Of a DNA stretch of 64,000 nt, positions 1-64,000 are shown one piece after another. Each line of letters starts with the position of its first letter. The first letter of the stretch is position 1. The DNA is from Xestospongia bergquistia (lineage: Eukaryota > Porifera > Demospongiae > Haplosclerida > Petrosiidae), in the NCBI GenBank assembly GCA_963965975.1, contig OZ014416.1, positions 1,426,001-1,490,000 of the forward strand, written 5' to 3'. A program made the translations under genes and the position numbers. The notes beneath the pieces were generated by a model. The model searched no databases, had not been told where the DNA came from, and saw only the letters and a program-made list of their open reading frames with translations.

Positions 1-1040
1 TTAGCTCCTAGTTGGCATATGGCGTTAGGGTCATCAGCGCAAAGACGAACTATCAACCTTTACACATAAAATACAATAAGGAGCCAATAAACAAGTTGCC
101 ATGGTTACCTGGCCTCTGGGTAATTGCTAGAAACTTTGAATAATTCCATTTCGTTATCAAAAGTCATCAGTGATACTTCTTTTTTGGCAGCATACCTATT
201 TTAACAATGGTATAAAAATCAATGAAAACAATAGTAGTTATGATACTCACTTGATGTGAGAATTCTGTTTACAAGGATTAGCGAATATAATGTTATCTGG
301 TGTTACACCAATGTCAAGTATCTGTCGTATTTCGCTTTTACTAGCACAATCAAATCCAGTTCCAAGGTGTGCCAATAAGGAGAGGACAACAGGATTATCA
401 TTGCATTTGACAGCTGAAATAATAACAAAGAAAATACATCACAATCAATCAAATATTTCCAGTTTTTAATTAGGTCAACTAAGAGTCCATTATATGTGTC
501 ATTTAGACTATCAGCAAACCAAGCCTTAGTTCTATAGGTGGGCATACGACATTAGTAGCCATGGCAACCATCTATAATTAGTTGGTTTAGGTGACAAACA
601 CTGTCACATTAATAGCTGAAAACAATGGTAGGTTGTAAGCAATTGTGTATATTTAGACTACAAAATCATTGTGCATTTTTGAACCCAGAGTGGGAGAAAT
701 GGACGTTTTCTAAGGGTACACACCCACTCCATTACGCATTGTTATTGATGCACAGCATAACATGTTTCATTGTGTTACACAACTCACCATAGTGAGGTTT
801 AATTCGAGGAAGGAAATTCCTCCATAAGTTATAGAGATCAATCAATCTACCAACATCCATTAAATAAAATGGATCATCACAATCCTGCAGTAAATATCAA
901 ACATCTGCTTAACCAATTATTAGATAACTAACCTCTCTATCAGTTGATTTGGTTATGCATCTCATATATTCCTGGCAAGACAAGGCTTTAGGAATGACCT
1001 CTACAGGTACAGACTTGCCTGGACCAGTTTTAATACTCAT
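1..1040 (-). CDS. ODC1: Ornithine decarboxylase, N-terminal part (runs off left edge)
   Basis: PLP-dependent decarboxylase that makes putrescine from ornithine, the entry step of polyamine synthesis in the cytosol. Five exons read on the minus strand: 933-1040 (ATG at 1040), 788-884, 251-413, 109-195 and 1-57, with GT-AG borders and phases that join cleanly. The joined protein contains HYAVKCN, with the lysine that binds PLP, then [33 protein letters not shown] and [16 protein letters not shown], all in the order expected of eukaryotic ODC. The TIM-barrel N-terminal third is present; the rest lies left of the window. Antizyme inhibitor is the close alternative. The FDCASK and NPCKQ versions of the motifs favour a true decarboxylase, but the catalytic cysteine region is not visible. 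Confidence 0.9.
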
Positions 1041-1199
1041 TTGGATTAATTATAGGTAAAATAAAACAAATAAGACTAAATGAAAGTAAGGTTGCAAATC
1101 CAAAACTAGAAATTACTAATGAAAGAAACAAAGATGCATAAAAGACAAAGTTTAAGGGCAGACAGTATTACCTTTTGTTATTATTTTGATTAAGGGGTG

Positions 1200-1476
1200 C
1201 TAGCTAATATCTCCCCACTCTGGTTCAAAATTTATATCAAGTTGATCTCTGTAAAGGCAAAGACCTTCTGCACGCTCACAGCAGATCACTCCACAGTGAG
1301 CACCCTGAGGAAAGATATTATTATTGTGGTATTTACTTAGTGTTTGAGGTATAATATTGGTCTCTTACACTAAACATCTATTGTTTGAAATTAGTGCTAG
1401 TCAGTCAGTCAACTTACCCTAGCAAGAGGATCCACCCCAAAATGACTAGGTATCTTTGACGGCCGAATTTTGGTAG
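1200..1476 (-). CDS. Last two exons of an unrecognised minus-strand gene
   Basis: Two exons can be joined on the minus strand: about 1418-1476 and 1200-1304. The donor GTAAGT, a TTTCCTCAG acceptor and a continuous reading frame support the join. They encode a C-terminus containing KIPSHFGVDPLARG, then CGVICCERAEGLCLYRDQ, and ending EPEWGDIS before TAG. In-frame stops just upstream show that any further coding must come from another exon, which I could not place between 1480 and 2540. The family is not recognised. It sits head-to-tail upstream of the ODC gene and could share or abut its promoter region. It could also be a decayed remnant. Confidence 0.4.
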
Positions 1477-1479
1477 CTA

Positions 1480-2548
1480 TCACTCAGAGATGTTTAGAAT
1501 AACGAGGTAGACATCCGCAGTTCTCTGACAACGCAAATGTCTAAAATGTACGTTCTTAGACGAAACTATTTTGTCTGGGAACAGCAGAGCAAATCAGATG
1601 TGCTCCAAAATGCTCTCAGTTTGATGATGGAACAGGATTTAGTACAAAATAGACCTGAGTACTATGAGAAGGAAAGACGCGAGACAATCTGAGCATGCGC
1701 ACAAGTTTAACGCCTTTTCACGTGGTTCTTTGCTGCTATTTGCATAGCCAGCCCCTCCCCCCTACACAAAAATGTAAAGTGTTGTTCACTGGTTATGGAG
1801 AAAGATGATATTACCAGTGATAACACTTGGCCAAATTTGATTCCTCAGTAAATACAAAATTTGCCTTAGCATACTCCAATATTTAATCTAGGAAAGAAGA
1901 CACAATCATCATAAACTTTTTTAGTCCCGGTAATATTAAATGGCTTAGAAGATTCTATGGATTTGGGATTTAATGTATCCAATTGGTTTTGAAACTTATT
2001 TATTATACATGTAAACTGCCTATAATGCATGAAAATTAAGCAATGGCCATTAATTAAATATCTGGTAGGTTTTAACATTGTCTCTGACAAATTTGGAATA
2101 GTTATGGCAAAAAATGATTTCCTTCCAAAATGTGTAGAAAATTGGCACTGTGACTAAATTCTACACTTTTTGGCAGAAAATTGTTTTTTATATATAATAT
2201 AATATATATATATTATATATGTATGTATGTATATATATGCATATATAATATATAAATCTTGTAGAATTTAAAACAGAATCATATCATACATGTCATTTCT
2301 ATGACACACCATTTATAACAAAAGTAATACATTATTATAGCATACAGTGCTTGCATTTTATTTGTATTATATACTTTACAACCATAAACCCTATAAATGC
2401 ATGAACTATAACATAAAATGTAATTCTACATGTATACATTATACAATATTACTTTTGTAGCAAATTGCGTGCCCACACTCTTCTGCAAGAGGAGGAGGGG
2501 CTGGTGACCCCACCCACTTCCGATCTTTTCTAACTCCACGTGAGGAAA
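1480..2548. other. Intergenic stretch before EIF3I, with AT-rich microsatellite
   Basis: No coding frame here is supported by splice sites or family resemblance. A TA/TATG-rich simple repeat occupies about 2190-2256. The stretch separates the minus-strand genes on the left from the plus-strand EIF3I, so it should hold both 5' regions. No clear core promoter element could be singled out. Confidence 0.5.
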
Positions 2549-4868
2549 ATGGTAAGTTTATTAAATATCATCCTCTTCATTTTTCTTATTTTCTACAATA
2601 GCGGCCTCTTATGCTACATGGTCACGAGAGGGCCATCACTCAGATACGATACAATTATGAAGGTGATCTATTGTTTTCTGTAGCAAAAGACCATATCCCC
2701 ACAGTCTGGTACTCTGATAACGGAGAACGATTGGGTACATATAAAGGCCACAATGGAGCAGTGTGGTGTATTGATGTCAACTGTATCCAATACTCTTATG
2801 CTATATTGTAACAAAAATGTAGCCAGTATTCTTTGTAGTAGTAGCTGAGTTGATCACACTAGACTACTAAGGGTCAATGTAGTCTAGTGAGCTACTCTCT
2901 CCCTTTTTGATAAGTTGATGAGCAGAGGAGGGTCTAGATACAAACTAAGTTTACTGCCCCTTTGGAATGAGTGAAATTTGGCACACTACAACAATTTCAA
3001 AAAAGGAGAGGCTAGCTGGCTAGACTAGGTTCAATGTAGAAGGGATAGGAAAATATCAACAGCATTCCTGATTATTTTTCCATAGTATAGATTTTACAGA
3101 TAAAAGACAGCTTGCTAAAATTTTTGTGTTACATGTATTCATTTGCTAAACAATTAATTAACTCTAATGTAGACATGGTGTTACGTAATTTTGTCATGAA
3201 CATTTTTCACAATGAAAACAATAGCATTAGAATTAAATTTTGTTCCACAATGTTTTGGTACTAACTATATTATAATTTTATTAATAGTATTTATTGTGTA
3301 ACATCATCATTTATTACATAATTTCTTAACAATGTGACTAGTGGACTCCACTTTAGTTCTAACTGGATCAGCTGATAACACTGCTAAAATCTGGGACTGT
3401 GAATATGGAAAAGAGTTACGTTCTTTCCCAACAAATAGTTCTGTTCGTACCTGTGGATTCTCTCATCTTGGGGACCTCCTCATGTACTCTACTGATGAGA
3501 GACGTGATGTCAACTGTGAGATTTTAGTCTACGACATCCGAGCTAATGAAAATGAAGTTGCTAAGATAAATGTAGAGGGAGATAAAGTGACTTCAGGTGT
3601 CTGGGGACCTTTTGATGAGTACATCATTACCGGTCATGGTGATGGAACAGTGGCTCATTATGACTATCCAGTGAGTAATCTAACACTAGTGGTTACCATA
3701 GCTACTGGTTTGATATTAAAGCTATGTAAATAAGATGTAAGGAATATGGAAAAGTCTAGGTTTTCCAAATGGGATTGAACTCGGAATCTTCTGAGTATTA
3801 CTCAAACACTTACTGACTGAATTACTAGTCTGACTTGGTTTTGGAAAGGTATATCTGGTTAGAGGAAGCCCCAACTTATTTAAGATTCATTGTTTTCATT
3901 ACCAAAGCATCACCTTTTTTTTATAAAATCATTTGAATGCTTGCACCTAAATTATCTCCTAATACTACTGCTGAAATGAAAGGTACCACCAAGAGAAATA
4001 AACACCATTACACTACTGAAATAAGTAGAAAACAAATTACTTCTCTCCTTACAGTACACTACTGTATATAATCATTTCTATTTTCTATATTGGTTATAGA
4101 CTGGTCGTTGTATTAAGAAAATAAAGGAACATAAAGACGCTGTTAGTGATCTTCAATTGAGTTCAGATATGACCATGATCATTACATCATCCAAAGACAC
4201 CAATGCATTGGTAAGTTTTTTAATAACTATTAATAAAATGGGATCATTAGTGAGGGGCCAAAGTTATTAAAAGATATATTTCACTTATTGTCAAATAGGT
4301 TTTAATTTACGATTAGAATTACTAACAAACATATTAGTATCCATTTTATACTGTATGTGTCCATTTATTTAGCTATATGATGTCGATGAGCTTAAAGTTA
4401 TAAAAACATTCCATACTGATCGTCCAGTAAATTCAGCTGCTATCTCTCCAATCAAAGATCATGTGAGCAGTTAATTCATTGTAATTATTAAAGCATTGCT
4501 CATATTGGTAGGTTGTACTGGGAGGTGGTCAAGAAGCCATGGATGTTACCACCACAACAACAAAAGCAGGAAAATTTGAGGCCAGGTAATAATAGAGTTA
4601 TCTAGTCAACAAGACATGTTAGCTGTCTGCTCTAGATTTTTCCATATGATATTTGAGGAAGAAATTGGTCGAGTGAAAGGTCACTTTGGACCCATTAACT
4701 CTTTAGCTTTTCATCCAGATGGTAAAAGGTATGGATATTTCTAATTATGGGAGCTTGAAAAGTAGGAAATAATTTCTTTCTCTTAGTTATAGCAGTGGTG
4801 GTGAAGATGGCTATGTAAGAGTTCATTACTTTGACTCCTCATATTATGAATTTGAAATAGACTTTTAA
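2549..4868 (+). CDS. EIF3I: Eukaryotic translation initiation factor 3 subunit I
   Basis: WD40 beta-propeller subunit of the eIF3 complex, which recruits mRNA and initiator tRNA to the 40S ribosome in the cytosol. Eight coding exons: 2549-2551 (only the ATG), 2602-2782, 3342-3670, 4100-4210, 4373-4462, 4512-4585, 4636-4728 and 4787-4868. They sum to 321 codons (320 aa against about 325 in vertebrates). Hallmarks in order: [115 protein letters not shown]. Two introns are about 50 bp. The exon 2 donor (GTATCC) is weak, and the usual tryptophan after it reads as leucine, so that border is the least certain. Nothing looks broken. Confidence 0.96.
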
Positions 4869-4902
4869 CATATGTCATAATTTAAGAAAAAATTGTAAAA
4901 AA

Positions 4903-6019
4903 TTATAATTTTAATTTATTTAAATATTCTTTGTGTTTCTCTTCTGATAAAGTGGCTATTAAGCCGTCGTTAATAATTGCTTCACTTTGTAAACTATAGT
5001 CTATTAATGTTCCCTTTCGTGTTGTCATCTCTCCACCTAGAGCTGATAGAAGAGCATTACCAGCACATGTGTTCCATTTGTTTATAGGGTTAGTATGAAA
5101 ATAAAGATCTGCTTTCCTCTGAGCTACTTGTAGTGACTTGTATCCAGCACCTGCAGCTGTTGTATGTTGTACTGTCTGACCTTTGAAGGCTTTGTTAGTG
5201 ACATCTTTGACATTGCCAGCATGAGATCTTGAACTGATGATTTTAACATAGGTTGATGTGGTAGAGAGCTCAGCTGCCTCCAATACAGAGGATGAGACAC
5301 CATGGTTTACCCAGCTCCAGTATGTAATACCTTGCTTTTCTTTTCCTGTAAAGAGAAAATAGAGCATGTCACACGAGTAAGTAAATGAGTGTATGTGTAC
5401 GTGAAAAGATAGAGAATTTGATATCAATACCTTTGAAAAATGGTTGGTGGATTACACTAGCAATGGGTACATTTTTCACCACAATACACACTAATATTGT
5501 GATATATTCCAATAACTTGGGGTCTTTAGCACCTTCAGCATATTCCAGTGAGGCATCCAAAGGATCTATCCAAACTCCTATATCATTAATATTAACAGCT
5601 TCATCTCGTTTCAAGTAAGTGTCCACCTCTATGTTAGATAAAGGTGGGTGTCTGATTGGTTCATCTGTTGTAGGATCAGTCTCTTTTGAGCGAAAACGTA
5701 GAGATGGCCACGTTGATAATAAACCATTAGTAATAATGTCATGTGATTTATGAACAGCAAGAGTTACATACTTTTTATCTTTTTGTTTCTTGTCTTTAAC
5801 TTTTATAGCTACTTTTGGATTTTGTCGTATTTCGACAATTTTTTCCCCACTTTCTTCAGCAAGATAAATGGAAGCAGATAAAAGTTTTGAAATTTTGATA
5901 GTTTTTCCAGCGTAGTTCGAGTGACCAGATCTTGATAGTACGTAGATAACAAGTATAACAGCAGCTGAGAGAATTAATATAACCACAGCTCTATTGGGAC
6001 GTAGTCGTGTCAACTCCAT
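4903..6019 (-). CDS. BPNT2-like Golgi phosphatase, copy A (degenerate metal site)
   Basis: Belongs to the Golgi-resident phosphoadenosine phosphate 3'-phosphatase group (BPNT2/IMPAD1, lithium-sensitive Mg-dependent phosphatase superfamily), which clears PAP made by sulfotransferases. Two exons, 5431-6019 and 4903-5345, give 343 aa. The ATG at 6019 precedes a single hydrophobic anchor (residues about 10-30), as in the type II membrane homologues. The body carries GVWIDPLDA, ISSRSHAGNVK, GAGYKSLQ and CAGNALLSALGGEMTT. Compared with copy B and the family, three metal-site motifs differ: the EE pair reads KE, DPLDAT reads DPLDAS, and KWD reads KWN. The fold should form, but catalysis may be lost or altered. 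It lies about 140 bp downstream of copy B, head to tail, and its stop is only 34 bp from the convergent EIF3I stop. Confidence 0.88.
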
Positions 6020-6157
6020 ATTATCCTTCGTGTGGACCACACCCACCAGATATCAACGAAAAAGAATTAAAAATTATATCGCGTATTTTATCATTTTTAT
6101 GGAGCCCCTCCATCTCATAATCATTTAAAACAATAATAGCATAACAATAAAGAAAAG

Positions 6158-6649
6158 TTAGATCTTCGATAATTTTTTCAAATATTCTTTGTGTTTATCT
6201 TTTGACAAAGTAGCTATCAAACCATCATTAATAAGTACTTCACTTTGTAAACTATAATCAATTGAGTTTCCCTTGCGCGTTGTCATCTCTCCACCTAGAG
6301 TTGATAGCAGAGCATTACCAGCACATGTATCCCACTTCTTTATTGTCGTAGTGTGAAAATAAAGATCTGCTTTCCTCTGAGCTACTTGCAATGACTTGTA
6401 TCCAGCACCTGCAGCTATTGTATGTTGTACTGTCTGACCATTGAAGGCTTTGTTAGCGACTTCTTTGACATCACCAGCATGAGATCTTGAACTGATAATT
6501 CTGATGTTTGATGTGGTAGAGACATCAGCTCCCTCAAGTACTGAGGATGAGACACCATGATTTACCCAGCTCCAATATGTTATTCCTCGTTTTTCTTTTA
6601 CTATAAAAAGAAAATCAAGGTAATTATAAATAAGTCATCCTATTACATG

Positions 6650-6705
<56 letters not shown>

Positions 6706-7311
6706 TAACACTAGTATACCTTTAGCAAATGGTTGATGGATTACACTAGCAATGGGCTGGCCTTTCACTACAATGCATATCATTACAGTGACATACTCCA
6801 ATAGCTTGGGATTATTGCCACCTTCTGTGTACTCCTGTGTGGCATCCAATGGATCTATCCAGACTCCTACATCATCCATGTTAACAGCTTCATCCTGCTT
6901 CATAAAAGTGTCCACTTCTTTATTGTAAAGAGGTGGATGTCTTGTAGGCTCATCTGTTCTTTTAACATTCTTCTCTTCAGAGTGGTAATATAGAGAAGGC
7001 CACACACTCAACAAACCATTTGTAATGATCTCATGTGACGTATGATCTCCAAGTGTTACATATTCTCTTTGTCCTAGATTTTTTTGCTTAACTCTTGCAG
7101 CTATATCTGGGTCATGTCGTATTTGAACAATTCTTCTACCACTTTCTTCAGCAAGATAAATGGAAGCAGATAAGAGTTGAGAGATTTTAATAGTTTTTTC
7201 AACGTTATCTGAGTTGCCAGATTGTCTTAGTATATAGATAATCAGGAAAACAACAACTAAAAGAACCAGTACAACAATGGCTTTATTGTAACGAACCCTC
7301 CCCATTTCCAT
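6158..7311 (-). CDS. BPNT2: BPNT2-like Golgi phosphatase, copy B (canonical motifs)
   Basis: Same family and same intron position as the neighbouring copy. Exons 6720-7311 and 6158-6600 give 344 aa. I chose the ATG at 7311 (MEMGRVRYNK), just before the hydrophobic anchor VVLVLLVVVFLIIYIL; an open frame continues about 35 codons further upstream but is not needed. Metal-binding motifs are intact: SEEKN for the acidic pair, WIDPLDATQEYTEG, and KKWDTCAGNALL. This is therefore the likely working PAP phosphatase of the pair, anchored in the Golgi with a lumenal catalytic domain. Its intron holds a GA microsatellite next to the donor. Its 5' end is about 155 bp from the divergent DLGAP5 start, so the two may share a bidirectional promoter. 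Confidence 0.92.
6653..6702. repeat. (GA)n microsatellite in BPNT2-like intron
   Basis: About 25 GA units (CT on the coding strand) lie just inside the donor end of the copy B intron. Copy A lacks it. Length is likely polymorphic. Confidence 0.95.
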
Positions 7312-7467
7312 CAGGATAATAATAATAAACAAAAGAATATCGAAAGGGGTTAAAAATTGTTTTGACCAATGAAATTTGAGTTTGCAGTAGATTTGAATTT
7401 GAACGAGAAGGGGCACATGGTTCCATTCTAAGGGCAGCTAAAAAACATTAGGATCACGTCTGAGAAA

Positions 7468-10400
7468 ATGGCAAATAGACAGCAACTGTATAAGTTTAAA
7501 GGACGTCGAGGATTAGAGGCAAGAGCTGATAAAAAGCGAGAAGATTCCAAACGTCAACGAGATGAACTTGTCATGGAACGTAGAGGAGTGTTACAAGAGA
7601 TTCAGGAATCTAAGACGAAGCCAACGGATAGTAAAAGCGGTAAGTATATGATTATATGTTAACCCTTGACTTTAGACCTCTAGCTAGCATGTATATCCTT
7701 TATTTCATACTTTGTTGGATAAGTTTCATGAATAAATAATTTAATTTATTACTTCTCTAGGAGGAAAAGTAACAGCAAAATCAAGTCATCGTTTAGAGGA
7801 ATTGAAAGAATGGCAGAAACAACGTGAATTAAAAAAACAAGAAGAAAAAATGAAATTGAAACCAACTTTTAATAGATTTGGAGGAAGTGGAGTTGCCAAG
7901 TCATGTGACAGTCATGTGATGTCAAAACAATCTAAATCGTCCAAGGATATTACAGTAAAAGCAACGGGGGTACCTCCTGTCAAAGATGTTCATAAGCCCA
8001 AAATGACGACTCGATCAGAAAGTATGACTACTACAACAAGTAAAACCAGTATGGTAACCAGAAAAACCACTGCTACAACCAGTAAAACCAGTAACGCAAC
8101 TAGTAGAGCCAGTACTACAGGTGGTAAAGCCAATACCACAACCAACAAAACCAGTACTACAACCAGTAAAGCCAGTGCCACAACCAGTAAAGCCAGTGCC
8201 ACAACCAGTAAAGCCAGTATCACAACCAGAAAGACTAAAGATACTACAATCGGTAAACCTAGTACCATAACCAGTAAAACTAGTTCTGTGAGTACTAACA
8301 AATCTAAAAGTATAGTTAAGGGTGTGAACAGTATAGTTGATACATCTGTGTCTCTTAAACCTAAAATCACAGCTGCTAAGACAACTAGAGTATCAGCACT
8401 TGTTGCGAAAAAAAGCACACTACAAGATGGTCACAAGGCAATTTCTAAACCAAACAAGATTTATACTACAAGTAAATCACATGATGATCAGGTGACATCT
8501 AACATTCAAGAGAAGACTTCAAAGCAGTCTGTTACTTGTGATCTTAATCAGCACCCAGCTTGGATTCCTGGTGCTAGCTTAGCTTCATCCAAATCATCAG
8601 TACCAAATTTTGATGAAGCATTCTCAAAGCCTTTCTTTAGTCCATTCAAATTTACTGGATCAACCAGTGTTACAACAGCTCCCTCTGAACAGATCAAGTT
8701 TACTTTCCGAAAAGAGGTCACAGCAGAAACACTATCTCTGCCAGTTCTTAATGAGATTGTTAACGATTCTTTAGAGAATGATGAGAAGGAAGATCCCCTT
8801 CCTAATCTTGACGAGGTTACAACCGATTATCCTAGTGACACTGAACCATTGACTGGTAACAAGTCTGATGTATCCATTGAAAATATTAACATTTCTTTAG
8901 CGCATAATAATAACTTTACAAATCAACAGAGAGAAGAGGAAGACACTTATCAGATTAAAATGGCATCCCTTTCTCTCCAATCTCCACCTACACTCCATGA
9001 ACCTCCTCTTCCACAGAATTCAGCTCTTAGTTCCAGTTCTGCCCAGCTGTCATCTTCTGTTACATCGTCTAATGTTACGTCTTCTGTGGAAATGGAGCCT
9101 TCAACTGAAAATTGCCAACTAGAGATTTTTAGATCTTATCGTCAACTTCACACAGATGTGGTTGAGCGATTCACATCTCTCTGTCAAGAGTGGGAAGAAA
9201 AACTAGATCAATTTAGTCAAAATGAGGATGCCCCTGCTGATGAAGGTTATTATTATCTTGTATTTATATTGTTTTGATATTACATGCACTTTATTGATAA
9301 GGATTCATGGTCATGTGATTGATCATGTGATTTTCACATGTTATCTTTCCCTTAGTTATTGATGATATCCGTACAACAACATGTCAAGCTAGACTCTTAA
9401 TGAAACAGAAACTTAAACAATATCTTGAACTTGTTGAAATGGCAGAGGTAATTAATGAGTTAATTAATGAGTTTGCTCTTTTGTCAATTATCATTAACTA
9501 TTTTAATATTTATCTAATAAGTTATGAGAAAGTCCTTGTAAATAGGTTATATTATATCATATTTCCAAAGGCAGGAAATCATGCAGCAGCATGCCCAGTG
9601 TAATATACATATACTCTCTATTATAAATGTATTGCTCAAATTGACTTTATAATATGAACCAGTTATTAATATAGTAGTATTCTCTGTATAGCATGACATG
9701 AAGGTTGGAGTATCCTTTGTAGTACTCATTCTTGTTTGATATAATATAATGTTATAGTATGCATCAATGTAGTCATCTTTTATCTCTAATTCTCTAGAAT
9801 AATAGTGGTGAGAAGAAAACCACACCCGAGGATTTACAAGGATTCTGGGATATGGTCTATTTTCAAGTGGAGAGTATTGATAAAAGGTTTGCATCTGCTC
9901 GTCAGTTAGAACTCAATAACTGGCAACCACCAATGGAGGAAGAGACTGTCACTAAGAAACCACCACGTCGTAGTAAGGTAAGCAATATGAAATATGCATC
10001 ATGTCTGTGTGTGTAATACTAGTAAGTAATTTTGTTCATTATAGAACTCTTCCTCTCTTTAGAGACGAGCCTCCCAGGCTGCCTCAGCCAAAATTGTAAC
10101 ATCTGATAAATCTGTTCCTTCAGAGCGACTCCAAGCTGCTCGAGCAAAGAGGGATGCCGCTCGTTCTAGACTAAGAGAAATGAAACTTGCAGCTGCTAAG
10201 ATGAAAGAGACTGCCCGACAAGAAGTAGAGGAAAGTAAAGAACTGGATGTATCGCCTTCTAAAGTGATGAAGATGAATGAACGTAAGTTAGATGACAAAA
10301 TTATGCTGTGTTTGGCTTTAGTCCTTTCTTTGGTATCAAAAACTGGTATTACTGGTTTCATATTCCTGTTTTTTCTCTAGCTGCTGGGTCAGGTCTGACT

Positions 10401-11021
10401 CCTCCATCTCGTCAGAATTCAGCTTTATCTCAGGAGGATGTGCCTGTGGGGAATCTCCTCTTGTTATCTCCTCACACTCCTCCTCCTCAGCAACAACAAG
10501 TTTTTAAAACTCCAAAGAACAAAAGTACTAAAAAACGTCATTCCTCACGTTCAGATTCATCTCAAGACGAGGAGGTCCCTGTGGAAACTATATTATCATT
10601 CTCTCTTCATACTCCACCCACTCAACAGTTTGTTTTTAGAACTCCTAAAAGTAAAAGTTCTAGTAAGCGTCATCCTTCATGTTCAGGATCATCAACTAAA
10701 AAACTCATTGAACCAGAAGGAGCATTCACAACTAAACTTGTTCAAATAAATGCTTCCAAGAAACTTCTGTAAGTATCACATGATGATCACATGATTAATA
10801 GATGGCTTATATTATATATAGAGTTTACAGTAATGACACTGTTGAATTAATTACCTTTGTCTTATTTCTATAGACAAGAGTTAGAGACAGACTTGATTGT
10901 CTCACCAGCTCGAAGATCAAGACGTCTTGTTAATAGGGAGAGAGATGAAGTCATTGTTGACTCTTTTTTGGATTTACCTGAAGATACAGACTTTGCTTAC
11001 TTTCCAAATAAGGCAATTTAG
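7468..11021 (+). CDS. DLGAP5: DLGAP5/HURP-like spindle protein
   Basis: Hepatoma up-regulated protein family: a Ran-regulated microtubule-bundling protein of kinetochore fibres. Seven exons, 7468-7639, 7761-9245, 9356-9447, 9798-9977, 10063-10282, 10381-10768 and 10874-11021, total 894 aa, close to the vertebrate 846 aa. The N-terminus (residues 1-60) is highly basic, as in the microtubule-binding end of HURP. Residues about 190-280 are a Ser/Thr/Lys-rich stretch of 7-residue repeats (TTSKASA). The GKAP/DLGAP homology domain spans exons 2-4: WEEKLDQ, ARLLMKQKLKQYLELV and the hallmark DLQGFWDMVYFQVE. Exon 5 is a basic Ala/Arg-rich helix, and exon 6 holds repeated TPPPQQQQVFKTPKNKS and TPPTQQFVFRTPKSKS units with possible CDK sites. 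The last exon ends DLPEDTDFAYFPNKAI. Copies of exons 6-7 recur as fragments further right. Confidence 0.93.
8038..8290 (+). repeat. Coding 21 bp tandem repeats in DLGAP5 exon 2
   Basis: Imperfect 21 bp units (AACCAGTAAAGCCAGTGCCA plus one base) encode Thr-Thr-Ser-Lys-Ala-Ser-Ala. The three middle units are nearly identical, so copy number probably varies by slippage. The frame stays open. The antisense reads as a Leu/Val-rich string with no meaning. Confidence 0.9.
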
Positions 11022-11778
11022 ACTATTCAAATTGAACTTTTGTTTTCTACTACTACAACTACTAATAATAGTATTTTGTCTACATGTATACTAGTATACA
11101 ACATTGTACATATGCAGTGTGTGTAGATATACTTTAGTTAATGTTTTGTGTCTTGTTTGCTGTTTATGTAATATTAATAATTATTAAGTAAAATTAATAG
11201 TTAGTTGACCATGTGTTCATCATGCTAGGTGTCCCTGAGATTAGCAACAATTATTATCAGACATGTGCACAAACATATCTTTACATTACATTTAAATAGT
11301 TTATTATGTCTCCAAGTTATCGTTGACACACTCAACTCCATGCAACACCACATCATGAAGACTTTGACAGATAATTACTAATGAAGGATTTATGTGATAA
11401 TGATAAACAGGAGCACTATATAGAAGATATATTATAGTATAGCAAATAGTAAAAATGTGTCACCTCTTGCAATCAAGTGGACTGGCAAAAATTATATATC
11501 CCAGACAAAAATAAACCAAACTAACAAAATAAAATGTCAATGAATAATCTTATTTGATTCCACTAATTTATATTAATTATTAAATTAAATTAATTAAAGA
11601 TTAGATTAATTAGGGGGTGGAACAAATTCGCACACGTTTTATACAGTAATTATATTTTAAGCAATATTATTATGTTTGTTTGTACACTGAGTCTTTTTCC
11701 TACTGCCACAATTGTTGTATAACTGAATCACTAGTAGCAATGACTTGTAAGTAATAATTATGTTAATAAGGTTGTTGA
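11022..11778. other. Intergenic spacer shared by several array members
   Basis: No gene seen. The sequence recurs with small changes at 24,400-24,730 and 30,650-31,380 (and shorter parts at 16,470-16,770, 44,815-45,110 and 60,240-60,720). It is the common 3' flank of TMA genes and marks the duplicated unit. Confidence 0.75.
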
Positions 11779-12838
11779 TCAATGTTTGCAGTAGGGGTAC
11801 TGTGCCCCTTGCTTGTTTTGTTCTTGAGCCCATTTGTAGACACAGACAAAAAAACAAAAAACAAAATAGACAACACTGAATGGTAAGATAGTCAATATTA
11901 AAGTAAGTCTTACAATGTTATCTTTAAAAATGGCAGTAGAAATAAAGCTACAATCAAAAGAGTCACCGTTATCGACAAATATGTACATTACTGTGACAAG
12001 GAATGTTAAGGCTATGACAATAAGTAGTCCTGTATATGGGGGACAATATTTTTCACAATCACATTTTTTCTTGTTAGAAGAAAAAATCTTGAAAGGCAAG
12101 TAGATTACCAATGCAATTATAATAAAAACATAAGCTAGCCAGAAGATAATCATGATGTAAATTGAACATGGAGACTTCAAGACAATATTTAAACTTGTCA
12201 TTGCAGAGTACCAAGCATCTATGTCAACAAGTAGTCCAAGTGTCTTGATTAGTATAGTATAAAAGGAATGTTTCTCTTCTTTTTTATCTTCATCTCTAAA
12301 TCCTTTGGAGATATCTTTAACTCTCTTTTCAATCAAAGGAATAAAGCAAAATCCAATAATTCCAAAAATAAGCAGATATATTGATACCATTGTTATAAAA
12401 CTGGAGTAATTTTGAACATATTTCAGATATGTGTCTGTGAAGTTCTTCAAATTATCTCCAATGAAATATGCCATGGTAGAGAGTATCATTATAATACCAA
12501 AACAGAGTATTTTCTTGAACTTAAAGGAGCTTTGTTTACATTCATCACCACATAGTTTGCTTAGCAATATAACAATGGAAACTAGAAGTAAAACAATTCC
12601 AAATATTCCAAAATGTATCACTGTAACTACAACTTTAGTTTTGGAAGATGCCTCAGAAACTGCTATGGCATAGAATACAACAGAATGGAGAATATCTATA
12701 AATAATGCCGCTACTTTCAATTCATTGAAAAGTTTACTATTTGCTATTAAAAGTCTCTGTGAAAATAAAGAAAGAGAAATTGTATACATACATACTCTAT
12801 AATATTTTATACTTGCTACTTACATTCTTGCCACCCAT
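11779..12838 (-). CDS. TMA1: eight-segment membrane protein, group A
   Basis: Unrecognised family. Exon 1 (12824-12838) encodes only MGGKN before GTAAGT. Exon 2 (11779-12756) encodes the rest; total 330 aa. Hydrophobic segments fall near residues 20-40, 48-72, 87-105, 125-148, 172-192, 208-232, 247-268 and 283-310. Family motifs: FNELKVAALFIDIL at the start of TM1, YFIGDNLKNF after TM3, VSIYLLIFGIIGFCFIPLIEKR in TM4, VDIDAWYSAMTSL in TM5, IFVDNGDSFDCSF after TM7, and CVYKWAQEQ after TM8. The two halves look like a 4+4 repeat. Charged loops (KDISKGFRDEDKKEEKHS) lie between TM4 and TM5. It follows DLGAP5 on the opposite strand, tail to tail. A channel, transporter or receptor role is conceivable; nothing in the sequence decides it. 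The frame is intact. Confidence 0.85.
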
Positions 12839-13481
12839 TTTCAGTTTGTATACTTCTGTAGTCACAGCTGGCCCTTGCAATAATATGATAGTAACTGTTT
12901 TATATAATATCATAGTGACCACACCTACATCTTCAGTCAACCAAATTATGGTAAATGGATGTATAATAAACTGTACAGTAACTTGGTAATGTAACTAATG
13001 TTAAATCCAAAATATATCAAATCTTCATTCATTATGTCTCTAAGGAGACTACAGTATGAGTAAAATAAGCAGAAATAGAAACACTTTTGTAGGTACCAGT
13101 GTGGTTTGTGTGCATATTAATATATTTAAGGTATTATTAATATACTTTTCTGTTTAATATAATAACATTGATTAAGATGACACTTTGATTTGTAAGTGCT
13201 ATGAAGTGACAATAATAATAATATATTAATTTTACTTACATGAGCATGTGCATTTCTCCTAATGGTCCTGTACTCCAATCAGGTAAACAAATACAAACTT
13301 ACAAAGCATCTATGGTAAGTCTAAAGAATGTAGTTGCGTTAAAATGAATTGTAGTTTACCAATGAGGAGAACAATACAGTATAATTAACATGAATTCTAG
13401 ATTCCATAGTAATCTACCTATGTTTGTTACAAATTTATTGAAGTAATGCGAATAATACTTTTAAAAATGATATTAAATATA

Positions 13482-13517
<36 letters not shown>

Positions 13518-14099
13518 TTGAGTGTGTAATAACGTATATTTTAAATACTGACACTTGATGATGTGATGATTATAATTAAATCAAGTCCTGGATAAGTTAC
13601 TAATTCAATAAAATAAAGGTGATCTCCCTCAGGTGGTTTTAATTTCTCTCTATATGGCTACTGTTATGTATATAGAACCTTACAATTTTAATTCCAGCCC
13701 AATAACATCCATGTTGATGGTATGTTTGTAAGTTGATGTAAACACTATGGAAGAGACAGATTGACATACTAGCTACCATACTATAGAATTGTATGACATT
13801 CCTTATATCATGGCATCATTCATACAGGGCTTCCTCATACTATGTTTAATTGTGTATAGATGTAATGTTAATACATCCGTATTACTTCAGAGTAGTTTAT
13901 ACTGTCATGATGAGCATAGGCAGTTGCAGTATTTTAATACTAATAATTATTATTCATAGACATAGGGGAGTGGTTATTGAGGGGTGGTATGGTTAATAAT
14001 AATGAATTAATAATAATATATAATAATTATTTACAATGACGATCTAAATACTCTGGAATTGGAGTGTTTTTCTGCAAATTTAATTACAATGTCATCTAA
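12839..14099. other. Intergenic, no gene seen; AT microsatellite
   Basis: Contains the 5' flank of TMA1 and an AT dinucleotide run at about 13,474-13,514. The 5' flank of TMA genes (about 12,850-13,080 here) is recognisably repeated upstream of TMA2, TMA3 and TMA6, so it probably carries the common promoter. No motif stands out. Confidence 0.6.
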
Positions 14100-14620
14100 G
14101 CAGTCCTAGAGTTGGTTGGACACCTCTCTCTATACATAGAGAAGTGCCAAGTTGGAGAGACAGTCTTGAGTCATTGTTGACCTGATGAGATACGTCTTCA
14201 CCTACGAAACGAAGAAAAGGACCGCTCAGCTGTAGCACTAGTTACACCAATGGTCATAGAAATCTGGACACACTTTATTAATGTCGGAAAGCACTCTTTA
14301 GCTGTCATAAGTTCGGAGTAGATATCGTGTATATATAAACTTGAAGTTTTTTGATCTCTGAAGGATTTGGCTGTCAAGGCTTCTACTCTGATTTCGTTTT
14401 CAGGTATATCGTAATGTTCTAAGAAGGGTAGCAATGTATCCACATCTAAAAGCTTTTCAGAATCAGGCTGCAGTGCCTCCATTGCAGTCATCAATGATAA
14501 ATTAACTTCTGTAAACTTCCGATTCAGTTCCTCTACTACTATATCTAGAGTACTGTAGTAGATGTGGATATGATACTCGTCTATGATCTGTATGATGTTT
14601 CTCTACCAGTCGTTTCATAT
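14100..14620 (-). pseudogene. hAT transposase C-terminal relic
   Basis: The minus-strand frame encodes VVEELNRKF, then LLPFLEHYDI, then ISMTIGVTSATAERSFSSFRR. The SATAERSFS core is the hallmark of the hAT C-terminal dimerisation domain (ZMYM/ZBED-type transposases). The expected following motif, VKTYLIRSTM with NLALL, is present but needs a one-base frame change near 14,194. The upstream catalytic part is missing. It is a dead fragment of a hAT DNA transposon. Confidence 0.85.
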
Positions 14621-14886
14621 ACTATGCTATTATCATACCTCTGTGGTAATCTCTGCTGTCTTCTTGGTCTACTGTGATGTGAATATTAACACAACCATAA
14701 TAAATATTAATTAACTGAAAATCTACCTGGGCCAAGCCCTTTGCTGGCCCGGGCCTTCAGGCACCTATGATGATGAGCAGTGTAGTTCTAAGTAATTGCA
14801 TACATGATGATGATGATGATGTTAAAAGTACTTAAACTCTTTTGTACATGATATTTTAATTCAAGTCTCTAATTCTCTTGCTTTAG

Positions 14887-16244
14887 TCGCATTTCTTGAA
14901 CATCCCGGTAATGTCACAGTCTCTGACGTCGGAGATACTAACATTACAATTAACTGCAGACTCAATAGTAGCAGAATTGCAGTTAGATGGATACACAGCC
15001 TTCATAATGTTGAAATAAATACATTTGGAGGTAATACAATTCGTACTCTACAAGACTTGGAAAGGTAAAATTAATAATCAAAAAGATAGCAAACTTTCAT
15101 GAGCTCTCTTTGTCATAGATTTACACAGAAAACTAATATAACATTTCCAACTGGATTTTTTGCTAATCTTGTCATATTGACTGTTTCTCCTAGACATCAT
15201 GGACAGTACAAATGTGGCTTACTAAGCTGTGGTTACTTAGGAACAGTGACTGTCAATGGTAAGTTAATAGAGTACTAGTACAAGGTGTATACAATGTGTA
15301 AAGTTAATGCATGCCATGAAGTAATATTCCAGCAATGTTGTTATTAGCTAAAACTCTTGTTTTTTTCTTAAATCAGTTTTCTTATATTATTTTGCACTAA
15401 GAGGAAGGGAGGAGGAGGAGGAGATAACATTACAATAGACTTGACATAGATTATATATACCATATAAAGTCAAAGTATATAGACTTAGGTATATACTTTA
15501 TATAATAGTATTGAAAATGGACAATGAATATTTAAATATTGCTATGACGCTCTCTTATAAGAAATTGATGTATTAATCACTCATTGCCACTAATCATGAC
15601 TCTCTTCATTATATAGGTGCTGTTGAAATGTAGTTTCACCCTAATAAAAATGTCTTTAACTTGACTGTTGGTCAAGACAACACTGTTGAATTTAGAGTGT
15701 TTGGTACTCCAGAACCTTCCCTAAATGTCTTTAAACAGCATGAAGATGATGTCTATCGAGAAATAACAGACAACAAATTTTCATTGAATTTGACTACATT
15801 TTCAATCAATTCTGTCCAGTTAGAAGAAGCAGGCTCATATCGTATTTGGGGAAATAACACTTATGGAAACTCCAGTCTGGATTTTCAAATTAATGTCAGA
15901 GGTTTGTCAAATAAATATGCAATTACTCGATACACAGATATGTATGACTAGATATGTGTGACTATAGGAAGGAATGCAATTTCTGTTGTTATTATTTTTC
16001 ATGCTAGCAATTTTTTATTCAAAGATCTTTAAGAAAAATGGAATGACTAAAGAATGTGATTTAGTTACCACTCATAAATTAACATTGAAAAAAAACATGT
16101 CTGTTGCACACGACCATTTACAGACTTCCATAAAGATTTGTATTGCTGGGATATGGACTTTTCAGATTGCTGCAACAAATGAATATGGAAGTACTGGAGA
16201 TTATAGTAATCCTACCTTGTTCAACATTAGAATGAATTGTCCAA
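14887..16244 (+). pseudogene. Immunoglobulin-domain gene fragment, disrupted
   Basis: Four exon-like blocks with splice signals: 14887-15064, 15119-15258, 15617-15901 and 15968-16244. The first two make one Ig domain: NITINCRL (B-strand Cys), AVRWIHS (core Trp), and HGQYKCGLL (the YxC motif). The third is an Ig-like domain without the usual cysteines (LTVGQDNTVEFRVFG to EEAGSYRIWGNNTYG). The fourth ends IWTFQIAATNEYGS, also Ig-like. Extracellular Ig arrays like this belong to adhesion molecules and receptor kinases. Breaks: an in-frame TAG at 15,631 when exons 2 and 3 are joined, and a frame change inside exon 4. No signal peptide or membrane exon was found. It is probably decayed; unknown alternative exons remain possible. 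Confidence 0.6.
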
Positions 16245-16770
16245 GTAAGCTTGTGGATGAATAGTTCATGAACGAACCATTAATAGACTAATTAATTTAC
16301 AGAAAATATGGTCTCGTAGTTGTACACAAGAATAGTTAAATATTCAAAGTTGGTAAGAAGTTATGACATATAAATTAAATGAACAGTTCTAGAATAATTA
16401 TGTCCACTATGACATGACAACTTACTTAATACCAATACATGGTCAGGTCATGTCACCTGATTATATATAGTTGCAATCAAGTGGACTGGTTAATTTGGCA
16501 AAAATTGTATATTCCAGACAAACATAAATCAAACAAAAACAATAAAATATTGATGAATTAATCTAAGTTAATTCCACTAATTTAGATTAATTTATTAAAT
16601 TAATTAAAGATTAGATTAATTAGGGGGTGGAACAAATTCGCACACATATTTTATACAATAATTATATTTAAACAATATTATGTTTGTTTGTGCATTGAGT
16701 CTTTTTCTTACTGCCACAATTATTGCATAACTGAATCACTAGTAGCAATGACCTGTAAGTAATAATTATA

Positions 16771-17821
16771 TTAATAAGGCTGTTTGCAGTAGGGGTACTG
16801 TGCCCCTTGCTTGTTTTGCTCTTGAGCCCATTTGTAGACACAGACAAAAAAACAAAAAACAAAATAGACAACACTGAATGGTAAGATAGTCAATATTAAA
16901 GTAAGTCTTACAATGTTATCTAAATAAAGCTACAATCAAAAGAGTCACTGTTATCGACAAATATGTACATTACTGTGACAAGGAATGTTAAAGCTATGAC
17001 AATAAGTAGTCCTGTATACGAGGGACAATATTTTTCATGATCACATTTCTTCTTGTTAAAAGAAAAAATCTTGAAAGGCAAGTAGATTACCAATGCAATT
17101 ATAATAAAAACATAAGCTAGCCAGAAAGTAATCATGATGTAAATTGAACACGGAGACTTCAAGACAATATTTAAACTTGTCATTGCAGAGTACCAAGCAT
17201 CTACGTCAACAAGTAGTCCAAGTGCCTTGATTAGTATTGTATATAAGGAATGTTTCTCTTCTTTTTCATCTTCATCTCTAAATCCTTTGGAGATATCTTT
17301 AACTCTCTTTTCAATCAAAGGAATAAAGCAAAATCCAATAATTCCAAAAATAAGCAGATATATTGATACCATTGTTACAAAACTGGAGTAATTTTGAACA
17401 TATTTCAGATAGGCATCTGTGAAGTTCTTCAAATTATCTCCAATGAAATATGCTGTGGTAGAGAGTATCATTATAATACCAAAACAGAGTGTTTTCTTGA
17501 ACTTAAAGGAGCTTTGTTTACATTCATCATCACATAGTTTACTTAGCAATATAACAAAGGAAACTAGAAGTAAAACAATTCCAAATAATCCAAAAATTAT
17601 CACTGTAACTACAATTTTAGTTTTAGAAGTTCCTTTAGAGACTGTTATGGCATAGAATACAACAAAATGGAGAATATCTATAAATAATGCTGCTACTTTC
17701 AATTCATTGAAAAGTTTACTATTTGCTATTAAAAGTTTCTATGAAAATAAAGAAAGAAGAAATTGTATACATGCATACTTTATAATATTTCATACTTGCT
17801 ACTTACATTCTTGCCACCCAT
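16771..17821 (-). pseudogene. TMA2: group A membrane gene, truncated by a 16 bp deletion
   Basis: Micro-exon 17807-17821 (MGGKN) and exon 2 from 17738. The frame is open to 16,920 and would give 277 aa ending DSFDCSFI. At 16,920, 16 bp present in TMA1 and TMA3 (their TTTTTAAAGATAAC neighbourhood) are missing, which creates a stop. The sequence for the last membrane segment and tail (NIVRLTLILT... to YCK) remains downstream, out of frame, to 16,771. The product would keep about seven of eight segments. Motifs YFIGDNLKNF and VDVDAWYSAMTSL are intact, so the break is recent. Confidence 0.82.
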
Positions 17822-19032
17822 TTTCAGTTTGTACGCTTCTGTAGTCAGTTGAGAACAGCTAGCCCTTGCACTAATATGATAGTTAACTAATTGTGCTCGT
17901 GTTTTATACAATATCATAGTAACCACACCTACATCTTCAGTCAACCACAAATATAATTAATTTGATTGCATGTATAACAAATTGTACAGTAATCCTTCCA
18001 ACCTGGTAATGTTAAATCATATATATATCAACTCTTCTTTCATTGTGTCTCTAAGGAAACCACAGTATGAGTAAAATAAACAGAAATAGAAACAGTTTTG
18101 TAGGTACAAGTGTGATTTGTGTATAATAATATTCTGAAACACTTTTATTACTTTCTCTATTTAACACAGCTGCTATCTCATACTTATCATCAAAACTGAA
18201 TGATGTATATAGACAAGAACTGATAAACAGAGTAACTTTAAAGCTACACTGATGCACAAATCTAATTACTTTTGCTATCCTGAAATTGGAGGTACCTAAC
18301 TATTCTATATATTCATATTATCAGCCATGTTCATAATACACTGTTGAAACTAGCTGCTTGGTTATTCAATCATTAAATTATTACTCTATTAAGTAGTAAT
18401 CATTTCATCTAAGCATTGCATTATTTCATCTGAGACCATGGTTACCATAGTTTTATCAATATGATATAAGCCCAATACTACATTACAACAAACCAAAACT
18501 AATGTACTCAATATATATAAAGCCAACTAGAGACAAAAGTATTCTTTGTAGTTAATTGCCCAAAAATTGAAGCCATGAGAAAGAGATGGATACTGTTTCA
18601 TTGAAATAGTATCTATCTCTTGCCCATGGATTCTATTACAACTACAACTGGTGTTCTGGTTAGTTCAGTTGAAATAGTATCTATTTCTTGCTCATACACA
18701 GTAAAAATTACTATGTCATTTTAACAACTAATTTGTAGTTTACATAGATGGATTATTATGGAATATAGGACTCTTGTGAATTACTCACTACATAATTTGT
18801 TGGTATGTTGTACTTTTACATATCAGCAAATTATACAATGACAAGAACTCTACATTCCATGGTAAACCATCATGTAAAGTACAAACTAATTGTTAAAATA
18901 AAATATTAATGTTTACAGTGTAACTTCAATTATTAGACAATAAACTACAAGACTACTTATTGGCTTCTAGTTGACTTTTTACATATTGTATTGCATTACA
19001 TGCAATTGGTCATGTTCATAAACACTTGAAAC
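17822..19032. other. Intergenic with an older dispersed repeat block
   Basis: No gene seen. About 18,410-18,690 is a repeat block that recurs at 22,075-22,345 and 37,480-37,740. It contains a hairpin at 18,582-18,620 with arms AGAGATGGATACTGTTTC and GAAATAGTATCTATCTCT. Confidence 0.65.
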
Positions 19033-19408
19033 CAGTGGCAGAGGAACCTATGGAGCACCAGGAGCACGTACCCCCCCCCCCCAAATTACAACATGCTCAT
19101 TGTGCCCCCCCCCCCAAATTTTTTACACTGAATTATGCAATATGTAGAGAAAAATGAAAAACACTCATTGTAATTATAATATAATTGTGGCAATTAGGTA
19201 TTATCATACTCATTGTAGCAATGATTATAGGCATTAATAAAATAATTTCTTTCACATAATCATATTATACGAAATTATACCAAAATTAATGTGTATTTAA
19301 GGAATTAAAACCAAAACACTCCTCAGCTTCTGGGGCTGTGCCCCCAAGACTCCCTCCTTTGGTGCCTCCCCCCCCCCCCCCAAATTCAAATATGTTCCTC
19401 CACCCCTG
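19033..19408. mobile_element. hAT-type miniature element with target duplication
   Basis: Starts CAGTGGCAGAGGAAC and ends GTTCCTCCACCCCTG, which are inverted repeats of the hAT type. The flanks ACTTGAAAC (19,024-19,032 and 19,409-19,417) are a direct repeat, matching the 8 bp duplications hAT elements make (one further base matches). Near both ends are C-runs followed by AAATT. At 376 bp without an open frame, it is non-autonomous. Confidence 0.88.
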
Positions 19409-20171
19409 ACTTGAAACTGCTTGGTTGTTCAATTATTAAGTTAATTCTCTCTTATTGGCTTTTTGCTCGGCACAACTAATTTTTGTACATTATGGTAGGA
19501 GCAAACCAAAGCCATTATTTTTGTCAACTTCCTCATTGTACTTATATGATGTTCAAGTTAAATACAGTTATATACATAATTATTGCACACATATATAGTA
19601 TTATAATATGCTACCATTATTAGTACAAACATAATATATTATATTGCATTATAATAAAGAGTAAGTGTACAATATTTGGTTTGTTCTTACCATAATTATC
19701 CCTTATGTATAAACTGATATGTGCCCACTACCATATAACCAAAGTAACTTATGCTGCACTGATATACGAGTCTAATTATTTTGCCATCCTGGAATTGGTA
19801 CCTAGCTATTCTCTATCTATTGTAGCAAGAAGAAATCATCAACATTTTAACAAACAATAGCAGTCACATCATACCAATTGACAATATATTAAAGAAAGAT
19901 GCTAGTATTGATTAGTGGTATTGATATTATATTTAACAAACTTTGTGTCATTTCACTCAAGGCCTAGGTGACCATAGTTTCATCAATATAATGTAAGTCT
20001 AATACTGAATTACAACAAACCAAAACTAGTCAAGTCAATTACCTTTGTTTTGTTCCCATATATAGGCAAGAGCCTTATTATAATAATTATTAAATAAAAT
20101 TAATAATTTAATTGACTGAATCACTAGTAGCAATGACTTGTATGTAATAATTATATTAATAAGGTTGTTGA
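19409..20171. other. Intergenic, no gene seen
   Basis: The part at about 19,700-20,150 is paralogous to 59,740-60,130 upstream of the TMA14 3' flank. No coding signal. Confidence 0.6.
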
Positions 20172-21214
20172 TCAGTAGGGGTACTGTGCCCCTCGCTTGT
20201 TTTGTTCTTGAGCCCATTTGTAGACACAGACAAAAAAACAAAAAACAAAATAGACAACACTGAATGGTAAGATAGTCAATATTAAAGTAAGTCTTACAAT
20301 GTTATCTTTAAAAATGGCAGTAGAAATAAAGCTACAATCAAAAGAGTCAGTGTTATCGACAAATATGTACATTACTGTGACAAGGAATGTTAAGGCTATG
20401 ACAATGAGTAGTCCTGTATATGGGGGACAATATTTTTCACGATCACATTTCTTCTTGTTAAAAGAAAAAATCTTGAAAGGCAAGTAGATTAGCAATGCAA
20501 TTATAATAAAAACATAAGCTAGCCAGAAGATAATCATGATGTAAATTGAACACGGAGACTTCAAGACAATATTTAAACTTGTCATTGCAGAGTACCAAGC
20601 ATCTATGTCAACAAGTAGTCCAAGTGTCTTGATTAGTATTGTATATAAGGAATGTTTCTCTTCTTTTTCATCGTCATCTCTAAATCCTTTGGAGATATCT
20701 TTAACTTTCTTTTCGATCAAAGGAATAAAGCAAAATCCAATAATTCCAAAAATAAGCAGATATATTGATACCATTGTTATAAAACTGGAGTAATTTTGAA
20801 CATATTTCAGATAGGCATCTGTGAAGTTCTTCAAATTATCTCCAATGAAATATGCTGTGGTAGAGAGTATCATTATAATACCAAAACAGAATGTTTTCTT
20901 GAACTTAAAGGAGCTTTGTTTACATTCATCATCACATAGTTTGCTTAGCAATATAACAATGGAAACTAGAAGTAAAACAATTCCAAATATTCCAAAAAGT
21001 ATCACTGTAACTACAACTTTAGTTTTAGAAGATGCCTCAGAAACTGCTATGGCATAGAATACAACAAAATGGAGAATATCTATAAATAATGCTGCTACTT
21101 TCAATTCATTGAAAAGTTTACTATTTGCTATTAAAGGTCTCTGTGAAAGAAGAAATTATATACATACATACTCTATAATATTTCATACTCGCTACTTACA
21201 TTCTTGCCACCCAT
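20172..21214 (-). CDS. TMA3: eight-segment membrane protein, group A
   Basis: Exon 1 at 21200-21214 (MGGKN), exon 2 at 20172-21140; 327 aa, frame intact. Very close to TMA1: same eight hydrophobic segments and same YFIGDNLKNF, FCFIPLIEKKVKDI, DIDAWYSAMTSL and IFVDNTDSFDC motifs. A small deletion removes the last three residues of the tail, so it ends GAQYPY before TGA. The linker between TM4 and TM5 is the acidic FRDDDEKEEKHS. Function not recognised. Confidence 0.85.
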
Positions 21215-22683
21215 TTTCGATTCAGTTTGTATGCTTCTATAGTCAGTTGGGAACAGCTGGCCCTTGCACTAATGTGATGGTTAACTAATTGTGCCGTATT
21301 TTATATAATATCATAAGTGACCACACCTACATCTTTACAAATTATAATTATGGTAAGTGTTTCATGTATAATGAATTGTATAGTAATCTTTCCAACTTGG
21401 TAATGTTAAATCAAATATAATATATCAACTCCTCATTCGAGGAGACTACAGTATGAGTAAAATAAGCAGAATTAGAAACTGTTTTGTAGGTACCAGTGTA
21501 GTTTATGTGCATACTGAAACACTGTTAGTCTTTTCTCTATTAAACACAACTGCTATCACATACTTATCATCAAAACTGAATGATGTATATAGACAAGAAC
21601 TGATAAACAGAGTAACTTTAAAGCTACAGTGATATACAAATCTAATTACTTTTGCTATCCTGAAATTGGAGTAGCTAACTATTCTATACACATACATATT
21701 GTATTGTATTATACATAATATATATACATGGAACTGGCCATGTTCATAATACACTGTTGAAACTGCTTGATTGCTCAATTATTAAATTATTACTCTATTA
21801 TTGACTTTCTACTACATTATTTCATGTATACCACAAGAATTAATAGCAAGTCTAACTGTTAAGCTGCAAAGATGTATGAATCTAATTACTTTTGTCATCC
21901 TGGAGTTGGTGGTACCAAGCTATTCTCTATATATTATACCAAGAAGAAAGTCATCAACATTTTAAGAAACATTGGCAATGACATTAATACCAACTGACAA
22001 TATATTAGTATATAATAATAAGTAGTTAGTATTGGTTAGTGGTATTGATATTACAGTTAAAAAGTATTGTATCATTTTATCTGAGACCATGGTTACCATA
22101 GTTTTATCAATATGATATAAGCCCAATATTACATTACAACAAACCAAAACTAACGTACTCAATATATATAAAGCCAATTAGAGACAAAAGTATTCTTTGT
22201 AGTTAATTGCCCAATAATTGAAGTCATGAGAAAGAGATGGATATTGTTTCATTGAAATGGTATCTATCTCTTCCCCACAGATACCATTACAACTGTAACT
22301 GGTATTGTGGTTAGTTCAGTTGAAATAGTATCCACCTCTTGCTCATACACAGTAAAAATTAATATTTTAACCACTAATTTATAACTTATATAGATGGATT
22401 ACTATATATGGGATATAGAACTCTTGTGAATTACTCACTACATAACTAATTTGTTGGTATGTCGTACTTTTACATATCAGCAAATTATACAATGAATATT
22501 TCACAAGAACTCTAGATTCCATACTAAACCATCATATAAAGTACAAACTAATTGTTAAAATAAAATAATGTTTACAGTGTCACTTCAATTATTAGACTAC
22601 AAGACTACTTATTGGCTTCTAGTTGCTTTTTACACATTGTATTGTATTGTAGTATACATCTATATATATGCAATTGGTTTATA
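21215..22683. other. Intergenic, TMA 5' flank and repeat block
   Basis: No supported gene. 21,215-21,640 is the family 5' flank. 22,075-22,345 is a second copy of the hairpin-bearing repeat block described at 18,410-18,690. Confidence 0.6.
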
Positions 22684-23443
22684 GCCATTTCGTCTAATCC
22701 CGTTTCGTCTAATCCCATTTCGTCTAACAAAATGTACAATTGTCCCATTTCGTCTAAAAACTAAATTGATTTAAATCACTGTAATTACAAAGATACCCAA
22801 TGGCTATATGCCCTAAGAAGTTCTTTGTAACGTATAATCTCCTGCTTCAAGCTTTTTCTTAATAGTTTTCAGTCTGTTCTCATGGTTTCTGTACTTTCTT
22901 CTTCTTCTTGGAAGCCCTCTTGCAGCCAGCTGCATTAAACTGACTTCTGTCGCAGCTTGTTTTCTTGTAGTCCACTCCAAGCTAACCTAACAAAGCTGGG
23001 GGAACAAAGGAAATTGCTATCACTTGATGGATGTACAACTTGAAATCAGTGTCTTCCCTGTAAATTTGTTGGAGACTGAGAATCTGCACATTGGGAGTGA
23101 TTCTCATTGCAAGAGACTTTTCCAGGACAACTTCTGTCTGCACATCTCCAACATATCTGCCTATATCTGCTGTTTTTCGATTGAGTATGTACCTATAACC
23201 CTGGTGTATAAGTGATCTACCTCCTCTTGTTGTTGTAACAAACTCCATTGATTCAATATATTGTATGTATGAAATTGCTCCTCTTACCTTTCAAGACATC
23301 AAAGCCTCACACTATTAGTTCTTTGGAATTAGAATTCCATCACTTTACTGGCCTTAATCCACTTACCTTAGACCTTTTACACTATTAGACAAAATGGGAC
23401 AAAAGTCCATTTTGTTAGACAAAATGGGATTAGACGAAATGGC
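22684..23443. mobile_element. Mutator-like TIR element with FLYWCH remnant
   Basis: The ends are inverted: the left begins GCCATTTCGTCTAATCCC and the right ends GGGATTAGACGAAATGGC. Each arm holds repeated CATTTCGTCTAA or CATTTTGTCTAA blocks over about 60-70 bp. Inside, the minus strand at 22,982-23,248 encodes FVTTTRGGRSLIHQGYRYILNR, the start of a FLYWCH zinc finger. The continuing half (YWRCADRSCPGK) lies in a shifted frame. FLYWCH fingers are common in MULE transposases. With 760 bp total and no catalytic core, it is a deleted, immobile derivative. Confidence 0.75.
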
Positions 23444-23722
23444 ATGACACCGTATGAATATTGAGTGTTGATCTATCTTCCAGTTATATGTATGAGATGT
23501 CCTTATCTATATAAAATACACAATGACTTTCTACATAGCGTACAGATACACTTGAAATAAATTCTTTGATTTCTTTGCCAAATCAAAAGAGAGAAGTGTA
23601 GTACAGTATAGTTCAAAAACTAGGTTGATAGTGTTATTTATTACAACCGATTGAATCGGAACGTTGATGTATATTATGAATATTCATTGTAAGTTGTGAC
23701 ACTCCCCCTCCACGTGTATAGC

Positions 23723-24005
23723 ATGGAGTTTCTATTTGAGGAATTTTCTTAAGAGAAATATAGAAAGAAACTAGTACAACATCACCAGTATACTCCAAAG
23801 ATATGTGATCCTGAGGTTAGTAATGATAGTGTGTACACTGTATATAGACAAAATTTTTATATTCTAGTGATTTATGGAGTTATAACTGTTAGTGATGAGG
23901 ACTATATGATTGATAAATTCAAAGCTGATCTACTCTACTATAAAGGACATTATGAACTTGCATTGAAAATATATAAAAATGTAATCAGGACATACTCATG
24001 GACAG
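23723..24005 (+). pseudogene. C8orf76-like exons 1-2, broken copy
   Basis: Copy of the first two exons of the genes at 38.7 and 48.3 kb. Exon 1 has lost nine bases (codons for DDS) and hits a TAA after EEFS. Exon 2 keeps VSDEDYMIDKFKADLLYY but its end is rearranged (IRTYSWTG). The remaining exons are absent; DLGAP5-derived sequence follows instead. Confidence 0.8.
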
Positions 24006-24073
24006 GTAAATCAACTTTACATCATCAATCATCTTGATTTTTATTTAGGTAGTGTTAGCAGAATATCATACTT

Positions 24074-24401
24074 TAAAAAATACTTGTTGAACCAGAAGGA
24101 GCACTCACAACTAAACTTGTTCAAATAAATGCTTCCAATAAACTTCTGTAAGTATCACATGATGGTCACATGATAGTCACATGATTAATAGACAGCTTAG
24201 ATTATAGAGTTTATAGTAATGACACTGTTGAGTCAATTACTTTTGTCTTATTTCCGTAGACAAGAGTTAGAGACAGACTTGATAGTCTCACCAGCTCATA
24301 GATCAAGACATCTTGATGATAGGGAGAGAGATGAACTTTTTTGGATTTACCTGAAGATACATGTACAGACTTTGCTTACTTTTCAAAATAAGGCAATTTA
24401 G
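24074..24401 (+). pseudogene. DLGAP5 3' end fragment, copy 1
   Basis: Matches the end of DLGAP5 exon 6 (EPEGA..TTKLVQINASNKLL), its donor and the final exon (QELETDLIVSPAHRSRHL). Compared with the gene, the last exon has lost bases around RDE-VIVDSF, shifting the frame before FPNKAI. It was carried here with the TMA4 duplication unit. Confidence 0.85.
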
Positions 24402-24727
24402 ACTATTCAAATTGAACTTTTGTTTTCTACTACTACTAATAGCAGTATTTTGTCTACATGTATACTAGTATACAACATTGTACATATGCAGTGTATGTAG
24501 ATATACTTTAGTTAATGTTTTGTGTCTTGTTTGCTGTTTATGTAATATTAATAATTATTATGTAAAATTAATAGTTAGTTGACCATGTGTTCATCATTTG
24601 AATTTGATGATGACATTTTAGCAAGGTTGCCCCTGAGATTAGCAACAATTATTATCAGACATGTGCACTATTAACCAAATATATCTTTACATTATATTTA
24701 AATAGTTTATTATGTCTCCAAGTTATT

Positions 24728-25745
24728 GAGCCCATTTGTAGACACAGACAAAAAACAAAATTAAAAAACAAAATAGACAACACTGAATGGTAAGATAGTC
24801 AATATATTAAAGTAAGTCTTACAATGTTATCTTTAAAAATGGCAGTAGAAATAAAGCTTCAATCAAAATAGTCACTGTTATCGACAAATATGTACATTAC
24901 TGTGACAATGAACGTTAAGGCTATGACAATGAGTAGTCCTGTATATGGGGGACAATATTTTTCATGATCATATTTCTTCTTGTTAGAAGAAAAAATCTTG
25001 AAAGGCAAGTAGATTACCAATGCAATTATAATAAACACATAAGCTAGCCAGAAAATAATCATGATGTAAATTGAACATGGAGACTTCAAGACAATATTTA
25101 AACTTGTCATTGCAGAGTACCAAGCATCTATGTCAACAAGTAGTCCAAGTGTCTTGATTAGTATTGTATATAAGGAATGTTTCTCTTCTTTTTCATCTTC
25201 ATCTCTATATCCTTTGGAGATATCTTTAACTCTCTTTTCAATCAAAGGAATAAAGCAAAATCCAATAATTCCAAAAATAAGCAGATATATTGATACCATT
25301 GTTATAAAACTGGAGTAATTTTGAACATATTTCAGAAAGGCGTATGTGAAGTTCTTCAAATTATCTCCAATGAAATATGCTGTGGTAGAGAGTATCATTA
25401 TAATACCAAAACAGAGTGTTTTCTTGAACTTAAAGGAGCTTTGTCTACATTCATCACCACATAGTTTGCTTAGCAATATAACAATGGAAGCTAGAAGTAA
25501 AACAATTCCCAATATTCCAAAAAGTATCACTGTGACTACAACTTTAGTTTTAGAAGATGCCTCAGAGACTGTTATGGCATAGAATACAACAGAATGGAGA
25601 ATATCTATAAATAATGCTGCTACTTTCAATTCATTGAAAAGTTTACTATTTGCTATAGGTCTCTGTGAAAATAAAGAAAGAAGAAATTATATACATACAT
25701 ACTCTATAATATTTCATACTCGCTACTTACATTCTTGCCACCCAT
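24728..25745 (-). pseudogene. TMA4: group A membrane gene with premature stop
   Basis: Micro-exon 25731-25745 (MGGKN) and exon 2 from 25662; open to 24,859, giving 272 aa. The break is a single base change: the Cys codon TGT of the DxFDCSF motif after TM7 is TGA (24,859-24,861). Downstream sequence for TM8 is still recognisable to about 24,728. A 3 bp loss turns RLLIANS into RPIANS. It could make a seven-segment product or be dead. Confidence 0.8.
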
Positions 25746-25926
25746 TTTCAGTTTGTATGCTTCTGTATTCAGTTGGGAACAGCTGACCCTTAACTTATTT
25801 AACTTTAACTTATAATTTATGAAAAAGACAACTATTTAAACATCACCAAAACAGTTTTATATACATATTATAGCTGCTATATATATGTACAACTATATAT
25901 ATATTCATGGACTGCATTTATGTATA

Positions 25927-25986
25927 CAAGACTGTTTTTTCAGGTCATATATATATATATATATATGGCCTGAAAAAACAGTCTTG
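25927..25986. repeat. Foldback with AT loop
   Basis: Arms CAAGACTGTTTTTTCAGG and CCTGAAAAAACAGTCTTG flank a (TA)n core. The 18 bp arms are exactly inverted, so it can form a cruciform. It may be the remains of a miniature element. Confidence 0.85.
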
Positions 25987-26550
25987 TCGGATGCTTTAAC
26001 AGTGGTCCTTTTTCATAAATCATGTCACAATTGTTTGACAGAAGTGGTGGTCCCTTATTGCAAATCAGGTCATAATTATTAATAATTAATTTCCTTAAAT
26101 TCAGATGGGTAAGAGACTGTACTATAGAAAGCACAGATCAATTCCCAGGTCTTCGATTGTAACTCTTCCAATGCAAAGTTAATTTATTATATTCATGCTC
26201 CTTTCTATTCCTTGTCTGCGCTAAGAGAGAGGTTACATTGCCTACATAATCAGATGACAGGTCATTTATTAGATATTAGATTGGTTGTAAAAGTTGAAAA
26301 CTTTAAAAAATAATTCAAAATTAGTACATTAAGGTTCTAATGTCTATTATTTAGGGTCTAAGGTATAGTATTAATTTCTCATTAAAGTATAGTGTCTGTT
26401 ACCTACCTTTAATGCAAAATTAATTGTCCATTATACCCATTTTGAGTAGAAAGAGTCTAGTGACCCTCAATAAGATATTTATGCAAGATATAGGAAATCC
26501 CAATCAGATCATAATGTCCCACCCTCTATGTGATGTAGTCTAAAAATGAA

Positions 26551-26715
26551 GGTTTTGGTATGTTCTGTTTCTCCTTCACCAGTCCAGGATCAGGTTTTGG
26601 TGTGTTCTGTTTCTCCTTTACCAGTCCAGGATCAGGTTTTGGTGTGTTCTGTTTCTCCTTTACCAGTCCAGGATCAGGTTTTGGTGTGTTCTGTTTCTCC
26701 TTCACCAGTACTCAC
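26551..26715. repeat. 42 bp tandem repeat, four units
   Basis: Units begin GGTTTTGGTGTGTTCTGTTT and end CCAGTCCAGGATCA. Four units in tandem, the last incomplete. Differences are single bases (A/G, C/T). There are no spacers. The same repeat with fewer units occurs at 33,845-33,922 and 35,134-35,175. Confidence 0.93.
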
Positions 26716-26980
26716 AGGAAAAAGTATCACTTTACAACGTTTGTAAAATAAATGGTTTACATTGGTTGTAATATTTCCACTGGTTACCAATTAATGTAAT
26801 AGTGTTGTATCTTTGATGGTATTTTACTATTCTTTACTAGAATCAATGGAAATTATACATTGTTTTTCCTACAGTCATATTTGTAATGGTTATTAACTAC
26901 ACTAATTCAATGATTGTAATAATAATGACAAAATGATGTAACATTAATGGAAGTTATACATTGTTACAAGTTTTGTTATT

Positions 26981-28814
26981 TTAAATGTACAGAAGTTTCT
27001 CTTGACACCATGGCCAGACCCAGGCAAGACAAATAAAAACAAAATATATAATACTTAATATTAAGACAAACAATGTTAAACTAAGTTGTACAATGTCTTT
27101 ACCTCTACTACATTTGGAAGTAGATGTTCCACAATTGAATGTACAATCAAAAGGCTCACTGTTATTAACAAGTACACCTAGTGCTATAATAATAAATGTT
27201 AAAGCCATGATAATGGTTAGTGCTGTATATTCGCAACAATATATCTCACAATCAAATTTCTCTTTCTTAAAAGAAACAACCTTCAAAGGCAAGTAGATTA
27301 GCAATGCAATTATAATAAAAGCATAAGCTAGCCAGAGAGCAACCTTGATGTAAGTTGAACATGAACTCTTCAAGACATTACCTTTACTTAAGCTTGTCAT
27401 AGCAGTATACCAAGCATCTACTTCAGCAATTAGCCCAAATGCCTCAATTAATGTAGTATAATAGGGATGTTTGTCTTCTTCTTCATCACTATATGCTTTG
27501 GAGATATCTTTAACTCTCTTTTCAATTAGAGGAATAAAACGAAATCCAAGAATTCCAACAATAAGTAGATATATCGATGCCACTGTTACACGTATACCAC
27601 AATTAGAGTTAGTTGGGTCACATTTCAGATAGGGGTACATTGTAATCGAGTTCTCCAAATTATCTCCAAGAAAATATGCCATGGTAGAGAGTATCATTAT
27701 AATACCAAAACAGAATGTTTGAAAGGAGCTTTGTTTACATTCATTGACACACAGTTTTCTTAGCAATATAACAGAAGAAGCTAGAAGCAAAACAAGTCCT
27801 AATATTCCAAAAAATATCACTGTAACTAAAGCTTTAGTTTTGGAAGATGCCTCAGAGACTGCAGTGGAATAGAATACAAGAGAGTTGAGAACATCACACA
27901 ACAGTGCTGCTGCCTTTAATTCATTGAAAAGTTTACTATTTACTTTTAAAAGTCTCTATGAAAATAAAGAAAGAAGAAATTATATATATGTATGCTATTA
28001 GTCTTGGTACCAGACATTTCATTAGGGGAGATTGCATGCGCTACGTCGAGTCATAGTGGCCTGGAATGCCATTCGCGTTTTACGGGATTTCTGGTTTAAT
28101 TTGCAACTTTCATAGATAGTTAGCGCTCTAGTTTTTGACAACGTTGGTGGACTTGCAAGGCCTTTCAAATGGTGTAAACCATTTCTCTCTATCTCGTTCC
28201 TAGCAGGAGTTAACTTATAACACAGAGTTAGTGGTCTTTGTCATACATCGCAATATGGTAATGTGATCATGAACAGAGATTCAAAGCAGTTTCTCCAGAT
28301 CTAGACGTTTCCTCCTCTTACGAAACATCTGGTACCTAGGTCTGGCATTGCCGACCCTTCGCTATGAGAGGAAGGGCTTGGAAACAAGCGCATACAAGAC
28401 TCGCATAGCTGAAATTAAATGAGATGGGGGTATAGCATTCTTAGACCTGAGTACATGCTAAGAGAATGAAAAACGGAAAACGTCTCTTATGATATTCACT
28501 TGTTGTGAATGGTGATGATCGTTCAAATAGACGCACAGACCGTCTTTTACTAACTAGTGCTGCCTCGTGTGACATACTGCTTTAAAGCAGAATTTAGAGC
28601 AGCTTCAAAGGCATTCATCGACTCACATTGAATAGGTGTTAAGTGAAAAGGAGGACGAGGCGTTTCTGTGGCCTGTTGAGTCTTATATGCACTTATCCCC
28701 AGACCCTTCCTCTCTTAGTGAAGGGTTGGCAACGCCAAACTTCTGGTACTGAGACTACTACCCTCTATAATATTTTATACTCTATAATTAGATACTTACA
28801 TCTTTGCCACCCAT
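26981..28814 (-). CDS. TMA5: eight-segment membrane protein, group B
   Basis: Micro-exon 28800-28814 (MGGKD), then an 844 bp intron carrying a TIR element, then exon 2 at 26981-27955; 329 aa, intact frame. Group B features: FNELKAAALLCDVLNSLVFYSTAV in TM1, YFLGDNLENS after TM3, an extracellular-type loop YPYLKCDPTNSNCGI, EVDAWYTAMTSL, NNSEPFDCTFNCGTSTSKC after TM7, and a short tail ending WCQEKLLYI. The paired cysteines in the loops suggest disulfides on the outside. Relative to TMA7 it lacks four residues (the CAK stretch) before TM3. Function unknown. Confidence 0.83.
27999..28757. mobile_element. TIR element in intron 1 of TMA5 (copy A)
   Basis: Ends are inverted: TAGTCTTGGTACCAGA at the left, TCTGGTACTGAGACTA at the right. 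759 bp, GC-richer than its surroundings, no convincing frame. Related copies sit at the same spot in introns of TMA7, TMA10 and TMA14. Target duplication not resolved. Confidence 0.75.
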
Positions 28815-30131
28815 TTTCGTTTCACTTCTGCTGTAGTCCAGGTAGCCCTTGCACCACTAATATGATGGTTAAACTAGTGTTTTATTTTGTACAATATCGT
28901 AGTAACCACTCCTAGTTAACCACAAATATAATTATAATAATTGATTTAATTCCATGCATGCATGATAAATTGGGCAGAACTCTTTCCAACTTGGTAATGA
29001 TAAATTAAAAACATATTCAAGTTTGGTTATTTAAAATTCCTTCTGTCTGAAGCATCCAGTGCCAAGAAAATGGTCCAGGCATCCTTCTCTACATTAGCAA
29101 TTTGTTTCTTTGCCAGATCAAGCAGAGAGATCTAGAAGTGTAGTACAATGTTTGTAACATTGTAATGGTAAAGAGGAGAATGTTCAATGGGCGTAGTCTC
29201 TAATACAACCTCCACATGATAAATATTAGCTAATTGTCTCCATTATGCAAACCTGGAAATATCCTTTGTATGTCACTATAGTCAGCCATGTTTGTTAGTT
29301 GTGTTTTAGAACTTTGGAAGAATTAGAGAGTTAAACACAAATGAATAAATAAATACCTTTAGACTTTAGTATAATAGCAACCAATGAATACTATTGCTTT
29401 ATTGGAAGCACTTTGAAATTAGCATGACTGATCAAAGTTACGAGTGCTGTTACTTGAGAAAACTTGTTTGAGCAGTTCCATAGTATCTGCCAATGATCTT
29501 GTTATACTCATAGAAGAGAAGTCACAAATACTAAGTGTTGATCTATCTTCCAGTTATATGTATGAGATGTCCTTAGCCTCATAAAAAATATAATATTACT
29601 AAATAATGTACAGCTTAATATATAATATTAAATATATAGCTTATAAATAATATTTCTAAATAATGTACAGCTACACTTGAATGTATTCTTTTGATTTCTT
29701 AGCCAATCAAAAGAGAGAAGTACAGTACAGTATAGTTCAATGTTATTAGGTTGATAGTGCTGTTCATTACAATACAATAGGACAGTTCAGTAGGCGTTGT
29801 CTCTAGTACGTATAACTCCATAAACCACTAGAATATATAAGATTTGTTTATATACAGTTTATACATTCTCATTGCTAACTTCAGGATTACATATCTTTGG
29901 AGTATACTGGTGATATTGTACTAGTTTCTTTCTATCTTTCTATGAAGAAATTTCTCAAATAGAGACTCATCGAACTCCATGATACACAGGTGGAGGAGTT
30001 ACAATATATGAATATTCATAAAACAATTATATGAACGTTTCCTGGTTGTCATTTTCTGTCCCATATACTTTGAACATATAAGCAATCTGGCTCTTCTATT
30101 ATGGAAGATAATAATTATTGTCATCTATCAT
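28815..30131. other. Spacer made of gene scraps
   Basis: 29,116-29,225 (plus) resembles C8orf76-like exon 3 (GAAGTGTAGTACAATG, then GTAATGGTAAAGAGGAGA) with breaks. 29,426-29,590 (minus) matches the unrecognised frame at 38,374-38,604, with shifts. 29,880-29,980 (minus) is an inverted copy of C8orf76-like exon 1. No intact gene. Confidence 0.65.
29880..29980 (-). pseudogene. C8orf76-like exon 1, inverted copy
   Basis: On the minus strand, ATG at 29,980 starts MEFDESLFE, then bases are missing or changed where EEFFSEKD is expected. The end TPKICNPE is recognisable. It lies opposite in orientation to all other copies, facing the exon 2 copy at 30,132. Confidence 0.75.
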
Positions 30132-30267
30132 GTGGAATTGTTATTAACTGTTAGTGATGAGGACTATATGATTGATAAATTCAAAGCTGATCTATTCTAC
30201 TATAAAGGACATTATGAATTTGCATTGAAAATATACAAAATGTAATCAGGACATACTCATGGACAGG
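30132..30267 (+). pseudogene. C8orf76-like exon 2 fragment
   Basis: Matches LLTVSDEDYMIDKFKADL and onward to YEFALKIYK, with a one-base loss near the end and the same rearranged ACATACTCATGGACAG end as the copy at 23.9 kb. It precedes the DLGAP5 scrap exactly as in that unit, so both came from one duplication. Confidence 0.8.
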
Positions 30268-30333
30268 TAAATCAACTTTTCATCATCAATCATCTTGATT
30301 TTTATTTAGGTAGGTTAGCAGAATATCATACTT

Positions 30334-30645
30334 TAAAAAATACTCGTTGAACCAGAAGGAGCATTCACAACTAAACTTGTTCAAATAAATGCTTCCAATA
30401 AACTTCTGTAAGTATCACATGATGGTCACATGATAGTCACATGATTAATAGATGGCTTAGATTAATAGAGTTTATAATAATGACACTGTTGAGTCAATTA
30501 CTTTTGTCTTATTTCCGTAGACAAGAGTTAGAGACAGACTTGATAGTCTCACCAGCTCATAGATCAAGACGTCTTGCTGATAGGGAGAGAGATGAACTTT
30601 TTTGGATTTACCTGAAGATACAGACTTTGCTTACTTTCCAAATAG
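30334..30645 (+). pseudogene. DLGAP5 3' end fragment, copy 2
   Basis: Same piece as at 24,074-24,401: end of exon 6, donor, intron and last exon (QELETDLIVSPAHRSRRL, LPEDTDFAYFPN-like). The bases encoding the final KAI and stop are lost. Part of the TMA6 duplication unit. Confidence 0.85.
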
Positions 30646-31380
30646 ACTATTCAAATTGAACTTTTGTTTTCTACTACTACAACTACAAATAGCAGTATTT
30701 TGTCTACATGTATACTAGTATACAACATTGTACATATACAGTGTGTGTAGATATACTTTAGTTAATGTTTTGTGTCTTGTTTGCTGTTTATGTAATATTA
30801 ATAATTATTAAATAAAATTAATAGTTAGTTGACCATGTGTTCATCATTTGAAGTTGATGATAACATTTCAGCTAGGTGTCCCTGAGATTAGCAACAATTA
30901 TTATCATACATGTACACAAACATATCTTTACATTACATTTAAATAGTTTTTTATGTCTCCAAGTTATTGTTGACACACTCAACCCCATGCAACACCACAT
31001 CATGAAGACTTTGACAGATAATTACTAATGAAGGATTTGTGTGATAATGATAAACAGGAACACTGTATATAGAAGATATATTATAGTATAGCAAATAGTA
31101 AGAATGTGTCACCTCTTGCAATCAAGTGGACTAGAAAAAATTATATATCCCAGACAAAAATAAACCAAACAAAAACAAAATAAAATTTTGATGAATAATC
31201 TTATTTGATTCCACTAATTTAGATTAATCATTAAATTAAATTAATTAAAGATTAGATTAATTAGCGGGTTCAACAAATTCGCACATATATTTTATACAAT
31301 AATTATATTTCAACAATAATAATTATTATTATGTTTGTTTGTGCATTGAGTCTTTTTCTTACTGCCACAATTGTTGTTGA

Positions 31381-32447
31381 TCAATGTTTGCAGTAGGGGT
31401 ACTGTGCCCCTCGCTTGTTTTGCTCTTGAGGCCATTTGTAGACACAGATAAAAAAACAAAAAACAAAATAGACAATACTGAATGGTAAGATAGTCAATAT
31501 TAAAGTAAGTCTTACAATGTTATCCTTAAAAATGGCAGTAGAAATAAAACTACAATCAAAAAAGTCACCGTTATCATCAAATATGTACATTACTGTGACA
31601 ATGAATGTCAAGGCTATGACAATGAGTAGTCCTGTATATGGGGGACAATATTTTTCATGATCACATTTCTTCTTGTTAAAAGAAAAAATCTTGAAAGGCA
31701 AGTAGATTACCAATACAATTATAATAAAAACATAAGCTAGCCAGAAAGTAATCATGATGTAAATTGAACACAGAGACTTCAAGACAATATTTAAACTTGT
31801 CATTGCAGAGTACCAAGCATCTACGTCAACAAGTAGTCCAAGTGTCTTGATTGGTATTGTATAAAAGGAATGTTTCTCTTCTTTTTCATCTTCATCTCTA
31901 TATCCTTTGGAGATATCTTTAACTCTCTTTTCAATCAAAGGAATAAAGCAAAATCCAATAATTCCAAAAATAAGCAGATATATTGATACCATTGTTATAA
32001 AACTGGAGTAATTTTGAACATATTTCAGATAGGCATCTGTGATAATCAAGTTCTTCAAATTATCTCCAATGAAATATGCTGTGGTAGAGAGTATCATTAT
32101 AATACCAAAACAGAGTGTTTTTTTGAACTTAAAGGAGCTTTGTTTACATTCATCACCACATAGTTTGCTTAGCAATATAACAATGGAAACTAGAAGTAAA
32201 ACAATTCCCAATATTCCAAAAAGTATCACTGTAACTACAACTTTAGTTTTGGAAGATGCTTCAGAGACTGCTATGGCATAGAATACAACAAAATGGAGAA
32301 TATCTATAAATAATGCTGCTACTTTCAATTCATTGAAAAGTTTACTATCTGCTATTAAAAGTCTCTATGAAAATAAAGAAAGAAGAAATTGTATACACGC
32401 ATACTTTATAATATTTCATACTTGCTACTTACATTCTTGCCACCCAT
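31381..32447 (-). CDS. TMA6: eight-segment membrane protein, group A
   Basis: Exon 1 at 32433-32447 (MGGKN), exon 2 at 31381-32364; 332 aa, intact to GAQYPYCKH. Near-identical to TMA1 apart from two extra residues after TM3 (NLIITDAYLKYVQ against NFTDTYLKYVQ) and IFDDNGDFFDC in place of IFVDNGDSFDC. Same eight hydrophobic stretches and acidic TM4-TM5 linker. The 3' flank with DLGAP5 scrap and the 5' flank both match TMA1, so this is a duplicate of the DLGAP5-TMA1 unit. Function unknown. Confidence 0.85.
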
Positions 32448-33229
32448 TTTCAGTTTGCACGCTTCTGTAGTCAGTTGAAAACAGCTAGCCCTTGCAATAA
32501 TATAATAGTTAACTAATTGTGCTCGTGTTTTATATAATATTATTAGTGACCACACCTACACTCAACCACAAATTATTATCATGGTAAATATGATTGCATG
32601 TATAATAAATTGTACAGTAATCGTTCCAACTTGGTAATGTTAAATCATATATATATATATATATCAACTCTTCTTTCATTGTGTCTCTAAGGAGACTACA
32701 GTATGAGTAAAATAAGCAGAAATAGAAACAGTTTTGTAGGTACCAGTGTGATTTGTGTATAATTATATACTGAAACACTGTTATTATTTTCTCTATTAAA
32801 AACACAGCTGCTATCACATACTTATCATCAAAACTGAATGATGTATATAGACAAGAACTGATAAACAGAGTAACTTTTAAGCTACACTGATACACAAATC
32901 TAATTACTTTTGCTATCCTGAAATTGGTTGTATACGTACCTAACTATTCTACATAATTTATTCATATGCATATTGTATTGTATTATACATATAATGTATT
33001 GTATAATTGAGAAAACTTACCTTGTGTAGCAGAACCAAGTAATACAGCTGATCAATATGCTGTAGCAGTCACAAAAAATGGTACTATTATTGTGAGTGAC
33101 TGTTATTTTCCCAAATTCGCCAATTCGCCAAATTTTATCGGTCGTCCCGGTGAACGGTATATATATGGGACAGGAAATGACAATCAAGAAACGTTGATAT
33201 AATTATTTTTATCCCTTCACGTGTGTATC
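32448..33229. other. Spacer with HIRAN-like exon scrap
   Basis: Mostly the TMA 5' flank. 33,021-33,091 (plus) reads AEPSNTADQYAVAVTKNGTI followed by GTGAGT. This resembles an exon of the HIRAN-like domain seen in many uncharacterised invertebrate proteins (EPxNxxDxYAVAV). No further exons were found. Confidence 0.45.
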
Positions 33230-33525
33230 ATGGAGTTCGATGAATCTCTATTTGAGCTTCAGAGAAAGATAGAAAGAAACTAGTACAATATCACCAGTAT
33301 ACTCCAAAGATATGTGATCCTGAGGTTAGCAATGATAGTGTGTAAACTGTACATAAACAAAACATGTATGTTCTAGTGGTTTATGGAGATAAATTAACTG
33401 TTAGTGATGAGGACTATATGATTGATAAATTCAAAGTTGATCTACTCTACTATAAAAGACAATATGAATTTGCCTTGAAAATATATAAAAATGTAATCAG
33501 TATTCTTCCACATACTCATGGACAG
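33230..33525 (+). pseudogene. C8orf76-like exons 1-2, broken copy
   Basis: ATG at 33,230 reads MEFDESLFE, then a short deletion shifts the frame into a stop. The exon 1 end and donor are present. Exon 2 keeps LTVSDEDYMIDKFKVDLLYY, and SILPHTHGQ before GTAAAT. No exons 3-5 follow. Confidence 0.82.
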
Positions 33526-33844
33526 GTAAATCAACTTTTCATCATCGACCATCTTGATTTTATTTAGGTAGTGTGACCAGAATACCATACTTTAAAAAGT
33601 AATGCAAAATTAGTACATTAAGGTTCTGATGCCTATTATTTAGGGTGTAAGGTATAGTATTAATTGCCCATTAAAGTGTAGTGTCTGTTACCAACCTTTA
33701 ATTTAATGCAAAATTAATTGTCCATTATACCCATTTTGAGTAGAAAGGGTCTAGTGACCCTCAATAAGATATGTATGCAAGATATAAGAAATCCCAATCA
33801 GATCATAATGTCCCACCCTCTATGTGATGTAGTCTAAAAATGAA

Positions 33845-33922
33845 GGTTTTGGTATGTTCTGTTTCTCCTTCACCAGTCCAGGATCAGGTTTTGGTGTGTT
33901 CTGTTTCTCCTTCACCAGTCCA
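33845..33922. repeat. 42 bp repeat, two units, cut by an insertion
   Basis: Same unit as at 26.55 kb. The second unit breaks off at CCAGTCCA; the remainder (GGATCAGGTTTTGGTGAG) resumes at 35,136 beyond the inserted element. Confidence 0.9.
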
Positions 33923-35133
33923 CACAGCAAAAAACACAAGGTTAAAATTACCCGCAATGGTTGTATCAACTACAATACAAATTGGTTATATTAACCTACA
34001 TATAATTGAAGTGACACTCCTGGGTAACTTTAATTAAAATGGGTTAATGTAACTAGGTTGGTTGAAGCTACCATGTTGACTGACTGTTACCAGCTAGGTT
34101 AGGTAGTTTAACACCAAAATAACAATGTAATCTAGTTATTAAAACAAGTTAGTAAAATGGCGGAAAAGCAATATTAGTTTACATAACATTGTGTTTTAGA
34201 TAAATATAAGTCAAACCATCTGTAGTTTATGACCATGATAAACATTATAATCAAATAAATCAGATATTAATGACTGGTGTGAAGAAACAGAAATGACATA
34301 GGAATAATAATGCACTTAAAATAGAATTTTGTCATTTCAACCATTGTCCTTGTTACCAGAATCTCATCAAGTTGATGTAAGCCCAATATTGAGTTACCAC
34401 AAAGCCAAAAACTGGTCTAACTTAATATATGAAAAGCCAACTAGAAGCCAAAAGTACTCTTTATAGTTTATGTACAATAACTGAAATTATGAGGGAGAGG
34501 TGGAAACTGTTTCAACATAACTAACTAGGTTAATTAAGTTGAAATAGTATCTGCTTATAGCTTCAATTGAAGCCATGATTCGACTACTATAGCAAAGTGG
34601 GTGTAAAAGCAATGTGATTGTAGATGAAACTAGTTTACTTCATGCTTATTGAGTTACACTAGTATTGGTCTTGTAGCAACTTTGAATTGGACTTACTTCA
34701 TATTAACATAACTGTAGTAATGAAGACCTTAGTTAAAATGACAACATGCTTTTTTCAGTGTGGCTATCAAAATAAAGTACATTACATGATGAAACCAAAT
34801 AAAGAAGCATGTCACCACGAATGATTTACATTAACAATATTAGTTATAACAACCTATTTTGTTAGTTATGATAACTGCAACATATGTTATAATCAAACCT
34901 ACTAAGTGTTACAGTAACCACAGTGCACGAAGTTAAAGTAACAGCAATTGTTACCTCAACTACTTACATCGATCAGATGAACTATAGGTGTGGATTATAA
35001 TTACCAGTACGTTTGACAGTTGCTTTAACAATTATTTTCATTGGATTATTTTAACCCAAGACATGGGTTACCTGAGTCGTAGGTGTTTTGACCCAAAAGT
35101 TTGGGTACTTTCTACCCATCACTTTTTACTGTG
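33923..35133. mobile_element. 1.2 kb TIR element inserted in the minisatellite
   Basis: The left end is CACAGCAAAAAAC and the right end is ACTTTTTACTGTG, inverted to each other. CA flanks both sides (33,921-33,922 and 35,134-35,135), so the insertion duplicated two bases or the edge is slightly off. The unbroken repeat at 26.6 kb serves as the empty site. No open frame of note; non-autonomous. Superfamily not assigned. Confidence 0.75.
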
Positions 35134-35443
35134 CAGGATCAGGTTTTGGTGAGTTCTGTTTCTCCTTCACCAGTACTCACAGGAAAAATTATCACTTTAC
35201 AACGTTTGTAAAATGAATGGTTTACATTGGTTGTAGTATTTCCACTGGTTACCAATTAATGTAATAGTGTTTTTTTTAATGGTATTTTACCATTCTTTAC
35301 TAGAATCTATGGAAATTATACATTGTTTTTCCTACAGTCGTATTTGTGATGGTTATTAACTACACTAATTCAACGATTGTAATAATAATGACAAAATGAT
35401 GTAACATTAATGGAAATTATACATTGTTACAAGTTTTGTTATT

Positions 35444-36767
35444 TTAAATGTACAGAAGGTTCTTTTGACACCATGGCCAGACCCAGGCAAGACAAATAAA
35501 AACAGAATATATAATACTTAATATTAAGACAAATAATGTTAAACTAAGTTGTACACTGTCTTTATCTCTACTACATTTGGAAGTAGATGTTCCACAATTG
35601 AATGTACAATCAAAAGGCTCACTATTATCAGCAAGTACGTATAGTGCTGTAATAATAAATGTTAAAGCCATGACAATGGTTAGTGCTGTATATTCGGAAC
35701 AATATATCTCACAATCAAATTTCTTTTTGTTAAAAGAAACAACCTTCAAAGGCAAGTAGATTAGCAATGCAATCATAATAAAAACATAAGCTAGCCAGAA
35801 AGCAACCTTGATGTAAGTTGAACATGACCTCTTCAAGACATTACCTTTACTTAAGCTTGTCATAGCGGTATACCAAGCATCTACTTCAGCAATTAGCCCA
35901 AATGCCTCAATTAATGTAGTATAATAGGGATGTTTGTCTTCTTCTTCATCACTATATGCTTTGGAGATATCTTTAACTCTCTTTTCAATTAGAGGAATAA
36001 AACGAAATCCAAAAATTCCAAAAATAAGTAGATATATTGATGCCACTGTTGCACATATACCACATTTAGAGTTAGTTGGATCACATTTCAGATAGGGGTA
36101 CATTGTAATTGAGTTCTCCAAATTATCTCCAAGAAAATATGCCATGGTAGAGAGTATCATTATAATACCAAAACAGAATGTTTTCGCACATTGAAAGGAG
36201 CTTTGTTTACATTCATTGACACACAGTTTTCTTAGCAATATAAGAAAAGAAGCTAGAAGCAAAACAAGTCCTAATATTCCAAAAAATATCACTGTAACTA
36301 AAGCTTTAGTTTTGGAAGATGCCTCAGAGACTGCAGTGGAATAGAATACAAGAGAGTTGAGAACATCACACAACAGTGCTGCTGCCTTTAATTCATTGAA
36401 AAGTTTACTATTTACTTTTAAAAGTCTCTATGAAAATAAAGAAAGAAGAAATTATATATATATGTATGCTATTAGTCTTGGTACCAGACATTTCATTAGG
36501 GGATATTGGAGAACGCTTTCACTACGTCGGGTCATGGTGGAATGCCATTCGAGTTATATGGGATTTCTGGTCTGCGACTTTCCTAAAGCAGAATTTCGAG
36601 CAGCTTCAAAGGCATTCATCGACTCAGGTTGAATAGGTGTTAAGTGAAAAGGAGGACGAGGTGGCCTGCAATAGGGTTAGCAACGCTAAACTTCTGGTAC
36701 CGAGACTACCACCCTCTATATAACATTTTATACTCTATAATTAGATACTTACATCTTTGCCACCCAT
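35444..36767 (-). CDS. TMA7: eight-segment membrane protein, group B
   Basis: Micro-exon 36753-36767 (MGGKD), exon 2 at 35444-36427; 332 aa, intact. Closest to TMA5: shares YPYLKCDPTNSKCGI, SDEEEDKHPYYTTLIEAFG, EVDAWYTAMTSLSKGN, ADNSEPFDCTFNCG and the CQKNLLYI tail. It keeps the CAK residues before TM3 that TMA5 lost. Its intron carries a deleted 236 bp version of the TIR element. Function unknown. Confidence 0.84.
36473..36708. mobile_element. TIR element in intron 1 of TMA7 (copy B, internally deleted)
   Basis: TAGTCTTGGTACCAGA and TCTGGTACCGAGACTA at the ends. Only 236 bp remain; the middle 450-520 bp present in the other copies is missing, with both ends preserved. Confidence 0.78.
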
Positions 36768-38373
36768 TTTCACTTTAATTTACACACTTCTGCTGTAGTC
36801 AGTTGGAGAGAGGTAGCCCTTGCACCACTAATATGATGGTTAAACTAATTGTTCCTTGTTTTATTTTGTACAATATCGTAGTAATTACTCCTACACTCTT
36901 CAGTTAACCACAAATATAATTATAATAATTGATTTAATTTCATGCATGATAAATTGGACAGAACTCTTTCCAATTTGGTAATGATAAATTAAAAACATAT
37001 TCAAGTTTGGTTATTCAAAATTCCTTCTGTCTGAAGCATCCAATGCCAAGAAAATGGTCCAAGACATCCTTCTCCACATTAGCAATTTGTTTCTTTGACA
37101 GATCAAGCAGAGAGATCTAGAAGTGTAGTACAATGTTTGTAACATTGTAATGGTAAGAGGAGACTGTTCAATTGGCATAGTCTCTAATATATAACCTCCA
37201 CATGATAAATATCAGCTAATTGTCTCCATTATGCAAAGCTGGAAATATCCTTACTATGTCGCTATAGTCAGCCATTCTATATTAATCTCCATTATGCAAT
37301 ATACAACAATGTACTTTTATATGAAATAAAGTACCAAAGAAAATTCTATTGTTGCTCTTTCTTTGTGGTCATAGAACATGTCAACCATGTGCTGATATTG
37401 TCGTAAACTATAATTATTAATATATAATATTAAGTAGTAGTGACTAGTGGTGTTGATACTACACTTAAAAAAAGCATTGCATTATTTCATCTGAGACCAT
37501 GGTTACCATAGTTTTATCAATATGATATAAGCCCAATACTACATTACAGCAAACCAAAACTAATGTACTCAATATATATAAAGCCAACTAGAGACAAAAG
37601 TATTCTTTGTAGTTAATTGCCCAAAAATTGAAGCCATGAGAAAGAGATGGATACTGTTTCATTGAAATAGTAACTATCTCTTGCTCATGAATATTATTAC
37701 AACTATAACTGGTATTGTGGTTAGTTCAGTTGAATGGTATCCATCTTTTGCTCATAAATTCAATTATTGGGTGATAAACTACAAGATTACTTATTGGCTT
37801 CTAGTTGGCTTTATACATATTGTATTGCATTATAAATCTGTATACATGCAACTGGCCATGTTCATAAACAATGTTGAAATAATATTGCTTGGTCGTAATT
37901 CAATCATTAAGTTAATTCTCTATTATTGGCTTTCTGCTTGTCTCAACTATATTATGATAAGAACAAACTAAAGCCATCATATTTGTTAACTTCCTCGTTG
38001 TACTTATATGATGTTCAAGTTAAATAAAGTTATATACATTGTTATATCGTGTATATAATATATAGTATTATATCTACCATTATTAGTATAAATATAATAC
38101 ATTATATTACACTATATAAAAAGTAAATGTACAAATATTTGGTTTGTTCTTATCATAATTATCCCTTATGTATAAACTGATAAATTCTACTCAAAAGAGT
38201 GATTAGAGTAACGTTAGTCATTTAGCTTTAACAACACACTGAAAATGCATGTTTGTTAGTTGTGTTTTAATTTTTTCTTGAAGAAATAGAGAGTTAAACA
38301 CAAATGAGTAAATAAATGCCTTTTGTATAATAGCAACCAATGAATATTATTACTTTATTAGAAGCACTTTGAA
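36768..38373. other. Spacer with exon 3 scrap and repeat block
   Basis: 37,096-37,205 is a degenerate C8orf76-like exon 3. 37,480-37,740 is the third copy of the hairpin repeat block. An open plus frame at 37,681-37,971 has no splice or family support. No gene. Confidence 0.6.
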
Positions 38374-38604
38374 TTAGCATGACTGATCAAAGTTATGAGT
38401 GCTGTTACTTGAGAAAACTTGTTTGAGCAGTTCCATAGCTTCTGCCAATAATCTTGTTACACTCATAGAAGTCATGAATATTGAGTGTTGATCTATCTTC
38501 CAGTTATATGTATGAGATGTCCTTAGCCTCATATAAAATATACAGTGACTTTCTAAATAATGTACAGCTACATTTAAAATGTATTCTTTTGATTTCTTTG
38601 CCAA
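38374..38604 (-). CDS. Unrecognised minus-strand frame beside C8orf76-like gene
   Basis: Encodes KKSKEYILNVAVHYLESHC, then RLRTSHTYNWKIDQHSIF, then SVTRLLAEAMELLKQVF, ending NFDQSC. It looks like real coding sequence: mixed polarity with an amphipathic C-terminal helix. Partial copies exist at 23,455-23,610, 29,426-29,590 and 47,853-48,065, always just upstream of a C8orf76-like exon 1 on the opposite strand. No start or splice partner is certain. It may be the last exon of a lost gene or a small divergent gene sharing the 120 bp promoter gap. Confidence 0.4.
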   Translation of the reverse strand: MAKKSKEYILNVAVHYLESHCIFYMRLRTSHTYNWKIDQHSIFMTSMSVTRLLAEAMELLKQVFSSNSTHNFDQSC

Positions 38605-38722
38605 ATCAAAAGAGAGAAGTACAATACAGTATAGTTCAATATTTGTTAGGTTGATATAGGACAGGAAATGACATATTATGAATATTCATTGTAAGTTGTG
38701 ACACTCCCTCCACGTGTCTAGC

Positions 38723-41700
38723 ATGGAGTTTGATGACTCTCTATTTGAGGAATTTTCTTCAGAGAAAGATAGAAAGAAACTAGTACAACATCACCAGTAT
38801 ACTCCAAAGATATGTGATCCTGAGGTTAGTAATGATAGTGTATAAACTGTACATAAACAAATCTTATATATTCTAGTGGTTTATGGAGTTATTAACTGTT
38901 AGTGATGAGGACTATATGATTGATAAATTCAAAGCTGATCTACTCTACTATAAAGGACAATATGAACTTGCTTTGAAAATATACAAAAATGTAATCAGTA
39001 TTCTTCCGCATACTCATGGACAGGTAAATCAACTTTTCACCATCAATCATAGCGTTACCAGAATACCATACTTTAATGCAAAATTAATACATTAAGGTTC
39101 TAATGTCTATTATTAGGGTCTAAGGTATAGTATTAATTTCCCATTAAAGAATAGCGTCTGTTACTGGTCTTAAAAGTAAAATTAATAGTCTATTATACCC
39201 TTCTAATTACCCATTTTGAGGAGAAAGGGTCTGGTGACACTTAATAGGATATGTATGCAGATGCAGAATATAGAAAGTCCCAATCAGATCAGAGATCATC
39301 ATTATGCCCCGCCCTCTATGTGATGTAGTCTAAAAATGGAGTTTGAAAAATTAAGAAGTAGATTAGTGTTTTTGTATCTAAGAAAATAATATCCACTTGA
39401 TCATGAAGACAAGACAGATGGAAACTATAATTGTGTTAAAATGCATGTTCTCAGAGTGTGTGGTTTGCTTGTTGATACTATTAGACCAAATTCCTTCTTA
39501 TTATTTGCAAAAGTATAGTTCATTAGATTGTTGTTTCTCTGTAATATCTACATAACAACTAATAATGAAAATTAATTGAAATTTTAATAATTTCTTGGTT
39601 TAGAGTAATATTAACCTGAACTAACTAAATTAAAACATATCACTTAGTTTGTTCTTCTTTACTTGTACTAGTTTAAATATTTACTGTCTTCTTCCCTGAT
39701 ATCTTGTCCAGTGTTAGCTAATATTTCATTTGCTTGTAATCTGTGCTTGTTAACTGCTCGAATTTTCCGTCTCTTCCTATATGAAACAATCAAACTAATA
39801 ACAAATATTCCAATATAAAAGAACAGAGATCCACATACAAAACTAAGTTGTATTATATTGATAGGATTTATGGTTTGAGAACTGGACTCTTTATAACAAT
39901 CTAAAGGTTCTTTATTATCTCCAATTATATACAGTCCTGATGTAACCCATATAGTAAACATTAGTGCTATATAGCTGTGATGATCTTCTGAAGTACATTT
40001 CTTGTTGCAACATTGTCTTACAGTGCATTTCTTGTTATCAATATTAATGATTGTGAGAGCAAAGTAAATCCCCAATATGATCATAATGGAATAACAGCAA
40101 GCCAGTAACCTGTTAAGATATAGTTTGAACATGTTGATTTCAAGACATTATTTTTAGTTAGTCTTGTCAGTGCAGTATACCAAGCATCTAGTTCTGTGAT
40201 TATTGCAAGTGACTCTATTGCTTTTGTATAAAATTGTTGTTGTTTATTATCAGTGTTGTTATTGTTATTGTTTTGGTATAGTTTCAAAATGCGTCTTGCT
40301 TTCTTTTCAACTAACGGAATAAAACGAAATCCAATAATTCCAAATATCAACAAATATAATGATGTCACTGTTATATGTATACCACAGGTCATAACTTCAG
40401 TTGAGTTGTAGTCACTTGGATCACATTTTAAATCTTTATATTTAGTAACAAAGTTTATTAAATTATCTCCTACAAAATACATTGTAGTAGACAGTATCAT
40501 CAGTGAACCAAACAACACTTGTAACATTAGTTCACAACATGCACCACCATTAGTAGATTGTTTTCTATGTTTGTATATCGATCTACACTTGTAGATCAGC
40601 ATGACGAGGGATGCTCCTATTAATACTAACCCTAACACTCCAAATGATATCCCAGAGACAGCTACAGCATAGAAGAAAAGAGAATTTAGAGCATCAGCTA
40701 TGAATGCTATAGTCTTTAATTCATTGAAGAAAAATTTAGGAGTTGCTTTCAAAAGTGTCTATAATAATGAACTTAACAATAATATTGATATACTACATCT
40801 GTTATTAATGTGTTTATTAAAAACTACTACTTCATTTACTTACACTCATTTTTTCCTAATAGTAAAGTAGTGAAGTGGTACAAGAGAATAGCACACGTTG
40901 TAGGAGATATTTTTTGTTATGGAAGATTCATCTATAAAAGCTTAATTCCCATAATGTCAATAAAACTAAAATGAAAATGACAATGATGATGAGTATCTAC
41001 TCTCCAAATACTTAATACCTTTGATAAGGTATTGTAAGTACCAGTAGTCTATCATAAACTATACCAGTAGTAGGTATGAGTATAGATCTGCAATAAAGTG
41101 GAGTTGATAAACTTGGACTAGTTATCAATACATTTGATAAGTCACTCTATTGTTTTTATGAAACTAATCTGTCTTTAGTTACATAGTAAACAAATGCAGT
41201 CTATGATATTATCAGATTATTTCATCAATTTTTTGCCAGGTCAAGAGAGAAGTACAGGACAGTATAGTACGATGTTTACTACAGTGTAATGGTAAAGAGG
41301 AGACAGTTCAATGGGCGTGGTCTCTAATACAACCTCCACATGAGAGGGATGCATCGTCATGGCAACTACTAGGAAATTGTTATAGCCATACAGGAAATGT
41401 ATTTGGTAAGTCAAATGTTATTGTGTGTTTGTTAGAAGTCTATCTGGTCTATTTATCCATTCATCTACGATTAGTCATGCTACCATCAATTAAATCATCC
41501 ATTATCAACTTGTCTATTAATTCCTTCATATTAGAGGAGACAATAGCAAGACAACAATGTGCTTTACTACAACGTCATTATCCTCTCTATTGGAAAGAAT
41601 TATCACATACTTATCAAAAATTAAAAGATGCATGGACAAGAACTGAGGATCAGGAGATCAATAAATTTAAGATTCTCCAAAATACAGTGACATTATTTAA

Positions 41701-42171
41701 ACCTTATATTCGATTGTCTGGAACTGCAACTCACGGACGAGTTCCATCTTATGAATTATTCATTAGCTTAATAGTGTCCTCAGAGAGTAACTTTAGTGAA
41801 ACTGTTAGAGATATTAGTTTCAAAATTCATGATGTGTTAACTACATCATCATGTGCTGCTCTGATATGGTCTAAGTAAGGGTGCATTTTATTTATTCTTT
41901 CATCAACAATATATCCTTTTCTGACCATTATCAATTTCTTTCACTAAAAGGATGCAATTTTTCATGAATCTAATGTATTACTTTTTTTTTCATTTTTAGA
42001 CAACTTCTTTCTTTTTCTCTCTCTCGTTCATCTTCTTTTGCTGCTGTAAGTCAATCTGATCAATTAGAAATAGTGACCTCTTTATTATCTGATTGTTACC
42101 ATGACGACATGGTGACATATTTATCACAGCACATGACTAAAGCATCAGTAAGTGTGTTATATACATTTTAA
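38723..42171 (+). CDS. C8orf76: C8orf76-like TPR protein, copy 1 (host of TMA8)
   Basis: Homologue of the uncharacterised animal protein C8orf76. Five exons: 38723-38824, 38877-39023, 41240-41405, 41535-41874 and 42000-42171; 308 aa. Matching features: KICDPE-WFMELLTVSDED, then the helical pair DKFKADLLYYKGQYELALKIYKN (TPR-like; the human protein has KFKGDLAYRRQEYQKAL), exon 3 REVQDSIVRCLLQCNGKEETV and SSWQLLGNCYSHTG (a second TPR-like pair), and exon 4 with QQCALLQRHYPLYWKELSHTY. The 2.2 kb second intron holds TMA8 on the other strand. The last coding bases read through a donor-like TCAGTAAGTG, so the true gene may once have had another exon now replaced by Mind bomb scraps. Frame intact. 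Role unknown. Confidence 0.82.
39668..40849 (-). pseudogene. TMA8: group C membrane gene with 1 bp frameshift, inside C8orf76-like intron
   Basis: Exon 1 at 40844-40849 (MS), exon 2 at 39668-40758. Nearly identical to TMA11, but one base is missing near 40,088 (ATAATGGAATAAC against ATAATGAGAATAAC), breaking the frame inside TM6. Both halves otherwise read normally: YFVGDNLINF, TELDAWYTALTRL, then YIIGDNKEPLDCYKESS. Either a very recent pseudogene or an assembly error; the second is worth ruling out because the flanks are so similar to TMA11. Confidence 0.82.
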
Positions 42172-42654
42172 ATTGTATTATTTATAAACAAAACATTCCA
42201 TGTGCATGTTTTATATCTACAAGTTGTTTAATTGTATAGATTATGAGAAAATTACAAATGAATTATTAACCTGATAACAAAAATTAGTTAAGCCATCAGT
42301 GATTTCAATTTTTGTCAAATTTAGATATACCATAAGGCTAGCTTTAAAATAGGCTGATAATGTTACTGCAATTTTTAATATATAATTATATCATTTAGAC
42401 ATTGGATCTATAATACACTGGTTGTTGACATTGTGGCCACAAAAGATACACAAGTATTTGCAATAAACTATATAATTATATTAATATCCACACACACATG
42501 TATAACCTGGGAGTAAAGTTTAGTAATTAAAGTTGTTTAATAAGCAAGGTTTTTTGAGTGTTTGGTTTTAAAAAAGTTTATTGTTTTCTAATTTTGCATT
42601 CAAAAATATAACAGATATTATAATATATAGTAGATTGATTTTGTAAACTAGTCA
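42172..42654. other. Spacer, no gene seen
   Basis: 3' flank of the C8orf76-like gene; matches 51,707-52,190 almost base for base. No coding signal. Confidence 0.6.
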
Positions 42655-43320
42655 AACATGATTATCTTCTTTTCAACTGGTTTACGACATATTGGACACT
42701 CAGTGAGTTTATCAACACATGGTTGACATGTTCCATGACCACAAAGAAAGACACAATTTTTATGACGATCTATACATACTACACAGAGGGACTGAGACGA
42801 TATATGGTCTTGTCAACTTGTAATGGGTGGGGATTACTAATTATCTTCCTTTGAGATCTTGGAGTTGTTGTTGCAGAACTGTTTTATAGTATAATATGAT
42901 CATAATGAGAATAACAACAAGCCAGTAATCTGTTAAGATATAGTTTGAACATGTTGATTTCAAGACATTATTTTTGGTTTGTCTTGTCAGTGCAGTGTAC
43001 CAAGCATCTAGTTCTGTGATTCAAAAAGATTTCAGTCGCTATTTTTGCACTTACTTCTATTCCTCACACATTTGTAGATCAACAGAAAAATAGAAGTTAC
43101 CATTAACAGGAGTCTACCATATGCAATTATAGCAAGCCAGTAACCTGTTAAGATATAGTTTGAACATGTTGATTTCAAGACATTATTTTTAGTTAGTCTT
43201 GTCAGTGCAGTGTACCAGTCATCTAGTTATGTGATTATTGCAAGTGACTCTATTGCTTTTGTATAAAATTGTTGTTGTTTATTATCAGTGTTGTTATTAT
43301 ATTTTATGAAATGATATGGT
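42655..43320 (-). pseudogene. Patchwork of Mind bomb RING exon and TMA fragments (unit 1)
   Basis: 42,655-42,880 is a copy of the last Mind bomb exon (C-terminal RING, ending [10 protein letters not shown]) plus part of the exon before it (LQQQLQ). From 42,880 it continues directly into TMA exon 2 pieces: group C TM5-TM6 (VLKSTCSNYILTGYW), a bit of group D (KCVRNRSKC-like), then group C again. Several breakpoints in 400 bp and no open frame. Confidence 0.78.
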
Positions 43321-43515
43321 ATATCTATTAATTCCAATAACTTTAATTATATAATAGATTTGACTATTTTAAACAGATGTAAAACAATTAATTATATTAT
43401 GGGTGGAAAAATAGCAGCAAATTAAATAATGATCAATACACTTTGTTACTATTTTTTTGTATTTATTGGCCTGAGCTGCTTTTGTATTTATACAGATTAC
43501 ATGAATCCTTCTTCT

Positions 43516-44784
43516 TTAGTCTTCATCACTACTGTTTTCATTAGGAGTTAAGAGTTTTTCTTCTTCACTGATTTGTACTAGCTCTTTTTGTGATTTCCTT
43601 AGTATTAAGCTATCCCAACTTCTGTGACGCTGCAAATTGTTTGGTTTATTATGATTCAGACAGGATGGCAAACTTGTTTGACGTCTAAGTTTTCTTTGAT
43701 TCTGATCATAGTTTTGAAAACTCAATGTGCTTTCATCATGATTCTGAATATCTTGATTACCTTCATCCTCATTTTGAAAACTTGATGTACTTTCATTCTG
43801 ATCTTCACTTTTCCTTTTCCAGTATAAAGCAATTAAATTAACAATGAGGATTACAATATAGACAGTTAGAGAAACACACACAAAACTAAGGTGTACTCTG
43901 TTCATGTTATTTTGAGAATTGTAACAATCTAAAGGTTGTTTATTGTCTCCAAGTATGTAGAATGCTGAAATGATCCATACAAACAAAATGCTTACACACA
44001 TTGCTACATATATACAACAGTCTTCTTTTTTGTCTTCTTTCTTGAAATAATTTATGGCACATGTGAGGGCTAAGTAAGCCCCTAACCCTATCATAACAAG
44101 AACAAAAGCAATCCAAAAAGAAGTCGTCACATCTTTTGAACATGTAAACTTGAAGGCATTGTATTTGGCTACAGTTATAATAGCAGTGTACCAAGCATCT
44201 AGCTCAGTAATCATTGCAAATGACTCAATTATTGTTGTGTAAAAGTGATTTTTGTCTTCTTCATTATTGTTAGTAGCGTTGCTTTGGGGCATCAAGTTTA
44301 AAAGAATAGTTGCTTTCTTTTCAAGCAAAGGAATGAAGCGAAATCCAATAGCTCCAAAAATGAGCATATATATAGCAGACATTGTTGCCCTTTTTCCACA
44401 AGTTTTAGCTTCAGTAGAATTGGTGTGAGTTGGATGACAATTCAGATCTTTGTACTCAGTAACAAAAGTTACTAAATTGTCTCCTACATAATACGATGAA
44501 GTAGATAGTGTCATCATAACACCAAAAAAGATTTGTAAGAAAACTCCGAAACATGCCAGACTCTTAGTGCACTTACTTCTATTCCTCACACATTTGTAGA
44601 TCAACAGAACAATAGAAGTTACCATTAACAGTAGCCCTAATCCTCCATATAGAATGGATGCAGTTATAGCGATAAATTTCTTTGAGGATGTTCCAGAAAT
44701 TGCTATGGCATAGAAAACGATAGAGTTCAGAGCATCAAATATAAAGGCAATGACCTTCAGTTCGTTTAAGACATATATAGGTTC
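43516..44784 (-). CDS. TMA9: eight-segment membrane protein with long tail, group D
   Basis: Single recognised exon of 422 codons, after the acceptor TTATAG at 44,785-44,790. The micro-exon with the start could not be found, because the upstream sequence switches at about 44,815 to a group A 3' flank. The start is therefore unknown and the gene may lack its 5' end. Motifs: VLNELKVIAFIFDALNS, YYVGDNLVTF, CHPTHTNSTEAKTCG, GFRFIPLLEKKA, TELDAWYTAIITVAK, YILGDNKQPLDCYN. After TM8 comes a tail of about 100 residues, rich in Q/N/E/S, with imperfect SFQNEDEGNQ-type repeats, and the basic phosphosite-like RRQTSLPSC. Function unknown. Confidence 0.72.
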   Translation of the reverse strand, partial: EPIYVLNELKVIAFIFDALNSIVFYAIAISGTSSKKFIAITASILYGGLGLLLMVTSIVLLIYKCVRNRSKCTKSLACFGVFLQIFFGVMMTLSTSSYYVGDNLVTFVTEYKDLNCHPTHTNSTEAKTCGKRATMSAIYMLIFGAIGFRFIPLLEKKATILLNLMPQSNATNNNEEDKNHFYTTIIESFAMITELDAWYTAIITVAKYNAFKFTCSKDVTTSFWIAFVLVMIGLGAYLALTCAINYFKKEDKKEDCCIYVAMCVSILFVWIISAFYILGDNKQPLDCYNSQNNMNRVHLSFVCVSLTVYIVILIVNLIALYWKRKSEDQNESTSSFQNEDEGNQDIQNHDESTLSFQNYDQNQRKLRRQTSLPSCLNHNKPNNLQRHRSWDSLILRKSQKELVQISEEEKLLTPNENSSDED

Positions 44785-45206
44785 CTATAAATGAGAATGG
44801 TAAATAAAAATAATTATTATGTCTCCAATCTATTGTTAAAGACACACTCAACTCCATGCAACACCACATCATGAAGACTTTGACAGATAATTACTAATGA
44901 AGGATTTGCATGATAATGATAAACAGGAGCACTGTATATAGATAGATATAGTATAGTATAGCAAATAGTAAAAATGTATCACCTCTTACAATCAAGTGGA
45001 CTGGTTAAATTGGTAAAAACTGTATTATCCCAGACAAGAAATAGACCAAAAAAACAGAAAATGTTGATAAATTCAGTTCCACTCAGGGGTGGAGCAAATT
45101 TACACAACCAATTATATAACTGTTTGTGCATCAAGTCTTTATTTTTACTTTATTTTGCATCAAGTCTTTATTTTGCTTGCAGAGATCTACTGCCTTTCTG
45201 TTGGAT

Positions 45207-47015
45207 CTAGTCCTGGTTGTTCTGCTGTCTTTGCTCTTTGTTCCATTTGCAGACCCAGGCAATTGCAAGACAAAAAACCAGAATATATATTATACTACTT
45301 AATACTAAGACAATCACTGTTAAAGTAAGTTGTACAATGTCTTTATCTCTACTACATTTGGAAGTAGAGTTTCCACATTTGAAGGTACAATCAAAAGGCT
45401 CACTGTTATCAGCAAGTACATGTAGTGCTACAATAACGAATGTTAAAGCCATGACAATGGTTAGTCTTGTATATTGGCAACAATATTTACAATCACATTT
45501 CTTTTTGTTAAAAGAAACAACCTTCAAAGGCAAGTAGATTAGCAATGCAATCATAATAAAAACATAAGCTAGCCAGAAAGCAATCTTGACTAATGTAGAA
45601 CATGGATTCTTCAAGACATTATCTTCACTTAAGCTTGTCATAGCAGTATACCAAGCATCTACTTCAGCAATTAGCCCAAGTGCCTCAATTAATGTAGTAT
45701 AAAAGGGATGTTTGTCTTCTTTTTTTTCTTCTTCATCACTATATGCTTTGGAGATATCTTTAACTCTCTTTTCAATTAGAGGAATAAAGCGAAATCCAAG
45801 AATTCCAAAAATAAGTAGACATATAGATGCCCCTGTTGTACGTATACCACATTTAGAGTTAGTTGGATCACATTTCAGATAGGGGTACATCGTAATCAAG
45901 TTGTCCAAATTATCTCCAAGAAAATATGCCATGGTAGAGAGTATCATTATAATACCAAAACAGAGTGTTTTCGCACACTTACAATTAAATTTAAAGGAGC
46001 ATTGTTTGCGCATGCATTCAATGGCATATAGTTTTCTTAGCAATATAAGAAAAGAAGCTATAAGCAAACCAAGTCCTAATATTCCAAAAAATATCACTGT
46101 AACTAAAGCTTTAGTTTTGGAAGATGCCTTAGAGACTGCAGTGGAATAGAATACAAGAGAGTTGAAAATATCACACAATAGTGCTGCTGCCTTTAATTCA
46201 TTGAAAAGTTTACTATTTATTTTTAAAAGTCTCTACAAAATAAAGAAATAAGAAATTATGTACATGCATGTATGCTATTAGTCTTGGTACCAGACATTTC
46301 AGGGATTGGAGAACGCTTGCGCGACGTCAGGTCATGGTGGGATGCCATTCGCGTTATACGGGATTTCTACTTTTCCTAAATTATTAGCGCTCCAGTTTTG
46401 GTGGACTTGCAAGGCCTTTCAAATGGCATAAACTATTTCTCTCTATCTCCTTCCTAGCAAGATCAGAGTTAACTTATAACACAGAGTTAGTGGTCTTTGT
46501 CAACGTAACAGAGTATTATAGCAAACTGGCGTTCCCGACCCTTCGCTATGAGAGGAAGGGCTTGGAAACAAGTGTATACAAGACTCACACAGCTGAAATG
46601 AGATGTGGGTATAGCATTCTTAGACCTGAGTACATGCTAAGAAAATGAAAAACGCAAAACGACTGTTGTAATATTCACTTGTTGTGCATGGTATATGATA
46701 GTTCAAATAGAAGCATAGACCGTCTTTTACTAACTAGTGCTGCCTCGTGTGACATACTGCTTTAGTTTTTAAGCAGCTTCATGATCAAAGGACTATAGGT
46801 GTTAAGTAGAAATGGATGTCAGCCTTCGGCTTCCGTAAAAGGAGAACGAGGCGTTGCCGTGGCCTGCAATATTTTACAGGCTGTATATGCGCTTATCCCC
46901 AGACCCTTCCTCTCTTAGCGAAGAGTTGGCAACGCCAGACTATCTGGTACCGAGACTACTACCCTCTATAATATTTCATACACTATAATTGGATACTTAC
47001 ATTTTTGCCACCCAT
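45207..47015 (-). CDS. TMA10: eight-segment membrane protein, group B
   Basis: Micro-exon 47001-47015 (MGGKN), exon 2 at 45207-46232; 346 aa, intact. Group B with an expanded TM2-TM3 loop of cysteines and basics (ECMRKQCSFKFNCKCAK). Other motifs: YFLGDNLDNL, YPYLKCDPTNSKCGI, EVDAWYTAMTSLSEDN, LADNSEPFDCTFKCGNS, and a tail WNKEQRQQNNQD. Its intron 1 carries the 680 bp TIR element. Function unknown. Confidence 0.84.
46279..46958. mobile_element. TIR element in intron 1 of TMA10 (copy C)
   Basis: TAGTCTTGGTACCAGA and TCTGGTACCGAGACTA at the ends; 680 bp, same internal landmarks as copies A and D (for example GACCCTTCGCTATGAGAG). Confidence 0.78.
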
Positions 47016-48256
47016 TTTCACTTTATACAGTTCTGCTGCAGTCAGTTGGAGACAGGTAGCCCTTGCACCACTAATATGATGGTTAAACTAATTGTTCCTT
47101 GTTTTATATGTACAATATCGTAGTAATTACTCCTACACTCTTCAGTTAACCACAAATATAATTATAATAAGTGATTTAATTCCATGCATGATAAATTGGA
47201 CAGAACTCTTTCCAACTTGGTAATGATAAATTAAAAACATATTCAAGTTTGGTCATTCAAAATTACTTCTGTCTGAAGCATCTAGTGTCAAGAAAATGGT
47301 CCAGACATCCTTCTCCACATTAGCAATTTGTTTCTTTGCCAGATCAAGCAGAGAGATCTAGAAGTGTAGTACGATGTTTGTTACATTGTAATGGTAAAGA
47401 GGAGAATGTTCAATTGGCGTAGTCTCTAATACAACCTTCACATGATAATGTAAGTTAATTGTGCAAAGATTGGAAATATGCTTTGTGTGCCACTATAGTC
47501 AGCCATTCTTTATTACTCTCCATTAAAGAGTAAGTGTACAAATACTTGGTTTGTTCTTACAATAACTATGCCATATGCATAAACAGGCATACTCTACTCA
47601 AAAGCTAGAGTAATTAGAGCAATATTGGTCATTTAGTTGTAATAACATACTCATAGTTCATGTTTGTTAGTTGTGTTTTAGAATTTCACATTTCAAAATT
47701 CATGATTTGACTGTGAATTCACGATTATTGCATAGTCTCTGCCAACTTTCTAGTCTTAAAACACACCAGCAATAATCAAGTCCACAATGATACCATCAAA
47801 GTAACCTTAGGACAATTTTTACAGTTATAATCTTGTAAAATTCAAAGTTATGTTATAGAAGAGAAGTCACAAATACTAAGTGTTGATCTATCTTCCAGTT
47901 ATATGTATGAGATGTCCTTAGCCTTATATAAAATACACAATGACTTTCTAAATAATGTACAGCTATATAGACTTGAAATGAATTCTTTTGATTTTTTTCC
48001 CAAATCAAAAGAGAGAAGTACAGTACAGTATAGTTCAATATTATTAGGTTGATAATGCTGTTCATTACAATACAATGGACACTTCAGTAGGCATTGTCTT
48101 TAATAAAATTCCACATGATAGATGACAATAATTATTATCTTCCATAATAGAAGAGACATGCGTTCTATTCATATGGACAGGAAATGACAACCAGGAAACG
48201 TTCATATAATTATTTTATGAATTCATATCTTATAACACTCCCTCCACGTGTCTAGC
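47016..48256. other. Spacer with C8orf76 exon 3 scrap and minus-strand exon scrap
   Basis: 47,340-47,450 is a decayed exon 3 copy on the plus strand. 47,853-48,065 (minus) repeats the YLESHC..RLRTSHTYNWKIDQH frame of 38.4 kb but ends early (VTSLL). No intact gene. Confidence 0.6.
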
Positions 48257-51200
48257 ATGGAGTTTGATGACTCTCTATTTGAGGAATTTTTTTCAGAGAA
48301 AGATAGAAAGAAACTAGTACAACATCGCCAGTATACTCCAAAGATATGTGATCCTGAGGTTAGCAATGATAGTGTGTACACTGTACATAAACAAATCTTA
48401 TATATTCTAGTGGTTTATGAAGTTATTAACTGTTAGTGATGAGGACTATATGATTGATAAATTCAAAGCTGATCTACTCTACTATAAAGGACAATATGAA
48501 CTTGCCTTGAAAATATACAAAAATGTAGTCAGTATTCTTCCGCATACTCATGGACAGGTAAATCAACTTTTCATCATCGATCATATTGATTTTATTTAGG
48601 TAGCGTTACCAGAATACCATACTTTAATGCAAAATTAATACATTAAGGTTCTAATGCCTATTATTAGGGTGTAAGTTATAGTATTAATTTCCCATTAAAG
48701 AATAGCGTCTGTTACTGGTCTTAAATGTAAAATTAATAGTCTATTATACCCTTCCCATTACCCATTTTGAGGAGAAAGGGTCTGGTGACACTTAATAGGA
48801 TATGTATGCAGAATATAGAAAGTCCCAATCAGATTAGAGATCATCATAATGCCCCGCCCTCTATGTGATGTAGTCTAAAAATGGAGTTTGAAAAATTAAG
48901 AAGTAGATTTGTGTTTTTGTATCTAATATCTACTTGATCATGAAGACAAGACAGATGGAAACTATAATTGTGTTAAAATCCATGTTCTCAGTGTGTGTGG
49001 TTTGCTTGTTGATACTATTAGACCAAATTCCTTCTTATTATTTGCAAAAGTATAGTTCATTAGATTGTTGTTTCTCTGTAATATCTACATAACAACTAAT
49101 AATGAAAATTAATTGAAATTTTAATAATTTGTTAAGTTTAGAGTAATAATATTAACCTGAACTAACTAAATTAGAACATATTACTTAGTTTGTTCTTCTT
49201 TACTTGTACTAGTTTAAATATTTACTGTCTTCTTCCCTGATATCTTGTCCAGTGTTAGCTAATATTTCATTTGCTTGTAATCTGTGCTTGTTAACTGCTC
49301 GAATTTTCCGTCTCTTCCAATATGAAACAATCAAACTAATAACAAATATTCCAATATAAAAGAACAGAGATCCACATACAAAACTAAGTTGTATTATATT
49401 GATAGGATTTATGGTTTGAGAACTGGACTCTTTATAACAATCTAAAGGTTCTTTATTATCTCCAAGTATATACAGTCCTGATGTAACCCATATAGTAAAC
49501 ATTAGTACTATATAGCTGTGATGATCTTCTGAAGTACATTTCTTGTTGCAACATTGTCTTACAGTGCATTTCTTGTTATCAATATTAATGATTGTGAGAG
49601 CAAAGTAAATCCCCAATATGATCATAATGAGAATAACAGCAAGCCAGTAACCTGTTAAGATATAGTTTGAACATGTTGATTTCAAGACATTGTTTTTAGT
49701 TAGTCTTGTCAGTGCAGTGTACCACGCATCTAGTTCTGTGATTATTGCAAGTGACTCTATTGCTTTTGTATAAAATTGTTGTTGTTTATTATCAGTGTTG
49801 TTATTGTTATTGTTTTGGTATAGTTTCAAAATGCGTCTTGCTTTCTTTTCAACTAACGGAATAAAACGAAATCCAATAATTCCAAATATCAACAAATATA
49901 TTGATGTCACTGTTACACGTATACCACAGGTCATAACTTCAGTTGAGTTGTAGTCACTTGGATCACATTTTAAATCTTTATATTTAGTAACAAAGTTTAT
50001 TAAATTATCTCCTACAAAATACATTGTAGTAGACAGTATCATCAATGAACCAAACAACACTTGTAACATTAGTTCACAACATACACCACCATTGGTAGAT
50101 TGTTTTCTATGTTTGTATATCGATCTACACTTGTAGATCAGCATGATGAGGGATGCTCCTATTAATACTAACCCTAACACTCCAAATGATATCCCAGAGA
50201 CAGCTACAGCATAGAAGAAAAGAGAATTTAGAGCATCAGCTATGAATGCTATAGTCTTTAATTCATTGAAGAAAAATTTAGGAGTTGCTTTCAAAAGTGT
50301 CTATAATAATGAACTTAACAATAATATTACATCTGTTATTAATATGTTTATTAAAAACTACTTCATTTACTTACGCTCATTTTTTCCTAATAGTAAAGTA
50401 GTGAGGTGGTACAAGAGAATAGCACACGTTGTACGAGATATCTTTTGTTATGAAAGATTCATCTGTAAAAGTTTAATTCCCATAATGTCAATAAAACTAA
50501 AATGAAAATGACAATGATGATGAGTATCTACTCTCCAAATACTTAATACCTTTGATAAGGTATTGTAAGTACCAGTAGTCTATCATAAACTATACTAGTA
50601 GTAGGTATGAGTATAGATCTGCAATAAAGTGGAGTTGATAAACTTGGACTAGTTATCAATACATTTGATAAGTCACTCTATTGTTTTTATGAAACTAGTC
50701 TGTCTTTAGTTATATAGTAAACAAATGCAGTCTATGATATTATCAGATTATTTCATCAATTTTTTTGCCAGGTCAAGAGAGAAGTACAGGACAGTATAGT
50801 ACGATGTTTACTACAGTGTAATGGTAAAGAGGAGACAGTTCAATGGGCATGGTCTCTAATACAACCTCCACATGAGAGGGATGCATCGTCATGGCAACTA
50901 CTAGGAAATTGTTATAGCCACACAGGAAATGTATTTGGTAAGACAAATATTGTGTGTTTGTTAGAAGTCTATCTGGTCTATTTATCCATTCATCTATGAT
51001 TAGTCATGCTACCATCAATTAAATCATCCATTATCAACTTGTCTGTTAATTCCTTCATACTAGAGGAGACAATAGCAAGACAACAATGTGCTTTACTACA
51101 ACGTCATTATCCTCTCTATTGGAAAGAATTATCGCATACTTATCAAAAATTAAAAGATGCATGGACAAGAACTGAGGATCAGGAGATCAATAAATTTAAG

Positions 51201-51706
51201 ATTCTCCAAAATACAGTGACATTATTTAAACCTTATATTCGATTGTCTGGAACTGCAACTCACGGACGAGTTCCATCTTATGAATTATTCATTAGCTTAA
51301 TAGTGTCCTCAGAGAGTAACTTTAGTGAAACTGTTAGAGATATTAGTTTCAAAATTCATGATGTGTTAACTACATCATCATGTGCTGCTCTGATATGGTC
51401 TAAGTAAGGGTGTATTTTATTTATTCTTTCATCAACAATATATCCTTTTCTGACCATTATCAATTTTTTTCACTAAAAAGGATGCAATTTTTCATGAATC
51501 TAATATATTACTTTTAATTTTTTTTCATTTTTAGGCAACTTCTTTCTTTTTCTCTCTCTCGTTCATCTTCTTTTGCTGCTGTAAGTCAATCTGATCAATT
51601 AGAAATAGTGACCTCTTTATTATCTGATTGTTACCATGACGACATGGTGACATATTTATCACAGCACATGACTAAAGCATCAGTAAGTGTGTTATATACA
51701 TTTTAA
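48257..51706 (+). CDS. C8orf76: C8orf76-like TPR protein, copy 2 (host of TMA11)
   Basis: Five exons of the same sizes as copy 1: 48257-48358, 48411-48557, 50772-50937, 51064-51403 and 51535-51706; 308 aa. Start MEFDDSLFEEFFSEKD; TPR-like VSDEDYMIDKFKADLLYY and REVQDSIVRCLLQCNG. Exons 4-5 give RRHYP-type QRHYPLYWKEL and LSDCYHDDMVTYLSQHMT. Only a handful of residues differ from copy 1 (for example FSSE/FFSE, KLL/ELL at the exon 2 start, VSIL/ISIL). The second intron of 2.2 kb holds the intact TMA11 on the minus strand. Both host copies appear functional, so this is a fresh duplication of the whole nested pair. Confidence 0.83.
49209..50380 (-). CDS. TMA11: eight-segment membrane protein, group C, nested in C8orf76-like intron
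   Basis: Exon 1 at 50375-50380 encodes only MS; exon 2 at 49209-50300; 365 aa, intact. This member shows the two-half layout best: LKTIAFIADALNSLFFYAVAV pairs with IESLAIITELDAWYTALTRL, YFVGDNLINFVTKYKDLKC with YILGDNKEPLDCYK. Loops hold cysteine clusters (VRQCCNKKCTSED, CDPSDYNSTEVMTCG with a glycosylation sequon). The TM4-TM5 linker is a poly-Asn run, and the tail is basic then polar (KRRKIRAVNKHRLQ). It is transcribed against its host gene; how the two avoid interfering is not visible. Function unknown. Confidence 0.86.
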
Positions 51707-52190
51707 ATTGTATTATTTGTAAACAAAACATTCCATGTGCATGTTTTATATCTACAAGTTGTTTAATTGTGTAGATTATGAGAAAATTACAAATGAATTA
51801 TTAACCTGATAACAAAAATTAGTTAAGCCATCAGTGATTTCAATTTTTGTCAAATTTAGATATACCATAAGGCTAGCTTTAAAATAGGCTGATAATATTA
51901 CTGCAATTTTTAATATATAATTATATCATTTAGACATTGGATCTATAATACACTGGTTGTTGACATTGTGGCCACAAAAGATACACAAGTATTTGCAATA
52001 AACTATATAATTATATTAATATCCACACACACACATATATAACCTGGGAGTAATGTTTAGTAATTAAAGTTGTTTAATAAGCAAGGTTTTTTTGAGTGTT
52101 TGGTTTTAAAAAAGTATATTGTTTTCTAATTTTGCATTCAAAAATATAACAGATATTATAATATATAGTAGATTGGTTTTGTAAACTAGT
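51707..52190. other. Spacer, no gene seen
   Basis: Near-copy of 42,172-42,654. Confidence 0.6.
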
Positions 52191-52665
52191 CAAACATGAT
52201 TATCTTCTTTTCAACTGGTTTACAACATATTGGACACTCAGTGAGTTTATCAGCACATGCATGGTTGACATGTTCCATGACCACAAAGAAAGACACAATT
52301 TTTATGACGATCTATACATACTACACAGAGGGACTGAGACGATATAGGGTCCTGTCTACATGTAATGGGTGGGGGTTACTAATTATCTTCCTTTGAGATC
52401 TTTGGAGTTGTTGTTGCAGAACTGTTTTATAGTATAATATGATCATAATGAGAATAACAACAAGCCAGTAACCTGTTAAGATATAGTTTGAACATGTTGA
52501 TTTCAAGACATTATTTTTAGTTAGTCTTGTCAGTGCAGTGTACCAGTCATCTAGTTCTGTGATTATTGCAAGTGACTCTATTGCTTTTGTATAAAATTGT
52601 TGTTGTTTATTATCAGTGTTGTTATTGTATTTTATTTGATGATATGCCATAATTATATATTCCAA
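52191..52665 (-). pseudogene. Mind bomb RING exon fused to TMA fragment (unit 2)
   Basis: A single minus-strand frame (52,321-52,665) reads TMA group C sequence (FYTKAIESLAIITELDDWYT, then NYILTGYWLVVILIMIIL) straight into the Mind bomb penultimate exon (VLQQQLQ) and its intron. 52,191-52,330 then repeats the last RING exon (LTECPICCKPVEKK-like). The junction is at IMIIL/YYKTVLQQQ. Homologous to 42,655-43,320 but simpler. Probably untranscribed debris of an ectopic recombination. Confidence 0.8.
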
Positions 52666-52837
52666 TAACCTTATATACTAGATTTGACTATCTTAAACAA
52701 ATGTAAAACAATTAATTATATTATGGGCAGAAAAATAGTAACAGATTAAATAATGACAATACACTTTGTTTAACGTGTTTTATATTTATTGGCCTGAGCT
52801 GCTTTTGTGTTTATACAGCTGCAGATTGCATGAATCA

Positions 52838-54179
52838 TTATTCTTTATCCTCATCACTGCTGTTTTCATCACTTAATAATGGTTTGTTTTCTCCAATTTG
52901 TACTAGTTCATTACTCTTCCCATCCCAACTTGTCTGACGTTGAAAAATGTTTGTTTGATTCTGGCAAGATGGCAAACTTTTTTGACGTTTTAAAATTGGT
53001 TGACTTTGATTCTGATTATTGTTCGATGTACTTTCATTCCCATTTTGAAAGCGTGATGTACTTTTATCCTGACTTTGAATAGTTTGATTATTGCCATTCT
53101 GATTTTGTAAACTTCCATTTTGATCTTTCCTTTTCCAGCAGTATAAAGCAGCTAAAGTAACAATATATGATGTTAGAGAAACACACACAAAACTAAGGTG
53201 TACTATGTTCATAGTATTTTGAGTAGCGTAGCAATCTAAAGGTTGCTTATTGTCTCCAAGTATGTAGAATGCTGAAATGATCCATAAACAAAAAAAGCTT
53301 GCACATATTATTGCTACATACATGTAATAGTCTCTTTTCTTGCAAAAAGTTATGGTGCATGTGAGGGCTAAGTAAGCCCCTAACCCTATCATAACAAGAC
53401 CAAAAGCAATCCAAAAAGAAGTCGTCACATCTTTTGAACATGTAAACTTGAAGGCATTATATTTGGCTACAGTTATAATAGCAGTGTACCAAGCATCTAG
53501 TTCAGTAATCATTGCAAATGACTCAATTATTGTTGTGTAAAAGTGATTTTTGTCTTCTTCATTTTTGTTAGTAGCGTTGCTTTGGGGCATCAAGTTTAAA
53601 AGAATAGTTGCTTTCTTTTCAAGCAAAGGAATGAAGCGGAATCCAATAACTCCAAAAATGAGCATATATATAGCAGATATTGTTGCCTTTTTTCCACAAG
53701 TTTTAGCTTCAGTAGAATTGGTGTGAGTTGGATGACAATTCAGATCTTTGTACTCGGTAACAAAACTTACTAAATTGTCTCCTATATAATATGATGAAGT
53801 AGATAGTGTCATCATAACACCAAAAAAGATTTGTAAGAAAACTCCGGGGCATGCCAGGCAAATATTAGTGCACACATTTCTATTCCTCACGCATTTGTAG
53901 ATCAACAGAAAAATAGAAGTTACCATTAACAGTAGCCCTAATCCTCCATATAGAGTGGATGCAATTATAGCTATAGATTTCTTTGAGGATGTTCCGGAAA
54001 GTGCTATGGCATAGAAAACAATAGAGTTCAGAGCATCAGCTATAAAGGCAATGACCTTCAGTTCATTTAAGACATCTTTAAGGGGCTAATGTTTGAGGTT
54101 TCTATAAATGAGAATGGTATAAATAAAAAAGACTATTCATACAAAAACGCTATAATATTATCAATTAAACAGTTACCAT
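52838..54179 (-). CDS. TMA12: eight-segment membrane protein with long tail, group D
   Basis: Exon 2 at 52838-54085 is fully open. The best start is an ATG-only exon at 54177-54179 followed by GTAACT, joined to the acceptor CATTAG before CCCCTTAAAG; this would give 416 aa beginning MPLKDVLNELKVIAF. That start is tentative: using the acceptor position of TMA9 instead gives an in-frame TAG. Motifs match TMA9: YYIGDNLVSF, HPTHTNSTEAKTCG, TELDAWYTAIITVAK, YILGDNKQPLDCYA. The tail has repeated Q/N/S-rich units and KRQKSLPSC. Function unknown. Confidence 0.76.
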
Positions 54180-55312
54180 ATTTGTGGATTTCTTGATAAA
54201 ACACCAACTATACCAAAAACTAAGTAACAGTAGCTTAGCCCTTAGAGTACCACCGTCACAAACTTGTGACACGTGGACTGTTAATTAAAATATGTTTATT
54301 TCTAGCATAATTCTCTATTCAAGTATTAACAAAATACTATTAATTATGCTTTAATAATATTCATTCCAATGAATAATCTTAGTCTGGCAAAAACATAAAC
54401 AAATGATAAACAGGCTGATGTAAAAAAACAACAGAATAGCAATTAAACTAAGATGTATCTTTTCTGTTCACTTTATAGTTCTTGTCGTTGAAATAAACAA
54501 TTATAAGAATGAAATACCTAAATAATAAATGCAGCCTTTATAACAGCATATCCAATCCAGAAAGCAATTCATATGTAGTTTGAAAAGGTAGGTTTGAAAA
54601 TATTTCCATCACATAATGTGATCATATAGTAGTGTACTAAGTGCATCTACTTTTACAATTGTTCCAAGTATTGTAATTATTGCTGTAAAATGAGGATATT
54701 TTTTATTGCCATCATCTTGTTGTCATCATATTTGCTGTTGTTATTTTTGATGCTGTATTTCAAACATAAGTAGTGATATAAATGTCACTGTTGCTATTTA
54801 CAAGCAAAATTTGGAATAGTTATAGAACCACCCAAACTGGATGTTTCCAAGGGATCACCATTGTATACACTTAAAATATGCTCCAAGTTGTCTCCAATGA
54901 ATATAGCATGAGTACAGTAGCTTTCATTTGATTGAAACATCTAGGTGCTGATTCAGAAGGTTCTACAAACAGTTACATTATATTATATGTTCCTTATGAA
55001 GTACCACTACTTCAATTTTGTGTTACTTGCCTGTATTTTATAGCAATATACACAGTCTCAGGTAACCATCCCCTCTCTTAAATCATCTGTTCATAACTTT
55101 AAGGAGGGGGCTGGCAACATAACCAGAGTGCATGTTGTGTAATAAACAAAAATAAACTAAATATGAATATTAGTATGAATGATATAGTAAAAGTTTATTA
55201 ATTGAATTTGTTTAATACTCAAATTTTTTGATTTTATATACTTTTCTAATTTTGCATTCAAAATATAGCAGATATTATAATATATAGTAGATTGATTTTG
55301 AAAACTAGTCAA
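54180..55312. pseudogene. Strongly decayed TMA relic and spacer
   Basis: On the minus strand, 54,430-54,960 keeps scattered family landmarks: sequence like the FWIAY segment (54,545-54,570), the DAWY region (about 54,625-54,660), the TM4-TM5 area, and the GDN site (TTGTCTCCAATGAATATAGC at about 54,883). Many stops and indels. This is an old dead member. 54,960-55,312 shows no gene; its right half resembles 63,120-63,318, the Mind bomb 3' flank. Confidence 0.55.
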
Positions 55313-55996
55313 ACATGATTATCTTCTTTTCAACTGGTTTACGACATATTGGACACTCAGTGAGTTTATCAGCACATGGTTGACATGTCACAAAGAAAGA
55401 CACAATTTTTACGACGATCCATACATACCACACAGAGGGACTGAGAAAGATATAGGGTCTTGTAAAGATGTAATGGGTGGAGTTTACTAATTACCTTTTC
55501 TTTGAGATCTTGGAGTTGTTGTTGCAGAACTGTCACATCTTCAGACCCAGTGGTAACCACACCCACTTTGCTAGTGTTACAACATTTTGTAGCTATAGAA
55601 AAATTCATTGACAAGTGAATAGATGAACAAGAATAGATAACCATCTTACGTTTTTTCCACCTTGACACAGAATATGAGGCTCTATTTGTTCAATCTGTAC
55701 ACGACACTGGACACATTTCTTTGTAATAGCAGCAGCACATCTTAATACATTCATAAAAGTTCTAATTATCAGTACAAAAGAAATAATTTTCTTACTTTCA
55801 CATGCCACCGTATGTAGACAAGAGCGAATGGACAACATTGGCTGTTTGCTCAGAACACACAACACGCTCCTCAATCTGATGGAGAATAAGAGAGAGAGAC
55901 ATGCAGATAACAACTTAAGCTACTAAATAAATACTAACACTTCTCTTTTCTATGATCTCTGCTTGACATCTACTACAGGTGGTCATATGATTGCAA
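55313..55996 (-). pseudogene. Mind bomb 3' end, decayed duplicate
   Basis: Carries all five exon blocks of the gene at 63,319-64,000, in order and orientation. Breaks: an 8 bp loss in the last RING (near 55,386, in LCGHGTC), and an insertion/shift in the block that should read NVLFHPC (near 55,840). Intact parts include [13 protein letters not shown] and [12 protein letters not shown]. With no upstream gene body it is a 3' fragment. Confidence 0.85.
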
Positions 55997-56992
55997 GATA
56001 TATTACTATAATATATCTCACGATGATATATTTTTACTGTTTGCTATACTATAATATAGTATAGAAAAACAGTAAAAATATATCATCTCTTACAATGGAG
56101 AGGTGAAATTGGCAAAAAACCTTCAAGAAAACCAATGTACACTGATCTAATTAGATCAGAATGTTTTATTAACTACATGATTATAATTAGAAGATATAAT
56201 TATTCTAATTATCCACATTCCCTTATTTAATTTCATCATACTGTGCAGCGGTTCTTAAAATTTTCTAGTTTGAAGAAGTTTTATTTATAATAATCAGCTG
56301 CAGACCATATTTCACTGCATGTTATATAGTGATATAGTAACTCTGTCTATGCAGTTTTGTCTGATTAGTGCAATAGTATTCATATTGATTTGTCATCACC
56401 TTTTAATGATATTTCTTGTATGAAATTACTTAGACTTGCAATGAATATAATAAAGCAAGTTTGTTATGACTGATTCAACAGAAATAACACAAAATAATTT
56501 ATAGTTCCAGGAATTACTCTATAACTACTGACCTAGCTGCTTTGCTCAGCCAATAAATGTCATGATATATTCTTACGGTGATTCAGCAATTTGTTTATAA
56601 AAAGACTATAATTGTCATTAATGTAAATCACTTCTTTTGTATCATGTTACCTTTATTCTTTTTCTTGACTTTCTCTCTCCTTGGTTATATATTTACATCT
56701 TTATACACTATTTTATCACACTGCCCATTGTTGTGAGACTAAAGATTTTAGTCAATTTATATCTGATCATGTACCAACAAAACAACGTTAAGATTACTTT
56801 TATAATTATAGTCTTGTTTTTACATTAGTGCTCTCTAAAATGTAAATGGTAATATATTATGGGGTTAAGGCAGCACATGAAGATAATACTAAGTACATAG
56901 CATTTTTGGATTCTGTATAGTTTGTTTTTCATACTTATATTATCGTCGTCATCATTATCCTCTTCATCAATTTTTTGTAGATTTTGTTTCTG
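55997..56992. other. Intergenic, no gene seen; long palindrome
   Basis: A near-perfect palindrome lies at 56,022-56,087. Otherwise no coding signal; the short open plus frame at 56,637-56,828 lacks support. Confidence 0.55.
56022..56087. repeat. 66 bp palindrome
   Basis: GATGATATATTTTTACTGTT and its complement AACAGTAAAAATATATCATC close around CTATACTATAATATAGTATAG, itself self-complementary. Only one or two mismatches by eye. The centre resembles the ATTATAGTATAGCAAA motif in TMA 3' flanks. Confidence 0.88.
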
Positions 56993-58333
56993 TTAATGAA
57001 TTTTCTTCACTTCCGATCCTTGGAAAGCTTCAGAGTTTCCACTGTTTTCAATGATTGTTTGGCAATGTACATCAGCCAAAACAATTTGTTTTTCCGTAGT
57101 ATCTAGTATTTCATTCTCGCCGTCATCATTAGAGGTAGTCTCTTCACCAATTTCATCACTTTCTCGAAAAAGTTCAGAATTTGCACTGCTTTCCATACTT
57201 GTTTGTCTTTTTATGTATGTGTGTGGCCAATGTACATCAGCCAAAAAACTTGCTATCTGTTGATAGTATAAAGCCACAAAGTTAACTATGAATGGTCCTA
57301 AGAAAGCTTTAAAATAGAAAAGTAAAGAACCACAAACAAAAGTGAGGTGTATTATGTTGGTAGGAATTGACTCTTCAAAACAATCTAAAGGATGCTTATT
57401 ATCACCAAGTATATACAGTCCTGAAGTAATCCATAAAGTAATATATATGAATGTTATTGCTGTACAGTGGCGATGTTTTTGTTCACTGCTATCACTAGTA
57501 CATTGTTTACACCTGAAATCAATTACTGTGAGAAGTAAATAAATCCCCAATGCAATCATGCCAAGAACAAAAGCAGCGCATGAGCCATATAGGACGTACT
57601 TTGAGCATGCAGAACTAAAAACTTTATCTTTAGCTACAGTTATAATAGCAGTGTACCAAGCATCTAGTTCAGTAGTCATTGCAAATGACTCAATTGCTGT
57701 TTTATAAAAATTTGTTTTATCATCAATATCACTGCTGTCAGTTCCATTGTTAAGCCTTCTTTTCAAAATGTGTGTAGCTTTCTCTTCTAGTAAAGGAATA
57801 AAACGGAAGCCAATGATTCCAAAAATTAGTAGATGTATGGATGACACTGTTGCTTTTTTACCACAAGTCTCAGCAGTATCTGTTGAGTTTGGATCACAAT
57901 TCAGATCTTTATATTCAGTGAGAAGGTATACTAAATTGTCTCCAAGGAAATATGATGAGGTAGACATTATCATCAATAAACCGAAAATTGTTTGTAGGAT
58001 AATTCCATAGCATACGTATTTGGATTTAGATCTGAAACTCTTTATAGTGTTCCATGAACATTTGAAATGCAGAAAAATACAAGAGGTTATCAACAATACA
58101 AAGCCTAACACCCCAAACAAGGAAGCTGCAATTTTACCTTTTGAGGACACTCCATTAATTGCTATCACATAGAAAACAACCGAGTTGAGAGCATCAAATG
58201 TGAATGCAATGATCTTCAATTCATTTAAAACATATACTTTTGGATATTCCTATATATGAAGATAAAAAATAAAGAGTATACAATATTATAAACTACTTTC
58301 CATATATTAATCATTTACCATATTTTCCCCCAT
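56993..58333 (-). CDS. TMA13: eight-segment membrane protein with long tail, group D
   Basis: Micro-exon 58319-58333 (MGENM), exon 2 at 56993-58249; 423 aa, intact. The most diverged member. Motifs: VLNELKIIAFTFDALNSVVFYVIAI, YFLGDNLVYL, CDPNSTDTAETCG, GFRFIPLLEEKA, TELDAWYTAIITVAKDK, YILGDNKHPLDCFE. The tail of about 100 residues is acidic, has KRQTSMESSANSE followed by two similar blocks (LADVHW / LADVHC, SSANSELFRES / ENSGNSEAFQGS), and ends VKKIH. No duplication debris on its 5' side. It may be close to the ancestral single gene. Function unknown. Confidence 0.84.
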
Positions 58334-60716
58334 CTTTGCATTGTGTTGTAGCAACTGTAGCATGAACAAAGTAACTGTTATGACCGGTATAGTAAGTAAA
58401 TATAGGAATGATCCCTTGAGATACTGAACTTAGTCACTGAGCAAGAACGAATGACAATTTATAATAATAACAACAATGGCAACAACTGTAACAACTGATT
58501 TTTACCCAACAATTAAAACATGACATATATACATACAAAACAGGAAGTTACCAACTATAATTATATCAACATATCATATAATAATCACAGAAATAATAAT
58601 CATGAGAAATAAGTTACAACAGTAACAGGAGCTTACATTCAAGTGTACTAACTATTCTAAAATAAAATGTTTGTTTCTTGGAATATAATTATTCTAGAAG
58701 GATTTCAATTCATGTATTAATGCATATAATTATGAGATTCATTTCTCTTTGTATTCTTTACAATGAATAACATAATTATTGATCAGTTGGATATAGCCAG
58801 AGCTGTGACAGCTGACTTATTACTTTGCTTCATACTCAATCAAAAGGAAAATGGTCCAAATAACCTATGATCATATTTGCTATCTCTGCATTCCTTTTTT
58901 ATTACTTTGACAAGTTATGAATCTTTATTTGAGATATACATTTGTAAATTAGCTATACTATACTATTTTTATTTGTTCTTGCTTAAGCTTTTTTTGTTAA
59001 TTAATAACATAGGACAGTAAAGTGAAAGTAGAGGTAATTCCAATAGCAAGTGTTCATAATTTATATCTGTGATTACTATACATGTATTGTTTATCAAATT
59101 ATTCATCACACATTACAATGTAAATATTATTCATGGACTGTGCAGCCCACTACCGTTAGTTACTTACAAACATCACTAAACCACACAATATTACACTGAC
59201 GTAGATCTACCAGATGAATAATTCTGTACAATATCACATGTGTTTTGTAGCATTTGCAACATCATAAGTTACAGGTATTACAGTTAATAGTGGGCTATAA
59301 AATAGCCTTTGTAACATGGTCACTAGTATTTGGTAGTGATGGATAATTTGATAAACGATGTAGTAGTCATCTCTTAGATATGCCATTTTTGAAGAGAGGC
59401 AGTATCAAAATAAAATAATGTAGAAATCATCAACTTGATTAATATAGACTATCCATTTTCATTGTGTACTATACAAAGCTATTACAATAATCAGTATTTC
59501 TATTGTATTTTTTAGTACTGATGTGATTTAATAATATTCATGACAGAAGAAGGTGCAATGAGGCTGTTTGTTATTCAAGTTAATAGTAGTGTTTTCGATC
59601 TTGAATGCAAAGGATGCTAAGCAGTTCTTAGACCATATATGTGTATATGACGTCTATGTCAATTTTTATTACTTTATTCTATTGTTAATGTTATACATGT
59701 ATATTGAATGTGATTATAATCATTAAAAATGAATGACATATATATAGGCAAGAACTGATAACCAAAGTAACTTAAACTGCACTGATTTACAAATCTAATT
59801 ATTTTCTCATCCTGGAATTGGTACCTATAGCTATTCTCTATCTATTGTAGCAAGAAATCATCAACATTTTAACACAATAGCGGTGACATCATACCAATTG
59901 ACAATATATTAGTATATTAAAGTACGTTGCTAGTATTGATTAGTGGTATTGATATTACACTTAAAAAGCATTGTGTCATTTCACCCAAGGGGTTACCATA
60001 GTTTCATCAATATGATGTAAGCCTATAATACTGAATTACCACAAACCAAAACTAATCAAGTCAATTACCTTTGTTTCCATAGCCTTATTATTAATAATTA
60101 TTAAATAAAATTAATAATTTAATTGACATTGTGTTCACATTTGGAATTTGATGATAACATTTCAGCTGTGTGTCCCTGCATGAGATTAGCAACAAAAATT
60201 ATTTATCAAAACACATGCACTATTAACAATTTAACATAACCTATCTTTATATTACATTTTAATAGTTCATTATGTCTCCAAGCGATTGTTAAAGTTGACA
60301 TATTCTACTACATGCAAAACCACATTGTGAAGACTTTGACTAATGAAGATTTTTGAAGGATTTGCATTATAATGATAAAGAGGAGCACTGTATATAGATA
60401 GATATATTATAGTATAGCAAATTGTAAAAATGTGTCACCTATTAAAATCAAGTGGACTGGTTAAATTGGCAAAAATTGTATGTTCCAGACAAAAAAATAG
60501 ACCAAACAAAAACAAAAAATGTTGATAAATTCAGTTCCACTCAAGGGTGGAACAAATTTACACATCTTTTATACAATTATATTTAACAAAATTAATATAA
60601 CTGATTGTGCATCAAGTCTATTTTACTGCCATTATTGTTGCATAACTAAATCACTAGTAGCCGTGAATTGTAAGTAATGAGTTTGTTAACAATAATAAGG
60701 ATGATGATCAATGCTT
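58334..60716. other. Long intergenic stretch, no gene seen
   Basis: About 2.4 kb without a supported exon on either strand. 59,740-60,130 is paralogous to 19,700-20,150; 60,240-60,716 is the usual 3' flank of TMA genes. The rest is unique AT-rich sequence. Confidence 0.6.
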
Positions 60717-62570
60717 CTAGGTAGTAGGGACAGAGAGGCCCTGTTGCATTTCCATTGGATCTGGTCCTGGTATGTTCTGCTGTTTTTGCTCTTTGTTCCA
60801 CTTGCAGACCCGGGCAATTGCAAGAAGAATATATATTATAATACTTAATACTAAGACAATCACCGTTAAACTAAGTTGTACAATGTATTTAACTCTACTA
60901 CATTTGGAAGTAGATGTTCCACAATTGAAGGTACAATTGAAAGGCTCACTGTTATCAGCAAGTACATACAGCACTATAATAATGAATGTTAAAGCCATGA
61001 CAATGATTAGTCCTGTATATTGGCAATGGCACTGATATTCCTTAAAGTCACATTTCTTTATGCTAAAAGAAATAACCTTCAGAGACAAGTAGATTAGCAA
61101 TGCAATTATAATAAAAGAATAAGCTAGCCAGAAAGCAACCTTGATGTAAGTTGAACATGAACTCTTCAAGACATTATCTTTACTTAAGCTTGTCATAGCT
61201 GTATACCAAGCATCTACTTCAGCAATTAGCCCAAGTGCCTCAATTAATGTAGTATAAAAGGGATGTTTGCCTTCTTTTTTTTCATCTTCATCACTATATG
61301 CTTTGGAGATATCTTTAACTCTTTTTTCAATTAGAGGAATAAAACGAAATCCAAGAATTCCAAAAATAAGTAGATATATTGATGCCACTGTTGTACGTAT
61401 ACCACATTTAGAGTTAGTTGGGTCACATTTCAGATAGGGATACATCGTAATCAAGTTCTCCAAATTATCTCCAAGAAAATATGCCATGGTAGAGAGTATC
61501 ATTATAATACCAAAACAGAGTGTTTTCGCATGCTTACAATTAAATTTAAAGGAGCATTGTTTGTGCATGCATTCAATGGCATATAGTTTTATTAGCAATA
61601 TACTAAAAGAAGCTATAAGCAAACCAAGCCCTAATATTCCAAAAAATATCACTGTAACTAAAGCTTTAGTTTTGGAAGATGCCTCAGAGACTACAGTGGA
61701 ATAGAATACAAGAGAGTTGAGAATATCACACAACAGTGCTGCTGCCTTTAATTCATTGAAAAGTTTACTATTTACTTTTAAAAGTCTCTATGAAATAAAG
61801 AAAGAAGAAATTATATATATGTATGCTATTAGTCTTGGTACCAGACATTTCATTAGGGGAGATTGGAGAACGCTTGCGCGACGTCAGGTCATGGAATGCC
61901 ATTCTCGTTATACGGGTTTGCGACTTTCCAAAATATAGTTAGCGCTCTAGTTTTTGATAACATTTGTGGACTTGCAAGGCCTTTCAAATGGTGTAAACCA
62001 TTTCTCTCTATCTCGTTCCTAGCAAGATCAGAGTTAAGTTATAACACAGAGTTAGTGGTCTTTGTCAACGTAACAGAGTATTATATCAGTTTCTCCAGAC
62101 GTTTCCTCCCCTTAAGAAACGTTAGTTTTCGACCCTTCGCTACGAGAAGAAGGGCTTGGAAACAAGGACTCGCACAGCTGAAATGGGATGTGGGTAGAGC
62201 AATCTTAGACCTGAGTATGTGCTAAGAAAATGAAAAACGCAAAACGGCTGTTTGTGATATTCACTTGTTGTGCATGGTATGATCGTTCAAATAGAAGCAC
62301 AGACCGTCTTTTACTAACTGGTGCTGCCTCGTGTGACATACTGCTTTAGAGCAGAATTTTTAAGCAGCTTCAAAGGATTCATTGACTTACGTTGAATAGT
62401 TGTTAAGTAAAAGGACGTTTCCGTGGCCTGCAATATTTTATATGCGCTTATCTTCAGACCCTTCCTCTCTTAGCGAAGGGTCGGCAACGCCAGACTATCT
62501 GGTACCGAGACTACTACCCTCTATAATATTTCATACTCTATAATTAGATACTTACATTTTTGCCACCCAT
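60717..62570 (-). CDS. TMA14: eight-segment membrane protein, group B
   Basis: Micro-exon 62556-62570 (MGGKN), exon 2 at 60717-61787; 361 aa, intact. Closest to TMA10, with the same cysteine-rich insert (ECMHKQCSFKFNCKHAK) between TM2 and TM3. Motifs: YFLGDNLENL, YPYLKCDPTNSKCGI, EVDAWYTAMTSLSKDN, LADNSEPFNCTFNCG. The tail is longer than in TMA10 (QQNIPGPDPMEMQQGLSVPTT). Intron 1 carries the TIR element. Function unknown. Confidence 0.85.
61830..62513. mobile_element. TIR element in intron 1 of TMA14 (copy D)
   Basis: TAGTCTTGGTACCAGA and TCTGGTACCGAGACTA at the ends; 684 bp. Open plus frames inside (for example 61,863-62,225) resemble no protein and are not kept in the other copies. Confidence 0.78.
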
Positions 62571-63318
62571 TTTCACTTTACACACTTCTGCTCTGGAGAC
62601 AGGTAACCCTTGCAGCACTAATATGATAGTTAAACTAATTGTTCCTTGTTTTATTTGTACAATATCATAGTAATGGTATCGTCCGGGTTCGCCTACTCGA
62701 TATAAGACTCATACAAGCCACGAAAACGCCTCGTCCTCCTTTTCATTCAATACCTATTCAACGCGAGTCGATGAATGGGTATCGTCAGGGTTCGCCTACT
62801 CGAAATTCAATACCAGTACGGGTTTGCTTACGGATACAGTAATTGTAGAAGTTCTTGAATTTTTTATTGTAGTTATTATTCAAAAAATTGATTAAATTTG
62901 AAGAGTAGTACTTTTAGGTGAAGGTCACAGATATGTTATAAACAGTTAACCACAAAGATAATTATAATAATTGATTTAATTCCATGCATGATAAATTGGA
63001 CAGGACTCTTTCCAATTTGGTAATGATAAATCAAAAATATATTCAAGTTTGGTCATTCAAAATTCCCTCTGTCTGAAGCATCCAAGGATCACATATCTTT
63101 GGAGTATACTGGTGATGTTGTACTAGCCAGAGTGCATGTTGTGTAATAAACAAAAGTAAACTAAATATGAATATTAGTATGGAATGATATAGTAAAGTTT
63201 ATTAATTGAATTTGTTTAATATTCAAATTTTTTGGAGTGTTTGATTTTATATAGTTTTCTAATTTTGCATTCAAAAATATAACAGATATTATAATATATA
63301 GTAGATTGATTTTGAAAA
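62571..63318. other. TMA14 5' flank with inverted element fragment and C8orf76 scrap
   Basis: 62,677-62,838 is GC-richer. It has two GGTTCGCCTACTCGA copies and CGCCTCGTCCTCCTTTTCA, the complement of a stretch inside the intron TIR element. 63,085-63,125 (minus) is the end of C8orf76-like exon 1. No gene. Confidence 0.6.
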
Positions 63319-64000
63319 TTAGTCAAACATGATTATCTTCTTTTCAACTGGTTTACGACATATTGGACACTCAGTGAGTTTATCAGCACATGGTTGACAT
63401 GTTCCATGACCACAAAGAAAGACACAATTTTTACGACGATCCATACATACCACACAGAGGGACTGAGAAAGATATAGGGTCTTGTAAAGATGTAATGGGT
63501 GGAGTTTACTAATTACCTTTTCTTTGAGATCTTGGAGTTGTTGTTGTAGAACTGTCACATCTTCGGACCCAGTGGTAACCACACCCACTTTGCTAGTGTT
63601 ACGACGTTTTGTAGCTATAGAAAAATGGATTGCCAAGTAATAGAAGAACAAGAATAGATAACTATCTTACGTTTTCCACCTTGACACACAATACGAGGTA
63701 CTATTTGTTCAATCTGTACACGACACTGAACACATTTCTTCATAATAGCAGCACAACCTAATAGATTCATAGAAGTTCTAATTATCAGTAGAGAAGAAAT
63801 AATTTTCTTACTTTCACATGCCACCATATGTAGACAAGGATGAAAAAGAACATTGGCCGTTTGCTCAGAACACACAACACACTCCTCAATCTAATGAAGA
63901 ATTAGAGAGAAACAGATAACAACTAAGTTACTAAATAAATATTAACCTTTCTTTTTTCCGTGATCTCTGCTTGACATCTACTACAAGAGGTCATACGAGG
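63319..64000 (-). CDS. MIB1: Mind bomb E3 ubiquitin ligase, C-terminal RING region (runs off right edge)
   Basis: Mind bomb ubiquitinates Notch ligands (Delta, Jagged) to drive their endocytosis. Only the C-terminus is here, in five exons: 63947-64000 (partial), 63812-63890, 63671-63757, 63517-63614 and 63319-63462. Joined features in order: SCSRCQAEI (end of the first RING), then [19 protein letters not shown] with [13 protein letters not shown] (second RING), a coiled linker [12 protein letters not shown], then the third [24 protein letters not shown] to [16 protein letters not shown]. The family ends in just this way (ECPICRKAIE and a short hydrophobic tail). MIB1 and MIB2 cannot be told apart from the C-terminus alone, although three RINGs fit MIB1 better. 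All splice phases agree. Confidence 0.92.

Follow-up and report, generated by a model that had tools for sequence, protein, structure and literature searches.

The window, a stretch of 64,000 nucleotides from the genome of the sponge Xestospongia bergquistia, contains between positions 11779 and 62570 an array of 14 members of one membrane protein family, and this array is one branch of what is apparently an undescribed, lineage-restricted superfamily of proteins with eight predicted helices. The members were identified from stop-to-stop open reading frames (ORFs) and by an independent six-frame search of the genome itself, and both approaches confirmed what an earlier note on this DNA had claimed, namely an array on a single strand with 14 members, 11 of which have unbroken long exons. 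The ORFs of these 11 members extend over 324-422 codons, as compared to 137 codons for the longest ORF when the stretch was resampled 20 times with a first-order Markov model. If the assignment is true, this is an animal genome with dozens of loci of a membrane family that is unnamed in the libraries searched.

All features described below are on the minus strand. The unbroken main exons, each supported by ORFs, genome search and motifs, are those of m11 (11779..12819), m20 (20172..21155) and m31 (31381..32364) in clade B1; of m26 (26981..27955), m35 (35444..36427), m45 (45207..46232) and m60 (60717..61787) in clade B2; and of m49 (49209..50300) and the long-tailed m43 (43516..44784), m52 (52838..54085) and m56 (56993..58249) in clade A. 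The other three members are broken: a stop precedes TM8 in two B1 members found by ORFs and genome search (16920..17738 and 24859..25686), and the frame of the clade A member m40 (39668..40758) is split into ORFs at 39668-40147 and 40081-40758. The six-frame search also retrieved the scraps reported earlier, which are those of one further member at 42886..43382 (42886-43020 and 43059-43382) and another scrap at 52231..52629.

The genes consist of a single large exon, to which is added, where located, a tiny first exon that carries the ATG. This micro-exon was located for 12 of the 14 members and codes for 2-5 residues, whereas the search in m43 and m52 gave no convincing candidate. In clade B1 it encodes MGGKN, as in m11 (12824..12838; ATG GGT GGC AAG AAT, followed by GTAAGT), the 16920 member (17807..17821), m20 (21200..21214), the 24859 member (25731..25745) and m31 (32433..32447). 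Among the B2 genes, MGGKN was found in m45 (47001..47015) and m60 (62556..62570), each with a first intron of 768 nt by coordinates, and MGGKD in m35 (36753..36767; first intron of 325 nt) and m26 (28800..28814), the first intron of which (844 nt by coordinates) is lengthened by sequence common to the other B2 genes. The clade A micro-exons encode MS in m40 (40844..40849) and m49 (50375..50380) and MGENM in m56 (58319..58333); a start at the second ATG of the latter (M alone) would share the donor with the MGENM start. Position 62570, given as the end of the array in the earlier note, is the first base of the m60 micro-exon. The 21-base pattern of MGGK micro-exon and donor occurs nine times with no mismatch, versus 0 occurrences in 100 shuffles. 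Since a tiny first exon and a single large exon make up the gene, there is no sign of an extracellular N-terminal domain. The possibility that the MGGK start is N-myristoylated was discarded, as this modification usually involves Ser/Thr at position 6, which is occupied by Arg (Lys in the 16920 member).

A plain hydropathy cut gave 7 or 8 transmembrane (TM) segments for nine window members, a count that results from the weak hydrophobicity of TM5; it dropped to 6 for one full-length gene of the C5 array described below. Taken together, the Lys/Arg bias, the pairing of the cysteines and a predicted model point to eight helices and to a cytoplasmic location of both termini, in line with the eight segments originally proposed. 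In 32 sequences, the mean number of Lys and Arg residues per sequence was 4.3, 5.4, 3.4 and 5.5 for loops 2-3, 4-5 and 6-7 and the tail, and 1.4, 2.2, 1.2 and 1.25 for loops 1-2, 3-4, 5-6 and 7-8. Loops 5-6 and 7-8 each have one cysteine in every one of the 32 sequences; other cysteines of the four outer loops, which average 13-27 residues, are mostly gained and lost in pairs. Glycosylation sequons failed to separate the two sides, with loop 4-5 and the tail containing them just as often as loops 3-4 and 7-8 do. Confidence in the AlphaFold2 models is moderate (mean pLDDT of 60 and 68), and the better one (pTM 0.67) has eight long helices, plus one helix that stems from intron sequence.

The two halves of the protein form an internal repeat, in which TM2-4 matches TM6-8 (hhalign 94.8%, p 4.9e-8); using a wider alignment, comparison of the halves gave 90.2% (p 1.5e-6), against 0.9% and 1.2% for reversed controls. 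These matches are best explained by derivation of the protein from a four-helix unit by duplication, giving a parallel pseudo-dimer in which TM1-4 and TM5-8 would be oriented alike. Each half has a tetraspanin-like layout, with an outer loop 1-2 that is short and an outer loop 3-4 that is larger and contains cysteine; however, tetraspanins and claudin/PMP22 are four-helix proteins, whereas the array family would correspond to two units fused in one chain. The consensus match to the tetraspanin model (PF00335; E 0.29) was below the cut-off, and none of the 32 sequences has a CCG motif in loop 3-4; that to claudin/PMP22 (PF13903; E 0.35) was likewise at chance level.

The FNELK, GDN, FIPLxEK and DAWY(S/T)A motifs are present as noted earlier. 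A (G/A)DN-like turn usually terminates TM3 and TM7 and leads into an outer loop with cysteine. Within the membrane, conservation is highest at the D-A-W-(Y/F)-(S/T)-A site of TM5, a segment that ranks with the slowest-evolving regions of either clade (rates of 0.57 and 0.59), and the Trp of this site is invariant in two alignments (24 and 20 rows).

Sister loci were detected in the same genome: C5 carries a second array with 20 places, C1 has three loci and C13 has one, and each chromosomal array forms its own clade. The traits shared across the superfamily are the micro-exon, the large exon, DAW(Y/F) in TM5, DN in TM7 and the cysteines in loops 5-6 and 7-8, with the exceptions that the micro-exon was not found in m43, m52 and 3 of 12 C5 ORFs and that the motifs vary on C13, C1 and C5. 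The C13 gene lacks DAW, including the TM5 aspartate; DTW replaces it on C1 and DGW in one C5 type, and the DN near the end of TM7 varies in m26 and in some C5 and C1 genes. A micro-exon arrangement similar to that of the window was seen in 9 of the 12 C5 ORFs and in the one C1 ORF tested, in a comparison made without a chance control; in two of the nine C5 cases, the short-intron candidate ranked third by donor score. The relatives P0001 and P0003-P0013 (sources labelled ena or lgn) also fall into the superfamily, and m49 is 88% identical to P0001. The B2-type relatives P0004-P0007 were placed outside the four B2 genes of the window, so that copies have multiplied or been homogenised separately. 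The array is carried by duplicated segments of up to 4.4 kb at 97%. Like the internal repeat, these segments and the sister loci add to what the earlier note had described.

The most likely mechanism for these proteins, which we put forward tentatively, is that of a plasma-membrane channel or transporter, the family being a lineage-restricted 4+4 TM family that expands by tandem duplication. Ions or small solutes would follow a path between the halves, along the pseudo-twofold axis, and the TM5 aspartate would sit within this path. Its mouth would be formed by the disulphide-locked outer loops, with one disulphide putatively linking loop 5-6 to loop 7-8. Tuning or coupling of the protein would fall to its variable cytoplasmic loops and tails, which in clade A contain R-x-x-S type sites. 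New copies are generated by segmental tandem duplication and then mix and decay in a birth-and-death process. Parallel 4+4 repeats also occur in lipid scramblases, and the repeat is therefore no proof of a solute path; among channel and transporter families there was no sequence match and none convincing by fold. Sponges are not known to have neurons, and an expanded channel- or receptor-like family is thus a direct candidate for sensing or solute exchange. Lineage-restricted multi-pass families are common. The 4+4 repeat and the D-A-W site are clear targets for structure work and mutagenesis.

A possible, if rather doubtful, alternative to a channel or transporter is a chemosensory or environmental receptor repertoire in which each paralogue would sense a different external compound, as a ligand-gated channel or an atypical receptor. 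The many members and the arrays on two chromosomes are compatible with this idea, but tandem arrays are also usual for transporter and detoxification genes, and no receptor family could be linked by sequence or fold. Insect gustatory and odorant receptors, which sense in this manner, are comparable to the array family by analogy, as large tandem families with the N-terminus inside and rapid turnover, but they have seven TM helices and lack the 4+4 repeat. The rates of loop evolution are divided on this issue. In the window array, pN/pS over five disjoint pairs was 0.48 for outer loops and 0.68 for cytoplasmic parts (Fisher p = 0.012), with values of 0.43 and 0.56 (p = 0.15) when the most distant pair was omitted and an outer-to-inner ratio of 0.71 (0.46-1.10) by column bootstrap; the outer loops are thus not the faster part. 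In the C5 array the values were 1.08 for outer loops versus 0.55 (p = 0.042; bootstrap 1.99, 1.04-3.71), and for the outer loops of the first half the rate equals or exceeds the neutral one in four pairs (1.31 for L1-2 and 1.60 for L3-4). These figures weakly suggest faster outer loops on C5, so that outward diversification may occur within the superfamily, but the window array points, again weakly, in the opposite direction, and pooling of both arrays gave no difference between outer loops and cytoplasmic parts. The rather high dN/dS of close pairs (0.38-1.27 in the window and 0.29-0.90 on C5) could also be read in favor of chemosensory genes. Positive selection was rejected as a plain claim, as dN/dS is below 1 in most pairs and the region test gives opposite results for the two arrays. 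A combined view, in which an early-branching animal would possess a repertoire of environment-gated channels, with outer loops that diversify on C5 and are fixed in the window array while its cytoplasmic side is retuned, is unlikely.

The same data bear on self-recognition or immune surface molecules, a role suggested in the earlier note on the basis of selection for loop and cysteine diversity. In the window array this selection was not borne out, since the variable part is not the outer loops and most of the cysteine differences amount to whole pairs being lost or gained. Copy number, truncated copies, the paired gain and loss of cysteines and, on C5 alone, the rapid evolution of outer loops would fit such a role; however, there is no extracellular domain to be seen with a first exon, where located, of 2-5 residues and outer loops of the length given above, and we consider it very unlikely.

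The statement that the family cannot be tied to a named one holds for Pfam, NCBIfam, PDB sequences and PDB folds; the viral and prokaryotic contigs that were scanned likewise gave no named relative. By title and abstract opening, no paper describing such a family was found, in a coverage that leaves most subscription journals outside. No silicatein was present among the 4 sequences read of 76 Peptidase_C1 matches, and all 4 have the catalytic Cys. Lipid scramblases of the XK-related type share the 4+4 TM architecture with both ends inside that is predicted for the array family, but differ in their conserved motifs and occupy two loci in the genome, one of them near the array, as compared to dozens of places for the array superfamily. 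PF09815 was absent from the full Pfam lists of seven members and from the best 25 of 50 Pfam families for 24 members, down to E 0.11, whereas the neighbouring true XK-related gene scored 205 bits. Comparison of the family with the protein of this neighbour by hhalign gave 0.3%, no better than the controls (ELOVL 0.1%, MFS 1.4%), upon which an XK-related identity was dropped, and the two fold matches are both inside the noise range stated for the tool; this identity is highly improbable.

Hardly more can be said for a GPCR of seven helices with one extra N-terminal helix. Without TM1, the remaining seven helices do show GPCR polarity, a sub-threshold 7tm_1 match was obtained for 1 of 24 members (best E 0.0031 among the matches listed), and the low-ranking fold matches include several GPCR chains. 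However, none of these chains stands out, 7tm_1 had no row in the full Pfam lists of seven members or for two consensus sequences, the prediction is of eight helices with the N-terminus inside rather than of seven with the N-terminus outside, and a two-half repeat is not expected of a GPCR.

There is also little probability that these are largely relic genes of little function, kept through recurrent segment duplication, as might be argued from the three broken members and the scraps. Several close pairs have a dN/dS near 1 (m26/m35, 1.01; m26/m45, 1.27), so that constraint may be weak in part of the array, and values between subclades B1 and B2 are 0.66-0.89. Against this, more distant clade A pairs have a dN/dS of 0.37-0.42, 11 exons have remained open far beyond chance length, nine micro-exons are near-identical, and the cysteines of loops 5-6 and 7-8 and the Trp of the DAW site are kept across four chromosomes.

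Stop-to-stop open reading frames, together with a one-member search of the sponge's own genome (146 Mb in 21 contigs), recovered the array described in the earlier note: 14 members, all on the minus strand, of which 11 are unbroken (at 11779, 20172, 26981, 31381, 35444, 43516, 45207, 49209, 52838, 56993 and 60717) and three broken (16920, 24859 and 40081), with scraps at 42886-43020, 43059-43382 and 52231-52629. The unbroken frames measure 324-422 codons, the longest frame in 20 Markov resamples of the window being 137 codons; 11 frames of this length are far beyond chance. The shared motifs reported earlier are likewise real, since N-E-L-K, G-D-N-L, F-I-P-L and D-A-W-Y belong to the 56 columns that are invariant among the 11 intact members. 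Copies are carried on duplicated segments, the largest of 4.4 kb at 97% identity (38701-43021 and 48235-52564). This largest duplicated segment also holds repeated plus-strand frames without a Pfam match (41207-41878 and 51000-51407). Within the array, a minus-strand frame at 14198-14602 contains a hAT transposase C-terminal dimerisation region just above the cut-off (Dimer_Tnp_hAT, E 9e-5), and mobile DNA may have aided the duplications. A 42-base unit in 3.8 copies (97% matches) lies directly downstream of member m26, at 26550-26709.

With a simple hydropathy cut, the nine window members scanned each showed seven or eight helices and one full-length gene of contig C5 just six, because TM5, which bears the D-A-W site, is weakly hydrophobic. 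The better of two AlphaFold2 models (the second, from 23 sequences; pTM 0.67, mean pLDDT 68, against pTM 0.47 for the first) shows the coding part as eight long helices. Across 32 sequences, mean K+R is 4.3 in loop 2-3, 5.4 in loop 4-5, 3.4 in loop 6-7 and 5.5 in the tail, against 1.4 in loop 1-2, 2.2 in loop 3-4, 1.2 in loop 5-6 and 1.25 in loop 7-8. The single cysteine of loop 5-6 and the first of loop 7-8 are kept in all 32, and a pair in loop 3-4 and two additional cysteines in loop 7-8 are gained or lost mostly pairwise. Counts for loops 3-4, 5-6 and 7-8 are 0+1+1 in m11, m20 and m31, 2+1+1 in m43, m49, m52 and m56, and 2+1+3 in m26, m45, m60, the C1 genes and all C5 genes but one; in loop 3-4, m35 and the C13 gene have more cysteine than this and C5_6305415 just one. 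This pattern fits disulphides within an outside compartment. Glycosylation sequons number 0.41 per sequence in loop 3-4 and 0.66 in loop 7-8, but loop 4-5 has 0.44 and the tail 0.75, and they therefore give no ruling on membrane side.

The two halves of the protein are related. Profile comparison of one half with the other scored 94.8% (p 4.9e-8) over TM2-4 and TM6-8, and 90.2% (p 1.5e-6) in a wider alignment that adds the end of TM1 and TM5; reversed-half controls gave 0.9% and 1.2%. The register places TM2-TM3-GDN-Cys-TM4 on TM6-TM7-DN-Cys-TM8. Because both halves share one orientation, the protein reads as two four-helix units fused into a parallel dimer.

Twelve of the 14 window genes have their ATG on a micro-exon of 2-5 codons, which an in-phase intron separates from a single large exon; for m43 and m52 the search for a micro-exon gave nothing convincing. 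For clade B, one of the two branches of the array, a 21-base micro-exon and donor pattern (A or G allowed at two positions) has nine mismatch-free occurrences in the window, each upstream of one of the nine clade-B genes, and none in 100 shuffles; it encodes MGGKN or MGGKD. The corresponding peptides are MS in m49 and m40 and MGENM in m56. First introns measure 59-85 nt in eight genes, and very short introns are common in some sponges; those of subclade B2 (m26, m35, m45 and m60) are longer, from 325 nt (m35) up to 768 and 844 nt by coordinates, and share much of their sequence. In a scan with no chance control, 9 of 12 C5 frames tested and the single C1 frame showed a comparable layout, their introns being 47-67 nt, though the short-intron candidate is third by donor score in two of those nine; in the C13 gene the layout is doubtful. 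With the start on so short an exon, the predicted gene models place few residues ahead of TM1 wherever a start was located, and no extracellular N-terminal domain was seen in them.

Searches of the same genome with five proteins as queries located another array on C5, with 20 main places (6302628-6342915; four on the opposite strand, some containing stops) and fragments, as well as three loci with scraps on C1 and one on C13. Window members, on contig C6, share 23-34% identity with those on other contigs. In a 42-row tree, the C1 trio and each of the two arrays, in the window and on C5, form supported clades; C13 has a long branch next to the C6 clade, a placement that the program flagged as unsure. 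The tree splits the window into clade A (m43, m49, m52 and m56) and clade B; m40, left out of the tree, was assigned to clade A because it is 98% identical to m49. Other public sources contain the unnamed relatives P0001 and P0003-P0013, P0002 being the window's own sequence. As P0001, P0003 and P0008 pair with single members (m49, m56 and one C5 gene) and P0004-P0007 branch outside the four B2 genes, we infer that the main clades probably predate the split from the sources of these relatives and that B2 later multiplied or was homogenised. No curated family matched the array proteins in Pfam or NCBIfam, no PDB relative was found by sequence and no fold match was convincing, and the viral and prokaryotic contigs scanned held no relative. 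An annotated animal relative could exist, as neither predicted cellular structures nor named eukaryotic genomes were among the material searched. On C7, 90 residues with one stop (G000:C7:6599494-6599763, in L030) show 38% identity to TM2 and the long cytoplasmic loop of the C13 member (E 4.6e-12); this could be either a gene relic or similarity owed to low complexity.

The layout suggests, tentatively, a channel or transporter. A parallel 4+4 bundle would form it, in which TM5 has a fixed tryptophan next to an intramembrane aspartate present in almost every member, TM3 and TM7 end on the outside in turn residues, and the small loops would be disulphide-locked. Repeated R-x-x-S type sites in clade A tails (e.g., m43, m52 and m56), as read from sequence, suggest possible phosphorylation. 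A sensory repertoire is a somewhat less likely alternative, and a self-recognition role is given little weight. Window dN/dS is 0.38-1.27 within subgroups, 0.66-0.89 between B1 and B2, 0.46-0.76 between clades A and B, and 0.37-0.42 for more distant clade A pairs; 16 listed C5 pairs gave 0.29-0.90. By region, using disjoint pairs only, outer loops, cytoplasmic parts and helices gave pN/pS of 0.48, 0.68 and 0.53 in the window (five pairs) and 1.08, 0.55 and 0.48 on C5 (four pairs), opposite trends with uncorrected Fisher p of 0.012, rising to 0.15 once the distant pair m49/m56 is removed, and 0.042, respectively. For the outside/inside ratio, the column bootstrap interval includes 1 in the window (0.46-1.10), and on C5 its lower end lies just above 1 (1.04-3.71); pooled over both arrays, outside and inside do not differ (0.69 vs 0.66, p = 0.57). 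By site rates, in both clades the tail evolves fastest and TM5 ranks with the slowest regions.

Beside the array, two tandem minus-strand genes at 4903-7437 encode inositol monophosphatase-like proteins (Pfam Inositol_P, E 2e-13 to 3.4e-15 over three frames scanned), both of which have a hydrophobic stretch at the N-terminus. About 7 kb off the window edge, a gene on the array's strand clearly belongs to the XK-related scramblases (205 bits; G000:C6:1417308-1418894, L015:1209-2795, minus); comparison of its protein with the array family found no sequence relation. Silicatein, sought as a marker of sponges, did not turn up among the four Peptidase_C1 matches read out of 76 in the genome, as all four have the catalytic cysteine. 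At G000:C9:1502757-1523415, cathepsin-like Peptidase_C1 exons are densely arrayed in tandem, with the catalytic cysteine present in all three stretches read.
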